A stretch of DNA of 55,159 bases from Bacteroides sp. Its GTDB lineage: Bacteria; Bacteroidota; Bacteroidia; Bacteroidales; Bacteroidaceae. The notes under the pieces are model-generated. The model worked only from the letters and a program-made list of their open reading frames with translations, ran no database searches and was not told where the DNA came from. The stretch lies in assembly GCA_015060705.1 (NCBI GenBank), contig SUXY01000012.1:1-55159 (forward strand), in the 5' to 3' direction. The first letter of the stretch is position 1. Each line of letters begins with the position of its first letter. Both the position numbers and the translations under genes were made by a program. Shown in pieces: positions 1 through 55,159 of this stretch.

Positions 1-1445
1 AAGTGCCAATACATATCAGCATCAATCAAACGGAAGATAATCGTCTTATCACCTACCAATGCCTGGTCGTGGCTTTCAGCATACGAAATGGTCTTTTCAT
101 CCGCACGGCGGTTGGTTACTTCCCAGAACATGCTGCTCGGCTTCCAATCTTCGTCTACCTTTTCCTTGATAGTCTTGATCCAATAGTCAGGCACGTTCAT
201 TGCCATACGATAGTCGAAACCATAACCACCATTTTCAACCGGAGCAGCCAAACCCGGCATACCCGATACTTCTTCGGCAATGGTTATAGCCTTTGAATTC
301 ACTTCGTGGATAAGCTTGTTGGCCAAAGTCAAGTAGCAGATAGCATTGTCATCCTGATTACCATTGTAATAGTCACCATAGTTGCAGAATGCTTCGCCCA
401 AGCCATGGCTATAATAAAGCATAGAAGTTACACCGTCGAAACGGAAACCGTCGAAACGGAATTCTTCCATCCAATACTTACAGTTAGAGAGCAAGAAGTG
501 GAGCACTTCGTTCTTGCCATAGTCGAAACAGAGTGAGTCCCAAGCCGGATGTTCACGACGACCACCTGAATAGAAATACTGGTTAGGATCGCCAGCAAAG
601 TTACCCAAGCCTTCGTTTTCATTCTTCACAGCATGAGAGTGAACAATATCCATAATCACAGCAATACCCATGCGGTGAGCTGTATCGATCAATTCCTTCA
701 ATTCTTCCGGAGTACCGAAACGAGAAGACGGCGCGAAGAAGTTGGATACATGATAACCGAAGCTACCATAATAAGGGTGTTCCTGAATAGCCATAATCTG
801 GATACAATTGTAGCCATCAGCAACAACACGTGGCAATACATTTTCACGGAATTCGTTGTATGTACCCACTTTTTCTTCTTGCTGTGACATACCCACGTGG
901 CATTCATAAATCATCAATGGATCTGTCTTTGCACGGAATACCTTCTTACGGAAATGATAAGGCTTTTCTGGGGCCCATACCTGCGCACTGAAAATCTTGG
1001 TTACCTCATCCTGAACCACACGGTTAGCATACGAAGGAATACGTTCGCCTTCGCCACCTTCCCAAATAATTTTCAACTTATACAAATCACCATGTTTCAT
1101 GGCTTCCGGCTTCAATTCGAGTTCCCAAGTACCGTTAGAGCGTTTTACCTTCTTCATACGGTATTCAGGCTTCATCTGCCAATTGTTGAAATCACCAATC
1201 AAATAGATATCCTTGGCATTCGGCGCCCATTCACGGAATGTCCAACCCTTACGCGAGCGGTGCAAGCCAAAATACAGATACCCTGAAGCAAACTCGGACA
1301 AAGTAGTCTTACCACCGTTTGTCAGTTCCAATTCCTTGCTCAGAACATTCTGATGTCTTCCCTCGATAGCGGCTGAATACGGTTCCAACCAAGGGTCATT
1401 TTCAATCAATTTCAATTTAGGTTTAGCGTTCTTTACTACTTCCAT
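1..1445 (-). CDS. glgB: 1,4-alpha-glucan branching enzyme, N-terminal part (cut by left edge)
   Basis: This enzyme makes alpha-1,6 branches in glycogen in the cytoplasm. I translated the minus strand from the ATG at 1445 and the frame stays open to the window edge, giving about 481 residues of a family usually near 670-690. An N-terminal glycogen-binding module (FREWAPNAK, GDFNNW) is followed by a GH13 barrel. The three catalytic acids are visible in order: RFDGV (nucleophile Asp), AEEVSG (acid/base Glu) and ESHDQ (Asp). The layout is the eukaryote-like GH13_8 type common in Bacteroidetes. The C-terminus lies outside the window. A TAnnTTTG box lies about 60 bases upstream of the start. Confidence 0.93.
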   Translation of the reverse strand, partial: MEVVKNAKPKLKLIENDPWLEPYSAAIEGRHQNVLSKELELTNGGKTTLSEFASGYLYFGLHRSRKGWTFREWAPNAKDIYLIGDFNNWQMKPEYRMKKVKRSNGTWELELKPEAMKHGDLYKLKIIWEGGEGERIPSYANRVVQDEVTKIFSAQVWAPEKPYHFRKKVFRAKTDPLMIYECHVGMSQQEEKVGTYNEFRENVLPRVVADGYNCIQIMAIQEHPYYGSFGYHVSNFFAPSSRFGTPEELKELIDTAHRMGIAVIMDIVHSHAVKNENEGLGNFAGDPNQYFYSGGRREHPAWDSLCFDYGKNEVLHFLLSNCKYWMEEFRFDGFRFDGVTSMLYYSHGLGEAFCNYGDYYNGNQDDNAICYLTLANKLIHEVNSKAITIAEEVSGMPGLAAPVENGGYGFDYRMAMNVPDYWIKTIKEKVDEDWKPSSMFWEVTNRRADEKTISYAESHDQALVGDKTIIFRLIDADMYWH

Positions 1446-1506
1446 AATATCTATTTTTATAGGTTCTTTGAATTTTCATTTACAAGCAAATCGCTTGTTA
1501 ACCTTA

Positions 1507-1514
1507 CAAACTTA
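1507..1514 (-). promoter_or_regulatory. -7 box upstream of glgB
   Basis: On the minus strand this reads TAAGTTTG, an exact TAnnTTTG match about 60 bases from the glgB start. I saw no clear TTTG at the -33 position. A small inverted repeat (ACAAGC/GCTTGT, about 1482-1498) lies in the leader that would follow. Confidence 0.45.
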
Positions 1515-1549
1515 CAAAATATATTTGTAAACTACTAAAAAATGTATCT

Positions 1550-2668
1550 TTATTTTTGAGAGACGTCCAAAGTTCCAAATTTATATACACCTTTTCGGAC
1601 AACTTTGCCTTCTTTATCGGTTTCAACGAATGGTCCATGCTTCTTTCCTTGCTTGAAAGTGCCTTCAAAACGAATTCCTTCCGGAGACAGCATTACACCT
1701 TTTCCTTCTTCCATGCCTTTACTGAAACCTCCCTTATAACGGGTACCATCGGCCATGGTCAACAATCCTTCACCGTCAGGCATATCGTTCTTCCAATCGC
1801 CTTCGTATTCATCACCATTGGCCCATTTGTAACGTCCCTTTCCACTGCGGACATTATCTACCCATTCTCCTTCATAAACAGCTCCATTCGACCAGGTAAA
1901 AGTACCTAATCCCGACTGTTCGCCATTTTGGAACGCGCCTACATACTTATCTCCATTCTTGTGTACATAGATTCCTTGTCCGGTACGCTCACCGTCCACA
2001 TAATCGCCTTCATAGCGGTCACCACTGCTGAAATGATAAATACCCTTACCATGCTGTACATCAGCCTTCCAGTCACCCACATAACGGTCGCCATTCACAT
2101 AATAGAACGTTCCCTTACCTTCACGGGAATCGGCCACCCAATCACCATCGTATTTGGAATTGTCCGGCCATACCATGACCCCATGGCCATCTTTCTTATC
2201 ATTCTTCCAGCCACCTTCATATTTGGCACCGGCTTTCCAGGTATAGATACCTTTACCACTACGCATGTCCTTACTCCACTGACCCACATAGGTATCCCCA
2301 TTATAATAGTACATGGTACCGTCACCATCCTGATAATCAGCATACCACATACCTTCATAGCGATTGTTGTTCATGAAATGGAAAGTACCTTTTCCATGTT
2401 GCTGATCCTGAAACCACTCTCCTACATATTTTTCACCATCGTGAAACATATAGGTTCCTTCGCCCTGACGTTTGCCTTTCACATACTCTCCTTCATAGGT
2501 ATCCCCGCTCTTGAAGACCGTCCTTCCCTTGCCATGCGGACGCTTTCCCTTGAGTTCACCGGTATATTCCGCACCGTCCTTAAAAGTATGATTACCAATC
2601 TTGATTTGGGCTGAAACGTTTGTAGCAATAAAGACTAATAATATAAATAAATACGCGTATTTTCTCAT
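1550..2668 (-). CDS. exported MORN-repeat protein
   Basis: The protein starts with a signal peptide (MRKYAYLFILLVFIATNVSA) and then consists almost wholly of 14 tandem MORN repeats (Y-x-G-x-W...G-x-G) at a regular 23-residue spacing. MORN repeats form rod-like beta-hairpin surfaces that bind proteins or membranes; no enzymatic domain is visible. I chose the ATG at 2668 because an in-frame ATG at 2692 would sit inside the TAnnTTTG box at 2690-2697 and would place eight lysine-rich residues before the signal peptide. It is monocistronic between glgB and the M16 gene. Function unknown; export to the periplasm or outer membrane is inferred from the signal peptide. Confidence 0.85.
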   Translation of the reverse strand: MRKYAYLFILLVFIATNVSAQIKIGNHTFKDGAEYTGELKGKRPHGKGRTVFKSGDTYEGEYVKGKRQGEGTYMFHDGEKYVGEWFQDQQHGKGTFHFMNNNRYEGMWYADYQDGDGTMYYYNGDTYVGQWSKDMRSGKGIYTWKAGAKYEGGWKNDKKDGHGVMVWPDNSKYDGDWVADSREGKGTFYYVNGDRYVGDWKADVQHGKGIYHFSSGDRYEGDYVDGERTGQGIYVHKNGDKYVGAFQNGEQSGLGTFTWSNGAVYEGEWVDNVRSGKGRYKWANGDEYEGDWKNDMPDGEGLLTMADGTRYKGGFSKGMEEGKGVMLSPEGIRFEGTFKQGKKHGPFVETDKEGKVVRKGVYKFGTLDVSQK

Positions 2669-2689
2669 CTGCTTCTTTTTAATTCCGGT

Positions 2690-2697
2690 CAAAGATA
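2690..2697 (-). promoter_or_regulatory. -7 box for the MORN-repeat gene
   Basis: On the minus strand this reads TATCTTTG, an exact TAnnTTTG match about 21 bases upstream of the ATG at 2668. It decides the start of that gene against the upstream in-frame ATG at 2692. Confidence 0.55.
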
Positions 2698-2727
2698 CAA
2701 CTTTTCCTCCTTAGTAACGGAAAGAAA

Positions 2728-4017
2728 TTACACTTTTTTACCTGCGACAACTTCTATTAGCTTTTCCTTACAGAAATAACGTTGTGCCAATGTGCGGATA
2801 TCTTCCGCTGTCACACTACGGATAGCATCCAATGACCGGAGGAAAAAATCATCATCCAAATCTGCAGTTTCACAATAAATCCATGCTTCAGACAATGAGA
2901 ACGGGCCTTCATATGAACGGGAAAAATCACCCAACATGTAACTACGGACCATTTCCAATTCTTCTTGGGGTGCCAAATCATTGCACATACGGTCCATTTC
3001 CCGATAGACTTCGGTTATAATAGCATCTATATATTGATTGTCTGCCTCCGTTGTAATCGCCAACACACCACTTCCCGGACAATTGACGATACCGGCTCCT
3101 ATTCCATACGTATATCCCTTGTCTTCACGGATATTGGACATCAGTCGGCTACCGAAATAACCACCGAACAAAGTAACCATGACACGGGCCTTCAAGAAAT
3201 CGGGATGATTTCTGTCCATCATGAATCCCCCCATCTTCAACGAACTTTGCAAAGCATCTGCTTTCTCTACTAAAACATGCTTTTCTGTCGTTTGTTGAGG
3301 AGCAATCAACTCCAACAAAGGCATCTGACGGATTTCTCCCCAAGGAGTATCACCCAAATTCGTTTCAATGCAACGGATGATTTCTGGAGTAACCTTACCT
3401 GAAACATACACCGAACAATTACCTGAATGATAATACTTTCGATAGAATTCACGAAGCACATCCGGAGTTATCCGGTCGTAATCCGACGCTTGTGCAAAAC
3501 GTCCGAAAGGATGTTGTTCGCCAAACAAGGAACGATGAAGCTGCTTTCGAGCAATGACTTCCACCCGAGTACTGTTCACCAAGAACTGCTGTCGGTTACT
3601 TTCAACCACGACCTCCAGTTCTTTTTCCGGGAAAGCAGGATCCTTCAACATATCAGCGATAATCGCCAACGTACTCGGAAAATATTTATTGAGCGAATAC
3701 AAGGTGATAAAGCCATAATTAACCGCCGATGACAATTCCAACCAGGCTCCATAATAGTCCAATTTCTCGGCTATCTGGACCGAAGTCATGGACGATGTTC
3801 CTTCTCGGAGCATACGATTGGTAAACAGTGCCTGCAATGCTTGTGTCTGATGCCATTGTCCGCCACCTATCAATACGTCCAGACGGACCACCTCCTGCGA
3901 TCCTGCCCGGATAACATTCAATGGCATACCGTTCTTCATCCGGGTACGTTCCGGACGGACAAGCTGAAAGTCTCCCATCGGACGGAGAGGAGGCGGCATC
4001 CTACGGTTCAAAGTCAT
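2728..4017 (-). CDS. M16-family (insulinase-like) protein lacking the zinc motif
   Basis: The 429-residue length and two-domain M16 architecture are clear: an N-terminal M16 fold and a C-terminal M16_C domain with the typical GGYFGSRLMSNIREDKGYTY segment that contacts substrate in active relatives. The catalytic zinc motif HxxEH should fall in AHFLEHMLFKGT-like sequence; here that stretch reads ALFTNRMLREGT, so both His and the Glu are absent. Many M16 enzymes are heterodimers of one active and one inactive subunit, and this looks like the inactive kind, but no active partner is in the window. No signal peptide is obvious. It overlaps the end of kdsB by 4 bases, so the two are co-transcribed and probably translationally coupled. 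Confidence 0.88.
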   Translation of the reverse strand: MTLNRRMPPPLRPMGDFQLVRPERTRMKNGMPLNVIRAGSQEVVRLDVLIGGGQWHQTQALQALFTNRMLREGTSSMTSVQIAEKLDYYGAWLELSSAVNYGFITLYSLNKYFPSTLAIIADMLKDPAFPEKELEVVVESNRQQFLVNSTRVEVIARKQLHRSLFGEQHPFGRFAQASDYDRITPDVLREFYRKYYHSGNCSVYVSGKVTPEIIRCIETNLGDTPWGEIRQMPLLELIAPQQTTEKHVLVEKADALQSSLKMGGFMMDRNHPDFLKARVMVTLFGGYFGSRLMSNIREDKGYTYGIGAGIVNCPGSGVLAITTEADNQYIDAIITEVYREMDRMCNDLAPQEELEMVRSYMLGDFSRSYEGPFSLSEAWIYCETADLDDDFFLRSLDAIRSVTAEDIRTLAQRYFCKEKLIEVVAGKKV

Positions 4018-4778
4018 GCTTTCTTTTCCTCCTGTTGTTTCAAAAACGCTTCTGCTTTTGCCAAATCTTCCGGAGTATCAATACCAATGGTTTCTACTTG
4101 GCTGAGGCCTACTTTAATAGTATACCCATTTTCCAACCAACGGAGTTGTTCCAACGATTCGGCTATTTCCAATGAAGATTGAGGCAGGGATGTAATTTCT
4201 TTCAAAGCATCTGCACGATATGCATACAAACCGATGTGCTTATAATAGGTATGACCAGCCAACCAATCCTGCTTGTCGGCATTGCGTTGATAGGGAATAA
4301 TGGAACGGCTAAAATAGAGCGCATTCATATTCTTGTTGACAACAACCTTCGGAGAATTGGCATTTTCCAATGCGGCAAAGCCGTCTTCCGGAACAAAAGG
4401 CTTGACCAGCGTTGCTATCTGAGTGGTTGGATCTTCAAAACAAGCCTTGATAGCATTCAACTGAGAAGGTTGGATAAAAGGTTCATCGCCTTGAATATTG
4501 ACGACAACATCGTACCCCTCACCTACTTTGGTAAAAGCTTCATAGCAACGGTCTGTACCGCTCTTGTGATTTACAGATGTCATGACCACCTTACCGCCAA
4601 AAGCTTTTACCGCCGCTTCAATACGTTCATCATCAGTCGCTACATAAGCATCGTCGAGTACACCTACCACTTGTTCATACACTCGCTGAATCACTGGTTT
4701 CCCCCCCAAAATGGCCAATGGTTTAGCCGGGAAACGAGTAGACGCATATCTTGCAGGAATAATTCCAATAAATTTCAT
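4014..4778 (-). CDS. kdsB: 3-deoxy-manno-octulosonate cytidylyltransferase (CMP-KDO synthetase)
   Basis: KdsB activates KDO with CTP for lipopolysaccharide inner-core synthesis in the cytoplasm. The 254 residues match the usual length. The nucleotide-binding N-terminus (IPARYASTRFPAKPLA) and the QGDEPF motif are intact. The gene is followed by the M16 gene with a 4-base overlap. A minus-strand TAnnTTTG box lies at 4806-4813, in the divergent spacer shared with folK. Confidence 0.95.
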   Translation of the reverse strand: MKFIGIIPARYASTRFPAKPLAILGGKPVIQRVYEQVVGVLDDAYVATDDERIEAAVKAFGGKVVMTSVNHKSGTDRCYEAFTKVGEGYDVVVNIQGDEPFIQPSQLNAIKACFEDPTTQIATLVKPFVPEDGFAALENANSPKVVVNKNMNALYFSRSIIPYQRNADKQDWLAGHTYYKHIGLYAYRADALKEITSLPQSSLEIAESLEQLRWLENGYTIKVGLSQVETIGIDTPEDLAKAEAFLKQQEEKKA

Positions 4779-4805
4779 AGTCTTTTCTTTTTATTGATAA
4801 TGCTA

Positions 4806-4813
4806 CAAAAGTA
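4806..4813 (-). promoter_or_regulatory. -7 box for kdsB
   Basis: On the minus strand this reads TACTTTTG (TAnnTTTG), 27 bases upstream of the kdsB ATG. The plus-strand box for folK begins only 13 bases away, so the two divergent promoters overlap. Confidence 0.5.
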
Positions 4814-4826
4814 CAAAACATTTGCA

Positions 4827-4834
4827 TATATTTG
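4827..4834 (+). promoter_or_regulatory. -7 box for folK
   Basis: TATATTTG matches TAnnTTTG exactly and lies 24 bases before the ATG at 4859. No good -33 TTTG is present at the expected distance. Confidence 0.5.
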
Positions 4835-4858
4835 TAGTGAACTATAAAGAATTATCGT

Positions 4859-5239
4859 ATGAATCAGCATTCTTGCCTGCTTTGCCTAGGCTCTAACCTA
4901 GATAGACACATTCATCTGGAAGCGGCCCGCAAAGCATTGACTATCATCTTCCCAACCATCCGTTTCGGGCGGGAAATGACAACGGAAGCCATAGGAAATA
5001 CGTTCTTGTCTCCTTTCAGCAATCAATTGGCTCAATGTGAAACGATGCTCTCACCCGAAGAAGTACGTGCAGCCTTGAAACAAATCGAAAAAGATAACGG
5101 ACGAATGCCGGAAGATAAGCAACAAGGTATCGTCAAACTAGACATCGATTTGTTAATGTACGACGACACCATCCTGAAACCCGATGACATGAATAAAGAA
5201 TTCATCCAACAAGAACTGCAATCATTCTTTCCTATATAA
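4859..5239 (+). CDS. folK: short HPPK (FolK)-like pyrophosphokinase
   Basis: HPPK transfers pyrophosphate from ATP to 6-hydroxymethyl-7,8-dihydropterin in folate synthesis. The N-terminal CLGSNLD motif and the magnesium-binding LDIDLLMYDD segment (two Asp) are present. At 126 residues it is shorter than the usual 150-160, and the GPR triplet that normally precedes the DxD motif is replaced (QQGIVKLDID). It may be a compact active enzyme or a paralogue with changed substrate. It stands alone on the plus strand and ends at a bidirectional terminator. Confidence 0.75.
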   Translation: MNQHSCLLCLGSNLDRHIHLEAARKALTIIFPTIRFGREMTTEAIGNTFLSPFSNQLAQCETMLSPEEVRAALKQIEKDNGRMPEDKQQGIVKLDIDLLMYDDTILKPDDMNKEFIQQELQSFFPI

Positions 5240-5243
5240 AAAA

Positions 5244-5273
5244 AGATGCGCCCGACTTTCGTCAGACGCATCT
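5244..5273. terminator. bidirectional terminator, folK / methylaspartate operon
   Basis: An inverted repeat AGATGCG/CGCATCT, with GAC/GTC pairing in the loop, is flanked by A-runs on the left and T-runs on the right. It can therefore end both the plus-strand folK transcript and the minus-strand operon that finishes at 5296. Confidence 0.8.
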
Positions 5274-5295
5274 CTTTTTTTATATCTAGCAGAAA

Positions 5296-5616
5296 TTAAT
5301 ATTCTACTTCCAAGCCCATAAGTGGACCGTGTTGCTGAGCGCCATAAACGTCAGTTTCACCCAAAGCACCACTAGGAATCGGACGAGTGATAGTAACCTT
5401 CACAGCCTTAGCTGGATCAAAATAAACCAAATGAAGGATTACATCTTCTGAAATGCCATAAAGTGCACTGAAATTCTGCTTGTTGATAGCATTGGCAGCC
5501 TTCACCTTTCCGTAAGTTTCAAAGTCCTTGAAAATCACGTCAAACGTCAGTTCGTATGGACCTGAGTTCTTGCTTCTGATTACAGAAGCGATGTCGATTA
5601 ACTTATGTTTTTCCAT
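5296..5616 (-). CDS. DUF4387 domain protein
   Basis: About 106 residues with the family hallmark VIRSKNSGPYELTFDVIFKD near the N-terminus. The family is often a small partner of AtuA/DUF1446 proteins, which is the gene directly upstream here; no activity is established to my knowledge. Two starts are possible: the ATG at 5616, preceded by a purine-rich AAAGAAGAAGAT stretch, or one at 5643 that overlaps the upstream stop as TAATG. I prefer 5616 because the conserved domain starts there, but the TAATG arrangement suggests translational coupling. It is the last gene of the glutamate-fermentation operon. Confidence 0.85.
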   Translation of the reverse strand: MEKHKLIDIASVIRSKNSGPYELTFDVIFKDFETYGKVKAANAINKQNFSALYGISEDVILHLVYFDPAKAVKVTITRPIPSGALGETDVYGAQQHGPLMGLEVEY

Positions 5617-5642
5617 ATCTTCTTCTTTTCTTACGTTTGTCA

Positions 5643-7016
5643 TTAGAATTCCATATAAGTGATTGGGAACGGAGCACAAGTATCTTCAATGCGCATCAAG
5701 TGGTATACGTTGAATTCGTATACAGCACCCATCTTGCAGTCACTCGGAGAGAATGGGAATGCAAGGTTACCGGCTGTAGAGATACGACCTTCATAACCAT
5801 AGTGGAGCATTGTAGAACGTGCGAAACCACAGATTGTATTAGCTTCTTCCTGAGTCGGAGCTACAGCTTCGATGATGATGAGCAACTCATCACAAGTCGA
5901 ATCCGGAGTCTGTGGGAACATGTTCATCACACCCTTCTTACCGTAAATCTTGAAGTCCAAATAGAAGTCCTTCATACCTGAATTACGGAAATTATCCATT
6001 ACGCGTTCACGAACCTTTTCTACCACTGTATCAATCTGACTGATCATGATTGGGTCGTGAGTAGCGGCTGGAGACATGGTACGATAACCTACACGACGAA
6101 CACCTTCGAGCTTCACGAAGTATTCTTCAGTCGGAACAAACTTAGTACCGCTTACTTCTACCTGAGTATCGCTCAATTGGTTGAACTTGGTTTCGTGCAA
6201 GTCGAGAGCACCACCAGGACCAGGCAATACGTACGGATTAGACTTTTCGTAAAGTGAGTGAGCTGCTACAGAAAGAGCTGTACACTTACGGATTGGGTTC
6301 AAAGGTTCAACCACGAAGCTGTCCTTCTTCAAAGTACCCAACATACAGTCACTACCGCTACCTGGAAGAGCTGTAATAGCAGCACATTCCAAGATCTTAC
6401 CCATATGGATAGCCAATGCCTTGTCAAAACCCTTGCTGATAGCCAATGCTGAGAATTCGCACGGGTCATAACTACGACCAGCCAAAATCACATTTGCACC
6501 GCTTTCAAGAGCCTTGATGAATGGTTCTTCACCCATCTGTGCTACGATATGGATAGATTCGTCTACATCCGATTCCTTCAATTCAGCCACTGGACCAAGT
6601 GGAAGGATATCACCCTTCTGGATTTTTTCCTTCACGAATTCCTTTTCGAATTCAGACTGGATAACAGCCATCTTGAAGTGAAGATTCTTTTCCTTCACGA
6701 TTTCTTCAATGATGCCAACAGTTTCTTCTACGTGAGGACGAGCACCACTACCACCAGCTGTACCGATCAATACAGGAATACCAGCTTCGAGAGCAGCCGG
6801 AATCATGATAGCCAAGTCACGCTTCACTGCATTACGGTCAGTGAAAGAATAACCAGCACCCAAGTAATATGGACCCGGGTCAGTAGAACCAGCGTCAACT
6901 GCAATCACATGCGGCTTGCGACGCATACCTTCGATGAACGATTCTTCAGGGAAACCGTAACCAAGGATAGCGGTCGGAGAAAGCACGCGGATTTCATTCA
7001 TATTTTCAGTATTCAT
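5643..7016 (-). CDS. AtuA-family (DUF1446) protein in the methylaspartate operon
   Basis: This 457-residue protein matches the acyclic-terpene-utilisation AtuA / DUF1446 family: an N-terminal GYGFPEESF segment, the glycine-rich GTAGGSGARPHVEE loop and the conserved LPGPGGALDLHETKF region. Related proteins occur in branched-terpene catabolism, but here it follows methylaspartate ammonia-lyase by 23 bases and precedes DUF4387. This suggests a role after mesaconate formation. No specific reaction can be assigned from sequence. Codon use resembles the neighbouring, apparently highly expressed fermentation genes. Confidence 0.85.
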   Translation of the reverse strand: MNTENMNEIRVLSPTAILGYGFPEESFIEGMRRKPHVIAVDAGSTDPGPYYLGAGYSFTDRNAVKRDLAIMIPAALEAGIPVLIGTAGGSGARPHVEETVGIIEEIVKEKNLHFKMAVIQSEFEKEFVKEKIQKGDILPLGPVAELKESDVDESIHIVAQMGEEPFIKALESGANVILAGRSYDPCEFSALAISKGFDKALAIHMGKILECAAITALPGSGSDCMLGTLKKDSFVVEPLNPIRKCTALSVAAHSLYEKSNPYVLPGPGGALDLHETKFNQLSDTQVEVSGTKFVPTEEYFVKLEGVRRVGYRTMSPAATHDPIMISQIDTVVEKVRERVMDNFRNSGMKDFYLDFKIYGKKGVMNMFPQTPDSTCDELLIIIEAVAPTQEEANTICGFARSTMLHYGYEGRISTAGNLAFPFSPSDCKMGAVYEFNVYHLMRIEDTCAPFPITYMEF

Positions 7017-7039
7017 GAGCTTTCTTTTTTAATGATGAA

Positions 7040-8278
7040 TTATTTTCTCAAAGCAAGGATACGAGACATTTCGTTGAACACGATCATGTAACCTTCGTCT
7101 ACACCCATACCCGGCTTAGCCAAGTACTGCTTCGGATGAGTAGCCATTGCTACGTGAGCACAAACTTCAGCCGATCGGTTAGTTTCGTTACAAGTACCAC
7201 CGAGGTAAGCACCCATACCGTTTTCACGGCAATAAAGTACAGCTTCGATAGAGTTGTTGATACCACCCAAGTCCGGAGTCTTGATCTGAGCCATGTGACC
7301 AGCCTTAGCCTTAGTGAAGTCGATAACATCTTCGAATGTGTTACACCATTCGTCAGCTACGATTTCAGCTTCAGAGCCTCTAGCTTCCAATGCACGGCGG
7401 ATAGCAGCCAAAGCTTCGATTTGAGCTTGCTTTTCGCCCATATCAACTGGACCTTCTACACGGAGGTGGAACGGCTGAGCAATCTTAGCCAAACCTGCGA
7501 TATAGTCAGCGATAGCTTCGAAATCGTTGTTGAATACCAAGCCCAAAGTACCATATACGTCGATGTGGAAAATAGGATTGTAATCAGCAAACGGCTTCTT
7601 GTCGAGAACACGGTTACGGAGCCATTCGATGTATGCTTCAATCTTTTCGCCCTTCAAGCCCACCTTTTCTTCTACGTGGTTGAAGAGAGCATGAGGCAAT
7701 ACAGCAGCACCCTTCATGATCATCTTGTCAGCATTCATATAACGGTCGTCACCAGACTGAGTGAAGATAGGAATCATAGTTTCGCTAACCTGAGTACCAT
7801 ATTCTTCAGCAATTACTTCAGCCATAATCTTGTGCTGGCTCTTAGCAACAGCATCCAAACAAGCCTGAGTCACACCGTAGCGGATAGCGGTATGATAAAC
7901 CTTACCAGTAGAAGGAGATACCATCTTATCCACGATATCAGCCATTTCGCGGAAGTTAGTGATTTCGCGACCTTCGTACAAAGGAGCGATTTCCTTTTCG
8001 ATTACTGGAATAAAGTTTTCTGCAAGGAACAATGGGTCACGACCACCTGCACCTGAGTACTGTACAGCAGCGCAATCGCCAAATGCTACCTGTCCGTCTT
8101 CAAGAACGAACATTACAGAAATAGATTCACCCATTTGACGTACAGATGTGAAACCTGGAGTCATCGGGTCGCCTACATAGAAGTTACCATCATTTTTTGC
8201 ACCAGCCTTGATGGCTTTCTGGTCGTCGAAGAAGAATCCTGTCTTTCCGGCAGAACAAACCACTTTCTTAATTTTCAT
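7040..8278 (-). CDS. mal: methylaspartate ammonia-lyase
   Basis: The enzyme removes ammonia from (2S,3S)-3-methylaspartate to give mesaconate. The 412 residues match the enolase-superfamily MAL length. Residues equivalent to the characterised clostridial enzyme are all present: metal ligands D240 (IDVYG), E275 (VEGP) and D309 (ADEW), the base K333 in QIKTPDLGG, and H196 in LPHALF. It sits between glmE (90-base gap with a hairpin) and the AtuA-like gene (23-base gap). Function is assigned with high confidence. Confidence 0.96.
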   Translation of the reverse strand: MKIKKVVCSAGKTGFFFDDQKAIKAGAKNDGNFYVGDPMTPGFTSVRQMGESISVMFVLEDGQVAFGDCAAVQYSGAGGRDPLFLAENFIPVIEKEIAPLYEGREITNFREMADIVDKMVSPSTGKVYHTAIRYGVTQACLDAVAKSQHKIMAEVIAEEYGTQVSETMIPIFTQSGDDRYMNADKMIMKGAAVLPHALFNHVEEKVGLKGEKIEAYIEWLRNRVLDKKPFADYNPIFHIDVYGTLGLVFNNDFEAIADYIAGLAKIAQPFHLRVEGPVDMGEKQAQIEALAAIRRALEARGSEAEIVADEWCNTFEDVIDFTKAKAGHMAQIKTPDLGGINNSIEAVLYCRENGMGAYLGGTCNETNRSAEVCAHVAMATHPKQYLAKPGMGVDEGYMIVFNEMSRILALRK

Positions 8279-8332
8279 AGCGTTTTTTGTTTATAGTTTA
8301 ACGTTTTGTTATCTAACTATTTAATATATAAT

Positions 8333-8360
8333 TTCCCCCTCTTATAATAAAGAAGGGGAA
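8333..8360 (-). terminator. intercistronic hairpin between glmE and mal
   Basis: TTCCCC and GGGGAA arms with extra TCTT/AAGA pairing form a hairpin in the 90-base gap. On the minus strand an AT-rich but not T-only stretch follows. It may be a weak attenuator or an mRNA-processing and stability element rather than a full terminator. Confidence 0.4.
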
Positions 8361-8368
8361 AATTTATC

Positions 8369-9829
8369 TTAGAATTTTGGACGTCCCACAAGTCTACCCT
8401 TTTCAATAGCACTTACGTCGTCGATTACCATCTGCAAAGATACGTTTCTATTTTCGAAGCGTGCTCTTTCTTCGAACTTCGCACGATGCAAGTCGCGGAG
8501 TTCATTGCTGAACGGCAAGTTACCCATTTCAAGGATACGGATAGCACCGTCGTTGTCACGGGCAGGAAGAACCTTACCAGCGTTATGACGGTTCGGAGCG
8601 AACGGAATATCGAGAATACCAGCCTGAAATGCAGCAACAGTACCTACAGCGATATCGCCCTTACCCAATACTTCTACTCTATCCATGATGCAACGTACTT
8701 CCGATTCGATGATTGTGCTTTCCAATACTACTTGTGGAATTTCACGCAAGTCTTGGTCACGCAACATAGAGATTACCTGCTTAGTTGCTCTCAAACCGCA
8801 TGCATTTGCTTCCTTGGTAGGAACACCGTAAGCTTCGTGTGGAGTCTTTACGATAACCTTGGTTGCCTTTGAAAGTGCAGCAGCAGCCGAACCCCAAGAG
8901 ATTACACCGAATGCCTTAGATTCGTCTTGTGGGAAACCACCCATCCATTGGTGGAATACAGTTGTTACGCGTACATCGTCATAACCATACTTGTGGAGGT
9001 ATTCGCGAGTCATCTTGGCCAAGCAACGCATAGCAGCTACGTCCTGAATCAAGTTACCGCACTGGCCATAACCTACTGTGATATCCTTCACACCTTGTTC
9101 TGCAGCCAACAATGCTTCGATGATAGCCACACTATTAGAGATACATGGAGGAATCAGTGTACCAGTCAAAGGACCGAACGGTTCACGGTTGATGCTTACA
9201 CCAGCTTCTTCGTACATACCTACCAAACGGTCAGTATACTGCCAGTACTTGATAGTCTGTTCGATAGAGTGATTCTTGGAATATGGGATGTTGTAAGAGA
9301 TACCACCACCTTCGTAAGAAGTAAAACCACCTGCGATAGCGATTTCTGTCAACAAACGAGCATCCGGAGTACCGTGACGAACCTGTACCGGATTTTTCAA
9401 TGCTGAAGTCACCATACGGCAAACCTTAGCACCATAGTTTACAGCCGGGAAACCGTTCAACATCGAACGACCTGAAGCCTGACTCTTTTCGATACCTACC
9501 TGACATTCGTTGTAACGGTTCAAACGAGTATAACTGTCAATAGTAGTAGGCAACAAGTCTGCACCACCTTCGTTTTCCAAATATTGCAACAGTTCAATCT
9601 GTTCCTGGTACAAAGCTACACCAGCACGAGGTTGAACCAATGTGATACCTTCCTTTTCAGCTTTCGCCAATTTTTCACCGAAGCGTCTTTCCTTTTCGAT
9701 AGACAACTGATAGTCTACTGCTTCCTGAAAATCAATATCCTGACCGGTAGGCCATTGTTGAAGCACTTCCGCACGTTCTTTCATGAACAAGTCATCAGGA
9801 ATTCTCTGGTTTTTTAATTCTCTATCCAT
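8369..9829 (-). CDS. glmE: methylaspartate mutase, epsilon (catalytic) subunit
   Basis: GlmE is the TIM-barrel subunit of the coenzyme-B12-dependent glutamate mutase. With GlmS it converts L-glutamate to (2S,3S)-3-methylaspartate, the first step of this fermentation route. The 486 residues match the family length, and long conserved stretches such as [15 protein letters not shown] and [17 protein letters not shown] are present. Gene order glmS-glmL-glmE matches characterised clusters. Gaps are 51 bases to glmL and 90 bases to mal. Confidence 0.96.
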
Positions 9830-9880
9830 ATGTATTCAGATTTAATTTTTTCTTTGATTATTTATGTAATACGGTTGTTG

Positions 9881-11275
9881 TCAAGCTAACTCTACGGTTT
9901 CCTTATCCAACAATTCGAAAGCCAACTCTGGATTAATCGCCCGAAGAAGTCCCATGGAGGCAAAAATGTACTTCTGGTCGAGGTAGAACTTCGGATTGCG
10001 TGGCTTGGTACATTCCGGATGTACGAAGTCGTACAAACAGCCCTTCAGGATTTCCTGCGGACGGCGACTGTTACGGAGAACTCCACCGATACCAATGACA
10101 CAAGGAACATTCATCAAGTCCTTTCCTTCCAACGTATGCATCAAGCCTAACGGAGTAAACACATCTGCGATACGGCCACAATGACGTTCTACAGCCATTG
10201 AAACGGCCGAACGACCCAAGAATTCTTCTAAACCTTCTTCTTCAGAGCCTGGAGCAGCCAATGTATCCGGATGGGAAGTACACAAATCCACCCATGCCTT
10301 TACTTGCTGCATGTACTCATTTTCGGGCTGATTAGCCCCAGGAATCTGTTCATAAACATGTGTCAAGCTATAACGCATACCCAAGTCACCTTCTACTGTA
10401 CGCTTCATCCAAGGTTCCGGCAATCCCTTCATCATGGTATTGTCCACCGTCGGCTCACCGGATGCCATGGAATAGACATCGGTGGTAGCACCACCTATAT
10501 CAACAGCCAACAAATCACCACGACCCGCCTGAGTCTTTGTACCCTTGCTCAACAATTCGCAAGCATGGAGTACAGCCAATGGAGTCGGAATGATTTTATA
10601 AGGTGTCATACCTTGAAGAATATTCAAACCTTTCGCCTCGATAATACGTGAAATGAAAAGTTGTCGGATGGCATCGCGTGCAGGCTCGATGTTGAGCTTA
10701 TTGAATTGAGGCATCACGTTTTCGGTAATCACGAAATCCTTTCCCGCTTCTTCGAATATCGTTCTGATTTCGTCGGAAGCACTCTTGTTACCAGCAATGA
10801 TGGTTGTAAACGGACGGTCAATAGCCACCAAACGCTTGGCATTGGCTATGATAACCTCCTTATTTCCTCCATCGGTACCACCACAAAGCAATACCAAATC
10901 AGGATTGATATCGTAAATTTCCTGTTGTTCAGCGCCGCTGATTTCATAAGCAAAAGTTTTGGCCACCTTTGCTCCCGCATTGGATGCCGCAGTACGCGCA
11001 GCTTTAGCTGTAAGATCAGGAACCAAGCCCAAAGCAACCATTTTCAATCCACCGGCAGCCGAACTGCACACTAACAGTTCATCATACTTAAAACCGGCAC
11101 AAAGATTGCCTTCACGGTCTTCAGTCAAGCGGTCGAACGCTTCCTGAAAGCCCTGCATAACGTCTGTCTCAATCGTTGTAAAAGCTTGAGAGGTTCCTAG
11201 AATTCTTCTTTGATCCCCGTCGATTGCAGTCAGTTTGGTATAAGTACTGCCTACATCAACCGTCAAAATGTTCAT
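9881..11275 (-). CDS. glmL: glutamate mutase reactivating factor GlmL/MutL
   Basis: An ASKHA-fold ATPase-like protein (464 residues) of the MutL/GlmL family. It is thought to reactivate the B12 mutase by exchanging damaged cofactor. The phosphate-1 loop VDVGSTYTKLTAIDG is at the very N-terminus, and a second nucleotide-binding segment LLAVDIGGATTDVYS lies near residue 255. Its place between glmS (17-base gap) and glmE supports the assignment. Confidence 0.95.
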   Translation of the reverse strand: MNILTVDVGSTYTKLTAIDGDQRRILGTSQAFTTIETDVMQGFQEAFDRLTEDREGNLCAGFKYDELLVCSSAAGGLKMVALGLVPDLTAKAARTAASNAGAKVAKTFAYEISGAEQQEIYDINPDLVLLCGGTDGGNKEVIIANAKRLVAIDRPFTTIIAGNKSASDEIRTIFEEAGKDFVITENVMPQFNKLNIEPARDAIRQLFISRIIEAKGLNILQGMTPYKIIPTPLAVLHACELLSKGTKTQAGRGDLLAVDIGGATTDVYSMASGEPTVDNTMMKGLPEPWMKRTVEGDLGMRYSLTHVYEQIPGANQPENEYMQQVKAWVDLCTSHPDTLAAPGSEEEGLEEFLGRSAVSMAVERHCGRIADVFTPLGLMHTLEGKDLMNVPCVIGIGGVLRNSRRPQEILKGCLYDFVHPECTKPRNPKFYLDQKYIFASMGLLRAINPELAFELLDKETVELA

Positions 11276-11292
11276 AGTTTGTTAGAATTGAA

Positions 11293-11706
11293 TCAATCTA
11301 TACCCAATGTTTTCTTCAAATCAATGATTGTTTCTTCAATAGGTGTACTAGGCGGGTAAACGAAATCGAATCCCATAGCGAGGAAGCGTTGTTTCACATC
11401 GTCGAAGTTCTGCTTACCTACTACAAGGTTACCACCTACAAAGAGAGGCATTTCCTTCAAACCTGCTTCATCACACTTCTGACGAAGGCCCATACAGTCG
11501 ATTTCACCATGACCATAAAGAGAAGACACCAAGATAGCATCCGCATTTGTTTCAACAGCAGCATCGATGAATTCTTCCTGAGAAACCATCACACCTAGGT
11601 TTACTACATTAAAACCTGAGTTGGTCAGTGTCAAATCAATAATCTTGTTACCTACTGCATGTGCATCGGCTCCAATAACTCCAATTACAATTGTTTTTTT
11701 GTCCAT
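11293..11706 (-). CDS. glmS: methylaspartate mutase, sigma (B12-binding) subunit
   Basis: The small cobalamin-binding subunit of glutamate mutase. From the ATG at 11706 it is 137 residues, the usual size, and carries the base-off B12 motif D14-x-H16-xx-G19 (ADAHAVGNK), where the His is the lower cobalt ligand. The SLYGHGE and GGNLVVG segments are also typical. An upstream in-frame start at 11739 was rejected because it lies inside the promoter at 11737-11744. It is the first gene of the operon. Confidence 0.96.
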
Positions 11707-11736
11707 AGCATTTAATATGATTTTTGTAACACGATA

Positions 11737-11768
11737 CAAACGTACTGCCTTTTTTTAGATTGAACAAA
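11737..11768 (-). promoter_or_regulatory. consensus promoter of the methylaspartate operon
   Basis: On the minus strand TTTG (11765-11768), a 20-base spacer and TACGTTTG (11737-11744) match the Bacteroidetes promoter at both boxes. It lies 31 bases before the glmS ATG. The 14 bases from the -33 box (TTTGTTCAATCTAA) also occur at the -33 position of the promoter at 33668-33698. Confidence 0.75.
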
Positions 11769-11850
11769 CCTTTCCCCTCTTTTTTTTATTTTAAGTGAAT
11801 ATTCATAAGAAAAAACATACTTTTTATCGACGGGTTTCAAACTTTATATC

Positions 11851-11858
11851 TACCTTTG
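11851..11858 (+). promoter_or_regulatory. -7 box of the fumarase gene
   Basis: TACCTTTG matches TAnnTTTG and lies 42 bases before the ATG at 11901. The -33 region is poor. The promoter is divergent from that of the methylaspartate operon, within a shared 194-base spacer. Confidence 0.5.
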
Positions 11859-11900
11859 TAAATTGAAAGAGAATTTTTATAATCTTAAAAACATATTTCT

Positions 11901-13544
11901 ATGGCAACAACACCCGAATTCAAGTATGCCCCGATGTTCCAAACGGGCAAAGATGAAACAGAGTACTATCTCCTCACCAAAGAAGGAGTATCAGTAGCTG
12001 AATTCAACGGCAAGGAAGTGCTCATGGTATCTCAGGAAGCACTCACCACACTTACTCAACAAGCTTTTTATGACGTTTCTTTCCATATGCGCCGTGCACA
12101 CAATGAGCAAGTGGCCAAGATTTTGAATGACCCTGAATCTTCTGACAACGACAAGTATGTAGCTCTCGCCATGCTCCGCAATGCCGAAGTGGCTAGCAAG
12201 GGCCAATTGCCTATCTGTCAGGATACCGGTACCGCTATCATCCATGGCGAAAAGGGACAACGCGTATGGACTGACTTCTGCGATGAAGAAGCGCTCTCGC
12301 GTGGTGTATATAACGTATATACTCAGGAAAACTTGCGTTATTCTCAGAACGCTCCTCTCACCATGTACGATGAAGTGAACACCCGTTGCAACCTTCCGGC
12401 CCAGATAGACATCGAAGCTACAGAAGGCGACGAATACAAGTTCCTCTTCATTGCGAAAGGCGGTGGTTCGGCCAACAAGACTTACCTCTATCAAGAAACC
12501 AAAGCTTTGTTGAACCCTGAAAAGCTGATTCCATTCTGCGTAGAAAAGATCAAGTCATTGGGTACAGCAGCTTGTCCTCCTTATCATATTGCTTTCGTTG
12601 TAGGTGGTACCAGCGTAGAACGTAATTTGTTGACAGTAAAATTGGCTTCCACTCACTTCTACGACAACTTACCAACTACCGGTGACGAAACAGGTCGTGC
12701 CTTCCGTGATATCGAATTGGAAAAGATTTTGACCGAAGAAGCACACCGCATCGGTTTGGGCGCTCAGTTCGGTGGTAAGTACATTTGCCACGACATCCGC
12801 GTGGTACGTTTGCCTCGTCATGGCGGTTCTTGTCCAGTTGGTATGGGCGTAAGCTGTTCGGCTGACCGTAACATCAAAGCGAAAATCAACAAGGAAGGTC
12901 TTTGGATTGAAAAGATGGACAATGCTCCATACGAATTGATTCCGGAAGCATTGCGTCAAGCAGGCGAAGGCGATGCTATCCAAATCGACCTCGACCAACC
13001 GATTGCTAATGTTTGCAAGGAATTGTCAAAGTATCCGGTGGCTACCCGTGTAAGCCTCAACGGTACCATCATCGTAGCTCGTGACATCGCTCACGCCAAG
13101 TTGTACGAACGCCTCACATCGGGTCAAGGCTTGCCTGAATATTTCAAGAACCATCCGGTATATTACGCAGGTCCGGCCAAGACTCCGGCAGGTATGCCTT
13201 GCGGTTCGATGGGACCGACTACCGCTCAACGTATGGACCCATACGTAGATCCATTCCAAGCTGCAGGTGGCTCCATGATCATGATTGCCAAGGGTAACCG
13301 TTCACAACAGGTAACAGATGCTTGTCAAAAGCATGGCGGTTTCTACCTCGGTTCCATCGGTGGTCCAGCAGCCCTTCTTGCTCAAGAAAACATCAAGAGT
13401 ATCGAATGTGTGGAATATCCGGAACTCGGCATGGAAGCTGTATGGAAGATCCGCGTAGAAAACTTCCCGGCATTCATCTTGGTAGACGATAAGGGCAATG
13501 ACTTCTTCAAGCAGTTGAAGCCATGGACTCCTTGCTGTAAATAA
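11901..13544 (+). CDS. fumA: class I (4Fe-4S) fumarate hydratase, possible mesaconase
   Basis: A 547-residue class I hydratase that adds water to fumarate. Cluster-binding cysteines are visible in LPICQDTGT (C106), in AACPPYH and in GGSCPVGMG. Codon use is strongly biased like that of the neighbouring fermentation genes. In Bacteroidales this enzyme usually serves the fumarate/succinate pathway. Class I fumarases are also known to hydrate mesaconate to citramalate, and the gene is divergent from an operon whose product is mesaconate, so a second role as mesaconase is reasonable. That role is inference. It ends at a strong terminator. Confidence 0.95.
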
Positions 13545-13568
13545 GTTTTTGAATTCTCAGTGAAGTGA

Positions 13569-13597
13569 CCCCAAAGTTTTTTGTCCAAACTTTGGGG
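13569..13597 (+). terminator. terminator after fumarase
   Basis: An 11-bp perfect inverted repeat CCCCAAAGTTT/AAACTTTGGGG with a 7-base loop is followed by TTTATTTTATT on the plus strand. Confidence 0.85.
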
Positions 13598-13628
13598 TTT
13601 ATTTTATTCTACTCATAAATAAATAAAA

Positions 13629-13656
13629 CAAAGGCGGAACGACATGTCCGCCTTTG
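13629..13656. terminator. second hairpin between fumarase and PBP1A
   Basis: A 10-bp perfect repeat CAAAGGCGGA/TCCGCCTTTG with an 8-base loop. On the minus strand the bases that follow (TTTTATTTATTTATG) are T-rich, so it may back up the PBP1A terminator; on the plus strand the T-tract is weak. Confidence 0.6.
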
Positions 13657-13695
13657 CTATTTGTTATAACTTGCATTTAAAAGTTGAATCTACCA

Positions 13696-13731
13696 AATAA
13701 GGGGGTGTGCCGTTCAGCATACCCCCTTATT
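13696..13731 (-). terminator. terminator after PBP1A
   Basis: A 15-bp stem (AATAAGGGGGTGTGC/GCATACCCCCTTATT, one G-T pair) with loop CGTTCA lies immediately after the PBP1A stop, which is at 13733. Confidence 0.8.
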
Positions 13732-13732
13732 T

Positions 13733-16075
13733 TTATTGGAACAAGTTATCCAATCCTGCTTTCTCCTCTATAGCTGGAGCCTCATCGTCCGCTAAGATAT
13801 CCTTACACGGATCAAAGTTATGAGGGATAGCAAAAGTATCCGTTTGCAAATAGCCCAAAGACTTATCCGCATAGACCTTATTCATATAAAGCCCCCAAAT
13901 CGGAAGAGCCATTTCAGCACCTTGACCGTCGCGCATATTGTCGAAATGGATGTCACGCTCTTCACCTCCTACCCATACACCAGAAACAAGTGACGGAGTG
14001 AATCCCATAAACCAACCATCCGAGTTATTGTTGGTAGTACCGGTCTTACCACCCATATCGGCTTTTATCCCATACACACGGCGTACACGTCCACCCGTAC
14101 CTTCATTGATAACAGCACGGAGCATCACCAACATTTTATATACGCTTTCTTCACTAATCACTTCTTCCATATGAGGAGTGAATTCGGCTACTACATTACC
14201 CTCATTGTCCTCAATGCGGCTGACGAAGAGCGGAGCAGTTCGGATACCTCTGTTAGCAAAGGCAGTATAAGCGCTCACCATTTCACCGACTGAAATTTCA
14301 CAAGGTCCCAAACAAAGCGAAACGACCGGATCAATCTGCTGATTCTTCACACCGAACGAATGAATTAGACGCTTCAACTGATAAGGACTTAATTTACTCA
14401 TCAAGTAAGCAGTAATCCAGTTATCCGAGTTGGCCAAGCCCCATTTCACGGTTACCATTTCACCATAACGCTTGTTATTGGCATTACGAGGGCTCCAAGG
14501 CTTTCCATTCTCATCAATCAGTGTTTGTTCCACATGACGAGTTTCATCACAAGGAGAGAAACCGTTTTCCATCGCTAATGTATAAACATAAGGCTTGATA
14601 GTAGAGCCCACTTGACGACGACCTACATTGGCCATATCATACTGGAAGTAATTATAATTAGTACCACCAACGTATGCTTTCACATAACCGGTAATCGGGT
14701 CCATTGACATGAAACCGGTACGCAAGAAGTGCTTGTAATAGCGCAACGAATCCATCGGTGTCATGATTGTATCTTTTTCACCTTGATAAGTGAACACAGT
14801 CATTTCCTGCGGAGTATTGAACGCCTTACGGATTTCGGCTTCACTCGCACCAGCCTTTTTCATTCCACGGTAACGGTCGGTCAAACGCATCGCCTTATCC
14901 ATGATAGCATTCACCTCTTCTTCAGTCAACTTACTGGTAAATGGAGCCGTCTTTCTCTTGGCCTTTGCCCGGAAGAAACGATCCTGCAAGCCTGTCTTCG
15001 GAGTCGCGATGTGCTCTTGTACAGCCTCTTCGGCATAGCGTTGCATACGCGAATCGATAGTGGTATAAATCTTCAACCCATCGGTATAAAGGTTATAGTT
15101 CGTTCCGTCCTTCTTGGTGTTCTTGGCACACCATCCATAAAGTGGATCGGTTTCCCAAGCTAAAGAATCTTCGTAATATTGCTGCATCTGCCAACCACGA
15201 TAGTTCTTCTTTATCGGTTCCTTGGCATTGAGTACTCCACGCAAGTATTCACGGAAATAAGTAGCCAGTCCTTCTTTATGGTCTACCCTACGATATCTCA
15301 ATTCGAGAGGTTCCTTCATCAAAGAATCTGCCTCTGCCTCGGATAGATGTCCTGCTCTGACCATCTGTCCCAGCACCACGTTTCTACGTCCTTTGGCACG
15401 TTCGTTAAAACGACGAGGATTGAAATAAGAAGGATTCTTACACATACCTACCAAAGTAGCCGCTTCAAGGATATTCAAATCCTTCGGTTCCTTAGAAAAA
15501 TAAGTATTGGAAGCAGTCTTGATACCCACCGCATTGTTCAAAAAGTCAAACTTATTGAGGTACATGGTCAAAATCTCTTCCTTTGTATAATAACGTTCCA
15601 ACTGAACTGCAATCACCCATTCGATAGGCTTCTGCATCAAACGTTCCAACACGCTACCCGCCTGTTCCGAATAGAACTGCTTGGCCAACTGCTGTGTAAT
15701 AGTACTACCCCCACCTGCATTCTTCTGCATCAAAATACCACGTTTCACAATAGCACGAACCAAAGCACGTGCATCAATGCCCGAGTGTTCTGCAAAACGC
15801 TCATCTTCAGTAGCTATCAACGCATTCACCAAATGAGGTGACAAATCCTCATATCCCACATAGATACGATTTTCTGTACTATATGAATAAGTACCCATTG
15901 TAACACCATCATCCGAAATAATCTGGGTAGCAAACTTCAGATTCGGATTTTCAAGTTCTTCAACAGGAGGCACATAACCAATCTTTCCCTTGGCAATGGC
16001 TGTAAAAATAAGGCCAACGCCCGCAATTACCAAAAACAATAACGCCCACAGCGTAAATATCAATGTCTTTCTCAT
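13733..16075 (-). CDS. mrcA: bifunctional penicillin-binding protein 1A (GT51 + transpeptidase)
   Basis: A class A PBP that polymerises and cross-links peptidoglycan outside the inner membrane. It has an N-terminal membrane anchor (LIFTLWALLFLVIAGVGLIF), a GT51 domain with ATEDERFAEHSGID and GGSTITQQLAKQFYSEQ, and a transpeptidase domain with all three motifs: STIK, SDN (ANSDNWITAY) and KTGTT. The 780-residue length is normal. It is monocistronic, between strong terminators and a TAnnTTTG promoter, and divergent from pyrB. Confidence 0.95.
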   Translation of the reverse strand: MRKTLIFTLWALLFLVIAGVGLIFTAIAKGKIGYVPPVEELENPNLKFATQIISDDGVTMGTYSYSTENRIYVGYEDLSPHLVNALIATEDERFAEHSGIDARALVRAIVKRGILMQKNAGGGSTITQQLAKQFYSEQAGSVLERLMQKPIEWVIAVQLERYYTKEEILTMYLNKFDFLNNAVGIKTASNTYFSKEPKDLNILEAATLVGMCKNPSYFNPRRFNERAKGRRNVVLGQMVRAGHLSEAEADSLMKEPLELRYRRVDHKEGLATYFREYLRGVLNAKEPIKKNYRGWQMQQYYEDSLAWETDPLYGWCAKNTKKDGTNYNLYTDGLKIYTTIDSRMQRYAEEAVQEHIATPKTGLQDRFFRAKAKRKTAPFTSKLTEEEVNAIMDKAMRLTDRYRGMKKAGASEAEIRKAFNTPQEMTVFTYQGEKDTIMTPMDSLRYYKHFLRTGFMSMDPITGYVKAYVGGTNYNYFQYDMANVGRRQVGSTIKPYVYTLAMENGFSPCDETRHVEQTLIDENGKPWSPRNANNKRYGEMVTVKWGLANSDNWITAYLMSKLSPYQLKRLIHSFGVKNQQIDPVVSLCLGPCEISVGEMVSAYTAFANRGIRTAPLFVSRIEDNEGNVVAEFTPHMEEVISEESVYKMLVMLRAVINEGTGGRVRRVYGIKADMGGKTGTTNNNSDGWFMGFTPSLVSGVWVGGEERDIHFDNMRDGQGAEMALPIWGLYMNKVYADKSLGYLQTDTFAIPHNFDPCKDILADDEAPAIEEKAGLDNLFQ

Positions 16076-16100
16076 AACCTGCGTATGTGATTAAACGCTG

Positions 16101-16108
16101 CAAAAATA
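16101..16108 (-). promoter_or_regulatory. -7 box for PBP1A
   Basis: On the minus strand this reads TATTTTTG, a TAnnTTTG match 25 bases upstream of the PBP1A start. No clear -33 box. A near-match for pyrB on the plus strand is TACCTTTA at 16192-16199. Confidence 0.45.
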
Positions 16109-16234
16109 ACGAAAAACTTTGAGATAGACGTTGTTTCTAACAAAGTTCAACGAAATATCTGTCGAACGTTCGTCTTTTTATTATTTTTTTATACCTTTAC
16201 ACTCTCGAAAGTGAACATAATAACATACTCTGAT

Positions 16235-17179
16235 ATGGAAAACCGAAGTTTAGTAACGATTGCCGAACATTCCAAAGAGAAAATCCTCTATTTGTTGGAA
16301 ATGGCAAGAGAATTCGAAAAGAAACCGAACCGCAAGATTCTTGACGGAAAGGTAGTAGCTACCCTTTTCTTTGAACCTTCTACCCGAACCCGATTAAGTT
16401 TTGAAACTGCAGCCAACCGTTTAGGTGCTCGTGTCATTGGCTTTACCGACCCGAAAGCAACCAGTTCATCTAAGGGGGAAACCTTGAAAGATACGATTAT
16501 CATGGTAAGCAATTATGCCGATATCATCGTAATGCGTCATTATTTGGAAGGTGCGGCTCGCTATGCCAGCGAAGTAACCAATGCTCCGATTGTCAATGCG
16601 GGAGACGGTTCCAATCAACATCCTTCCCAAACCATGTTGGACCTTTATTCCATCTACAAGACTCAAGGCACACTGGAGAATCTGAACATTTATATGGTAG
16701 GAGACTTGAAGTATGGACGTACTGTACATTCACTCTTAATGGCAATGCGCCATTTTAATCCGACTTTCCATTTCATTGCTCCGGATGAATTGAAAATGCC
16801 GGAAGAATACAAATTATATTGCAGCGAACATGGCATCAAATATGTAGAACATACCGAATTCGACGAAGACATTATCGCTGAAGCTGACATACTCTACATG
16901 ACACGTGTTCAACGTGAACGTTTTACCGATTTGATGGAATACGAACGAGTGAAAGATGTCTATATCTTAAAGAACGACATGTTGAAGAATTCTCGCGATA
17001 ACCTTCGTATCCTCCACCCGCTCCCACGTGTAAATGAAATTGCTTACGATGTGGACGAAAATCCAAAGGCATATTATTTCCAACAAGCCCAGAATGGGCT
17101 ATATGCTCGCCAAGCGATTCTCTGTGATGTATTGGGCATTACATTGGATGATGTAATCGAAGATGGCAAGAAATATTAA
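16235..17179 (+). CDS. pyrB: aspartate carbamoyltransferase, catalytic chain
   Basis: PyrB joins carbamoyl phosphate and aspartate in pyrimidine synthesis. The carbamoyl-phosphate motif [11 protein letters not shown] and the HPLPRVNEI motif are intact. I start at the ATG at 16235, giving 314 residues; the in-frame GTG at 16211 would add eight residues not seen in the family. It is followed after 14 bases by pyrI, so the holoenzyme is encoded as an operon. Confidence 0.96.
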
Positions 17180-17193
17180 AATCAGAAAAAACA

Positions 17194-17655
17194 ATGAAGA
17201 ATCATTTAGAAGAATTACAAGTAGCCGCTCTACAAAACGGTACTGTTATCGACCATATACCCACCGACAAGCTATTCACTATCGTCAGCTTGCTAGGTTT
17301 GAAGAACTCAGATTCGAACATCACTATCGGCAACAACCTTGATAGTAAGAAATTAGGAAAAAAAGGACTCATCAAAGTAGCAGACCGTTTCTTCAGCGAC
17401 GAAGAAATCAGCCGTCTCTCCATTGTTGCCCCTAATGTTCAGCTGAACATTATCCGTGATTATGAAGTAGTAGAGAAGAAACAAGTCATCATGCCGGATG
17501 TAGTAAAGGGTATTGTAAAGTGTGGTAATCCTAAGTGTATCACCAACAATGAACCGATGACCACTATCTTTCACGTACTTTGCAAAGAAAGCGGTTTATT
17601 GAAATGCCATTATTGCGAAAAGGAACAGAACAAGGAAACGGTTAAGTTACTATGA
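17194..17655 (+). CDS. pyrI: aspartate carbamoyltransferase, regulatory chain
   Basis: The 153-residue regulatory subunit, which binds nucleotide effectors and a structural zinc. The four zinc cysteines are visible near the C-terminus in CGNPKC and CHYCE, with a further Cys in VLCKES. Its stop overlaps the start of the flavin reductase gene (ATGA at 17652-17655), so the three genes form one transcript. Confidence 0.95.
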
Positions 17656-18221
17656 AAGAAGACTGGAAACCGGGAACCATGATTTATCCGCTACCCGCCG
17701 TTTTGGTCAGTTGCGGAAGCACGGAAGAGGAATACAATATCATTACCGTAGCATGGACAGGTACTATCTGCTCCAATCCACCGATGTGCTATATCTCGGT
17801 ACGTCCGGAACGTCATTCGTACGACATCATCAAACGGAACATGGAGTTTGTCATCAACCTGACCACTGAAAACATGGCCTTTGCTACTGATTGGTGCGGT
17901 GTCCGTTCAGGCAGGGACTACAACAAGTTCGAGGAGATGAAACTTACTCCCGGGAAAGCCAAGACTGTCAGTGCTCCTATCATTGAAGAATCGCCGTTGT
18001 GTATTGAATGTCGAGTAAAGGAAATTGTTTCCCTCGGCTCACATGACATGTTCATTGCAGATGTACTGAACGTCAAGGCAGACGAAAAATACATGAATAA
18101 AGAAACCGGAAAATTCGAACTGTCGGATGCCGATCCGTTAGTATACCTACATGGTGGATATTATGGATTGGGAAAGAAAATCGGCAAGTTCGGCTGGTCC
18201 GTGGAAAAGAAAAAGAAATAA
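17652..18221 (+). CDS. flavin reductase-like (FMN-binding split-barrel) protein
   Basis: A 189-residue flavoprotein of the flavin-reductase-like family. Evidence includes the [26 protein letters not shown] segment typical of the FMN-binding barrel and a C-terminal [15 protein letters not shown]. The natural substrate is not known; relatives reduce free flavins or other acceptors with NAD(P)H. The 4-base overlap with pyrI indicates coupling, although a pyrimidine role is not implied. Confidence 0.85.
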
Positions 18222-18242
18222 TCACATTTAAAAGTCAAGAAT

Positions 18243-19523
18243 ATGAAAAGAGACGAATTGATTTTTGATATCATTGAGAAGGAACATCAACGCCAATTGA
18301 AAGGCATCGAATTGATCGCTTCTGAAAACTTTGTAAGTGACCAAGTTATGCAAGCCATGGGTTCTTGCTTGACTAACAAATATGCGGAAGGTTACCCAGG
18401 CAAGCGTTATTACGGCGGTTGTGAAGTGGTAGACCAAAGCGAACGCATTGCCATCGAACGCCTGAAGGAAATCTTCGGTGCTGAATGGGCTAACGTACAA
18501 CCTCACTCTGGTGCACAAGCTAATGCAGCTGTTTTCTTGGCTGTTTTGAATCCTGGCGACAAGTTCATGGGCTTGAACTTGGCTCACGGCGGTCACCTTT
18601 CTCATGGTTCATTAGTAAATACATCAGGTATCATTTATACTCCATGTGAATATAACTTGAACGCTGAAACCGGTCGTGTAGACTACGATCAGATGGAAGA
18701 AGTAGCTCTCCGCGAAAAACCAAAGATGATTATCGGTGGCGGTTCTGCTTATTCTCGCGAATGGGACTACAAACGCATGCGTGAAATCGCTGATAAGGTA
18801 GGCGCTATCTTCTTGGTAGATATGGCTCACCCAGCAGGTTTGATCGCTGCCGGTTTGTTGGATAACCCTGTGAAATATGCTCACATTGTAACTTCTACTA
18901 CTCACAAGACACTTCGTGGTCCTCGTGGTGGTGTTATCATGATGGGCAAGGACTTCCCTAATCCATGGGGTAAGAAGACTCCGAAGGGTGAAATCAAGAT
19001 GATGTCACAATTGTTGGATTCAGCCGTATTCCCAGGTATCCAAGGTGGTCCATTGGAACATGTCATTGCAGCCAAGGCAGTAGCTTTCGGTGAAATCCTC
19101 CAGCCGGAATTCAAGGAATACGCAGCACAAGTAAAGAAGAATGCAGCTGTATTGGCACAAGCATTGGTAGACCGTGGCTTCACTATCGTATCAGGCGGTA
19201 CAGACAACCACTCTATGCTCGTTGACCTCCGCAGCAAGTATCCAGACTTGACAGGTAAGGTAGCAGAAAAGGCATTGGTTTCTGCCGACATCACCGTGAA
19301 CAAGAACATGGTTCCATTCGATAGCCGTTCAGCCTTCCAAACTTCAGGTATCCGTCTCGGTACTCCAGCCATCACTACTCGTGGCGCTAAGGAAGACTTG
19401 ATGATTGAAATTGCTGAAATGATTGAAACCGTTCTTTCTAACGTAGACAACGAAGAAGTAATTGCTCAGGTTCGTGCTAGAGTGAATGAAAAGATGAAGG
19501 CATATCCTTTGTTTGCTTATTGA
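18243..19523 (+). CDS. glyA: serine hydroxymethyltransferase
   Basis: A PLP enzyme that interconverts serine and glycine with tetrahydrofolate. Its 426 residues match the family length. The PLP lysine is K222 in [14 protein letters not shown], with D193 and H196 (DMAH) around the cofactor. The gene is 21 bases after the flavin reductase gene and ends at a hairpin terminator. Codon use suggests high expression. Confidence 0.97.
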
Positions 19524-19547
19524 TTGAATAAATAAACACTAAACTAA

Positions 19548-19580
19548 ATTGTCATTCTAAGCCCTGCTTGGAATGACAAT
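19548..19580 (+). terminator. terminator after glyA
   Basis: ATTGTCATTC/GAATGACAAT forms a 10-bp stem, extended inside by AAGC/GCTT, and is followed by TTTTTA. The ATG at 19573 lies in its right arm, which argues against that codon as the start of the next gene. Confidence 0.75.
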
Positions 19581-19596
19581 TTTTATGCATATCCCT

Positions 19597-20934
19597 ATGA
19601 AAGGAATCAAGCACCTCACCGAAGGTCCCATCCTTCGCCAACTCTTCCTGTTGGCCATGCCCATCATGGCTACCTCCTTCATCCAGATGGCATACAGCCT
19701 GACGGATATGGCATGGGTGGGACGGTTAGGTAGTGAAGCCATAGCTGCCGTAGGCTCCGTAGGTCTCCTCACCTGGATGACCACTTCCATCTCCTTATTA
19801 AATAAGGTAGGTTCGGAAGTCAGTGTAGGACAAGCCATCGGCATGAAAGACGAAGCTGCCGCCCGTAGCTTTGCCACCCATAACTTGACCCTTTCACTGA
19901 TGATTTCCCTGGTATGGGCATCGGTGCTGTTCACCTTTGCAGTCCCCATCATCCGCATCTACGAATTGGAAGCACACATCGCTGCCGATGCAGTCAGCTA
20001 TCTACGCATCGTTTCCAGTGCTTTCCCGTTCGTTTTCATGTCAGCAGCTTTCACCGGCATTTTCAATGCTTCCGGACGAAGCAAAATCCCCTTCACCATC
20101 AATGGTATCGGCTTGGCCATCAACATGATTCTCGACCCGCTGTTCATCTTCGTGCTCGATTGGAAGACCGATGGAGCCGCCTGGGCAACCTGGATTGCAC
20201 AAGCCTGCGTCTTTACCTTGTTTATATATCAACTGAAGTTCAAAAGCATTTTATGGGATGATTTCGTGTTCTTCGGAAAGCTGAAACGGCTCTATACGAT
20301 GAGAATCATCAAGATTGGTCTACCAGTTGCCACCCTCAATGCCCTTTTCGCTTTTGTCAACATGTTCTTGGGACGTACGGCATCCACCGTAGGCGGACAC
20401 ATCGGTCTGATGGCGATGACCACCAGCGGACAAATAGAGGCCATCACTTGGAACACCTCGCAAGGCTTCTCCACTGCCCTCAGTGCCTTTGTGGCACAAA
20501 ACTATGCCGCCCAGAAGAGGGAACGAGTCATGAAAGCGCTCAAAAGCACGCTTTTTATGACCCTTATCTTCGGAACCATCTGTAGTTTGCTGTTTATATT
20601 TTGCGGAAACAATATTTTTGCTATCTTTGTTCCTGAAAAGGAAGCTTACGAAGCAGGAGGATTGGCCCTTCGCATCGACGGTTATTCCCAGCTTTTCATG
20701 ATGTTGGAAATAACCACCCAAGGCGTATTCTACGGAATGGGACGCACCGTGCCTCCGGCCATCATCAGTATCAGCTGTAACTATCTGCGCATACCGATGG
20801 CTCTGTGGCTCGTCTCCCTAGGATGGGGACTGTCAGGCATTTGGTGGACCATCTGCCTTACCAGCATTCTGAAAGGCATCGTCATCCTTGTATGGTTCCT
20901 CGCCATCAAGAAAAAGACATTGGACAAAATTTAG
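19597..20934 (+). CDS. MATE-family multidrug/cation antiporter
   Basis: About 445 residues with 12 predicted hydrophobic helices. Family segments are visible in both halves (TEGPILRQLFLLAMPIMATS..., DMAWVGRLG, GLMAMTTSGQIEAITWN). MATE proteins export drugs or metabolites using Na+ or H+ gradients; the substrate is unknown. ATGs at 19573, 19585 and 19597 are in frame. The first is inside the glyA terminator, so I use 19597, and 19585 is also possible. No separate promoter is visible between the terminator and the gene. Confidence 0.9.
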   Translation: MKGIKHLTEGPILRQLFLLAMPIMATSFIQMAYSLTDMAWVGRLGSEAIAAVGSVGLLTWMTTSISLLNKVGSEVSVGQAIGMKDEAAARSFATHNLTLSLMISLVWASVLFTFAVPIIRIYELEAHIAADAVSYLRIVSSAFPFVFMSAAFTGIFNASGRSKIPFTINGIGLAINMILDPLFIFVLDWKTDGAAWATWIAQACVFTLFIYQLKFKSILWDDFVFFGKLKRLYTMRIIKIGLPVATLNALFAFVNMFLGRTASTVGGHIGLMAMTTSGQIEAITWNTSQGFSTALSAFVAQNYAAQKRERVMKALKSTLFMTLIFGTICSLLFIFCGNNIFAIFVPEKEAYEAGGLALRIDGYSQLFMMLEITTQGVFYGMGRTVPPAIISISCNYLRIPMALWLVSLGWGLSGIWWTICLTSILKGIVILVWFLAIKKKTLDKI

Positions 20935-20957
20935 TATTAACTTAAACATAGACAAGT

Positions 20958-21677
20958 ATGAGAAAGACAAAATTTATGGCAATCCTGTTGTGCGTCTGCA
21001 TGATATTGAGCGGATGCGGAAGCATGAACAATACAACCAAGGGCGGTTTGCTCGGTGGTGGCGGTGGTGCTGCCTTAGGAGCTGTAGTCGGCGGACTGAT
21101 TGGTAAAGGTAAAGGTGCTGCCATCGGTGCGGGTATCGGTGCTGCCGTGGGTGCAGGTGCCGGAGTGTTGATTGGCAAGAAGATGGATAAGGCAGCAGCC
21201 GAAGCAGCAGCCATTGAAGGTGCACAAGTGGAACAAATCACCGACAACAATGGCTTGCAAGCCGTAAAGGTAACATTCGACTCCGGTATCCTCTTTGGTA
21301 CAGGTGCATCAGCATTAAGTTCGGAAGCCAAGGCATCCTTGAGCAAGTTTGCCAACAATGTATTGAAGCAGAACCCGGAAATGGACGTGGACATCTATGG
21401 CTATACCGACAACCAGGGTTGGAAGAACTCCACAGCCGAACAGAGCAAACAGAAGAACTTGAACCTCTCACAAGAACGTGCCCAGAGCGTTTCCACTTAC
21501 TTGATGTCGTGCGGTGTAGCAGGTGGTCAAATCCAGAAGGTAGAAGGCTTGGGTGAAGCAGACCCTATTGCCGACAACTCAACCGCAGCCGGTCGTCAGG
21601 AAAACCGTCGCGTGGAAGTGTACATGTATGCTAGTGCTGAAATGATTCAGCAGGCTGAAGCTGGTACTTTGCAGTAA
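20958..21677 (+). CDS. OmpA-family lipoprotein with glycine zipper
   Basis: A 239-residue envelope lipoprotein. It has a signal peptide ending in a lipobox (ILSGC, C20), a glycine-zipper stretch at about residues 34-76 (repeated GxxxG, LGAVVGGLIGKGKG) and a C-terminal OmpA peptidoglycan-binding domain (GYTDNQG, LSQERAQSV, GRQENRRVEV). It resembles YiaD-type proteins and probably ties the outer membrane to peptidoglycan. It lies 23 bases after the MATE gene and is convergent with the accessory block that follows. Confidence 0.92.
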   Translation: MRKTKFMAILLCVCMILSGCGSMNNTTKGGLLGGGGGAALGAVVGGLIGKGKGAAIGAGIGAAVGAGAGVLIGKKMDKAAAEAAAIEGAQVEQITDNNGLQAVKVTFDSGILFGTGASALSSEAKASLSKFANNVLKQNPEMDVDIYGYTDNQGWKNSTAEQSKQKNLNLSQERAQSVSTYLMSCGVAGGQIQKVEGLGEADPIADNSTAAGRQENRRVEVYMYASAEMIQQAEAGTLQ

Positions 21678-21705
21678 AATTCCCCCAGAAAAATCCATAA
21701 TAATC

Positions 21706-21741
21706 AGATGTGACAGAAGTCTAAATTCTACTGTCACATCT
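21706..21741. terminator. bidirectional terminator, OmpA gene / accessory block 1
   Basis: An 11-bp perfect repeat AGATGTGACAG/CTGTCACATCT is followed by TTTTT on the plus strand. It separates two convergent genes, whose stops are at 21677 and 21752. Confidence 0.8.
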
Positions 21742-21751
21742 TTTTACGAAT

Positions 21752-22645
21752 TTAGTCCAACAGTTCCTTGGATGTTTCCCATTTCTTCATTTCATCTTCC
21801 ATCCCAAGAAGAATCATACTCCAACCGCTGAAAATAAACCATAGTGCAATCATAGAAATAATTCCAACAAAAACTCCAGTCATTGGAAAAAGATTAATAA
21901 CGGAAGCTATAACAAGAATAATCATACTAGTTCGCAATTTTCCAGCACCAATACGTCCTTCCATTCCTAAAGACACAGATTGCTTCAATGCACCATATCC
22001 AATATATTCAAATATAAAGGCAACTAGCAATAATATTCCTGCAAGAATTCCACCTAACAAAGGAATCCAACCTAATATAACTGCGACAACTCCCAATATG
22101 ACTGCAGTCTTCAGCTTAGAAACTCCTTTAACACCAGTATCATCCAATACATCTTTTAATATTCCCAATCCTTTGAAATACATGAAGAATCCAACCAATG
22201 CAGCAATACCAGTCAATGTGTTATCTCCGATACTATCATATACATGCATCAAAATTGCAAGCAGTATAAAATAGGCTCCTTGACTTCCCCAACTATTCCA
22301 TTGGATTCCTAAACTATTTTTTGCCATATACAAAGAGACCAATAAGACTATGATTGCTATATATCCCAACCATTGAGGAACTCCTGGTAAGATAACTAAA
22401 AGTGCCAACAAAAGACCTGCCCCAACAATATAGACAAAAGGAGTTGGTAATCCTCCCATACTTTTATGGAATGCCAATAACGCCAAACCAGAACCAACAA
22501 TACCGATAAGTTGACAACAAAGCACAGGAATGTCTAAACTTGATACTCCTATAAAAGAACCTAAATCAGGCAATAAAGCACACACTAACAACAACAAACA
22601 AAATTGAAGTTGCAAGAACTTTTGGTTTTTCATTCTTTCGTCCAT
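21752..22645 (-). CDS. polytopic membrane protein, unknown function
   Basis: About 297 residues with eight or so hydrophobic helices arranged as repeated hydrophobic blocks, for example LGVVAVILGWIPLLGGILAGILLL and LVIASVINLFPMTGVFVGIISMI. I do not recognise a named family. The ATG at 22645 is preferred; an in-frame start at 22762 would overlap the DUF805 gene by 47 bases and add a non-conserved-looking tail. It is the last gene of accessory block 1 and ends at a strong hairpin. Confidence 0.7.
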   Translation of the reverse strand: MDERMKNQKFLQLQFCLLLLVCALLPDLGSFIGVSSLDIPVLCCQLIGIVGSGLALLAFHKSMGGLPTPFVYIVGAGLLLALLVILPGVPQWLGYIAIIVLLVSLYMAKNSLGIQWNSWGSQGAYFILLAILMHVYDSIGDNTLTGIAALVGFFMYFKGLGILKDVLDDTGVKGVSKLKTAVILGVVAVILGWIPLLGGILAGILLLVAFIFEYIGYGALKQSVSLGMEGRIGAGKLRTSMIILVIASVINLFPMTGVFVGIISMIALWFIFSGWSMILLGMEDEMKKWETSKELLD

Positions 22646-22715
22646 AATTATAAAATTTAAAGGAATAAGCGGACATGCAACGATTGTCACAAATCCACTT
22701 ATCCATGTTAAAAAA

Positions 22716-23177
22716 TCAGAAACTATCAATCTGCTTGGTTTCTGTCTTCTGAGTTTCACCATTCATGTTTACTGTCACATTTACAGATGTAGGTTGAGCA
22801 CTATATGGCATACGATTCTTTGGGTCGTTGCCATAACGATTCGGACCTACAGTTCCGTCAGCAAGCAGCATGTAAAGACCCAAAATGAAATTAACAATCG
22901 GAATCAATAACAAGATAACTAACCAACCCGACTTGTCAACATCATGCAAGCGCTTTACATCTTGAGCAATTGTAAACCATATTCCGCCAATTAAAGCAGC
23001 AAAACCTATGAGAACTCCAATACCGAAACCACCTCCAGAGTTCTGGCTAGCACCAATCAAAGATGTACCAACACCTAACCAAAAAGCAATTGCTGTAACT
23101 GCACCACCCAACAAACACGAAAGGAAATATTCGATTCTACGAATACGTCCATTAAAAGAAAAAGGAGATTTAAACAT
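22716..23177 (-). CDS. DUF805 membrane protein
   Basis: A 153-residue inner-membrane protein with the DUF805 pattern: an N-terminal SFNGRIRRIEYFLS segment, about four hydrophobic helices and the VKRLHDVDKSGW motif. The C-terminal tail is polar (NVTVNMNGETQKTETKQ). DUF805 proteins have no known activity, but they occur beside many membrane systems. It is separated by 39 bases from the PEGA gene upstream. Confidence 0.88.
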   Translation of the reverse strand: MFKSPFSFNGRIRRIEYFLSCLLGGAVTAIAFWLGVGTSLIGASQNSGGGFGIGVLIGFAALIGGIWFTIAQDVKRLHDVDKSGWLVILLLIPIVNFILGLYMLLADGTVGPNRYGNDPKNRMPYSAQPTSVNVTVNMNGETQKTETKQIDSF

Positions 23178-23216
23178 AACTTTAAATTTTTAAATTAATA
23201 AACTAGACTTATTTCT

Positions 23217-24275
23217 TTAAAAAGAAAACTCAATCGTTTCCATATTAGGTACAACCCTCACAGTTTTTTCTTTTGTGGAAGCATTATAAGAATCCTCATT
23301 TGCTACAGTTATCAGATGTCGTCCTGTTCGCACTCTAAAAGGTTCTCCATTCTTCCAATCTTTAACTATTTTATTATCAATAAACAGACAAGGTGTATTA
23401 GTGCCATTTACTTTTACAATAATGGAAACAACCGATTTGGGTTGCATCGTAACGGCCAGTTCCTGTCCTTCCATTTTATCAATAATTACTTCTTGCGTAA
23501 AATCCTTCCAATCTTCAGCCTTAACCCGAATCCGATGTTTACCCATTGGAAGGCTTTTCATGCCCGGTTCTCCCTTGTCTGAATTATTGATATACAATTT
23601 GGCCGTAGGAACGTTGCATGTAAAGTTCACATTGGCCATGATTGGTTTCAGCATTAAAGGGATTTCCCGAACTTCTGAAATGTCATCAACCGTTATGGTA
23701 AATGTACCCTCTTTCGTTTGGGAATAATCCGCACTTGCCATATAAGAATAATTACCTGGTTTCAATTCCAATTGTAACATTCCTTCGGAAACTAAATGCT
23801 TTTCACCATTTATCAAAATCGAACCTTCACGAGGAATCATATTAAAGGCCACCGTTTGTGTAGTCTTCGTCACCATACCAACTGTTGAAACATCTACCCG
23901 GTATGTCTTACCTCCTTCTATCAAAGTTTGAAAATCCTTTTTAAAATTAATAGTAGCAGGAAGATAGTCATCATGCCTTAATATAATTCTTCTTAACCCA
24001 TCTGCTACATATACTGTATAATATCCACCTTTATAAATAATCTTTTCTTTATCTATGACAAAGCCACTAGCAAATTGTAATCCAGACAAATCGTTGACAT
24101 AAACTTTTAATAAGGCACAGATTTCACCGTTGGCGTCATAACGAGGATTTGTTTCAGCCTCATTGTCTGTTTCCAACAAGGTTACTTTATCTACTTTCAA
24201 CTCTTGCGCTGAAACAGATATACATGTCAGAAACAGAAAACAAAACCATAAAGAAATAATCCTATTCATAAACAT
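23217..24275 (-). CDS. exported PEGA-domain protein
   Basis: 352 residues with a signal peptide (IISLWFCFLFLTCISVSAQ), an N-terminal domain containing RYDANGEICALLKV and a C-terminal half with PEGA-type beta repeats (NVPTAKLYINNSDKGEPG..LPMGKHRIRVKAEDW). PEGA modules bind surface partners. It is a tandem paralogue of the upstream 449-residue gene but lacks the barrel; the gap is 3 bases, so they are co-transcribed. Its function is unknown; periplasmic or outer-membrane surface location is inferred. Confidence 0.78.
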   Translation of the reverse strand: MFMNRIISLWFCFLFLTCISVSAQELKVDKVTLLETDNEAETNPRYDANGEICALLKVYVNDLSGLQFASGFVIDKEKIIYKGGYYTVYVADGLRRIILRHDDYLPATINFKKDFQTLIEGGKTYRVDVSTVGMVTKTTQTVAFNMIPREGSILINGEKHLVSEGMLQLELKPGNYSYMASADYSQTKEGTFTITVDDISEVREIPLMLKPIMANVNFTCNVPTAKLYINNSDKGEPGMKSLPMGKHRIRVKAEDWKDFTQEVIIDKMEGQELAVTMQPKSVVSIIVKVNGTNTPCLFIDNKIVKDWKNGEPFRVRTGRHLITVANEDSYNASTKEKTVRVVPNMETIEFSF

Positions 24276-24278
24276 CCA

Positions 24279-25628
24279 TTAGAATTTATAACCCAAACTA
24301 ACCATCGGTGCAATAACACCGTCACCTCCAATCACTTTTTTCGAATTCAAATAGTCCACATTGACTCCCAAGATGAAATGATTGAAAGAGAAACGAGCCT
24401 CAACACGTCCACCTAAGAGTAGTCCTTTGTCTTCATCGGAAGAAGAACTGGAACTATTTTCTTCATCATCAAGCAAACTCGCATAACCAATCACTGGACC
24501 TAAACCAACTGAAAAATGATTTCGATTGAACTTACCCAAAGGAGCATTTATACTGAATACTAATGGTATATTAACGGAGAATGGAGTTTTATCATCTATC
24601 TGTATTTCATTACCACACAGAACCATTGCTTCTATACCAAAACGGAAAGTCAACCAACGCTTCATATACATTTCTACATCCAATCCCAATTTTGCAGGGT
24701 AACCTTTCACATTTTCCTTGTTCATCTCAGTTCTTGATTCCAAAGGAAAAGCAAAGCCTCCGCCTAAATAGATACTTGTACGTGGACGTAATTTCTTGCT
24801 TACATCTTCACTTTTCTTCAACGAAGCATTTACTACATTTGATTGCTCTGTCACTGTCACTTCAGACATCCAATCATCATATTTATCAGCCACAAGTCTT
24901 ACATTCCATGTACCAACTGGCAACTCTATTTGTTGGCCATTATCAACAACTCCCCATGATTCATCATCCAGCAAAATTTCTACATTATCAACATTGGCTT
25001 GGAATTTTACCATAGCCATTTTCCGTTCCAAAGTAACATTAATTGGCTCTACGGTTTCGTCTTCCGAAGAAATCATAAAAGCATCTTCAATTGTTTCATA
25101 GCCCGATGCAGAAATGGTATAGTTGTACATCTTATCCACTTCACATTCTATGATACCTACTCCGTCTTCACTCAGTGAAACTATTTGGCCGTTAACGATA
25201 AGGCTCGCATTTACAGGTTCAATCTTGAATACTTTATTTAGTGATTGTTCTTGCGAGAGCACTACCTGATAAACACGTTTCGATGAGATTTCTATGCCCT
25301 CTTTTACAAAATCAACAACGCAAAGAGTATTCACATCATTAGAGATTGTCAAAGATTTAATTCCTGGTGAAACATAAACAATGTATTCGCCGGTACTATG
25401 TTGTACATTCCCCACATGATTACTGAATTCAAGTCCTGTATTCGTAGGAATTTGTATTCTTACAATAGCACAAATTTTCCCATTGGAATCTTTACGTTGA
25501 TACTTACTGGCAGCAAGATCATTTATCAACATCTTTACTTCCTTTATCTTTATTTCCTGACTATGCAATAAAAACATATTTCCTTGTAACATTAAGGTCA
25601 AGAATAATATTTTAAAAAACGTCTTCAT
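24279..25628 (-). CDS. PEGA-domain outer-membrane beta-barrel protein
   Basis: 449 residues: signal peptide, an N-terminal domain with RKDSNGKICAIVRI, a PEGA-like region around residues 205-265 (VDNVEILLDDESWGVVDNG..LPVGTWNVRLVADKY) and a C-terminal outer-membrane barrel that ends in the usual aromatic residue (SLGYKF). A serine/acidic run near the end (ENSSSSSSDED) probably forms a surface loop. It is a paralogue of the next gene downstream. It could anchor the block's products to the outer membrane; that is inference. Confidence 0.8.
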   Translation of the reverse strand: MKTFFKILFLTLMLQGNMFLLHSQEIKIKEVKMLINDLAASKYQRKDSNGKICAIVRIQIPTNTGLEFSNHVGNVQHSTGEYIVYVSPGIKSLTISNDVNTLCVVDFVKEGIEISSKRVYQVVLSQEQSLNKVFKIEPVNASLIVNGQIVSLSEDGVGIIECEVDKMYNYTISASGYETIEDAFMISSEDETVEPINVTLERKMAMVKFQANVDNVEILLDDESWGVVDNGQQIELPVGTWNVRLVADKYDDWMSEVTVTEQSNVVNASLKKSEDVSKKLRPRTSIYLGGGFAFPLESRTEMNKENVKGYPAKLGLDVEMYMKRWLTFRFGIEAMVLCGNEIQIDDKTPFSVNIPLVFSINAPLGKFNRNHFSVGLGPVIGYASLLDDEENSSSSSSDEDKGLLLGGRVEARFSFNHFILGVNVDYLNSKKVIGGDGVIAPMVSLGYKF

Positions 25629-25652
25629 AATATTTTTATAATATTTTATTTT

Positions 25653-26630
25653 TTATAAATCCCATTCTTTTTCAAAACCTTCTTCAAATGGTTCGGGTTG
25701 CCAAGCCCGCAAATGTATCTCTGGTTTTTCTTCATTCGTAAAATCCCATGTTAACCATAAATATCCGTCATCATTATATGTTCCCGATCTATATTTCTGA
25801 TGAAGTGTAACATAATATATCTTTTCATATTCAGGAAGATTACTATTAGGATGAGGAATTAACTTTATGTCCGTAAATTCCACATGAATGAGATTTTTTA
25901 CATCTTGTTCAAAAACTCTTTTTAATCTTTTAAGATATTCTCCTTTAGACTTGACGACATACTCTATATCATCTGGCAATTGAATGCCGTCTGCGGTTTT
26001 ACGTTCAATCACCTTACCTGTAATAATTAATGCATCATCGCTAAATATCGCATCTAAAAAATTAATGTTATGCTCATTGTATGCTGTACGGAAACGCTCT
26101 GTAAAATCAAGAATCATTTCACGACAACGATGGTCTGCGACACTTTTTCCTTCTTTAAGTATTTTTCCATAAAGGTGCATGCTAATTGATAAATGAAATT
26201 CATAAATATTTCCATTTCTATCAAATGTAACTACACCTTCCTGATATTCATCATTTTCTGAAACACCTGAGTTCTTTTGTGCTTTTAATAATAAAGGAAC
26301 ACGACGTATTTGATAGTGTCCATTGCTTTTCTTCAAACATTTCTCACTCACAACATCATCTAGGCAGAGGAACGGTGAATTTTCCCACAACATACTAAGT
26401 GTTGTTTCTACATCAGAAGGTAAACTCAACGATGCGAAATTAATATTTCGACCTTCTTCATGAGCAGCATTCACTTCCGTCAATAAGGTAGAAAGAGACT
26501 GCTCCATCTTTTTCTTTAACTGTTCATTCTTTAGGCCGTCTGTGATGATTACCTCAACAGCCATTACTTGATGAACTGACAATACGCATATCAGTAATAC
26601 TGATAGCATCATCCATATTCTTCTATTCAT
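25653..26630 (-). CDS. exported protein with NTF2/SnoaL-like C-terminal domain
   Basis: 325 residues with a signal peptide (MMLSVLLICVLSVHQVMA). The first half is a weakly conserved alpha/beta region. The second half, around residues 160-310, looks like an NTF2-like fold (FTERFRTAYNEHNINFLDAIFSDDALIITGKVI). No catalytic residues can be assigned. It lies 7 bases after the 286-residue gene and 24 bases before the PEGA-barrel gene, inside a continuous minus-strand operon. Confidence 0.6.
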   Translation of the reverse strand: MNRRIWMMLSVLLICVLSVHQVMAVEVIITDGLKNEQLKKKMEQSLSTLLTEVNAAHEEGRNINFASLSLPSDVETTLSMLWENSPFLCLDDVVSEKCLKKSNGHYQIRRVPLLLKAQKNSGVSENDEYQEGVVTFDRNGNIYEFHLSISMHLYGKILKEGKSVADHRCREMILDFTERFRTAYNEHNINFLDAIFSDDALIITGKVIERKTADGIQLPDDIEYVVKSKGEYLKRLKRVFEQDVKNLIHVEFTDIKLIPHPNSNLPEYEKIYYVTLHQKYRSGTYNDDGYLWLTWDFTNEEKPEIHLRAWQPEPFEEGFEKEWDL

Positions 26631-26637
26631 AAACTCA

Positions 26638-27498
26638 TCATTTTAATGTAAACCAAATGTATGTTCCTGTTTCGTATTTAGTTAGATAGTCCGCCAACTC
26701 TACCTGTTCTTCATTCGCCAAATTGAAAGCGGTTCCATTGGCCACCTTAATATAGCCTCTCACTACATTGTTGTAATCGGCAAAAAAGAAATAAACCACT
26801 CCATTGTCTGGCCAGGCTACTTCCTTTCCATATTCTGCCAATTTATCTGCTTGCTTTAATTTTCCAAGATATTTGCTGACGGATGAAACGGAGTAAACTT
26901 TAAGTATGGATTTTTCTTCTATATTAGATACTCCACCGCTAGCAGATTCCAAAGGAGCAACGATAATCTCTTCCACAGGCTTTTCGACAGGAGGAAGATA
27001 TTCTATAGTCGAAACCAATCCTTCTTCTGATTTCACTTCCACGATGTTTTCTTCTACCGGAGGAGTTGTTATTTCTTCCACTTTCACCGTATCAACAATT
27101 ATGGGAGTATCCGTTACAATAGGATTCGGCAATTCGGCCATTACCGTTTCATCTTCATAATAAGGAAGAATATCTTTCTTCTTTACATAGATAAATGCAC
27201 GGAACAAACTTCCACGTTTGGTTTCTATAACAGCCAAGTTCTCCTTGGATTTTGCAACATAACCAGCAATATCCCCTTCAGCATTTTCCTGTAACCATTG
27301 CTCAATTTCTACATCTATCAGCATCTTTGCGTTTTCGGATGCCTCTTCGGCGCTGACCATTGACGTCCCGGTTACAGTCAAGTAGTCCCGACTTCTTTTA
27401 ATCTTGTTGATTTCTGCATTCTTGTCTTCTTGCGCCAAAGTAGGGATTGCCCAAGTAAACAATACAAGCAGTACGGCAATACGCATCAAATATTTCAT
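26638..27498 (-). CDS. exported protein with proline/threonine-rich linker
   Basis: 286 residues with a signal peptide (MRIAVLLVLFTWAIPTLAQ). An N-terminal alpha/beta domain (SRDYLTVTGTSMVSAEEAS...) is joined to a small C-terminal domain (YSVSSVSKYLGKLKQAD..) by a low-complexity acidic, Pro/Val/Thr-rich linker at about residues 115-195. I do not recognise the family with certainty. The start overlaps the stop of the upstream gene by 4 bases (27495-27498), so the two are translationally coupled. Confidence 0.6.
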   Translation of the reverse strand: MKYLMRIAVLLVLFTWAIPTLAQEDKNAEINKIKRSRDYLTVTGTSMVSAEEASENAKMLIDVEIEQWLQENAEGDIAGYVAKSKENLAVIETKRGSLFRAFIYVKKKDILPYYEDETVMAELPNPIVTDTPIIVDTVKVEEITTPPVEENIVEVKSEEGLVSTIEYLPPVEKPVEEIIVAPLESASGGVSNIEEKSILKVYSVSSVSKYLGKLKQADKLAEYGKEVAWPDNGVVYFFFADYNNVVRGYIKVANGTAFNLANEEQVELADYLTKYETGTYIWFTLK

Positions 27499-28472
27499 TT
27501 CTCAATCTCCTTTCTATCTCTTTCTTGATAATAGGTTTTCACATTGTGAGTAGGTATATAGGCATATAGTCTGGCCTTCAATATGGCATCCCGTTTTTCC
27601 ACAAAGTTCCATGGCAAAATCATGGAAAGCATGTGCTTGAATCCCAAATCGTTGCTTTGTGCCAAAAGTAAAATCATCAATCCGTCTTCTCTCTCTTCCT
27701 CCAAACCGATATAGACAGATGCTCGCATTTCACGACAATAATTCAACCATTGCGACAAACTGATTGTATATTTCAATGTGTCAAACTCATATACACTTTG
27801 CTCGATGTATAGTTGGTATTTATTAATGTCGGTAATCAATCCTTGCATCAGATTCACAGAAGAATACCATTTTCGGTTGGAATCGAATATCGGCTGCAAA
27901 ATCGTACTGTCCGGACGTGAATAATAGGTTGCATCGGAAATAGATTCTATCTCATAAATAGTTACGGGCTGACTTTGGAACACGCTATCAGCAAGCATTT
28001 TGACTTCCATATTTACCAACGAATCGGGAGTGAAAGAAAGAGGCATTGCTTTCAATTGCTTTTCCATGGTCCGTTCCATTTTATTTTTAGGTGCACCCAA
28101 TATCAATTCATAACTGACCGGAAAAACCATATCCAATAGAACGACTCCAGTAGAATCTTTCCATACCGCATTGAACATCTTGTCTTCCATTCTCGTCAGA
28201 GTGAAGTCCGTCTTAGGATTTATCTGATATGCGACCGATGATTCCCCTTTCAGAAAGAGAACCTTGTCTCTCATCATGGAAGGATGCTCTTGGACTCCTT
28301 CACGATGCAAACTATCCAACCGATACAGATAGGTTTCCAAGAAATCGTAAACAGCCAACGAATAGGCAGTTTTCACCTCTTCCGAAAAAAGGTGAAAGCG
28401 TCCTCCTTCTGCCTTTCCCGAAAGGAAAGACAGAAGAAAGAACACTGCCATTATCGTTCTGTTACGGAACAT
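27495..28472 (-). CDS. exported protein of unknown function
   Basis: 325 residues with an N-terminal signal peptide (MAVFFLLSFLSGKAEG). No domain is recognised. The C-terminal part contains YIGLEEEREDGLMILLLAQ and a basic tail. It is 2 bases after the zinc-ribbon/MORN gene and overlaps the next gene by 4 bases, which ties it firmly to the tubulin-like operon. Confidence 0.6.
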   Translation of the reverse strand: MFRNRTIMAVFFLLSFLSGKAEGGRFHLFSEEVKTAYSLAVYDFLETYLYRLDSLHREGVQEHPSMMRDKVLFLKGESSVAYQINPKTDFTLTRMEDKMFNAVWKDSTGVVLLDMVFPVSYELILGAPKNKMERTMEKQLKAMPLSFTPDSLVNMEVKMLADSVFQSQPVTIYEIESISDATYYSRPDSTILQPIFDSNRKWYSSVNLMQGLITDINKYQLYIEQSVYEFDTLKYTISLSQWLNYCREMRASVYIGLEEEREDGLMILLLAQSNDLGFKHMLSMILPWNFVEKRDAILKARLYAYIPTHNVKTYYQERDRKEIEK

Positions 28473-28474
28473 GC

Positions 28475-29302
28475 TTATTTATCCTCATCACTTGGAGCAA
28501 CTCCAAAATTCAAAGCTTGGATTAGTTTTCCATTGGCATCGAAATGTTTGCCAATGGTTATCTCTCCATTTACGAATTGACCTTGGATGTATTCACCTGG
28601 TTTGGCCTTGCGTCTTTGTATATCATGACTGTTGATGATATGCTCTTGAGTAAATTCTAAACGACCGATGCCATGGGCTTTACCATTTTTTCGTTCTCCT
28701 TCATATTTACCATAAGAAGGCCATGAAGGTGGTGTAGTACTACCTTTCACTACTACCTGAATATCATCTGTTTTTTTATAAACATTGGTAGTGACAGTTA
28801 CATTGGCTTTCCCTGGAGCCACAGCCATTAAATCACCATTGCCAGAAACTGTAACCACACTTTCGTTGTTGCTTGTCCATATTACACCGTCATTAGCGTT
28901 ACTCGGGTCGCAATCAAGACTCAGATGTTTACTTTCTCCTTGTTTAAGGGTTATTTTGTCACCTTCCATTATGGAAATCCATATGGCAGGAATTTTTTCA
29001 GGGTCCTCTGTATCTTCTCCACCCCCAAATAGACCTTTTGTATAAGCATAATATCCACCACCCCCCAAAAGAGCAACGGCAGCTACAATACTTATAATTA
29101 ATATCCAAGGCGTTGGAGAAGTTGTAGTAGTTGTTATGCTTCCACCTGGTTTAGGAGTTGTCGGAGTATTACTTTGATTTACTTCCACCAATGGCTTTCC
29201 ACATATTTCACAAACAAAGTTAGCCTTATCTGCTTCTTGTATTTCCTTAGATAGCGCCTTGGGACATTTTTTCATTATATTGACACATTTTCCTGTTGCC
29301 AT
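28475..29302 (-). CDS. zinc-ribbon / single-TM / Ig-like / MORN-like protein
   Basis: 275 residues with a modular order: a cytoplasmic zinc-ribbon-like segment with four cysteines (C6, C13, C31, C34), a Thr/Pro-rich linker, one transmembrane helix at about 67-88 (WILIISIVAAVALLGGGGYYAY), a bacterial Ig-like (BIG2) domain at about 110-190 (SLDCDPSNANDGVIWTSNNESVVTV) and a MORN-like stretch (YGKYEGERKNGKAHGIGRLEF). It would connect a cytoplasmic zinc module to periplasmic binding modules. It follows the tubulin-like gene by 4 bases, so it is a plausible membrane adaptor for that GTPase. Confidence 0.72.
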   Translation of the reverse strand: MATGKCVNIMKKCPKALSKEIQEADKANFVCEICGKPLVEVNQSNTPTTPKPGGSITTTTTSPTPWILIISIVAAVALLGGGGYYAYTKGLFGGGEDTEDPEKIPAIWISIMEGDKITLKQGESKHLSLDCDPSNANDGVIWTSNNESVVTVSGNGDLMAVAPGKANVTVTTNVYKKTDDIQVVVKGSTTPPSWPSYGKYEGERKNGKAHGIGRLEFTQEHIINSHDIQRRKAKPGEYIQGQFVNGEITIGKHFDANGKLIQALNFGVAPSDEDK

Positions 29303-29306
29303 AATA

Positions 29307-32300
29307 TTATTTCATTAATGAGTTCATAAATTCTTTTGCTGCATCCTTTATTTCCACAAACTCGGCAGAACGTTTATTTCCTCCACACAACGGAAGAATT
29401 ACATCAAAGACATAATCTTCAACGAGTTTGCATAACTTTTCCTTATCACGACTACTTTTGAATGTTTCATCACAAGCATTATCTATATATTCTACCAATT
29501 TACCACGCAAACCTGCATCTTCACAAAGTTTTTCTACAGTTTTCAAATAGTTAGCACCGATAGTACAAATAACTTCATCCATACGGGTTCCTATATTGAT
29601 TTCAAAGGTATCATCTCCTGTATCAGGGTCTTCTCCCTTTTCTATCAAATTAGGAACCAAGTAAGCTTTCAATGCTGTCACAATCATTCTCTTTCGGATA
29701 TCGCCTTCCTCTTCTTCAAACAAACTAGGTAATACTCTATCAGACAAAGATTCTGTATGCAACAATACCTTATTAAGTTTGCCATGTACATTGTGCTCTG
29801 AAATCATTCCATCATATTGCTCTTTCAGATAATTGACATTTTGAATAAATCGCAACGGGAAACCGCTATTTATCATAATGAGGACGATTTGGTTCTTTTT
29901 CCTACCATTAAGTGCAATACTGTTTTCTTTAAATATTGTACCAGCGAACTTACCTCTCAACAACCTTATGAATTTATCTCTAAAATTCGTCGGGTCATCA
30001 TATTCAGGCAAACAAATTTGCACACCTTGTCCCATATTCGTAATTTGTTGTCCTTCCGGCACTCGTCCGAACTCGGATTGATTGAATTGCATAAACACTC
30101 TACATGAGTCAACAATCTTATCCAAATATGCTTTTAACTGTTGGTCTGTTGGACATTCTTGCTTGATACGTTCGAGAACGTTTACTCCCAATAACTGGCT
30201 ATCCTCATCATCAGGATTTTCCAACTTGGAAGCAATATAGGTTTGGATATTGGCAGTTATGAAATTAACGATAACTTCTGTATTTTCTTCAATTCCATAG
30301 TCTTGATTGTCAAGAAGAATTTTGTCCTTATTGTCGCGAAGAGTTGCACCGCCCAAAGATGAATAAATAGTCCAGAAACAAGTTTCTTTTCCTGAAGCGG
30401 CTACCAATTCTTTCAACTTTTCCAGATTTTCATTCTTTATCTTTGTCTGAAGCTCCTCATTGGCTAGCAATATCTTTTCGACCTTCACTCGAACATCGGT
30501 TGGATCATAAACCTTATCAATCACTTCAACTTCACCTTGCCTGTTCTCATTATTGCCCCTACATGTCGCCTCTGCCTTAGCATTAGCAGTCGCACCAGCT
30601 TGCTTAAACAAATTCTCCAACCTGATTACAGCATTAAGCATATCATGAAGACGAGTAACTATTTCCTCTAACAATAATCTGGCAAAGCTACAAGCTGCTA
30701 TTTTGGTAGATAATGCATAATCCTTACTTTTACAAGTCGTATATTGTTGGAAATGTTGTCTTGCTTTAGCAAATAAGGCGTTAGCAAGCCATCCTGTATC
30801 TTCCAATCTTTCAGCCAAGCTTGTACATTCTGCGAAAACAGTTTCCTTTTGGCCTAACAAGGATGATTTTAATGTGTCAACTTTAGGAATACGTTCACGT
30901 GTAGCCTTCTCCAATTCATCGATATAAAGGCGTATACGTTGTAAGGACATTGTCTGTCTTTCTGTATGTATACCTGAAATCCATTCTTTAAAAAGCGTAT
31001 TTTCAATATGTTTACATAAAACGGACGCATAACGTTTCACTTCTCTTTGTTCTTTCATAACATTGAAGAAGTTAGTTACCCCCATTCCTCTAAAATTGTT
31101 ATTATATTCCGTTTCACAAATTTCAAGGAATGCACCAATCCAACGATGTCTGTCCGGTTCAGTTTCAAGAACATCATTAGAGAAATAGTTACAATAAGTA
31201 TCCCAATACTCATCGTATGAATTCCATTCATCTGTTCCAGCAAAATTGGCAACCGGCTCTTGTAATGTCAAATGATTATAGTCCAACATCAAACGCGTTA
31301 GAGTAGCAGGCTGTCTTACTTCCTGTCCATATCCTATTCCTGCATCGTCATCTGCCATAGAAGAATAACCACGTCGGTCTACCCAATTATTATAGACCAA
31401 TGCACTCAAAGTACTCTGTACACATTTATCCGATGAGTATTCTTTAATTTCCGACTCCGGATATTCAATACGTTTCAACCCAAAAGTCATGAAGTTACGT
31501 GCATGTACATTAACATTCGATGCGTCTTTCTCCGGTGGTGTTCCAGCATTTTCCATTTCAGAAACTCGTCCCAATTGTCCACCTTCTGTCTCACCTGCAA
31601 TAATGCGCTGATACAGAAAATCGGCTACCGTATCCGGTAATTTTGTATCTTTCTTCAGTACTTGGTCTGCTTCATTTCTGTTGGAGAACAGATAGGCACG
31701 CTTGAAGGCTTCCGAATTCATACCATCAATCAAACGTTGTACTTTACCAGTCTTGTTGTCTATTTTTCCACTTACATCCAACGGTTTATAATTACCCAAA
31801 GCAAGAGCATTGATTTCCTGTAAAGCCGCATATCCATTACCATGATAAAAGCCTTGGACGTTTACATCATCTTCAACCAATATTTCCGGAATATATAAAT
31901 ATAAGTAAACCTCGAATGCTCTACCCATCGGAGAAATAATCTTATGCAACTGAGATACGGCATCAACAACAGAACCGGAGCCTGTTCCACCTGCAAGGCC
32001 TGCACAAATATGGAATGTAATCCTTCCTTCACCATGTGCATGTGTCATACCTATTATTCTGTCTCGTAAAACAGCAGAGAAACCATTTATTGGGTCATTG
32101 GTAATGTTGTTTGCTAACAAAATACGTCCAAAGCGACGTCTTTGTCCCCCAATACCTGCATCAATAATAGCCGAAACTTGGTCATCTTGCATTAGTTTAC
32201 GGTCGTCTTCTGTAATGAAACTACGGATACCCGGATAGGCATTCAAGTTACTCAGAATACCACCACCAATACCATGGATGTTAACCTTTTCACTTGGAGA

Positions 32301-32498
32301 AAGGCTGACATCATTCCCCATATAGTTCCAACTGGCATCATCCTTGAGATCTCTTTCGTCTGAGTCTACATAGATATATCCTAGATGGGTCTTGTCAGTC
32401 AATTCATTACTACCAAATTCTTCATAAATTCTTTTGCGCATGGCACGAAGAATTTTCCCTCCCGTGCCGCCTAAACCTATTAATAGATGATTTGCCAT
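29307..32498 (-). CDS. tubulin/FtsZ-like GTPase (Tubulin_2 type), 1063 residues
   Basis: The N-terminal 240 or so residues match the tubulin-like family: a nucleotide-binding start (HLLIGLGGTGGKILRAM), a Rossmann-type region with IYVDSDERD, and the tubulin signature loop AGLAGGTGSGS at 166-176 (G170-G175). The other 800 residues are mostly helical and unlike FtsZ; they include a Lys/Glu-rich region at about 640-700 and may mediate partner binding. FtsZ itself is about 300-450 residues, so this is a distinct large cytoskeletal-type GTPase. It lies between a membrane protein gene and the zinc-ribbon adaptor gene. GTP binding is a strong inference from the loop; polymerisation is not shown by sequence. 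Confidence 0.85.
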   Translation of the reverse strand: MANHLLIGLGGTGGKILRAMRKRIYEEFGSNELTDKTHLGYIYVDSDERDLKDDASWNYMGNDVSLSPSEKVNIHGIGGGILSNLNAYPGIRSFITEDDRKLMQDDQVSAIIDAGIGGQRRRFGRILLANNITNDPINGFSAVLRDRIIGMTHAHGEGRITFHICAGLAGGTGSGSVVDAVSQLHKIISPMGRAFEVYLYLYIPEILVEDDVNVQGFYHGNGYAALQEINALALGNYKPLDVSGKIDNKTGKVQRLIDGMNSEAFKRAYLFSNRNEADQVLKKDTKLPDTVADFLYQRIIAGETEGGQLGRVSEMENAGTPPEKDASNVNVHARNFMTFGLKRIEYPESEIKEYSSDKCVQSTLSALVYNNWVDRRGYSSMADDDAGIGYGQEVRQPATLTRLMLDYNHLTLQEPVANFAGTDEWNSYDEYWDTYCNYFSNDVLETEPDRHRWIGAFLEICETEYNNNFRGMGVTNFFNVMKEQREVKRYASVLCKHIENTLFKEWISGIHTERQTMSLQRIRLYIDELEKATRERIPKVDTLKSSLLGQKETVFAECTSLAERLEDTGWLANALFAKARQHFQQYTTCKSKDYALSTKIAACSFARLLLEEIVTRLHDMLNAVIRLENLFKQAGATANAKAEATCRGNNENRQGEVEVIDKVYDPTDVRVKVEKILLANEELQTKIKNENLEKLKELVAASGKETCFWTIYSSLGGATLRDNKDKILLDNQDYGIEENTEVIVNFITANIQTYIASKLENPDDEDSQLLGVNVLERIKQECPTDQQLKAYLDKIVDSCRVFMQFNQSEFGRVPEGQQITNMGQGVQICLPEYDDPTNFRDKFIRLLRGKFAGTIFKENSIALNGRKKNQIVLIMINSGFPLRFIQNVNYLKEQYDGMISEHNVHGKLNKVLLHTESLSDRVLPSLFEEEEGDIRKRMIVTALKAYLVPNLIEKGEDPDTGDDTFEINIGTRMDEVICTIGANYLKTVEKLCEDAGLRGKLVEYIDNACDETFKSSRDKEKLCKLVEDYVFDVILPLCGGNKRSAEFVEIKDAAKEFMNSLMK

Positions 32499-32530
32499 AA
32501 TTGTATATTTAAATTTATTATTTTTAATCT

Positions 32531-33364
32531 TTAAAACTTGGACGGAGTATGACGTCCACTCATACGAGAATGTGTTCGCACTCCACTATGTCCGCTTCCA
32601 TTCCGTTTGTATTTTACTTCTTTATAAGAATGAAGCGTTTTTATTACAATAAAAGCAGCAATTATAATGTAAAGAAAGCTCCAACCAATAGCATACCATA
32701 CAAATTTATTCAATTCATCATCTACCGCTGAAGCTATATCAGAAGCAACATTGGCCGCATTGCCACCTTCTACATAAGCATATTCAATCAATTGATTAAC
32801 TAAAGGGAACTCATTCGAAGCCATTTCAAACAGGCGTATTGACTCTTGTTTGGAAATTGGCATGGCTGTATTCTTCGCATATTCAGATACAAAGCTATCA
32901 ATATGATGTTCATAATCATCTATCATCCATTTCAAACTGATAGCACCACACATCGGAACCATTTCAATAGCCAACAAAATCACCAATACTACTCCGGTCA
33001 ATATGCTTAATGGAGAAAATGTCGATTTTGGATAAAAACCTCTAATTAAAAAGAAAAGCAGAAATACACCTAGAACAGTAATCAAACAACCAACCACCAA
33101 ACTACCAGAAGCATATTTTATAATGTCAGACAAAAGCGATATGTTCATCAATGTTGCCATCACTCCATGTTTTTCAAGTATCTTGCGTTCCCCGAACAAG
33201 ACAGATAAAACAAAACCACAAGTAACGGCATAAAAAAAGCGCGGGAACTGATCATTTGCCTGTCCCGCACATCTTGGCCTTCGCATTGCCATAAGCAGTA
33301 GAACAAGCAATGCAGAGCCCACGCCGATATGAATATAACATACCCTTATACGACCATAGAACAA
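32531..33364 (-). CDS. membrane protein upstream of the tubulin-like gene
   Basis: 277 residues with about four transmembrane helices: near residues 10-26, in SGSLVVGCLITVLGVFLLFFL, in LTGVVLVILLAIEMV and in AIGWSFLYIIIAAFIVI, plus an exposed helical region (about 150-225) and a basic Ser/Arg-rich tail. The start is uncertain: the open frame begins with TTG at 33364, which keeps the first helix. The first ATG is at 33292 (MAMRRPRCAG) and would remove it. It is the first coding gene after the putative RNA leader and precedes the tubulin-like gene by 32 bases. No family recognised. Confidence 0.65.
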   Translation of the reverse strand: MFYGRIRVCYIHIGVGSALLVLLLMAMRRPRCAGQANDQFPRFFYAVTCGFVLSVLFGERKILEKHGVMATLMNISLLSDIIKYASGSLVVGCLITVLGVFLLFFLIRGFYPKSTFSPLSILTGVVLVILLAIEMVPMCGAISLKWMIDDYEHHIDSFVSEYAKNTAMPISKQESIRLFEMASNEFPLVNQLIEYAYVEGGNAANVASDIASAVDDELNKFVWYAIGWSFLYIIIAAFIVIKTLHSYKEVKYKRNGSGHSGVRTHSRMSGRHTPSKF

Positions 33365-33368
33365 TCAA

Positions 33369-33661
33369 TGACCGCATTGGTTCGGTCACTTGACTGTATA
33401 AATAGCCCATAAGGGATGCGAATAATCACATCCCAGGGACATCTACCATTGCAAAGTTCTTTGACTACTTAATTTGAAGTTGCGAAGTTCAGATGTGCCA
33501 AAGACTAAACACGTGATAAACGTCTTTATAATATGTCGCGATTCTCATATCATCCCACCCAACCGTTCCTAATAATTCCATCGAAACATCGGCGTGGCTC
33601 CGTACTTTACTAGAGTAATCAACTGGGGTGAACCTCCATTAATTACGAACTTCCGAGAAAT
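33369..33661 (-). ncRNA. putative structured RNA or long leader upstream of block 1
   Basis: A 293-base stretch with no convincing gene lies downstream (minus strand) of a consensus promoter at 33668-33698. Inverted repeats follow one another: CACCC/GGGTG (33556-33560 with 33626-33630), ATATG/CATAT (33531-33550), AAAGAC/GTCTTT (33500-33527), ACATCT/AGATGT (33439-33496), GGGATG/CATCCC (33413-33434) and TGACCG/CGGTCA (33369-33388). The last ends just before the membrane gene at 33364. It could be a 5' leader controlling the operon or a separate small RNA. I could not match it to tmRNA, RNase P, SRP, cobalamin or TPP elements. Confidence 0.5.
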
Positions 33662-33667
33662 CAAATG

Positions 33668-33698
33668 CAAACATAAACAAAAAATTAGATTGAACAAA
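33668..33698 (-). promoter_or_regulatory. consensus promoter for the leader RNA / block 1
   Basis: On the minus strand TTTG (33695-33698), a 19-base spacer and TATGTTTG (33668-33675) match the Bacteroidetes promoter at both boxes. It shares the 14-mer TTTGTTCAATCTAA with the methylaspartate operon promoter at the same -33 position. Confidence 0.7.
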
Positions 33699-33739
33699 TT
33701 AATTTATGAAATATTCTAAAGTGATAAGGAAAGTAGTCA

Positions 33740-33892
33740 ATGAAAAATTCCTACATAAAAGACTTTTTAAAACTATTGTCTAAAAAAATGTACCCAATAT
33801 CGAAAACTCTCCATTATACTGCCACCCGTGCAACCATTTCTCGCTGGTATATAGATAGTTACAAGACTGGCACACGAATGGCAATATCATAG
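33740..33892 (+). CDS. possible 50-residue basic peptide
   Basis: A short open frame begins MKNSYIKDFLKLLSKK and ends RMAIS. An AAGGAAAG stretch lies about eight bases before the ATG. The middle (ATRATISRWYIDSY) looks helical and basic, perhaps DNA-binding or a recombinase fragment. No promoter box was seen and it may be chance. The rest of the 33365-33898 gap holds the leader RNA and its promoter. Confidence 0.25.
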   Translation: MKNSYIKDFLKLLSKKMYPISKTLHYTATRATISRWYIDSYKTGTRMAIS

Positions 33893-33898
33893 CATTTT

Positions 33899-34735
33899 CT
33901 AATAGACAAAACGAATGGCCCGCACTCCAATGTGGGCTTTCGTTTTTCCTGAGCTTTCGTATTGCGTTTTGGGGTCTTCGATAACCTTCTTTGCCGAAGA
34001 TGAAGCATGCAACAAATGCAAGTGATTGTCCTTCCAAAAAGCAAAACCTACATGTACAATATCCAAACCTTTGATATTGGTCACCATAGCCAAGATATCA
34101 CCATCTTTTATCTTCAGTTCCTCTGGGGGAAGATTCAGTTTTTCTTTCGGAATGTACGAAACAACTGTTCCTTGCCATTTCTTTTCCTGAGCAGCCATCA
34201 CTTCTACTAAAGATGGATTCTTTTTCATCGGCTGATAACTATCGACATGTGTCGTCATAAAATTCAACCACAACTCCTGAGGCTGTGCACACAATGTTTC
34301 CGAAGTACATTCCTTGACGAATCCCATTTGTTCATTATTGCGTATCCAGTCGCTGAAATAATGCAGACGGGAGGCATAACCATCCAAAACACCATTCCGA
34401 TAACGAACATCCGTCAAAGCCCTTTTGAAGCCATCAAAATTTCCAACACCTCTTTTGTCTGCGATACACAAAGCAAGTACCGTTTCTACAAAGGTTGTAC
34501 AATCCAATCGATCGACATGAACCACCAATTGTTCTTCTTCATTACCATCCAATGTAGCAGCAACATAAGGCACTCCCAACATCTTCTTGGCAAAATGCAA
34601 GGTACGGCAACTATCTTGAGGTAAACCGACTGCTTCCTTTAACCATTTCTCAACTTTAATGCTATCCTGTTCGTTGGCAAATAATGAACAAGCACTCCAA
34701 AGAATAATACCTACAATAAACAAACGCTTCATCAT
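33899..34735 (-). CDS. DUF1460 (NlpC/P60-like amidase fold) exported protein
   Basis: About 278 residues with a signal peptide (LFIVGIILWSACSLFA). The DUF1460 hallmarks are present: LDCTTFVETVLA with the likely catalytic Cys, and IVHVGFAF with the likely His, followed by HLLHASSSAKKVI. Family members are thought to act on N-acetylmuramyl-L-alanine or related cell-wall bonds. The ATG at 34735 (MMKRLF) is chosen over 34741. It lies 3' of the carboxyltransferase gene beyond a hairpin and is probably independent of the accessory blocks. Confidence 0.88.
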   Translation of the reverse strand: MMKRLFIVGIILWSACSLFANEQDSIKVEKWLKEAVGLPQDSCRTLHFAKKMLGVPYVAATLDGNEEEQLVVHVDRLDCTTFVETVLALCIADKRGVGNFDGFKRALTDVRYRNGVLDGYASRLHYFSDWIRNNEQMGFVKECTSETLCAQPQELWLNFMTTHVDSYQPMKKNPSLVEVMAAQEKKWQGTVVSYIPKEKLNLPPEELKIKDGDILAMVTNIKGLDIVHVGFAFWKDNHLHLLHASSSAKKVIEDPKTQYESSGKTKAHIGVRAIRFVY

Positions 34736-34748
34736 AATCAATATACAA

Positions 34749-34783
34749 GAACGGGCAATTCACCCTATGTTCATTGCCCGTTC
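34749..34783 (-). terminator. hairpin between the carboxyltransferase and DUF1460 genes
   Basis: An 11-bp perfect repeat GAACGGGCAAT/ATTGCCCGTTC with a 13-base loop lies 19 bases after the carboxyltransferase stop. The tail on the minus strand (TTGTATATT) is only partly T-rich, so read-through is likely. Confidence 0.6.
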
Positions 34784-34802
34784 CAAACAAAAGATTTATA
34801 CC

Positions 34803-36572
34803 TTATTCTTTTTCTCTTTCCAAATAAGCAATCGGTTGTCCCTTACGAACCATCTGACCTTGCTTAACACTGATTTCCACTATGCGACCTGTAAAGCCAA
34901 CATGAACCTTTTCAAAACCACCCCATGGAGTAGAAATATAGCAGAAGAAATCATCCTGATTGTACTTAGTTCCTACAGATGGTGAGCTGGATGGACCTTC
35001 TACCGAAAGTTCGAACAATACTTGTCCATTATTCGGTGCAAGAAGAGCATCCGCCTTAGCGCGCTTGATTTTCAAGATTTCTTCAGCATTGAAACCACTC
35101 TTAGCCATTTCTGCATCCTTGGCACGTTCCAAATCCTTCAAGAAACGTTCCTTAGCCACACCCGACTTATAGTCACGGTATTGGCGATCGTGCATAGCGA
35201 GTTCGAAGAGTTCTTCATCGTCTTCACCATATTCCCAACCATTTTCATCCATTTCCTTACGATAGGTATCAAGAGCATCCGGATAGTTGCTTTGTGGGTC
35301 TTCATTTGTGAATTGCAATCCCTTGCTCTTTGCCAACTCGATGATTTCTGGAGCCAATTCGCCAGGAAGCTTACCGCTCTTACCGAGAATCATATCCCAA
35401 GTATTGCTATCAATCATGGTCCAACGGTCCTCACCCTTCACACGTTGCATCACGTTCATAAGAGCCACATTCTTCACATACTGACTGAACGGAGTTACCA
35501 ATGGAGGATAACCCAAGCGAGGCCATACATATTCTACTTCTTCGAAAAGCATCACAACAAGGTCGTCAAGCAACATAGGTTCCTTGCCTTGTCCCTTCAA
35601 TATTAGATTGATACCTGAATGTACACCCTTCAAGTCGGCCATCATCGAACCCATCATACCACCCGGGAGACCACAACCCAAAAGCAATGAAGACATATGC
35701 TTGTTGGTAGGGTCCATAAAGTAACCCAAAAAGTCATCGATGAATTCCTGAGTCAAGCTACGAGCCTTCATGTAAGCGTTCATATTGATTTCAGGTACCT
35801 TGAAACCTGCATCCTTCAACATGGCTTGTACGGAAATTACGTCCGGATGTACCTTACCCCATGACATCGGCTCAATAGCCACGTCAATAATATCGGCACC
35901 ATTTTCGCACACTTCGAGGATAGATGCCATAGAAAGACCCGGTCCTGTATGTCCATGATATTGGATAATCACTTCCGGATGCTTTTCCTTGATGTTCTTC
36001 ACCAACTTACCCAAGAAAGCCGGACGTCCGATACCCGCCATGTCCTTCAGACAGATTTCAGGAGCACCAGCAGCAATCAATTGATCGGCAATTTTCGAGT
36101 AATATTCTACTGTATGACATGGAGAGAAGGTAATGCAAAGAGTCGCTTGAGGAATCATACCACCCTCCTTAGCATATTTAATAGAAGGAATGATATTTCT
36201 AACATCATTCAAACCACAGAAAATACGGGTAATATCTACTCCTTGCTTATATTTCACTTTATACATCAGTTTACGTACATCAGCAGGAACCGGATACATA
36301 CGCAAACCATTTAAGCCACGATCAAGCATGTGAGTCTGAATACCTGCTTCATGTAATGGCTTTGTAAAAGTACGGACAGCCTTATTCGGGTTTTCGCCAT
36401 ACAACAAATTAACTTGTTCGAAAGCTCCACCATTCGTTTCCACACGGGCAAAACAACCCATTTCTACAATTACAGGAGCAATACGAGCTAATTGGTCAGC
36501 ACGTGGCTGATATTTCCCAGAGGACTGCCACATATCGCGGTAGACCAAACTGAACTTGATTTCTTTCTTCAT
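34803..36572 (-). CDS. biotin-dependent carboxyltransferase subunit (oxaloacetate decarboxylase alpha / pyruvate carboxylase B type)
   Basis: 589 residues. The carboxyltransferase TIM barrel is clear: a start close to SLVYRDMWQSSG, metal ligands in QYHGHTGPG, and the likely carbamylated Lys in CLKDMAGIGRP. A conserved PYC/OADA domain follows. The C-terminal end resembles a biotinyl-type hybrid fold (GFTGRIVEISVKQGQMVRKGQPIAYLE), but the biotinylation motif AMKM is absent. A separate biotin carrier protein may serve it, or the domain may be structural. Substrate (pyruvate, oxaloacetate or other) is not decided. A TAnnTTTG box lies upstream. Confidence 0.88.
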   Translation of the reverse strand: MKKEIKFSLVYRDMWQSSGKYQPRADQLARIAPVIVEMGCFARVETNGGAFEQVNLLYGENPNKAVRTFTKPLHEAGIQTHMLDRGLNGLRMYPVPADVRKLMYKVKYKQGVDITRIFCGLNDVRNIIPSIKYAKEGGMIPQATLCITFSPCHTVEYYSKIADQLIAAGAPEICLKDMAGIGRPAFLGKLVKNIKEKHPEVIIQYHGHTGPGLSMASILEVCENGADIIDVAIEPMSWGKVHPDVISVQAMLKDAGFKVPEINMNAYMKARSLTQEFIDDFLGYFMDPTNKHMSSLLLGCGLPGGMMGSMMADLKGVHSGINLILKGQGKEPMLLDDLVVMLFEEVEYVWPRLGYPPLVTPFSQYVKNVALMNVMQRVKGEDRWTMIDSNTWDMILGKSGKLPGELAPEIIELAKSKGLQFTNEDPQSNYPDALDTYRKEMDENGWEYGEDDEELFELAMHDRQYRDYKSGVAKERFLKDLERAKDAEMAKSGFNAEEILKIKRAKADALLAPNNGQVLFELSVEGPSSSPSVGTKYNQDDFFCYISTPWGGFEKVHVGFTGRIVEISVKQGQMVRKGQPIAYLEREKE

Positions 36573-36605
36573 AAATTAGTTTAGATTTAAGGTATAAATA
36601 TGATA

Positions 36606-36613
36606 CAAATATA
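36606..36613 (-). promoter_or_regulatory. -7 box for the carboxyltransferase gene
   Basis: On the minus strand this reads TATATTTG, an exact TAnnTTTG match 33 bases upstream of the start, directly after the terminator of the preceding gene. Confidence 0.55.
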
Positions 36614-36632
36614 AAGAATGTAAAAATAAAAA

Positions 36633-36662
36633 AGCCTATAAAATACAATTATTTTATAGGCT
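36633..36662 (-). terminator. terminator after the TRIC-like gene
   Basis: A 12-bp perfect repeat AGCCTATAAAAT/ATTTTATAGGCT with a 6-base loop is followed on the minus strand by TTTTTATTTTT. Confidence 0.85.
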
Positions 36663-36690
36663 AAAACATGTTTAATATCACATTGTCAAG

Positions 36691-37299
36691 CTATTCCCCT
36701 TTCAGGATAGGCAAACAGATGTTGAATTTCACAGAAAGTGTACGTGCCAAGAACACTACAACACCACAAATAATCTGACATTGATAAGGTTCCAAGTTCA
36801 TCAGCATACAAATCCAATAGGAAAGACCGCCTATTACACAAGCCATTGCATATATCTCCTTACGAAAAATCAAAGGTACTTCGTTAATGAAGACATCACG
36901 CAACATACCACCAGCAGCACCCGTCATACTACCCATGATAATGGCTACCCAGAAAGGATGCCCCAACGTAATGGCTTTTTCAAATCCTACGACGGTAAAC
37001 AATGCCAAACCAATGGTGTCGAATATAAAGAACGTATTGTTCAAATGAATCAAGTATTTACTGAAAACAATAACCCAAAACAATGAAAAGGCCGTACACA
37101 ACAGATACATCGGGTCAGTCATCCAAACCGGTGTTACATCAAGCAGCACATCACGCATCGTACCACCACCTATTGCAGTCACAAAACCTACCACGTACGC
37201 CCCGAACCAGTCGAACCGTTTCGCAGATGCCAATCGGATACCAGAAATAGCAAATGCAAAGGTTCCGATAAAATCCAATACTTGAACAAACGTTATCAT
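36691..37299 (-). CDS. TRIC-like (YadS/UPF0126) cation channel protein
   Basis: 202 residues with about seven transmembrane helices in two homologous halves, each with the family glycine motif: FAISGIRLASAKRFDWFGAYVVGFVTAIGGGTMRD in the first and GSMTGAAGGMLRDVF in the second. Prokaryotic members form trimeric cation channels related to animal TRIC channels. It is in the same direction as the DUF3078 gene upstream, but a terminator lies between them. Confidence 0.9.
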   Translation of the reverse strand: MITFVQVLDFIGTFAFAISGIRLASAKRFDWFGAYVVGFVTAIGGGTMRDVLLDVTPVWMTDPMYLLCTAFSLFWVIVFSKYLIHLNNTFFIFDTIGLALFTVVGFEKAITLGHPFWVAIIMGSMTGAAGGMLRDVFINEVPLIFRKEIYAMACVIGGLSYWICMLMNLEPYQCQIICGVVVFLARTLSVKFNICLPILKGE

Positions 37300-37361
37300 C
37301 TTTTCTGATTTTTACGCAAAGAAACAAATAAATTCCATAAAAGAGCCTATTTCTCACTAAA

Positions 37362-37400
37362 AAAACGCCTTGACGTTTATGAAAAACATCAAGGCGTTTT
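37362..37400 (-). terminator. terminator after the DUF3078 gene
   Basis: A 12-bp perfect repeat AAAACGCCTTGA/TCAAGGCGTTTT with a 15-base loop lies 10 bases after the DUF3078 stop. Confidence 0.75.
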
Positions 37401-37410
37401 CTTTTAATCA

Positions 37411-38790
37411 TTACCAAGTATAAGACAAGCCGAATGTGAGCATTTCCTTCAATTGGAAATAAGTATCATTTTCTTCGGTCAATGTCACCCCATCATCATA
37501 TCGTGCATGGATAAATAGCTTGGTAGACAAATAACGATTCAACTGGAAATTGAAGGTATTTTCCCAGCTTGCAATTACCTTGTCATATGTCGTAAAATAT
37601 TCCAACTTTGTTAGATAAGAAATATTCTTAGCTATTTTCCAATCCAAATTCGCCGTAATCTTAGAACCGAACAAATTCGCCGATGTATGTCCTGGTTCCA
37701 CATTGAAAGAAGACGGATTAACAATGTCGTCGTTGCTGATATAAACAAAAGTATATGAGAACGGCGCACCCATCAATGACAATTTATATTTCGGTTTATC
37801 CAACTTATAGTCCATACCGACAGAGAGATCCAACTGAGCTGGAGAAAGGAAATTCGAAATCATGTCATTGGTATTTGTCTTATAATTCGGGAAGAATTGG
37901 GTTTTAAATTCTGCCGCAATGGTATAATACAAGTTCTTGATAGCACGAACCCCAAGCTTACTATTCAAACGGAGCAAATCAGCATTGGTCTTATATGAAT
38001 GTACTGTATCCGAAGGTGCTGTAATAAAACCAATCTTAATTTCCAATGAATTTTCAAATTGTACCTTTTGTCTGTCGTCATAATTAGCAGTCAATTTCAA
38101 TTCAGACAAAAGCGCATTGGTGCTTTCACCCCCTTGATACCAGTTATCTGAAATACTGTATTGAGAGAATTGCATGGATGCAGCAGCTGTTTTTTTCCAA
38201 AAATTCGGCTTCAACACCCGAAATTCATTTTCTACATTCGCCTTCTCAACCGGATTGCTTACTTGCATATAATTTTTCATCTTTTCCTGACGTGGCGCAT
38301 TTACCACCTGAACATCATCCAACAAAATCGCATCCGCAAAATACATTTCATTACCCATAACTTGTTCTGGATGTTGCAAATAAAAATTCAAAAGAATCTT
38401 ATTCACCCAACGATCCACCGATGCCGTTTTTTCCAAATTAGGTAACTCATAAACAGGACTCACATCTTTCTTTACCGCATAGATGGAATCGCAAGCATTC
38501 ATACCCAAGCGGTCCCCCGGTTCCCAATCAAAAGCAAAAGCTTGTTCCACTGGAGAAAAATAATAAGTAGGTGGTACAAACAATTTATAATAATCCGATT
38601 TTAGTTTCACACCTCTTGGAGCAGGAGCATCCATATCCTCCCACAAACGATGATATGCAAAATAAGAAGCACTCAATTCACGCAATGAGTCTGCAAACTC
38701 TTTCATCACCCGACTATTATGGGTAGATTGAGCCGACAAAGTCAAAAGAAAAACGGAAAAAATCCATGTTATAGTCAGTCGTCTTTTCAT
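37411..38790 (-). CDS. DUF3078 outer-membrane protein
   Basis: 459 residues with a signal peptide (ITWIFSVFLLTLSAQ) and a C-terminal beta-barrel with alternating aromatic strands ending in GLSYTW. The family motif around SISDNWYQGGESTNALLSEL is present. DUF3078 proteins are common Bacteroidetes outer-membrane proteins without a defined substrate. The gene is monocistronic and has a TAAATTTG box at 38835-38842. Confidence 0.88.
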   Translation of the reverse strand: MKRRLTITWIFSVFLLTLSAQSTHNSRVMKEFADSLRELSASYFAYHRLWEDMDAPAPRGVKLKSDYYKLFVPPTYYFSPVEQAFAFDWEPGDRLGMNACDSIYAVKKDVSPVYELPNLEKTASVDRWVNKILLNFYLQHPEQVMGNEMYFADAILLDDVQVVNAPRQEKMKNYMQVSNPVEKANVENEFRVLKPNFWKKTAAASMQFSQYSISDNWYQGGESTNALLSELKLTANYDDRQKVQFENSLEIKIGFITAPSDTVHSYKTNADLLRLNSKLGVRAIKNLYYTIAAEFKTQFFPNYKTNTNDMISNFLSPAQLDLSVGMDYKLDKPKYKLSLMGAPFSYTFVYISNDDIVNPSSFNVEPGHTSANLFGSKITANLDWKIAKNISYLTKLEYFTTYDKVIASWENTFNFQLNRYLSTKLFIHARYDDGVTLTEENDTYFQLKEMLTFGLSYTW

Positions 38791-38834
38791 AATTATTCAT
38801 CTATCGTCAATATTCATTTACTATCTTAGTTTTG

Positions 38835-38842
38835 CAAATTTA
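38835..38842 (-). promoter_or_regulatory. -7 box for the DUF3078 gene
   Basis: On the minus strand this reads TAAATTTG, a TAnnTTTG match 44 bases upstream of the start. It is divergent from the yidC promoter. Confidence 0.45.
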
Positions 38843-38917
38843 CATTTATTTTTCATTATAGCCAAAGCACTGGCGAAAGTTTTAGGCTAAACGACCTTTT
38901 ATTCGGAAAAGATTTTG

Positions 38918-38925
38918 TACTTTTG
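38918..38925 (+). promoter_or_regulatory. -7 box for yidC
   Basis: TACTTTTG matches TAnnTTTG and lies 63 bases before the yidC ATG. The -33 region is AT-rich without an exact TTTG. Confidence 0.45.
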
Positions 38926-38988
38926 CAGCTTGAAAAAAAGTGAAGTATAGAATATTATTCATTTATAACTATAAAGTAAGAATTAGAA

Positions 38989-40860
38989 ATGGACAAAAAC
39001 ACGTTAGTGGGATTCACGCTGATTGGAGCCGTGTTGATAGGTTTCAGCATCTACAACCGTCCAAGTCAGGAAGAAATGGAACGTGCACAGCGTTACCAGG
39101 ATTCCATTCAAGCAATTGCTCTACAAGAAGCAGCCAAGCTTGAAGCTGAAGCTGCCGCTCAAAGCGCACAGGCTTTGACACTAGACTCAACTTCTTTGTT
39201 CTTTGGTGCCAACCAAGGGACAGAACAATTCACTACATTGGAAAACAATTTAGTCAAGGTTACATTCTCCAACAAGGGTGGTCGCGTGGTTTCGGCTACA
39301 TTGAAGGATTACAACAACCAACAAGGCGAACCTTTGACTTTGTTTAATGAAGAAGAATCGGCCATGAATTTCGCTTTCGAAGGAAAGAACGAAAACATCC
39401 TGACCGAAGATTTGTTCTTCCAACCAATGAACGTTACTGACAGCACTGTTACCATGCGTTTGCAGACTACTGGTGCTGGTTACATCGATTTTGCTTATCG
39501 TTTGCTTCCAGAAACCTACATGGTAGATTTCAACGTTCGTGCACAAGGTATGCAGAACTTCTTCCCGGCTGCTTTGAAGACCGTCAATATCGACTGGTTC
39601 CAACGTGCCCGCCAACAGGAAAAGGGTTTCGATTTTGAACAACGTTACACTTCTTTGACTTACAAACCTGTAGACGACGGTTCTGACTACCTAAGTGAAA
39701 TGAGCGATGACAAGGAAACTTTTGAAGAACCAATGCAATGGATTGCTTTTAAGAACCAGTTCTTCTCTAGTGTTCTTATAGCCAACCAGAACTTCGAAGA
39801 CGTAACTTTGGAATCTACACTTCAGAAAGAAGGAAGCGGTTACATGAAGGATTATAATGCTGATATGACCACTTTCTTCGACCCAACAGGTAAGAAAGCT
39901 ACGGAATTACAAATGTACCTTGGCCCTAACCACTTCAAGACTTTGTTGGCAACCAATGATTTGGTTATCAATCAAGACGAAGACCCGGAATTGGAAGACT
40001 TGGTATACTTGGGATGGCCGCTTGTACGTGAAATCAACCGCTGGTTCACCATTAACTTGTTCGACTGGTTGTCAGGTTGGGGACTGAACATGGGACTTGT
40101 ATTGTTGCTCATGACTATCATCGTCAAAGCTATTGTTTATCCGGCTACTTACAAGTCGTATATGTCATCGGCAAAGATGCGTGTATTGAAACCATACATT
40201 CAGAAAATCAACGAAAAGTATCCAAAGCAGGAAGATGCATTGAAGAAACAACAAGAGACCATGCAGCTTTATAGCGAATATGGTGTAAGTCCGATGGGCG
40301 GTTGCTTGCCTATGTTGATTCAGATGCCGGTATTCATGGCGTTGTTCTTCTTTGTTCCGAATGCAATTGAGCTCCGTCAGGAAAGCTTCCTTTGGGCACC
40401 GGACTTGTCTACATACGATGATGTCATCAATTGGGGTGTAAATATTCCTTTGTTGGGCGACCACTTAAGTTTGTTCTGCTTGTTGTTCAGCGTAACCAAT
40501 ATCTTGAATACATGGTACATGATGAAACAACAAGATACCGGTCAGCAACAAATGCCAGGAATGAAGATCATGATGTATTTGATGCCAGTCATGTTCATCT
40601 TCATCTTCAATAGCTACTCATCTGGTTTGAACTATTACTACTTCATTTCAGGTTTGATTGGTATCCTTACAACCATCATCTTGCGCAAAACTACCAACGA
40701 ACCGAAGTTGCTTGCAATCCTCGAAGCCAACAAGGCAAAAATCAAGCAACAAAAGGGCAACAAGGGAACTCAAGGCGGTTTGATGGCTAAGTTGGAAGCA
40801 CTCCAAAAAGAACAAGAACGTTTGCAAAAAGAACGTATGGACCGCATGAATAAGAAATGA
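38989..40860 (+). CDS. yidC: membrane protein insertase YidC
   Basis: 623 residues: an N-terminal helix (LVGFTLIGAVLIGFSIY), a large periplasmic beta domain (about 60-340) and the 60KD_IMP/Oxa1 core with five helices (SGWGLNMGLVLLLMTIIVKAIVYP, SPMGGCLPMLIQMPVFMALF, and the C-terminal pair). It inserts membrane proteins with or without Sec. A Lys/Gln-rich cytoplasmic tail follows the core. Length and order are typical for Bacteroidetes. It is followed by a bidirectional terminator. Confidence 0.97.
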   Translation: MDKNTLVGFTLIGAVLIGFSIYNRPSQEEMERAQRYQDSIQAIALQEAAKLEAEAAAQSAQALTLDSTSLFFGANQGTEQFTTLENNLVKVTFSNKGGRVVSATLKDYNNQQGEPLTLFNEEESAMNFAFEGKNENILTEDLFFQPMNVTDSTVTMRLQTTGAGYIDFAYRLLPETYMVDFNVRAQGMQNFFPAALKTVNIDWFQRARQQEKGFDFEQRYTSLTYKPVDDGSDYLSEMSDDKETFEEPMQWIAFKNQFFSSVLIANQNFEDVTLESTLQKEGSGYMKDYNADMTTFFDPTGKKATELQMYLGPNHFKTLLATNDLVINQDEDPELEDLVYLGWPLVREINRWFTINLFDWLSGWGLNMGLVLLLMTIIVKAIVYPATYKSYMSSAKMRVLKPYIQKINEKYPKQEDALKKQQETMQLYSEYGVSPMGGCLPMLIQMPVFMALFFFVPNAIELRQESFLWAPDLSTYDDVINWGVNIPLLGDHLSLFCLLFSVTNILNTWYMMKQQDTGQQQMPGMKIMMYLMPVMFIFIFNSYSSGLNYYYFISGLIGILTTIILRKTTNEPKLLAILEANKAKIKQQKGNKGTQGGLMAKLEALQKEQERLQKERMDRMNKK

Positions 40861-40868
40861 TGATAAAC

Positions 40869-40900
40869 AAAAAAGGATGTTCATTTGAACATCCTTTTTT
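40869..40900. terminator. bidirectional terminator between yidC and DUF1846
   Basis: GGATGTTCA/TGAACATCC flanked by an A-run and a T-run forms an almost loopless long stem between convergent genes that end at 40860 and 40912. Confidence 0.85.
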
Positions 40901-40911
40901 GTTACTAGTTA

Positions 40912-42381
40912 TTATTCCTTTTTCTTGACCGGATCGCAAGTCAATCCGATTCCCAATTTTTTGAATATCTTCTGATCCACCTCACTCAGCATCACTGTGC
41001 AATGCACTTGACATCCCTGCAATTTAGGTAACTGATCTATTGCTTTTCTACAATCTTCATCATGGTTGCTCAATAATGAAATAGCCACCAATACTTCATC
41101 TGTATGAAGACGTGGATTGTGTCCATGCAAATATTCCACCTTAGTCTTCTGAATCGGAGCAATCAGCTCTTCCGGAATCAATTTCTTTTCATGAGGGATA
41201 TTGGCCAAATGTTTGGTAGCATTCAACAACAAAGCAGCACATGGTCCTAGAAGCGAGCTGGAGCGAGAAGTAATGATGGTACCATCCTGAAGTTCAATAG
41301 CAGCACAAGGTACTCCTTCTGAAAGTTCACGTCTTTCTTGAGCAGCCACTGTAGTACGACGATAATCCGTAGTCAACTTGGCTTGCTTCATGATGAGCGC
41401 AATCTTGTTCACTTCGTTTTCATTGTCACCCTTCTCGGCCAACTTACACAATGCATAGTAATATCGACGGATAATCTCCTCACGAGCTGCACTACAACAT
41501 ACGTCTTCGGCGCTCATGCAATAGCCTATCATATTGACACCCATATCTGTAGGCGACTTATATGGACTTTCTCCATAAATACCTTCAAAGATGGCGTTCA
41601 ACACCGGGTAGATTTCGATATCACGATTATAGTTCACCGCAATATTACCATAAGCTTCCAAATGGAACGGGTCAATCATATTCACATCGTTCAAATCGGC
41701 TGTAGCCGCCTCGTATGCCATGTTCACCGGATGCTTCAAAGGAAGATTCCACACCGGGAAGGTTTCAAATTTAGCATATCCCGCCTTTACACCTCTTTTG
41801 TTTTCATGATAAAGTTGGCTCAGACATACAGCCATCTTACCGCTACCTGGTCCAGGTGCAGTAACAATTACCAACGGACGGGTAGTTTCCACATAATCAT
41901 TCTTACCAAAACCCTCATCCGAATCAATCAAAGCTACATTATTAGGATACCCCTCGATGGTATAATGATAATACACATTAATACCCAAACGTTCTAGACG
42001 TGCCCGATACGCATCGGCACTGGACTGACCGTTATAATGAGTGATGACTACCCCACCGGAGTACAAACCTACTTTTTCGAATTCACCTCGCAAACGAAGC
42101 ACATCCTCATCGTAAGTGATGCCCAAATCACTACGCATCTTGTTCTTTTCAATATCAAGCGCACTAATGACCATCACGATTTCCGCATAATCACTAAGCT
42201 GCATCAACATACGCAACTTACTGTCCGGATGAAAACCCGGCAACACACGACTGGCATGATTGTCATCAAACAATTTACCCCCAAATTCAAGGTACAACTT
42301 ATCGCCGAACTGGGAAATACGTTCCTTGATTCGTTCGGATTGTATCTTGAGATACTTTTCGTTATCAAAACCTTTTCTCAT
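40912..42381 (-). CDS. DUF1846 (UPF0371) protein
   Basis: 489 residues matching the widely conserved DUF1846 family, with the N-terminal KGFDNEKYLKIQSERIKERI, a nucleotide-binding-like loop VTAPGPGSGKMAVCLSQLY and the typical GVNMIGYCMSAEDVCC segment. Crystal structures of relatives exist, but no activity is agreed. The consensus promoter at 42404-42434 makes it an independent unit at the end of accessory block 2. Confidence 0.9.
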   Translation of the reverse strand: MRKGFDNEKYLKIQSERIKERISQFGDKLYLEFGGKLFDDNHASRVLPGFHPDSKLRMLMQLSDYAEIVMVISALDIEKNKMRSDLGITYDEDVLRLRGEFEKVGLYSGGVVITHYNGQSSADAYRARLERLGINVYYHYTIEGYPNNVALIDSDEGFGKNDYVETTRPLVIVTAPGPGSGKMAVCLSQLYHENKRGVKAGYAKFETFPVWNLPLKHPVNMAYEAATADLNDVNMIDPFHLEAYGNIAVNYNRDIEIYPVLNAIFEGIYGESPYKSPTDMGVNMIGYCMSAEDVCCSAAREEIIRRYYYALCKLAEKGDNENEVNKIALIMKQAKLTTDYRRTTVAAQERRELSEGVPCAAIELQDGTIITSRSSSLLGPCAALLLNATKHLANIPHEKKLIPEELIAPIQKTKVEYLHGHNPRLHTDEVLVAISLLSNHDEDCRKAIDQLPKLQGCQVHCTVMLSEVDQKIFKKLGIGLTCDPVKKKE

Positions 42382-42403
42382 ATAATTTTACCTATATGGA
42401 GTA

Positions 42404-42434
42404 CAAAGTTACGATTTCTTCTTTAGGTGGCAAA
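42404..42434 (-). promoter_or_regulatory. consensus promoter for DUF1846
   Basis: On the minus strand TTTG (42431-42434), a 19-base spacer and TAACTTTG (42404-42411) match both promoter boxes. It lies 22 bases before the start. Confidence 0.7.
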
Positions 42435-42468
42435 GCAAAAAAAGCAAAAAAGGTTTGAGGAATGGAGA

Positions 42469-43317
42469 TTATAAACTGCTTTTTCTTTCGGCAAGTAATG
42501 TTAAACGCTCCATTTCTTTTTCGTCCAAATCAATCATTCCCTTTTCCCCGTAATTCTTATACATATTCAAAAGCTTGAAAGCATATTTCGGAAGAAGCAT
42601 ACCACAAGCATCCGCCTTATAGTAACACTCCATAGCCATTTGAATGTAAGAGAAGTTTTTACGATCCTCATATTCATCATCATATATGTCCCCTAAAAAC
42701 AGATAGAAAACCGGATATTTCTTTGCTAAACGAATCAAACATTCCTCTTTTCCCTCTTTGTCTCCCAATTCATCGTAATAAATCAGTTGAACTACAGCAG
42801 CGACCTCACTTCCCTCTTCCTCAGCCTTACACAGAATAGGCATGATAGCAGTCACATCATCTATTGTATATGCTTTCAGAAGCGCCTCAATCACTTCAGC
42901 TTCAACAGAATCCTTTTTTTTGAGAAGCTCCAAATTTTCTTTAGCCTTTTCATTGAATGAGGAAGAGCTAAAAATTTCCGTAAGCAACTTAAAAGAATGT
43001 CCTTCATTAAAGAATTTTACCACATCATAAATCGTACCTCCTGTTCGCTGAGCATAAATCCCATACATACATATCATGTTGATCCAACTCTTTTCCACTC
43101 CTTCACCGTCACGATAACATAACGCCAATGATTGATATGCCCCCACGTTACCGTTTCTTGCTTGTTGGATAAGCTCCTGAAATCTCTGATCCACCACACG
43201 TTCCTTCAACTCTGCATTAGAAGCTGCCGAATCTATCCCCTTATTTTGACAAGAAGTATGGAATGCCAACAAAGATACCATACACATCGCCATACACATT
43301 CTACTGATTCTTTTCAT
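42469..43317 (-). CDS. Sel1/TPR-like lipoprotein
   Basis: About 282 residues with a lipoprotein-like signal (MCMAMCMVSLLAFHTSC) and helical repeats of Sel1 type, for example ARNGNVGAYQSLALCYRDGEGVEKSW and AMECYYKADACGM. Sel1 repeats mediate protein contacts. The ATG at 43317 is preferred to 43329. It is the last gene of accessory block 2. No function assigned. Confidence 0.7.
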   Translation of the reverse strand: MKRISRMCMAMCMVSLLAFHTSCQNKGIDSAASNAELKERVVDQRFQELIQQARNGNVGAYQSLALCYRDGEGVEKSWINMICMYGIYAQRTGGTIYDVVKFFNEGHSFKLLTEIFSSSSFNEKAKENLELLKKKDSVEAEVIEALLKAYTIDDVTAIMPILCKAEEEGSEVAAVVQLIYYDELGDKEGKEECLIRLAKKYPVFYLFLGDIYDDEYEDRKNFSYIQMAMECYYKADACGMLLPKYAFKLLNMYKNYGEKGMIDLDEKEMERLTLLAERKSSL

Positions 43318-43388
43318 TTCAGTTTTCATCTTTCCATCATTTACTTATTAATAATCCTAACAATTTACACCATCCGTAAGGAAGATAT

Positions 43389-44354
43389 CTACTCATTCAC
43401 TATCTCCATAGGATAATATGGATCACCTTCCCAATAAACCATAGGAGCCAATTCATCCGTCAATTTCTTGTAATTGGCTTCCGGCTTCCGAAGTATTAAT
43501 GTATTCACCTTCTTTTTCAGTTCTTCTTCACTTTGGGCAAAAACAAAATTCCAATAATATCGGTTTTCATAGGCATAGTCCGAACTGTCAAAACAAGGAT
43601 AGCGTTCAAAGTCCTTACCTACATACACCCCTTCTTTTGGAATACCTTTTCGGGCATATTCTATAACCTCTTCTATTCCGTGAAATGTAACACCAAACAC
43701 TTTTATCGTCTTGTTATGTGCTATTTTTATGATGGTATGATCATTTTTCGCACAGTTACTTTGAAATAACCATTTTGCCCAATCAACCAAGGATCTAATA
43801 AGATGATAACACTTCTTTTCTACAGTTCTCACAGAAATTAGGGCTTGCTTTAGATCGTTTTTAAATACTTGCAAACCGTCATTTACTTTCAGAGTGGATT
43901 TCTTCTGATTACCAACACTGCAAAAAGCCGACAATCCGCTCTTCGTACTCACTTCCATACCTGTAGAATCGTTCACTATCTCTTTCCTTATATCTTCATC
44001 CAACACTTCATCCCCCAACAATTGCACCACCATCTGCTTACAGAAAAGCAAAAATTTTCGGTTTTCTACAACTTGCACGATTTCGTCTTTGCTCTTTGGT
44101 ACGGTAGACCTTTCCAAACGCTCACCGGAAACAGCCTTGAATATAAATTGCAAGACAACTCCCCCCTTTTCTGTCTTCGGGAAACAATTCACTTCTATTG
44201 AAAAAAGCGGCATCGTCGAATCACGAGATTCGTATTTTTCAGATATTACTTCAAACACATCCGCTTCCACTCCCCGAATACGTTTGCTCAAATTAAATTG
44301 GATTCTAGATATTCCCAGATCCAATGGATCTATTTCAAAAACATTAGGATTCAT
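43389..44354 (-). CDS. unknown soluble protein
   Basis: 321 residues, no signal peptide and no transmembrane helix. I do not recognise the family. The N-terminal 100 residues look beta-rich (IEVNCFPKTEKGGVVLQFIF); the C-terminal part is mixed alpha/beta with many aromatic residues (YAYENRYYWNFVFAQSEEEL). It sits between a polytopic membrane protein and the Sel1 lipoprotein, 31 and 59 bases away, in one apparent operon. Confidence 0.6.
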   Translation of the reverse strand: MNPNVFEIDPLDLGISRIQFNLSKRIRGVEADVFEVISEKYESRDSTMPLFSIEVNCFPKTEKGGVVLQFIFKAVSGERLERSTVPKSKDEIVQVVENRKFLLFCKQMVVQLLGDEVLDEDIRKEIVNDSTGMEVSTKSGLSAFCSVGNQKKSTLKVNDGLQVFKNDLKQALISVRTVEKKCYHLIRSLVDWAKWLFQSNCAKNDHTIIKIAHNKTIKVFGVTFHGIEEVIEYARKGIPKEGVYVGKDFERYPCFDSSDYAYENRYYWNFVFAQSEEELKKKVNTLILRKPEANYKKLTDELAPMVYWEGDPYYPMEIVNE

Positions 44355-44385
44355 ATCATTTACATAATTTTTCTATTTTGTATTT

Positions 44386-45495
44386 TCAGATACTATCAAA
44401 ATCCAAGTAGAATTTAGATTTGTAGTCTTCCAATTCAGCCCAATCCATGAAAAGAGCAGTCAAAATGCAGGGTACTATACCTAAGACGGCATAATACAGG
44501 ATGGTCTTGACCTTACAGCCTGTACATTTGAGATAGATGACAGCAAGCAACAAGAGGATGAGATAGACTACCAGAGTATCATATATTCTTTGCTCTGCAC
44601 TCATCGAGAAATAATAGGTAACAGAATGAATATGCTTACTGTACGCCATGACAGCTTTTTGTACAGGTATATTAGCCAAAGGCAAAAGTATATGCAGCAA
44701 CAAATGCTGGGGCGTATGACTAACGTTGTTGTTGTACGTTGCCTTGTCGATACCGTATATGTCTGCAACAGTCTCTCCCATACACCGACCGGTTGACTCG
44801 CAAATCTTTTCACCGAAGAATTTTAGCTTTGAACATTGTCCCAACCGCTGAAATATGACATCACAGCCAAGAACCACACAGTTATAGATGAAGATGAATG
44901 AAGCAAATAAGATACCTATAAACACTGAATACCCCGTTTTCTGATTATCAAAGAGAGGGGATATGATAAGGCATGCAATCGTTGCCACTGTACAAAGAAA
45001 GAAAATCCATAATCTGTATGGAATGCTTCTTGTACATTCCAGGACAAGCCATGGCATCAAGGCAAAAAAAACTATTGCATAGAAAAAGATTGTATGTTCG
45101 AGCAAACTGCTGAAATGGAACGAGTGCATATGAATGGAACCTGTGTAGTTTTCGGGTATGCTGTCCAGCCATGAATATAGGGAGCCTAGTATCCAGACAC
45201 ACAATACCATTCCGCCTACCATCAATAGATAAAATATGTATTTGCTACGGTTCAGATTCACTTTGCTGAAACAGATAAGCCAGGGTACTACAATCGGAAT
45301 GACAAGCAGACAGAATAAGTTAATAACTTCGCATATATGGGCGAAAGCGTTAGAGATACTGAAATAACATGTGCTACTTATCTGGTGTTGATTACAATAA
45401 TATTCAAGACCATAAAAATAAAAGACAGCAAAAAAAGTTATCAAGATAATGATAGCAGGTGTCACAATACCCCTTAGAAGAGTAGTCTTTTTCAT
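44386..45495 (-). CDS. polytopic membrane protein, unknown
   Basis: 369 residues with about seven transmembrane helices, among them VTPAIIILITFFAVFYFYGL, FFLCTVATIACLIISPLF and TLVVYLILLLLAVIYL. A cytoplasmic or periplasmic loop at about 225-300 carries several Cys and His residues (RCMGETVADIYGIDK..). No family recognised. It follows the pseudo-transpeptidase gene by 61 bases. Confidence 0.6.
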   Translation of the reverse strand: MKKTTLLRGIVTPAIIILITFFAVFYFYGLEYYCNQHQISSTCYFSISNAFAHICEVINLFCLLVIPIVVPWLICFSKVNLNRSKYIFYLLMVGGMVLCVWILGSLYSWLDSIPENYTGSIHMHSFHFSSLLEHTIFFYAIVFFALMPWLVLECTRSIPYRLWIFFLCTVATIACLIISPLFDNQKTGYSVFIGILFASFIFIYNCVVLGCDVIFQRLGQCSKLKFFGEKICESTGRCMGETVADIYGIDKATYNNNVSHTPQHLLLHILLPLANIPVQKAVMAYSKHIHSVTYYFSMSAEQRIYDTLVVYLILLLLAVIYLKCTGCKVKTILYYAVLGIVPCILTALFMDWAELEDYKSKFYLDFDSI

Positions 45496-45556
45496 AAAGA
45501 TTGGTGGTTTATTAAAAATAATTATAGGCAGTGTCCAAAATACTGTGTATAGTGCC

Positions 45557-47584
45557 TTATTTTAAGAATTGAACGAGTTTCCCCAACAGAGGATAAACAA
45601 ATTCAGCTTTGGCTGGCATATCATCCTTTTCAAGAATAATCAAAATGGTATATTGTGGATCTTCTGATGGGAAATACCCACAAAATTCCATCCTGTATTT
45701 CATGATATCCCAATCGACAATATTCGATTCTGCCAATGAAAATCGCCCTGCCATATCAACATCAACCATATCACAGTTGTTATAGCGTAATGCAACTGAA
45801 TCAAAATTATCTTTCAATATATTTTGTACTGTTTCAATCGCTAAAACTGAAGCCATCTTCCGTACAATGATTTTACCCTTGTTTACATCCAATATAGGAG
45901 TAAGCATGATTCCATTATTTGCTATACCATTATAGAATGCAAGCAATTGAATTGGTGACACCATTGCTGATTTGGCAGAAAAGCCATGAAGATAATTAAT
46001 CGAATCACCAGAAACTTTATCACTCATTGTATGAAGTTTCTCATTATAATCGGTTAAGGTCGGAATAGTAATCGGCAAACCATATCCTATAGAGCGGAGT
46101 TGGTTTCTGTACTGTGGTATATCTTTTCCAAACACCATTGCCACATTTTCGTAGAAGGCAGAAAGAGTATCGGATAAAAAAGATTCATATACCATGCCTT
46201 TTATTTTATCTGAAAGTTTTTTCTTGTCAAGAACATTCATTAGAGCAGCTGTAGAATAGAGTTCGGACAAGGACGGTTCATTAAAGAAATTCACATAATA
46301 ACCATCTTTAGAGCGTCTGTAATCCCATCCTGTCATTATTTTGATCTCACCGGTTTTGGTTTCCATTACCATGACAAGTCCAAGTTTTGCTCCAGTATTT
46401 TGGAGTTCAGATTTAAGCAGTTCTGTCACTTGTGTCTGCAAGTCCATATCTATGGTCGATTCACCTACCCACGACTCCGTATTGACATCATACATAAGCC
46501 ATACACCGTTTTTTCTGACACGAATAAAATCGGAATGATAGTCTTCAATATAGAAAGTATCATATTCAGGTTCCAATATGATGTGATGGCGATCACGTAG
46601 TCCACATCCTTTGTCTGAGATTATGCGAAAGACACCGCTTCTGGAAACACTATTTGTAAATAGGGCTATTCTTGAAGTATGTATCTCATTATAAATGTTG
46701 TAACCGAGTGCCAAGTTAGGTAAAAGCAGACCGGTAAAGAAAGACAGGAACAAAGGTAAATGCCATTCCTTTAATCTTCTGTACAATGAGAATCCCAACC
46801 ATACAATCAGTGCTGAATTAAGACTTAATCCTATTATCCTCAATTCGTTTCTATAGTATTGAATATACCATAGAACAAGGGCTGATACCAATAATAATAT
46901 GTATTCAGTTAACTTAGTTGGATGATCATTCAGGCTGCATGCTACATAATAGGCAAGCAACGGGAGAAATATCACACATAATGCCCATCCGTTCAATGGC
47001 ATGGATGAACCAACCAAAAATGCAATTAATACGAATGAATAATAAACTAGGTATTTCTTCATCTGTTTATCGTTTCTGTATGCACAGACAATATCCCGGA
47101 AGTTGGGTTTTATATTCTCAATGAGCTTACTACCAAAGAGTTTTACAAGATATAGGATTATCGGTAAAATATAATACCATGACAAAGCCACAAACACAAA
47201 CCCTCCACATAAACTTTCCACAAATACATCAGATGTAAATTGGTGATTACCTACATGATAATAAGGTGAATCTGTTACTCCCAATGCTATCAATCCATAT
47301 GAAAACCAATTAGCCATTTTAAACAACACATCATCACTGTAAGTCAAAGACAATACGGACAGACCTGATAACATAGTGAAAAGCAACAATGGCCATCGTA
47401 CAATCTTTTCATTAATTCTCAGCAGAAAATTGATGTTTACTCTTAACAGGACTGGAACAACAGCCATAAACAAGCTAAATACAAAGGGGCGATGGTACAC
47501 CCCAATGTATTTGCATGTGAATAATAATGCTAATCCACAGAGAATCAAATCTGTGACATAAAAAACATTACCTTTCCCTTTCAT
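45557..47584 (-). CDS. polytopic membrane protein fused to WG-like repeat and inactive PBP transpeptidase domain
   Basis: 675 residues. Residues 1-300 hold about eight to nine transmembrane helices. A WG-like segment follows (about 320-370, GLRDRHHIILEPEYDTFYI..VRKNGVWLMYDV). Residues 375-670 match a class B PBP transpeptidase domain (DMDLQTQVTELL, LVMVMETKTGEI, SAMVSPIQLLAFYNGIANNG). All three catalytic motifs are lost: the SxxK position reads PSLSEL (437-442), SxN reads YEN (478-480) and KTG reads RFS (614-616). It is therefore a pseudoenzyme, probably a ligand or peptidoglycan sensor or a scaffold. It follows the WG-repeat gene by 6 bases. Confidence 0.78.
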   Translation of the reverse strand: MKGKGNVFYVTDLILCGLALLFTCKYIGVYHRPFVFSLFMAVVPVLLRVNINFLLRINEKIVRWPLLLFTMLSGLSVLSLTYSDDVLFKMANWFSYGLIALGVTDSPYYHVGNHQFTSDVFVESLCGGFVFVALSWYYILPIILYLVKLFGSKLIENIKPNFRDIVCAYRNDKQMKKYLVYYSFVLIAFLVGSSMPLNGWALCVIFLPLLAYYVACSLNDHPTKLTEYILLLVSALVLWYIQYYRNELRIIGLSLNSALIVWLGFSLYRRLKEWHLPLFLSFFTGLLLPNLALGYNIYNEIHTSRIALFTNSVSRSGVFRIISDKGCGLRDRHHIILEPEYDTFYIEDYHSDFIRVRKNGVWLMYDVNTESWVGESTIDMDLQTQVTELLKSELQNTGAKLGLVMVMETKTGEIKIMTGWDYRRSKDGYYVNFFNEPSLSELYSTAALMNVLDKKKLSDKIKGMVYESFLSDTLSAFYENVAMVFGKDIPQYRNQLRSIGYGLPITIPTLTDYNEKLHTMSDKVSGDSINYLHGFSAKSAMVSPIQLLAFYNGIANNGIMLTPILDVNKGKIIVRKMASVLAIETVQNILKDNFDSVALRYNNCDMVDVDMAGRFSLAESNIVDWDIMKYRMEFCGYFPSEDPQYTILIILEKDDMPAKAEFVYPLLGKLVQFLK

Positions 47585-47590
47585 AACAAT

Positions 47591-48757
47591 CTATTTTACC
47601 AGTTGACCTTTTCCGTTAATAATGATACCTTGTGGCTGGCAGAGATACAAGTCTTCCGCAATAGCTTCAATAGAAGAGTATTCAGGCGGAGTTATTCGTT
47701 TCCCATCTCTGTCTATCAAACCATAATATTCATTATAATACCCACTGCGCACCATATATTTTTGACATTTAGCCACATCGTATATGACTGAAATTGATGA
47801 ATATTCACCCTCGTTTTCATCATTATCCAGTTCAGTCGTTGCATAATGCATATTTTCTACATTGTCAATTACGAAATCAACCAAAATATTGCCATCAAAG
47901 TCATAACGCTTGGCCGTATGGTCAGGGAAACGGACTTCTATAACGTCATCACAAATGTCTATCTGTGGATTTTCCACATCGTACATCAGCTCCATATTTT
48001 CCGAATACAATCCATATACATCTTCTTTCTTGACTTTCCAGAATTGGTATTCATGAACGATGACATCATATTCAGGTTTCAACACCCAGTTGCCTTGACG
48101 GTCTATCAAGGCAGACTTGCCATCCACGGCGTTTTTCACCACGCAATAGCCGTCATGGAAAGCATATTGTGGATCATCAAAATGAACTTCAAAATCCTTG
48201 TCTATGACAACATCACCAGAATGGTTTATGAATACGAGTTCATTATCCTTTTCTACAGCAGCTAGACCTTCAGAGAACACCCATGCTCTCGTATAGATGG
48301 CAGGAAGTATCACTTCACCTGTAAATCTATTCAAATAACCTCTTTTCCCATTTTTTGCGAATACAGCAAGACTATCCTTATCATCAGACACAACAACCCA
48401 ATCCACCTCTTCAACAACCACCTTTTTCAAATTTTCATCATATACACGTCCTTTATCCTGGTAATACAATTCCTGAAAGTCAATATGATTACTCAGGTGT
48501 TTATTACTATAAACGATTTCAACTGTATGGGGACGTATCCATTCACGGTACACTACTTCGTACATAAAAGCGTAGACAAAAATGACAGTACCAATCAAAA
48601 ACAAAACCGTAAAGCAAGAAACAAATATTCGCCAGATAACCTTACCGAATGTCATATCCTCTTTATAACCAAAAAATTTGGCTATTTTCTGTAAAAACAG
48701 ACAGATTCCCTCGAAAAGGACTGTCAACCATAATTTAAATGAGATTTTCTTATTCAT
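47591..48757 (-). CDS. WG-repeat membrane protein
   Basis: About 388 residues. A short cytoplasmic start is followed by one transmembrane helix near 45-70 (VSCFTVLFLIGTVIFVYAFMY), then an extracytoplasmic series of WG-type beta repeats (AKNGKRGYLNRFTGEVILPAIYTR; SALIDRQGNWVLKPEYDVI; YYGLIDRDGKRITPPEYSSI). WG repeats are protein-binding modules. The ATG at 48757 is preferred to 48772. It is translated just before the pseudo-transpeptidase, which also has a WG-like segment, so the two may interact. Confidence 0.75.
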   Translation of the reverse strand: MNKKISFKLWLTVLFEGICLFLQKIAKFFGYKEDMTFGKVIWRIFVSCFTVLFLIGTVIFVYAFMYEVVYREWIRPHTVEIVYSNKHLSNHIDFQELYYQDKGRVYDENLKKVVVEEVDWVVVSDDKDSLAVFAKNGKRGYLNRFTGEVILPAIYTRAWVFSEGLAAVEKDNELVFINHSGDVVIDKDFEVHFDDPQYAFHDGYCVVKNAVDGKSALIDRQGNWVLKPEYDVIVHEYQFWKVKKEDVYGLYSENMELMYDVENPQIDICDDVIEVRFPDHTAKRYDFDGNILVDFVIDNVENMHYATTELDNDENEGEYSSISVIYDVAKCQKYMVRSGYYNEYYGLIDRDGKRITPPEYSSIEAIAEDLYLCQPQGIIINGKGQLVK

Positions 48758-48818
48758 AATACTAATTTTCAATATTTGTTATATTTTTCAATCGTTCCAT
48801 TAAAAGACATGGTTCATT

Positions 48819-49232
48819 TTAATACTTAATTATATAGCAATTACCATTGAAACTAAACCGACTTTTACCCTGTATGCAAATCCATGTGCTATTGAAGCAT
48901 ATATATTTTACCCCATGACTAAGATATATTAAGTAAGAACCTTTACAATGTCCCGATTCAGTGTATATTGTTACTGTAGAAGAAGTACGGGAATATGTAC
49001 CATCATTTTGCATACTTTGAAAAGTCACATTGTTATATTCTGGATTTGGAACCGTTACTACCACAGCCCCATTACCTCCACAAATTGGGCAATAGATTGG
49101 ACCATAATAAGATGCTATCACTCCATATCCTTGGCATTGTGGACATACCTGTTTAACGTTTACATATTGTTGTGCACAAATATTCAAAATACCTGCATAA
49201 ACCAATGTTACTATACATATAAGCTTCTTCAT
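48819..49232 (-). CDS. small exported protein with DnaJ-type zinc motif
   Basis: 137 residues with a signal peptide (ICIVTLVYAGILNICA). Two CxxCxGxG-like motifs follow (CPQCQGYG and CPICGGNG), the pair that forms half of the DnaJ zinc domain. The rest is a small Ser/Thr-rich beta region. An exported thiol-rich zinc motif is unusual. No function known. It lies between the WG gene and the RyR-domain gene, beyond a terminator. Confidence 0.6.
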   Translation of the reverse strand: MKKLICIVTLVYAGILNICAQQYVNVKQVCPQCQGYGVIASYYGPIYCPICGGNGAVVVTVPNPEYNNVTFQSMQNDGTYSRTSSTVTIYTESGHCKGSYLIYLSHGVKYICFNSTWICIQGKSRFSFNGNCYIIKY

Positions 49233-49323
49233 AATTGTATACCCTTAATTTGTGTCGGGCACAACTTCTAAATAGATTTATGATTTGTTTCTTTATGATT
49301 TTCATTTTCATATATAAGAGAAA

Positions 49324-49363
49324 AGCAAACGCCAAAATCGATTATTAGATTTTGGCGTTTGCT
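49324..49363 (-). terminator. terminator after the RyR-domain gene
   Basis: A 16-bp perfect repeat (AGCAAACGCCAAAATC and its complement) with an 8-base loop is followed on the minus strand by TTTTCTCTTATAT. It splits accessory block 2 into at least two transcripts. Confidence 0.85.
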
Positions 49364-49382
49364 CATTTTATTTAAAAACTTA

Positions 49383-49673
49383 TTACTCTCTGGATATTTT
49401 GAATCCTAATTTGCTTATCAGCTTCAAGGTTCCCAGAGCCGTATCTCGATCATAAGCTTTTTCAACTTCCGGCAATTCTTCATAAGGGATCAAGCAAGGA
49501 TGCTGTTTTAATGCATCACTTCGTTCTTTACCATAAGTCCAACCTTGTTCCATACGGCTTTTCGCCCAAACTTCATGAACATTCTTAGCCATTTGTTCAA
49601 TCAAAACATTCAACTCTTCTGGCAACTGGATATCATTTGTATCCATTGGTTGCGGTACATAATTCTTTTCCAT
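49383..49673 (-). CDS. RyR-domain small protein
   Basis: A 96-residue protein that is essentially one RyR domain (the ryanodine-receptor repeat fold): YVPQPMDTNDIQLPEEL, MAKNVHEVWAKSRMEQGWTYG, HPCLIPYEELPEVEKAYDRDTA. The family is found in bacteria, phages and animal calcium channels. In bacteria it has been linked by genome context to nucleotide-signalling and immune systems. Here it follows the TIR-like membrane protein gene by 109 bases and ends at a strong terminator. Confidence 0.85.
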   Translation of the reverse strand: MEKNYVPQPMDTNDIQLPEELNVLIEQMAKNVHEVWAKSRMEQGWTYGKERSDALKQHPCLIPYEELPEVEKAYDRDTALGTLKLISKLGFKISRE

Positions 49674-49782
49674 TGTTCTCTTTATTTAAGTCTATATTCA
49701 TAGAACAATTATGTAAAAACAATCTATCATCTATTCTGTATCTTATCAACATAATAATATCAAATTTAGTTGAATTTGCGTA

Positions 49783-50901
49783 TCATTGTTTGTAATTTAC
49801 ATAAATGTAGTTAGAATACAAGTAGTCTCCTAATTGTGATTTTGCTCGTACTCTCATACGAAACCTGCAATCCTTATCAGATGAAATACAGAAAAAATAT
49901 CTGTCATCCGTCTCGCCATAGGCGACATTCTGACGAAATTTTTTGAGATTATACTCATTTTTGTTTTTATCAACTTTTATCATGTCTACACCTAAAACAT
50001 TTTCCATTGGGACAAAAGACGATTTCCTCCTCGTCGTATCTGCCACATAATTGTCTACTTCTAATTTACCTTCAACAAATACAATAGTATTCCTGTGCTT
50101 ATTATACAATTTTAATCGGAAGAATGGAGGTGGGGTAGTAATGAGAGTATCTGCATTTATGATTGGAAAAACTGAAATATCAGTTCCTGCCATTATGGAA
50201 TCTTCATATTTGAACACTGATAAAAGGCTGTCTGTAAATATATCTTTTCCTGTCAAAGCATTCACATCCTTATATCTCATCAAATATAGCTGAGCAGTAC
50301 AGCTGTCAATAATAGATTCTTCTTGATGATAACATGTTTTGAACATAGAGATAATTCCACCACATAATAGTAATGATAAAAGTAATGATACTCCAAAACG
50401 GAGGCTCCGACGTCTATCAATAGTTCTTGTTGCAGATTCCAAATCTGCTTTAATTTTAGTAGACAAATCTCTATTGTCAAAGAAATGCTGGAAATATATC
50501 CCCTCTTGATTAAGATACTCTAAAATTTCATCACCCTCATTAATATTCTTGCCATAGATAAAAACAATTGGATGACGAGAATTCTTGGTAGATGCAACAG
50601 CAACATCTATTTCGTGTTTTGTGATATTGCCGATTTCCCCATCAATAATAAATAATGCAATCTGTGCTTCGCGTACGATATATGTATTATAAATATCTTG
50701 ATGCTTTCCAGGGACAACGTTTCTCGTCAGATCCGTAAAATCCTTAGCCACATAAAAGTGTTTGACATATTCGCGGGAATTGAGTTGGCTTACCAAGGGG
50801 TCAATAACGTCATTACGATATCCTTTTAGGAATTCATTTTCTCCATGCAAAAGTTTTACACCACCACCTAGAAATATTTGAATAGTCCTCATACTTACCA
50901 T
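49783..50901 (-). CDS. single-pass protein with TIR/deoxyribosyltransferase-like N-terminal domain
   Basis: 372 residues. The N-terminal 125 residues look like the TIR/nucleoside-deoxyribosyltransferase fold: TIQIFLGGG at the start, a middle helix with AQIALFIIDGEIG, and a conserved Glu E97 in TKHEIDVAVAS where such enzymes carry their catalytic acid. One transmembrane helix follows at about 168-187 (FGVSLLLSLLLCGGIISMF), then an extracytoplasmic beta-rich domain (190-372). The first ATG is 2 bases after the upstream stop; the ATG at 50892 is also possible. NAD or nucleotide cleavage is only a guess. Confidence 0.6.
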   Translation of the reverse strand: MVSMRTIQIFLGGGVKLLHGENEFLKGYRNDVIDPLVSQLNSREYVKHFYVAKDFTDLTRNVVPGKHQDIYNTYIVREAQIALFIIDGEIGNITKHEIDVAVASTKNSRHPIVFIYGKNINEGDEILEYLNQEGIYFQHFFDNRDLSTKIKADLESATRTIDRRRSLRFGVSLLLSLLLCGGIISMFKTCYHQEESIIDSCTAQLYLMRYKDVNALTGKDIFTDSLLSVFKYEDSIMAGTDISVFPIINADTLITTPPPFFRLKLYNKHRNTIVFVEGKLEVDNYVADTTRRKSSFVPMENVLGVDMIKVDKNKNEYNLKKFRQNVAYGETDDRYFFCISSDKDCRFRMRVRAKSQLGDYLYSNYIYVNYKQ

Positions 50902-50903
50902 AC

Positions 50904-52118
50904 TTAGTTTTTGGGGTAATAATGGTGAAAATGGACATCTTTGCTTCTAATCTTCATCTCATTATCGTTATTAATGTCAACATGGAACTTATGTAACGAA
51001 GACCTGTCTGCTTTTAAGGAGAGTCTTATCATTTCTGCACCATAAGGTTCTATAACTGTAGTATATGGAAAGCGAAGCGTGTAATTTTCGCCAGATGATT
51101 TGAGCTTTACGTCGAATTTGTCATTCTCGTATGATAAAGCGCCAAAACCACCTGAAGTTGATAGACTTATTTCTGCTATAAAGTCCACCTTAAAATCGCT
51201 ATCATCAAATTTTATAGACCCATAAAGAGTCGCTGAGCCAACATATTCATCAAAATTGCCCTTTTTTAGTCCAAATGGCTCAAATTTGTTTTGAAAGTAA
51301 CCCAAATGTTTATCATCTTCTGTAATGTATAATTCTACACATTTGCTTGACGCATCATCTGTATCCTCATCATCAGTACTATGTGGATGAAAAGTTTTAA
51401 TACTCTCAATTAGGCCATCATAATCATATCCCATTGATATCATATCTGGGAGTAAATCTATGATAGTATAAGAGCCAAAATATGGTACATGTCGCTTCTT
51501 TTTGTATTGTCCATCAAAGGACTCTCCACTTTTCAAAAGTGAATATGAAAATGTAAAGCCCTTCCAATCAAACCAACTTTCATTAACAAAATAAATACTA
51601 TTGCTTACTTCTTCAGTAGTGCATATATATATTAATGGTGTTGTATCAGGTTTGCTTTCATCAACTTTTATTTTAAGTTCTTTGATACTTAATCGCTCAT
51701 TGGTATTATTGACAACATCTAAATTCATGGTAAGATGCTCAACATTTTCACTATTTTCAAATACGGCGATTTTATCTGCCATAAAGCGGGTTCCTGACAT
51801 GTAATGTTTGTAATAGCGAGAATTTATATCAATATAGATATCTTTATCCGTTTCGTGTGTTACTTCATATTCTGCATCAACTAACTGTCTCATGTCCTCA
51901 TCTTCCGTATGAATCAAATTGATTGCTATTGGTATATCAATAGATTCTTCTGCTATTTCATCCAAGCCATCTGTTCCATTTAAATGTGCCTCCATTTGAT
52001 TATCATCGCTTGAGATATTCTTTTTATAAGAACTTCCACACGAAACGGAAACCATAGATATCACAACAAGACACAACAAGAGCACCATTCCTGATGTAAT
52101 AAAATATGACAATTTCAT
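50904..52118 (-). CDS. lipoprotein-like protein of unknown function
   Basis: 404 residues with a signal region (GMVLLLCLVVISMVSVSC) ending in a Cys27 that could be lipidated, though the lipobox is imperfect. The mature part is acidic and beta-rich (NLIHTEDEDMRQL, FPYTTVIEPYGAEMIRLSLKADRS). I recognise no family. It lies 32 bases after the TIR/FGE gene and directly before the TIR-like gene, so it is part of the same transcript. Confidence 0.6.
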   Translation of the reverse strand: MKLSYFITSGMVLLLCLVVISMVSVSCGSSYKKNISSDDNQMEAHLNGTDGLDEIAEESIDIPIAINLIHTEDEDMRQLVDAEYEVTHETDKDIYIDINSRYYKHYMSGTRFMADKIAVFENSENVEHLTMNLDVVNNTNERLSIKELKIKVDESKPDTTPLIYICTTEEVSNSIYFVNESWFDWKGFTFSYSLLKSGESFDGQYKKKRHVPYFGSYTIIDLLPDMISMGYDYDGLIESIKTFHPHSTDDEDTDDASSKCVELYITEDDKHLGYFQNKFEPFGLKKGNFDEYVGSATLYGSIKFDDSDFKVDFIAEISLSTSGGFGALSYENDKFDVKLKSSGENYTLRFPYTTVIEPYGAEMIRLSLKADRSSLHKFHVDINNDNEMKIRSKDVHFHHYYPKN

Positions 52119-52150
52119 AAAATAATTATTTTTTCATATTATACATTTGA

Positions 52151-53299
52151 TTATTCAACATTATATCTAATAACCACTCTCAATCCCAATCCACTCGTTT
52201 TCTTGGAATGGTCTGAGGCATATCGTCGTGACACACGACAGTTCTTGGCTTCGTGCCACCAACTGCCACCGCGACGGATGAATACATTTCCGCCTGGTAT
52301 TACTTCATTTTCATAGGGATGCGCAGGAGTGGCTGTCCATTCCCACACGTTTCCACACATATCATAGAGCCCTAACTCGTTAGGTTTCTTTTCTCCTACA
52401 GGATGAGTAGTACGACCTGAATTATTGTGATACCAAGCAACTTCATCAATATCATTACTACCTGCATATAGATAGTGACCACTCTTTTGACCACCTCTGG
52501 CCGCATACTCCCACTCCTCTTCAGTTGGCAGCGCAAAAGGGATATTCGTCATTTTCGATAGACGGCGTACAAAATCAACGGCTTCATCATGTGTAAGATG
52601 TTCTGCAGGATGGTTGCCATAATACACGCCCTTATGTTTGAAATGAGATTTATTGTATCCCATTACTCGTTCCCAAACGCATTGCGTTATAAGGTATTTT
52701 GAGATGTAAAAAGTAGGCAGCTTCACATTAAAAGACGGATGTTCGATAGCCTCTGCAAATGGTATTTGTTCTGATGTGGCACCAAGTTCTAAAGAACCGC
52801 CCTCAACCCTTATCATTTCTAATTGAAGATTGCCAATCTCTACACAGACAAGTTCACCTGATATTTCGGGAAAAGAAGTTGTTCCCACTTCATTATATGA
52901 AAAGATAGATTTCAAGTCTGGTATAAGGCCTGTAGAAATAGGATGCCTGCTCATGTATCGTTGATTGATGTCTGACAGCATGAGTTTGTGAACTTCCGAT
53001 AATTCGCAATCATCGATGAAATATGGATAGATAAATCGGGCTTCCTTACATCCAATTGCATAACTGAGTTCCTTCGGAGTTACTTTTGCTTTAACGGTAT
53101 TCTTGCTTCCCAAATAAAGGAATACCTTACAATTCTTGATACCTTTTACCAGCACATCCCAAAAGTCAGGATTCTCGATTGATATATTGTCAAAGAAACA
53201 TGAGATTCCTGCATCAGTAAGAGCCTTATAAATGCTTTCTGCAACAACATAGTCAATGTGACTATAACTTATAAATATGTCGTAATCGTAGTCCATCAT
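52151..53299 (-). CDS. TIR domain fused to formylglycine-generating-enzyme-like domain
   Basis: 382 residues. Residues 5-130 are a TIR domain (YDIFISYSHIDY, CFFDNISI, KVFLYLGSKNT, with E77 in TPKELSYAIG as the candidate NADase Glu). Residues 155-380 are an FGE-sulfatase/C-type-lectin-like domain (MIRVEGGSLELG, PTEEEWEYAARGG, LYDMCGNVWEWT, RRGGSWW, NCRVSRRYASDHS). Only one Cys is present where true FGE uses two, so oxidase activity is unlikely and a binding role is more plausible. TIR domains in bacteria often cleave NAD in defence. The gene starts 11 bases after the TIR/GTPase gene. Confidence 0.85.
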   Translation of the reverse strand: MMDYDYDIFISYSHIDYVVAESIYKALTDAGISCFFDNISIENPDFWDVLVKGIKNCKVFLYLGSKNTVKAKVTPKELSYAIGCKEARFIYPYFIDDCELSEVHKLMLSDINQRYMSRHPISTGLIPDLKSIFSYNEVGTTSFPEISGELVCVEIGNLQLEMIRVEGGSLELGATSEQIPFAEAIEHPSFNVKLPTFYISKYLITQCVWERVMGYNKSHFKHKGVYYGNHPAEHLTHDEAVDFVRRLSKMTNIPFALPTEEEWEYAARGGQKSGHYLYAGSNDIDEVAWYHNNSGRTTHPVGEKKPNELGLYDMCGNVWEWTATPAHPYENEVIPGGNVFIRRGGSWWHEAKNCRVSRRYASDHSKKTSGLGLRVVIRYNVE

Positions 53300-53310
53300 T
53301 TAATTTATTG

Positions 53311-54780
53311 TTATTTATTCAACTCTTTCCATAATAAGTGTGGAAATTTTGGTGATGAAGGAACATATATCATTCTGCCGCTGTGAGATTGAGAGTACGT
53401 ACCCGTAGAGAATGGAATAACAGAACAATTATATTTCCTAAAGAATTTTGTTATAGGATTGAAATTTTCAAAAATCTCTAATATCCCGGGATACTCTTCC
53501 TTTATCAGATTTAAGAGAGGGTTAAAGGACACCTCGCTTTTTCCATGAAAGAATGGAAGTTTATCGGTTTTGTTGCAAACAAGAATAACCTTATCTCCTG
53601 GTCTAAAAAATTGTAATTTGAACTTTTGTATTTTTTCTATGTTTTTTATTCGATGAAACGAATCTCTCCAATAAGGCTCAAGCATGATGACCCAAATGAA
53701 TGGATTACTAGAATGGATTATCTGTAATAAAAAATGAGGGAGTGGTGTTGAGTCTGACTCATCATAATAGAATTTCCCAGCAACATCTACTATTTGAAAT
53801 ACACATCTCCCTATTCTGTCTATAATTTTAATTAACATACAATCCATTCGACTAGTTCCATTTGCTGCGTACGCACTATTTATCAGCTCATGAAAGCTAT
53901 CGCATAACTTACCATAACCGATATCACTAGTGGGACGGAAATCTCGATCAGGTTGCACAGAATATCCTTGTTCTAATAGATAGCGAACAAGCCTAACCAA
54001 TGTCATAGTCTTTCCAACTGCCGCTGGTCCTATCAACATCACAATAGGTGTTTTCTTATCAGTTATGTGTACCGAGATTTCATCAGAAAAACTGCCACAA
54101 TCTGACATATCCTGAGTTTTAGTCGATTTTAAGTATGTTTTAGTGAGCGTTTTACCTTTATTCAGCTTATCACCTTCATAAGTCATTATGTGCTCAACTT
54201 TTTTATCGCCAAGGTCCATAATAACAGTCGCTCCCTTCACGCTTTGTGGAATTTCAAAAAATCTTCTATTTGCCCCGCTATGCTTAGGAATATGGTGACG
54301 AATGGCTCGTAGTAACTTCGGAATAGCTTTCTCTTGATTAATACAGTCTATGCGATCCAGAGACACGATCTTCATCATAACCGAATCATTATATGGCGAT
54401 TCATCTAGTCTGAAAGGTATAATAATCTTCTTATACTCCAACGCCGTAGATATTTCGTTGCTCGTCCACAATGACTGGTTGGAATTAACAGAAGATAAAA
54501 ATAAAAATATTTTAGATGTGCGAATGGCACGTGTAATCACACCCGCAAATTCATCTCCCGAGTATATACCCTCTTCATCAAACCAATATGATATATCGTT
54601 TTCTTCTAATGCGTTTTTTATTTTTGATATAATGCAGTTTTCAATTGGTCTGTCATTAATCACATAATCTTTTCTAGAGTAACTAATAAAGACATCCGTT
54701 GATAACAGAGCATTACATTTCTCGCAATTCTCTCTATCTGCCACATTTGGCCAACCGCAGTTTTTACATCTATTTGCCAT
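53311..54780 (-). CDS. zinc ribbon - TIR - P-loop GTPase fusion
   Basis: 489 residues. An N-terminal zinc ribbon (C5, C8, C19, C22) is followed by a TIR domain at about 28-165 (DVFISYSRKDY, FLFLSSVNS, E109 in WTSNEIS). The C-terminal half is a GTPase: G1 GPAAVGKT (251-258), G3 DVAG (332-335) and G4 NKTD (403-406). No signal peptide; it is cytoplasmic. The architecture suggests that nucleotide binding controls TIR oligomerisation or NAD cleavage. It follows the remnant of an IS-interrupted gene after 14 bases and heads the operon as it now stands. Confidence 0.85.
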   Translation of the reverse strand: MANRCKNCGWPNVADRENCEKCNALLSTDVFISYSRKDYVINDRPIENCIISKIKNALEENDISYWFDEEGIYSGDEFAGVITRAIRTSKIFLFLSSVNSNQSLWTSNEISTALEYKKIIIPFRLDESPYNDSVMMKIVSLDRIDCINQEKAIPKLLRAIRHHIPKHSGANRRFFEIPQSVKGATVIMDLGDKKVEHIMTYEGDKLNKGKTLTKTYLKSTKTQDMSDCGSFSDEISVHITDKKTPIVMLIGPAAVGKTMTLVRLVRYLLEQGYSVQPDRDFRPTSDIGYGKLCDSFHELINSAYAANGTSRMDCMLIKIIDRIGRCVFQIVDVAGKFYYDESDSTPLPHFLLQIIHSSNPFIWVIMLEPYWRDSFHRIKNIEKIQKFKLQFFRPGDKVILVCNKTDKLPFFHGKSEVSFNPLLNLIKEEYPGILEIFENFNPITKFFRKYNCSVIPFSTGTYSQSHSGRMIYVPSSPKFPHLLWKELNK

Positions 54781-54794
54781 ATTTAAGTAATTTT

Positions 54795-54929
54795 CTATTT
54801 CCTCATTGTCACATATTCCCCACTCAATATCATCCTTTTCACTTTCTGCTTGGCATCATCCAGAAGGCGTTTTCCTTCTTCTTGTAAAGAAGCAAATTCA
54901 ACTTGCAAATGCAATCGAATTCTAATTCG
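54795..54929 (-). pseudogene. 3' remnant of a gene interrupted by an insertion sequence
   Basis: The minus strand keeps a coding-like frame ending in EGKRLLDDAKQKVKRM and a stop at 54795-54797. Going upstream the frame meets a stop at 54930-54932, where the DNA becomes IS-like. The tail is helical and charged. With the next gene starting only 14 bases on, it was probably the gene directly upstream of the TIR/GTPase in the same operon. Family unknown. Confidence 0.55.
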
Positions 54930-55159
54930 TTAATAATAAATTAACGTTAATTAGATATAAGATTACAAAATAACTTGTTGTAAATTAAGAGAATAGCGAT
55001 AAAAGTATTAAATATATAGTGCTCAATTACAAGAAAAACGATTACCGCTATGTTCTCCGAGGCTAAAGTTACTGAAATTTATTGTTTGGCAGATGATTTC
55101 TGCAAGGAATTTGCAAAATATCAAGAAAATCACATGTTACCCACCTTTCACAAGAGTGG
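54930..55159 (+). mobile_element. left end of an insertion sequence, probably IS982 family (cut by right edge)
   Basis: The region holds AT-rich non-coding DNA with a TTAACGTTAA palindrome near 54942, then the start of a transposase gene at 55050. The left boundary is placed where the interrupted minus-strand frame stops, and is approximate. Terminal repeats could not be verified because the right end is outside the window. Confidence 0.5.
55050..55159 (+). CDS. transposase N-terminus, probably IS982 family
   Basis: 36 codons are visible from the ATG at 55050: MFSEAKVTEIYCLADDFCKE, then FAKYQENHML and beyond. The KVTEIYC..DDFCKEF start is typical of Bacteroidetes IS982-type transposases. The catalytic residues are outside the window, so activity cannot be judged. 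Confidence 0.62.
   Translation, partial: MFSEAKVTEIYCLADDFCKEFAKYQENHMLPTFHKS

Follow-up and report, generated by a model that had tools for sequence, protein, structure and literature searches.

Two AT-rich gene blocks of a Bacteroides contig as possibly separate accessory modules: a tubulin-like envelope cassette and a TIR/RyR island

Introduction

FtsZl1 (Tubulin_2, PF13809) systems have been put forward as putative membrane-remodelling systems, and Bacteroides caccae is listed in the Figure 1 legend of the paper concerned, of which part of the text was available (Makarova and Koonin 2010, PMC2875224). A tubulin theme is also included among the GAP1-N2 GTPase-centric conflict systems, where the accessible portion of the account reports it from Firmicutes and Actinobacteria alone (Kaur et al. 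2020, PMC7159879). The accessible text of a 2026 preprint describes RyDEP, a phage counter-defence protein that destroys cyclic ADP-ribose signals and has a catalytic dyad, H75/D117, and ligand residues W78/H100; six of its eight tested homologues bound signals, and tested homologues did not cleave (PMC13232231). Here we analyse a window of 55,159 bases, the whole of one Bacteroides contig, in which one block of genes bears likenesses to the tubulin-based systems and another to TIR-based defence and to RyDEP. Literature searches found no experiment on the proteins of either block, and the functions discussed below are roles proposed from sequence alone, none of them proven.

Results

Both blocks lie on the minus strand, block 1 at 21752-33364 and block 2 at 42469-54780 (Table 1), and an earlier note's description of them as AT-rich blocks with the gene content that it listed proved accurate. 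GC content is 0.372 in block 1 and 0.359 in block 2; it is 0.445 to the left of block 1 (0.437-0.450 in 11.6-kb windows of that flank) and 0.408 between the blocks, where ordinary genes occupy a gap of about 9 kb. Because the window is the whole contig, block 2 cannot be followed to its right end. An OmpA gene at 20958-21677 was considered as a member of block 1 and rejected: it lies on the other strand, and we treat it as a flanking chromosomal gene because it keeps its position next to an amidase gene in relatives that lack block 1 there. The block 1 operon itself holds no OmpA-like gene.

Table 1. Features of the two blocks, with positions in the window and the basis of each assignment
Feature	Position	Strand	Basis
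Block 1
Gene 1: inner-membrane protein, basic C-terminal tail	32531..33364	-	homologue upstream of tubulin
Gene 2: Tubulin_2/FtsZl1 GTPase, 1063 aa	29307..32498	-	PF13809 E=1.5e-48
Gene 3: zinc ribbon, one TM, Big_2/MORN-like outer part	28475..29302	-	Big_2 E=2.7e-14
Gene 4: conserved protein, no assigned fold	27495..28472	-	36/37 loci with room
Gene 5: conserved protein, no assigned fold, signal-peptide-like N-terminus	26638..27498	-	36/37 loci with room
Gene 6: NTF2-like, signal-peptide-like N-terminus	25653..26630	-	36/37 loci with room
PEGA, weak beta-barrel match	24279..25628	-	PEGA E=2.3e-5; OMP_b-brl E=0.0071, below cut-off
PEGA protein	23217..24275	-	PEGA E=6.3e-7; homologue in L033 and L162
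DUF805 membrane protein	22716..23177	-	E=6.5e-25
Multi-TM protein, accessory	21752..22762	-	~10 TM-like stretches
Candidate Bacteroides-type promoter, TTTG-N19-TATGTTTG	33668..33698	-	pattern match upstream of block 1 operon
Block 2
Zinc ribbon, TIR and GTPase fusion	53311..54780	-	TIR_2 E=4.9e-17
TIR and FGE-sulfatase (C-type-lectin-fold)	52151..53299	-	TIR_2 3e-13, FGE 6.3e-40
Protein with hydrophobic N-terminus	50904..52118	-	no Pfam match
TIR-like domain, one TM, outer domain	49783..50901	-	TIR-likeness by eye; TM-like 166-191
RyR (R12) domain protein, 96 aa	49383..49673	-	PF02026 E=4e-36
Small protein, hydrophobic N-terminus, CxxCxGxG-like cysteines	48819..49232	-	matches below cut-off
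TM and WG-repeat protein	47591..48772	-	WG E=9.9e-22
TM, WG motif, dead penicillin-binding transpeptidase domain	45557..47584	-	Transpeptidase E=8.5e-8
Multi-TM protein	44386..45495	-	8 TM-like stretches
Protein with C-terminal part recurring in L222	43389..44354	-	125 bits to L222
Sel1-like lipoprotein-type protein, travels with WG protein	42469..43329	-	homologues near WG proteins

Block 1 is a mobile cassette whose core comprises six genes, for a membrane protein, the tubulin GTPase, an adaptor and three conserved proteins. In 32 of the 38 loci where there is room, a gene 1 homologue lies upstream of the tubulin gene; its last 40 residues are net positive in all 24 members compared, the window's included, and its start is probably an internal ATG near 33160, since relatives are only 151-213 aa long. 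The tubulin-like protein, whose family and length were confirmed as previously described, carries an FtsZ/tubulin-like GTPase domain at its N-terminus, T1- and T4-like glycine loops whose residues are invariant in 9 of 9 proteins, and a long helical insertion. Its structural model is of moderate quality only (pTM 0.49; best Foldseek E=0.01), and its structural matches are tubulin/CetZ; in the model, long helices at 519-566 and 578-645 form an extended central coiled coil, and strands at 823-881 and 952-980 mean that the C-terminal part is only partly "mostly helical". Gene 3, which we propose to be a tubulin-to-envelope adaptor, has a TM-like stretch at residues 60-86 and directly follows the tubulin gene in all 37 loci with room, among them one on a Paraburkholderia chromid; this Paraburkholderia relative has a caspase-domain gene beside it. 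The order of the four genes after the tubulin gene is kept in all 36 relatives with room from the window's taxonomic order. Gene 4 gave no Pfam match and its N-terminus was not flagged by the hydropathy scan, so that its possible export is a guess; the N-terminus of gene 5 is hydrophobic, and gene 6 matches Cds6_C at E=6.9e-5, under the curated cut-off. Where the earlier note had read a zinc-ribbon/TM/Ig/MORN adaptor together with PEGA and barrel proteins, the Big_2 domain and two PEGA proteins stood, whereas MORN fell below the cut-off (E=0.019), as did the weak barrel match.

Downstream of the core the operon varies among relatives, ending in genes for 526 and 255 aa or in PEGA/FGE/barrel genes, with FGE domains behind the tubulin operons of three loci (L152, L161 and L247). 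A homologue of the 24279..25628 protein occupies the same place in L033 and L162, and a close DUF805 homologue (172 bits) stands behind the operon in L158; the last gene of the block has no Pfam match at E<=0.1. Upstream of the operon lies a TTTG-N19-TATGTTTG sequence, a candidate promoter of the Bacteroides type; the pattern has 8 matches across the window where 2.27 are expected.

Among 300 genomes of the family to which the window belongs, its own genome left out, 30 have strong tubulin matches, and a presence/absence comparison of the kind that the earlier note had proposed for related strains, run here on genomes, finds the gene patchy; 294 other genomes sampled from the wider order yielded 4 full-length matches. 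The OmpA and amidase genes are directly adjacent in two genomes, which represent the empty site, and are separated by one gene in two more; in a fifth the flanking proteins are 90-99% identical and other genes follow the amidase gene. On the tubulin tree, which has several long branches, genus and family labels (the genus of L033 being assigned by hand) require 28 changes, with a shuffled mean of 29.0 and values as low in 64 of 200 shuffles; taken by itself, the genus of the window shows partial clustering, with 7 changes vs a shuffled mean of 9.9, as low in 12 of 500. Operons of three genera share 84-89% nucleotide identity across 9-13 kb, and the longest match stops near the operon ends. The cassette moves between genera, and its tubulin tree follows genus poorly.

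In block 2, the earlier note's zinc-ribbon/TIR/GTPase and TIR-FGE proteins, its WG repeats and dead transpeptidase domain and its RyR protein, real but small, were all recovered; its TIR-like TM protein at 49783-50901 keeps the TM-like stretch, while the TIR-like label found no support in Pfam, where the protein has no match. The GTPase part of the fusion has the motifs GPAAVGKT and NKTD, and its AlphaFold model (pLDDT 81.0, pTM 0.79) matches P-loop GTPases; no Pfam DO-GTPase match was obtained at E<=0.1. This part recurs in 23 of the 300 other family genomes, in open frames no longer than 361 aa, which is too short for the fusion. DO-GTPases are TRAFAC-like and conserve a glutamate in Walker B; 19 of 21 relatives of the block 2 GTPase have QxLExxGE there, and the window has QIVDVAGK. 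The transpeptidase-like protein, aligned to active PBPs, lacks SxxK, SxN and KTG altogether, and its WG match (E=0.001) is below the cut-off; the WG-repeat protein beside it has full-length relatives with identity up to 83%. Homologues of the 42469..43329 protein lie near WG proteins in six loci (L083, L210, L211, L213, L215 and L223); its sole own Pfam match is at chance level (E=0.089), and the Sel1 hint comes through the L083 homologue (E=0.014).

Of 300 other genomes, 3 have weak relatives of the 49783..50901 protein, and the proteins at 44386..45495, 48819..49232 and 50904..52118 have no relatives in the fetched loci, the last having none in plasmids either. The small cysteine protein has two sub-threshold matches, to Anti-TRAP (E=8e-5) and to DnaJ_CXXCXGXG (E=0.0064), and the 50904..52118 protein has a single weak PADLOC match, DrmMII (E=0.00084). 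The RyR protein matches a solved "putative ryanodine receptor" chain, 3nrt (E=7.2e-38), and is 90% identical to an RyR protein of locus L211, where double-TIR, Macro-TIR, PrsW, RyR, 42469-like and WG genes run together.

The two blocks had been read as possibly one system. In the family sample the block 2 GTPase is present in 23 genomes and accompanies the tubulin gene in 4, where 2.3 would be expected (Fisher one-sided p=0.19); in none of the 4 do they share a contig. The two genes occur together about as chance expects and are not contiguous, and this comparison does not support the single-system claim. Across 40 tubulin loci the sole matches to block 2 proteins are three FGE domains, with no GTPase relative. 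Full-length WG proteins and tubulin share 6 genomes vs 2.1 expected (p=0.011, with a cut set post hoc and uncorrected for relatedness or multiple tests), and a wider WG set gives 6 vs 4.4 expected (p=0.26). Two genomes (G191 and G258) carry a WG/42469-type locus on a contig other than that of their tubulin gene, a third (G308) has a more distant WG protein (35% identity) on its tubulin contig, about 17-25 kb off, and two GTPase loci (L074 and L080) encode a DUF805 protein like that of block 1.

Discussion

We give about an even chance to the reading that each block is an accessory module acquired independently of the other, the first an envelope-spanning, mobile tubulin cassette and the second a TIR/ADP-ribose-type island. 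In the first, the tubulin-like protein would, on binding GTP, form an assembly or change state on the cytoplasmic side of the inner membrane, where the zinc ribbon and the basic tail of gene 1 may dock it, and the outer part of the adaptor would relay its assembly state to the exported proteins and the variable outer-envelope parts. In the second, the TIR proteins would make an ADP-ribose-based signal from NAD+, one TIR being regulated by the GTPase domain and another by the FGE recognition domain; the RyR protein may bind or destroy that signal, and the WG, Sel1-like and dead-PBP envelope proteins could be the sensor or target side.

That the blocks instead form one envelope system, with the TIR-GTPase standing in for the "distinct GTPase" of FtsZl1 systems, we consider highly improbable. 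Both are AT-rich minus-strand islands only 9 kb apart, both contain zinc ribbons, and the FGE, DUF805 and WG links described above point the same way; against this stand the chance-level pairing of GTPase and tubulin, never on the same contig, the near absence of block 2 matches from tubulin loci and the ordinary genes that separate the blocks. A related question is whether block 2 has any joint function. Relatives of its parts keep different company, the GTPase in a five-gene operon without TIR and the WG/42469-like proteins alongside VWA and ADP-ribosylglycohydrolase, and because the GTPase and WG/Sel1-like modules often occur apart the block may be a patchwork. It is somewhat doubtful that the block consists of unrelated accessory genes brought together by chance at a variable site, as the three members without relatives in fetched loci might indicate: L211 keeps TIR, RyR, 42469-like and WG genes together, and the WG and 42469 pairing recurs in six loci.

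For block 1, a patchy distribution together with horizontal transfer suggests a conflict or envelope-stress response, not housekeeping; horizontal spread also fits surface or adhesion roles. A niche-specific envelope or secretion machine, transferred because it aids colonisation and not for defence, is a real possibility, if short of an even one: many block 1 genes look envelope-directed, Pfam scans of the block and of ten neighbouring genes of relatives found no nuclease or NADase, and PADLOC matched none of the six (of ten) block 1 proteins tested. Presence in only about a tenth of family genomes, movement between genera and cassette-like ends weigh somewhat against it, and are compatible with it nonetheless. 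Descent from a GAP1-N2/DO-GTPase "tubulin theme" conflict system, with loss of both the DO-GTPase and GAP1, is an unlikely origin. The tubulin, zinc-ribbon, PEGA, NTF2 and FGE themes and the mobile neighbourhoods are common to both, as far as the accessible text of that account goes (PMC7159879), and the caspase-domain gene by the Paraburkholderia relative would suit it; however, DO-GTPase2 (PF19993) was detected in a single one of 28 tubulin-bearing genomes, where it lies on a contig other than the tubulin's, in a search whose control, the C. glutamicum genome, was positive. GAP1 gave no Pfam match in block 1, with the library's coverage of GAP1 models uncertain.

The island resembles TIR-based defence systems in part. 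Like Thoeris and other TIR systems it has TIR domains, with weak PADLOC matches to ThsB; it differs in that its TIR domains are fused to a GTPase or an FGE domain and in that no ThsA effector was recognised, the ten of its eleven proteins scanned with PADLOC (44386..45495 being left out) giving no ThsA match. Its RyR protein shares PF02026 with RyDEP, and H33, W36, H58 and D75, present also in L211 and L204, have spacing identical to RyDEP H75, W78, H100 and D117, as numbered in the available text (PMC13232231). These residues suggest that a TIR signal is paired here with a dedicated eraser, sink or receptor; they do not prove cleavage, since the tested RyDEP homologues did not cleave. RyDEP comes from a phage, whereas here the RyR gene lies beside TIR genes in a bacterial island.

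The cassette, on our reading of its sequence, is a variant of the FtsZl1 systems, and the Bacteroides operon may already be listed in Additional files 5 and 6 of Makarova and Koonin 2010. The link to those systems drawn in the earlier note stands for family membership and for an envelope-rich operon, and falls for the VWA, OmpA-like and GTPase partners: Pfam scans found no VWA match in the ten block 1 proteins or in ten neighbouring genes of relatives, and no P-loop GTPase among the ten proteins. Set beside the systems as described in the accessible part of that paper (PMC2875224), block 1 has the same tubulin family, a GTPase domain with a long coiled coil and an operon rich in membrane and exported proteins; in place of VWA, kinase, OmpA and P-loop GTPase genes, it has a zinc-ribbon/TM adaptor as a constant member, along with three more conserved genes.

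Results

The window is the whole of contig C46 (55,159 bases), from an assembly of 118 contigs that is 88% complete. The two AT-rich minus-strand gene blocks described in the earlier note are present, and the genes between them, encoding an amidase, a carboxylase, a glycine transporter, DUF3078, YidC and DUF1846, are ordinary. The main domains listed there were recovered as well, whereas the TIR-like nature of the 49783 product is without profile support; the RyR protein is a separate gene of 96 aa. An Rfam scan of the whole window at gathering thresholds gave 0 matches. Within the 534-bp gap ahead of the block 1 operon, a pattern match gives a candidate promoter of the Bacteroides type, and the gap also contains a terminator-like stem; a sigma-70 promoter scan of 33100-33950 found no excess.

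Coordinates of features in the window and in fetched loci of relatives (L numbers)
Feature	Location	Coordinates	Strand
Block 1, tubulin cassette	window	21752-33364	-
Gap ahead of block 1 operon	window	33365-33898	
Block 2	window	42469-54780	-
Zinc-ribbon/TIR/GTPase	window	53311-54780	-
50904 gene	window	from 50904	-
49783 gene	window	49783-50901	-
RyR	window	49383-49673	-
42469 gene, Sel1-like	window	from 42469	-
Extra tubulin gene	L157	4979-7303	
Extra tubulin gene	L248	6086-8410	
Short Tubulin_2 protein	L153	15239-16924	
Genes after amidase	L181	14962-20000	
Stand-alone GTPase operon	L083	8528-13891	
TIR/RyR run	L211	10806-16349	
PBP-like fusion	L216	2151-6152	
FGE and DUF805 domains	L074	1149-4397	
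FGE and DUF805 domains	L080	11865-12884	
Paraburkholderia tubulin locus	L225	5081-14429	

Tubulin relatives were sought in 60 relatives' genomes, 301 genomes of the family and 295 of the order (the window's own genome in each), and in plasmids. Matches at E<=0.001 occurred in 38 of the 301 family genomes and were long and strong in 31, own genome counted; the strong set excludes seven weak matches (G035, G103, G130, G178, G182, G251 and G252), and L241, which has the coiled-coil part only, was excluded from the tubulin count. Using profiles from the window and 28 loci, we scored the 40 loci in which the tubulin match is long, among them the 28 training loci and one Paraburkholderia locus; G258, one of 30 strong family genomes, was left out of the operon order for its fragmentary contigs. 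A zinc-ribbon/TM gene directly follows tubulin in 37/37 loci with room, genes 4-6 come next in 36 of these 37 (the exception is Paraburkholderia), and the upstream membrane gene, gene 1, is present in 32/38. Gene order is identical across all scored loci, save for doubled tubulin or NTF2 genes. The region 3′ of gene 6 is variable, with a 526-aa family in 18 and a 255-aa family in 17 of 27 loci, some of them cut by contig ends, and with PEGA, FGE or barrel genes, as in the window, in five of the 27 (L033, L146, L152, L161 and L162). Judged from these sequence comparisons, block 1 is a fixed operon that moves as a cassette. The one named tubulin relative (59% identity), obtained by a contig scan with a single sequence as query, lies on an ‘uncultured Bacteroides’ contig; the window therefore probably comes from the genus Bacteroides, family Bacteroidaceae.

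Some relatives carry a second tubulin. In L157 and L248 the extra gene lies immediately 5′ of the intact one, and the L157 copy, which has no glycine loops, resembles a pseudo-subunit. L153 encodes, 3′ of the operon, an additional short Tubulin_2 protein with a C-terminal GYF_2 domain.

The OmpA and amidase genes that flank block 1 are direct neighbours in G006 and G009 and are separated by one gene in G011 and G002; in G006 a different contig carries that genome's own tubulin operon. In G010, a near relative, the flanking proteins are 90-99% identical, yet other genes follow the amidase in the place that block 1 takes in the window, which points to a possible hot spot for insertions. The genes in question (L181 and L182) encode an amylase domain, weak 8xMP and sigma-like matches, and a WG protein. 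Between three genomes, each from a different genus, the operon is 84-89% identical in nucleotides over 9-13 kb, counted over the operon region only, and in the 20-kb stretches compared the longest cross-genus match stops near the operon ends. Genus is poorly reflected in the tubulin tree: the labels of 18 groups require 28 changes, where shuffled labels require 29.0 on average, and 64 of 200 shuffles gave a number as low. Taken by itself, the window's genus shows partial clustering, with 7 changes where shuffling gives 9.9 on average (12 of 500 shuffles as low), and the rows nearest to the window belong to this genus. We rejected a plasmid or phage origin of the cassette: there was no phage match, the sole match in plasmids was distant and lay on a Paraburkholderia chromid, and viral contigs gave no confirmed relative. 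OmpA was rejected as a system member, being a flanking gene.

For the GTPase part of block 2's zinc-ribbon/TIR/GTPase protein, 23 of the 300 other family genomes encode a relative (24-44% identity), in open frames of at most 361 aa and hence without TIR. Neighbourhoods fetched for 20 of the 23 reveal an operon of their own, with a TM protein in 20/20 loci, a coiled-coil/TM protein in 18/20, a second such protein in 18/20, and an aspartyl-protease-like protein in 14/20. This conserved arrangement (L083, also L069-L088) has a stand-alone GTPase with a QILEAPGE-type motif; no specific Pfam name was found for the GTPase or the coiled-coil proteins, and the operon is possibly an undescribed GTPase system. 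A plasmid search with the 53311 and 50904 proteins gave no match; one viral contig, L236, has a GTPase match of 31% identity, and a core-gene scan of it found nothing.

Other block 2 parts recur together elsewhere. L211 carries, in one run, double-TIR, Macro-TIR, PrsW protease, RyR (90% identical to the window's), a 42469 homologue and WG, and the combination of Macro, TIR and RyR suggests ADP-ribose signalling. The L083 locus encodes a WG protein (83% identical) together with a 42469 homologue, next to VWA and ADP-ribosylglycohydrolase genes and with the GTPase operon ∼2 kb away. Five genomes have both the GTPase and full-length WG, where 1.6 were expected (p=0.015, uncorrected). L216 encodes a 42469-like part fused to a PBP-like domain lacking SxxK or KTG, adjoining a TM-WG protein, and by its predicted domains is another shuffled arrangement of block 2. 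Among the stand-alone PBP-like proteins of L126-L130, the SxxK serine and the lysine are both lost in 4/5, and L129 keeps the serine and has lost the lysine; L139 in that alignment is a wrong-frame ORF and was disregarded.

Discussion

The earlier note proposed that the two blocks form one system, a claim that the co-occurrence data do not support: tubulin and GTPase are found together in 4 genomes against 2.3 expected (p=0.19), or in 5 against 2.8 (p=0.14) when the seven weak tubulin matches are added. Tubulin and WG co-occur in 6 genomes against 4.4 expected with the wider WG set (p=0.26) and against 2.1 with full-length WG only (p=0.011), a cut picked post hoc; all these statistics ignore kinship, and many genomes are incomplete. 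In the 40 tubulin loci, block-2 queries, the RyR protein among them, matched nothing but three FGE domains (L152, L161 and L247). Two observations lean towards one system: G308 has a distant WG protein 17-25 kb from two tubulin genes, and two GTPase loci encode a DUF805 protein resembling that of block 1. Judged by the GTPase/WG co-occurrence, L211 and L083, the parts of block 2 show a somewhat closer link to one another than to block 1. The tubulin, GTPase and block 2 modules appear to share accessory domains. The GTPase-operon loci L074 and L080 encode FGE and DUF805 domains, as in blocks 2 and 1. The block-2 GTPase was considered as a stand-in for the FtsZl1 GTPase and rejected, given chance-level co-occurrence and no relative in the 40 tubulin loci.

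For block 1, what is observed is an operon with its motifs and evidence of transfer, and from these we infer a mechanism. The N-terminal domain of gene 2 is a tubulin-superfamily GTPase. Several tubulin alignments to the gene 2 model span residue 1 to ∼918, counting first and last aligned residues only, and therefore the coiled coil would, tentatively, be an insertion into the second tubulin domain (pTM 0.49; residues 880-929 with pLDDT <50). The gene 3 adaptor has a zinc ribbon, a single TM stretch and an Ig/MORN-like outer part, and in all 24 members compared gene 1 has a basic C-terminal tail. The zinc ribbon and basic tail would lie on the cytoplasmic side and dock tubulin, whose state could be carried across the envelope by the adaptor's outer part and exported proteins. 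The likeliest direct partner of tubulin is the adaptor, because the pair occurs in both Bacteroidota and Betaproteobacteria. On the plasmid unnamed1 of Paraburkholderia sp. PREW-6R, Tubulin_2 and a zinc-ribbon/TM/TPR gene lie beside caspase-domain, CsgG, DUF4384 and weak Gly-zipper genes, neighbours that hint at a conflict function. With a minimal six-gene core, constant in order in the Bacteroidales loci seen and transferable as a cassette, block 1 offers a compact unit testable in laboratory Bacteroides.

RyDEP is a phage RyR-domain counter-defence protein that destroys cyclic ADP-ribose signals. In the RyDEP study (2026 preprint, PMC13232231), 6/8 RyR homologues tested bound such signals, and cleavage by the homologues was not observed. 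The window's RyR protein has H33, W36, H58 and D75 at the same spacing as RyDEP, and the L211 and L204 copies share this pattern. The position of its gene, between TIR and envelope genes in a bacterium, suggests that the protein may serve as eraser, sink or receptor for a signal made by the island itself; with the gene inside a TIR island, the host side of the RyDEP discovery becomes testable.

The broadest reading, which we offer as speculation and consider unlikely, is that two new conflict systems stand side by side. One would be a mobile tubulin-family GTPase that assembles at the inner membrane and is connected, via the zinc-ribbon/TM adaptor, with exchangeable parts in the periplasm and outer membrane, as a trans-envelope cytoskeletal defence or stress machine. 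The other would be a TIR island with its own RyR as eraser, sink or receptor of its cyclic ADP-ribose signal, and phages may have acquired RyDEP from a bacterial source of this kind.

At title level, we found no description in the literature of block 2's domain order; the domains themselves are known. In open-licence literature, covered mostly at title level, we found no experiment on any Tubulin_2/FtsZl1 protein and no description of the Bacteroidales tubulin operon, which Additional files 5/6 of the 2010 paper may list. That paper predicted an unspecified membrane machine run by Tubulin_2/FtsZl1 proteins, with VWA, GTPase and OmpA as FtsZl1 partners (Makarova and Koonin 2010, PMC2875224). 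Block 1 is a member of this family, but lacks those three partners; also absent from it is the DO-GTPase of the tubulin-type conflict systems described by Kaur et al. (PMC7159879), and DO-GTPase2 occurs in 1/28 tubulin-bearing genomes, on a contig other than tubulin's. We rate the block 1 family as already known though uncharacterised, and the Bacteroidales operon as a new variant of it.
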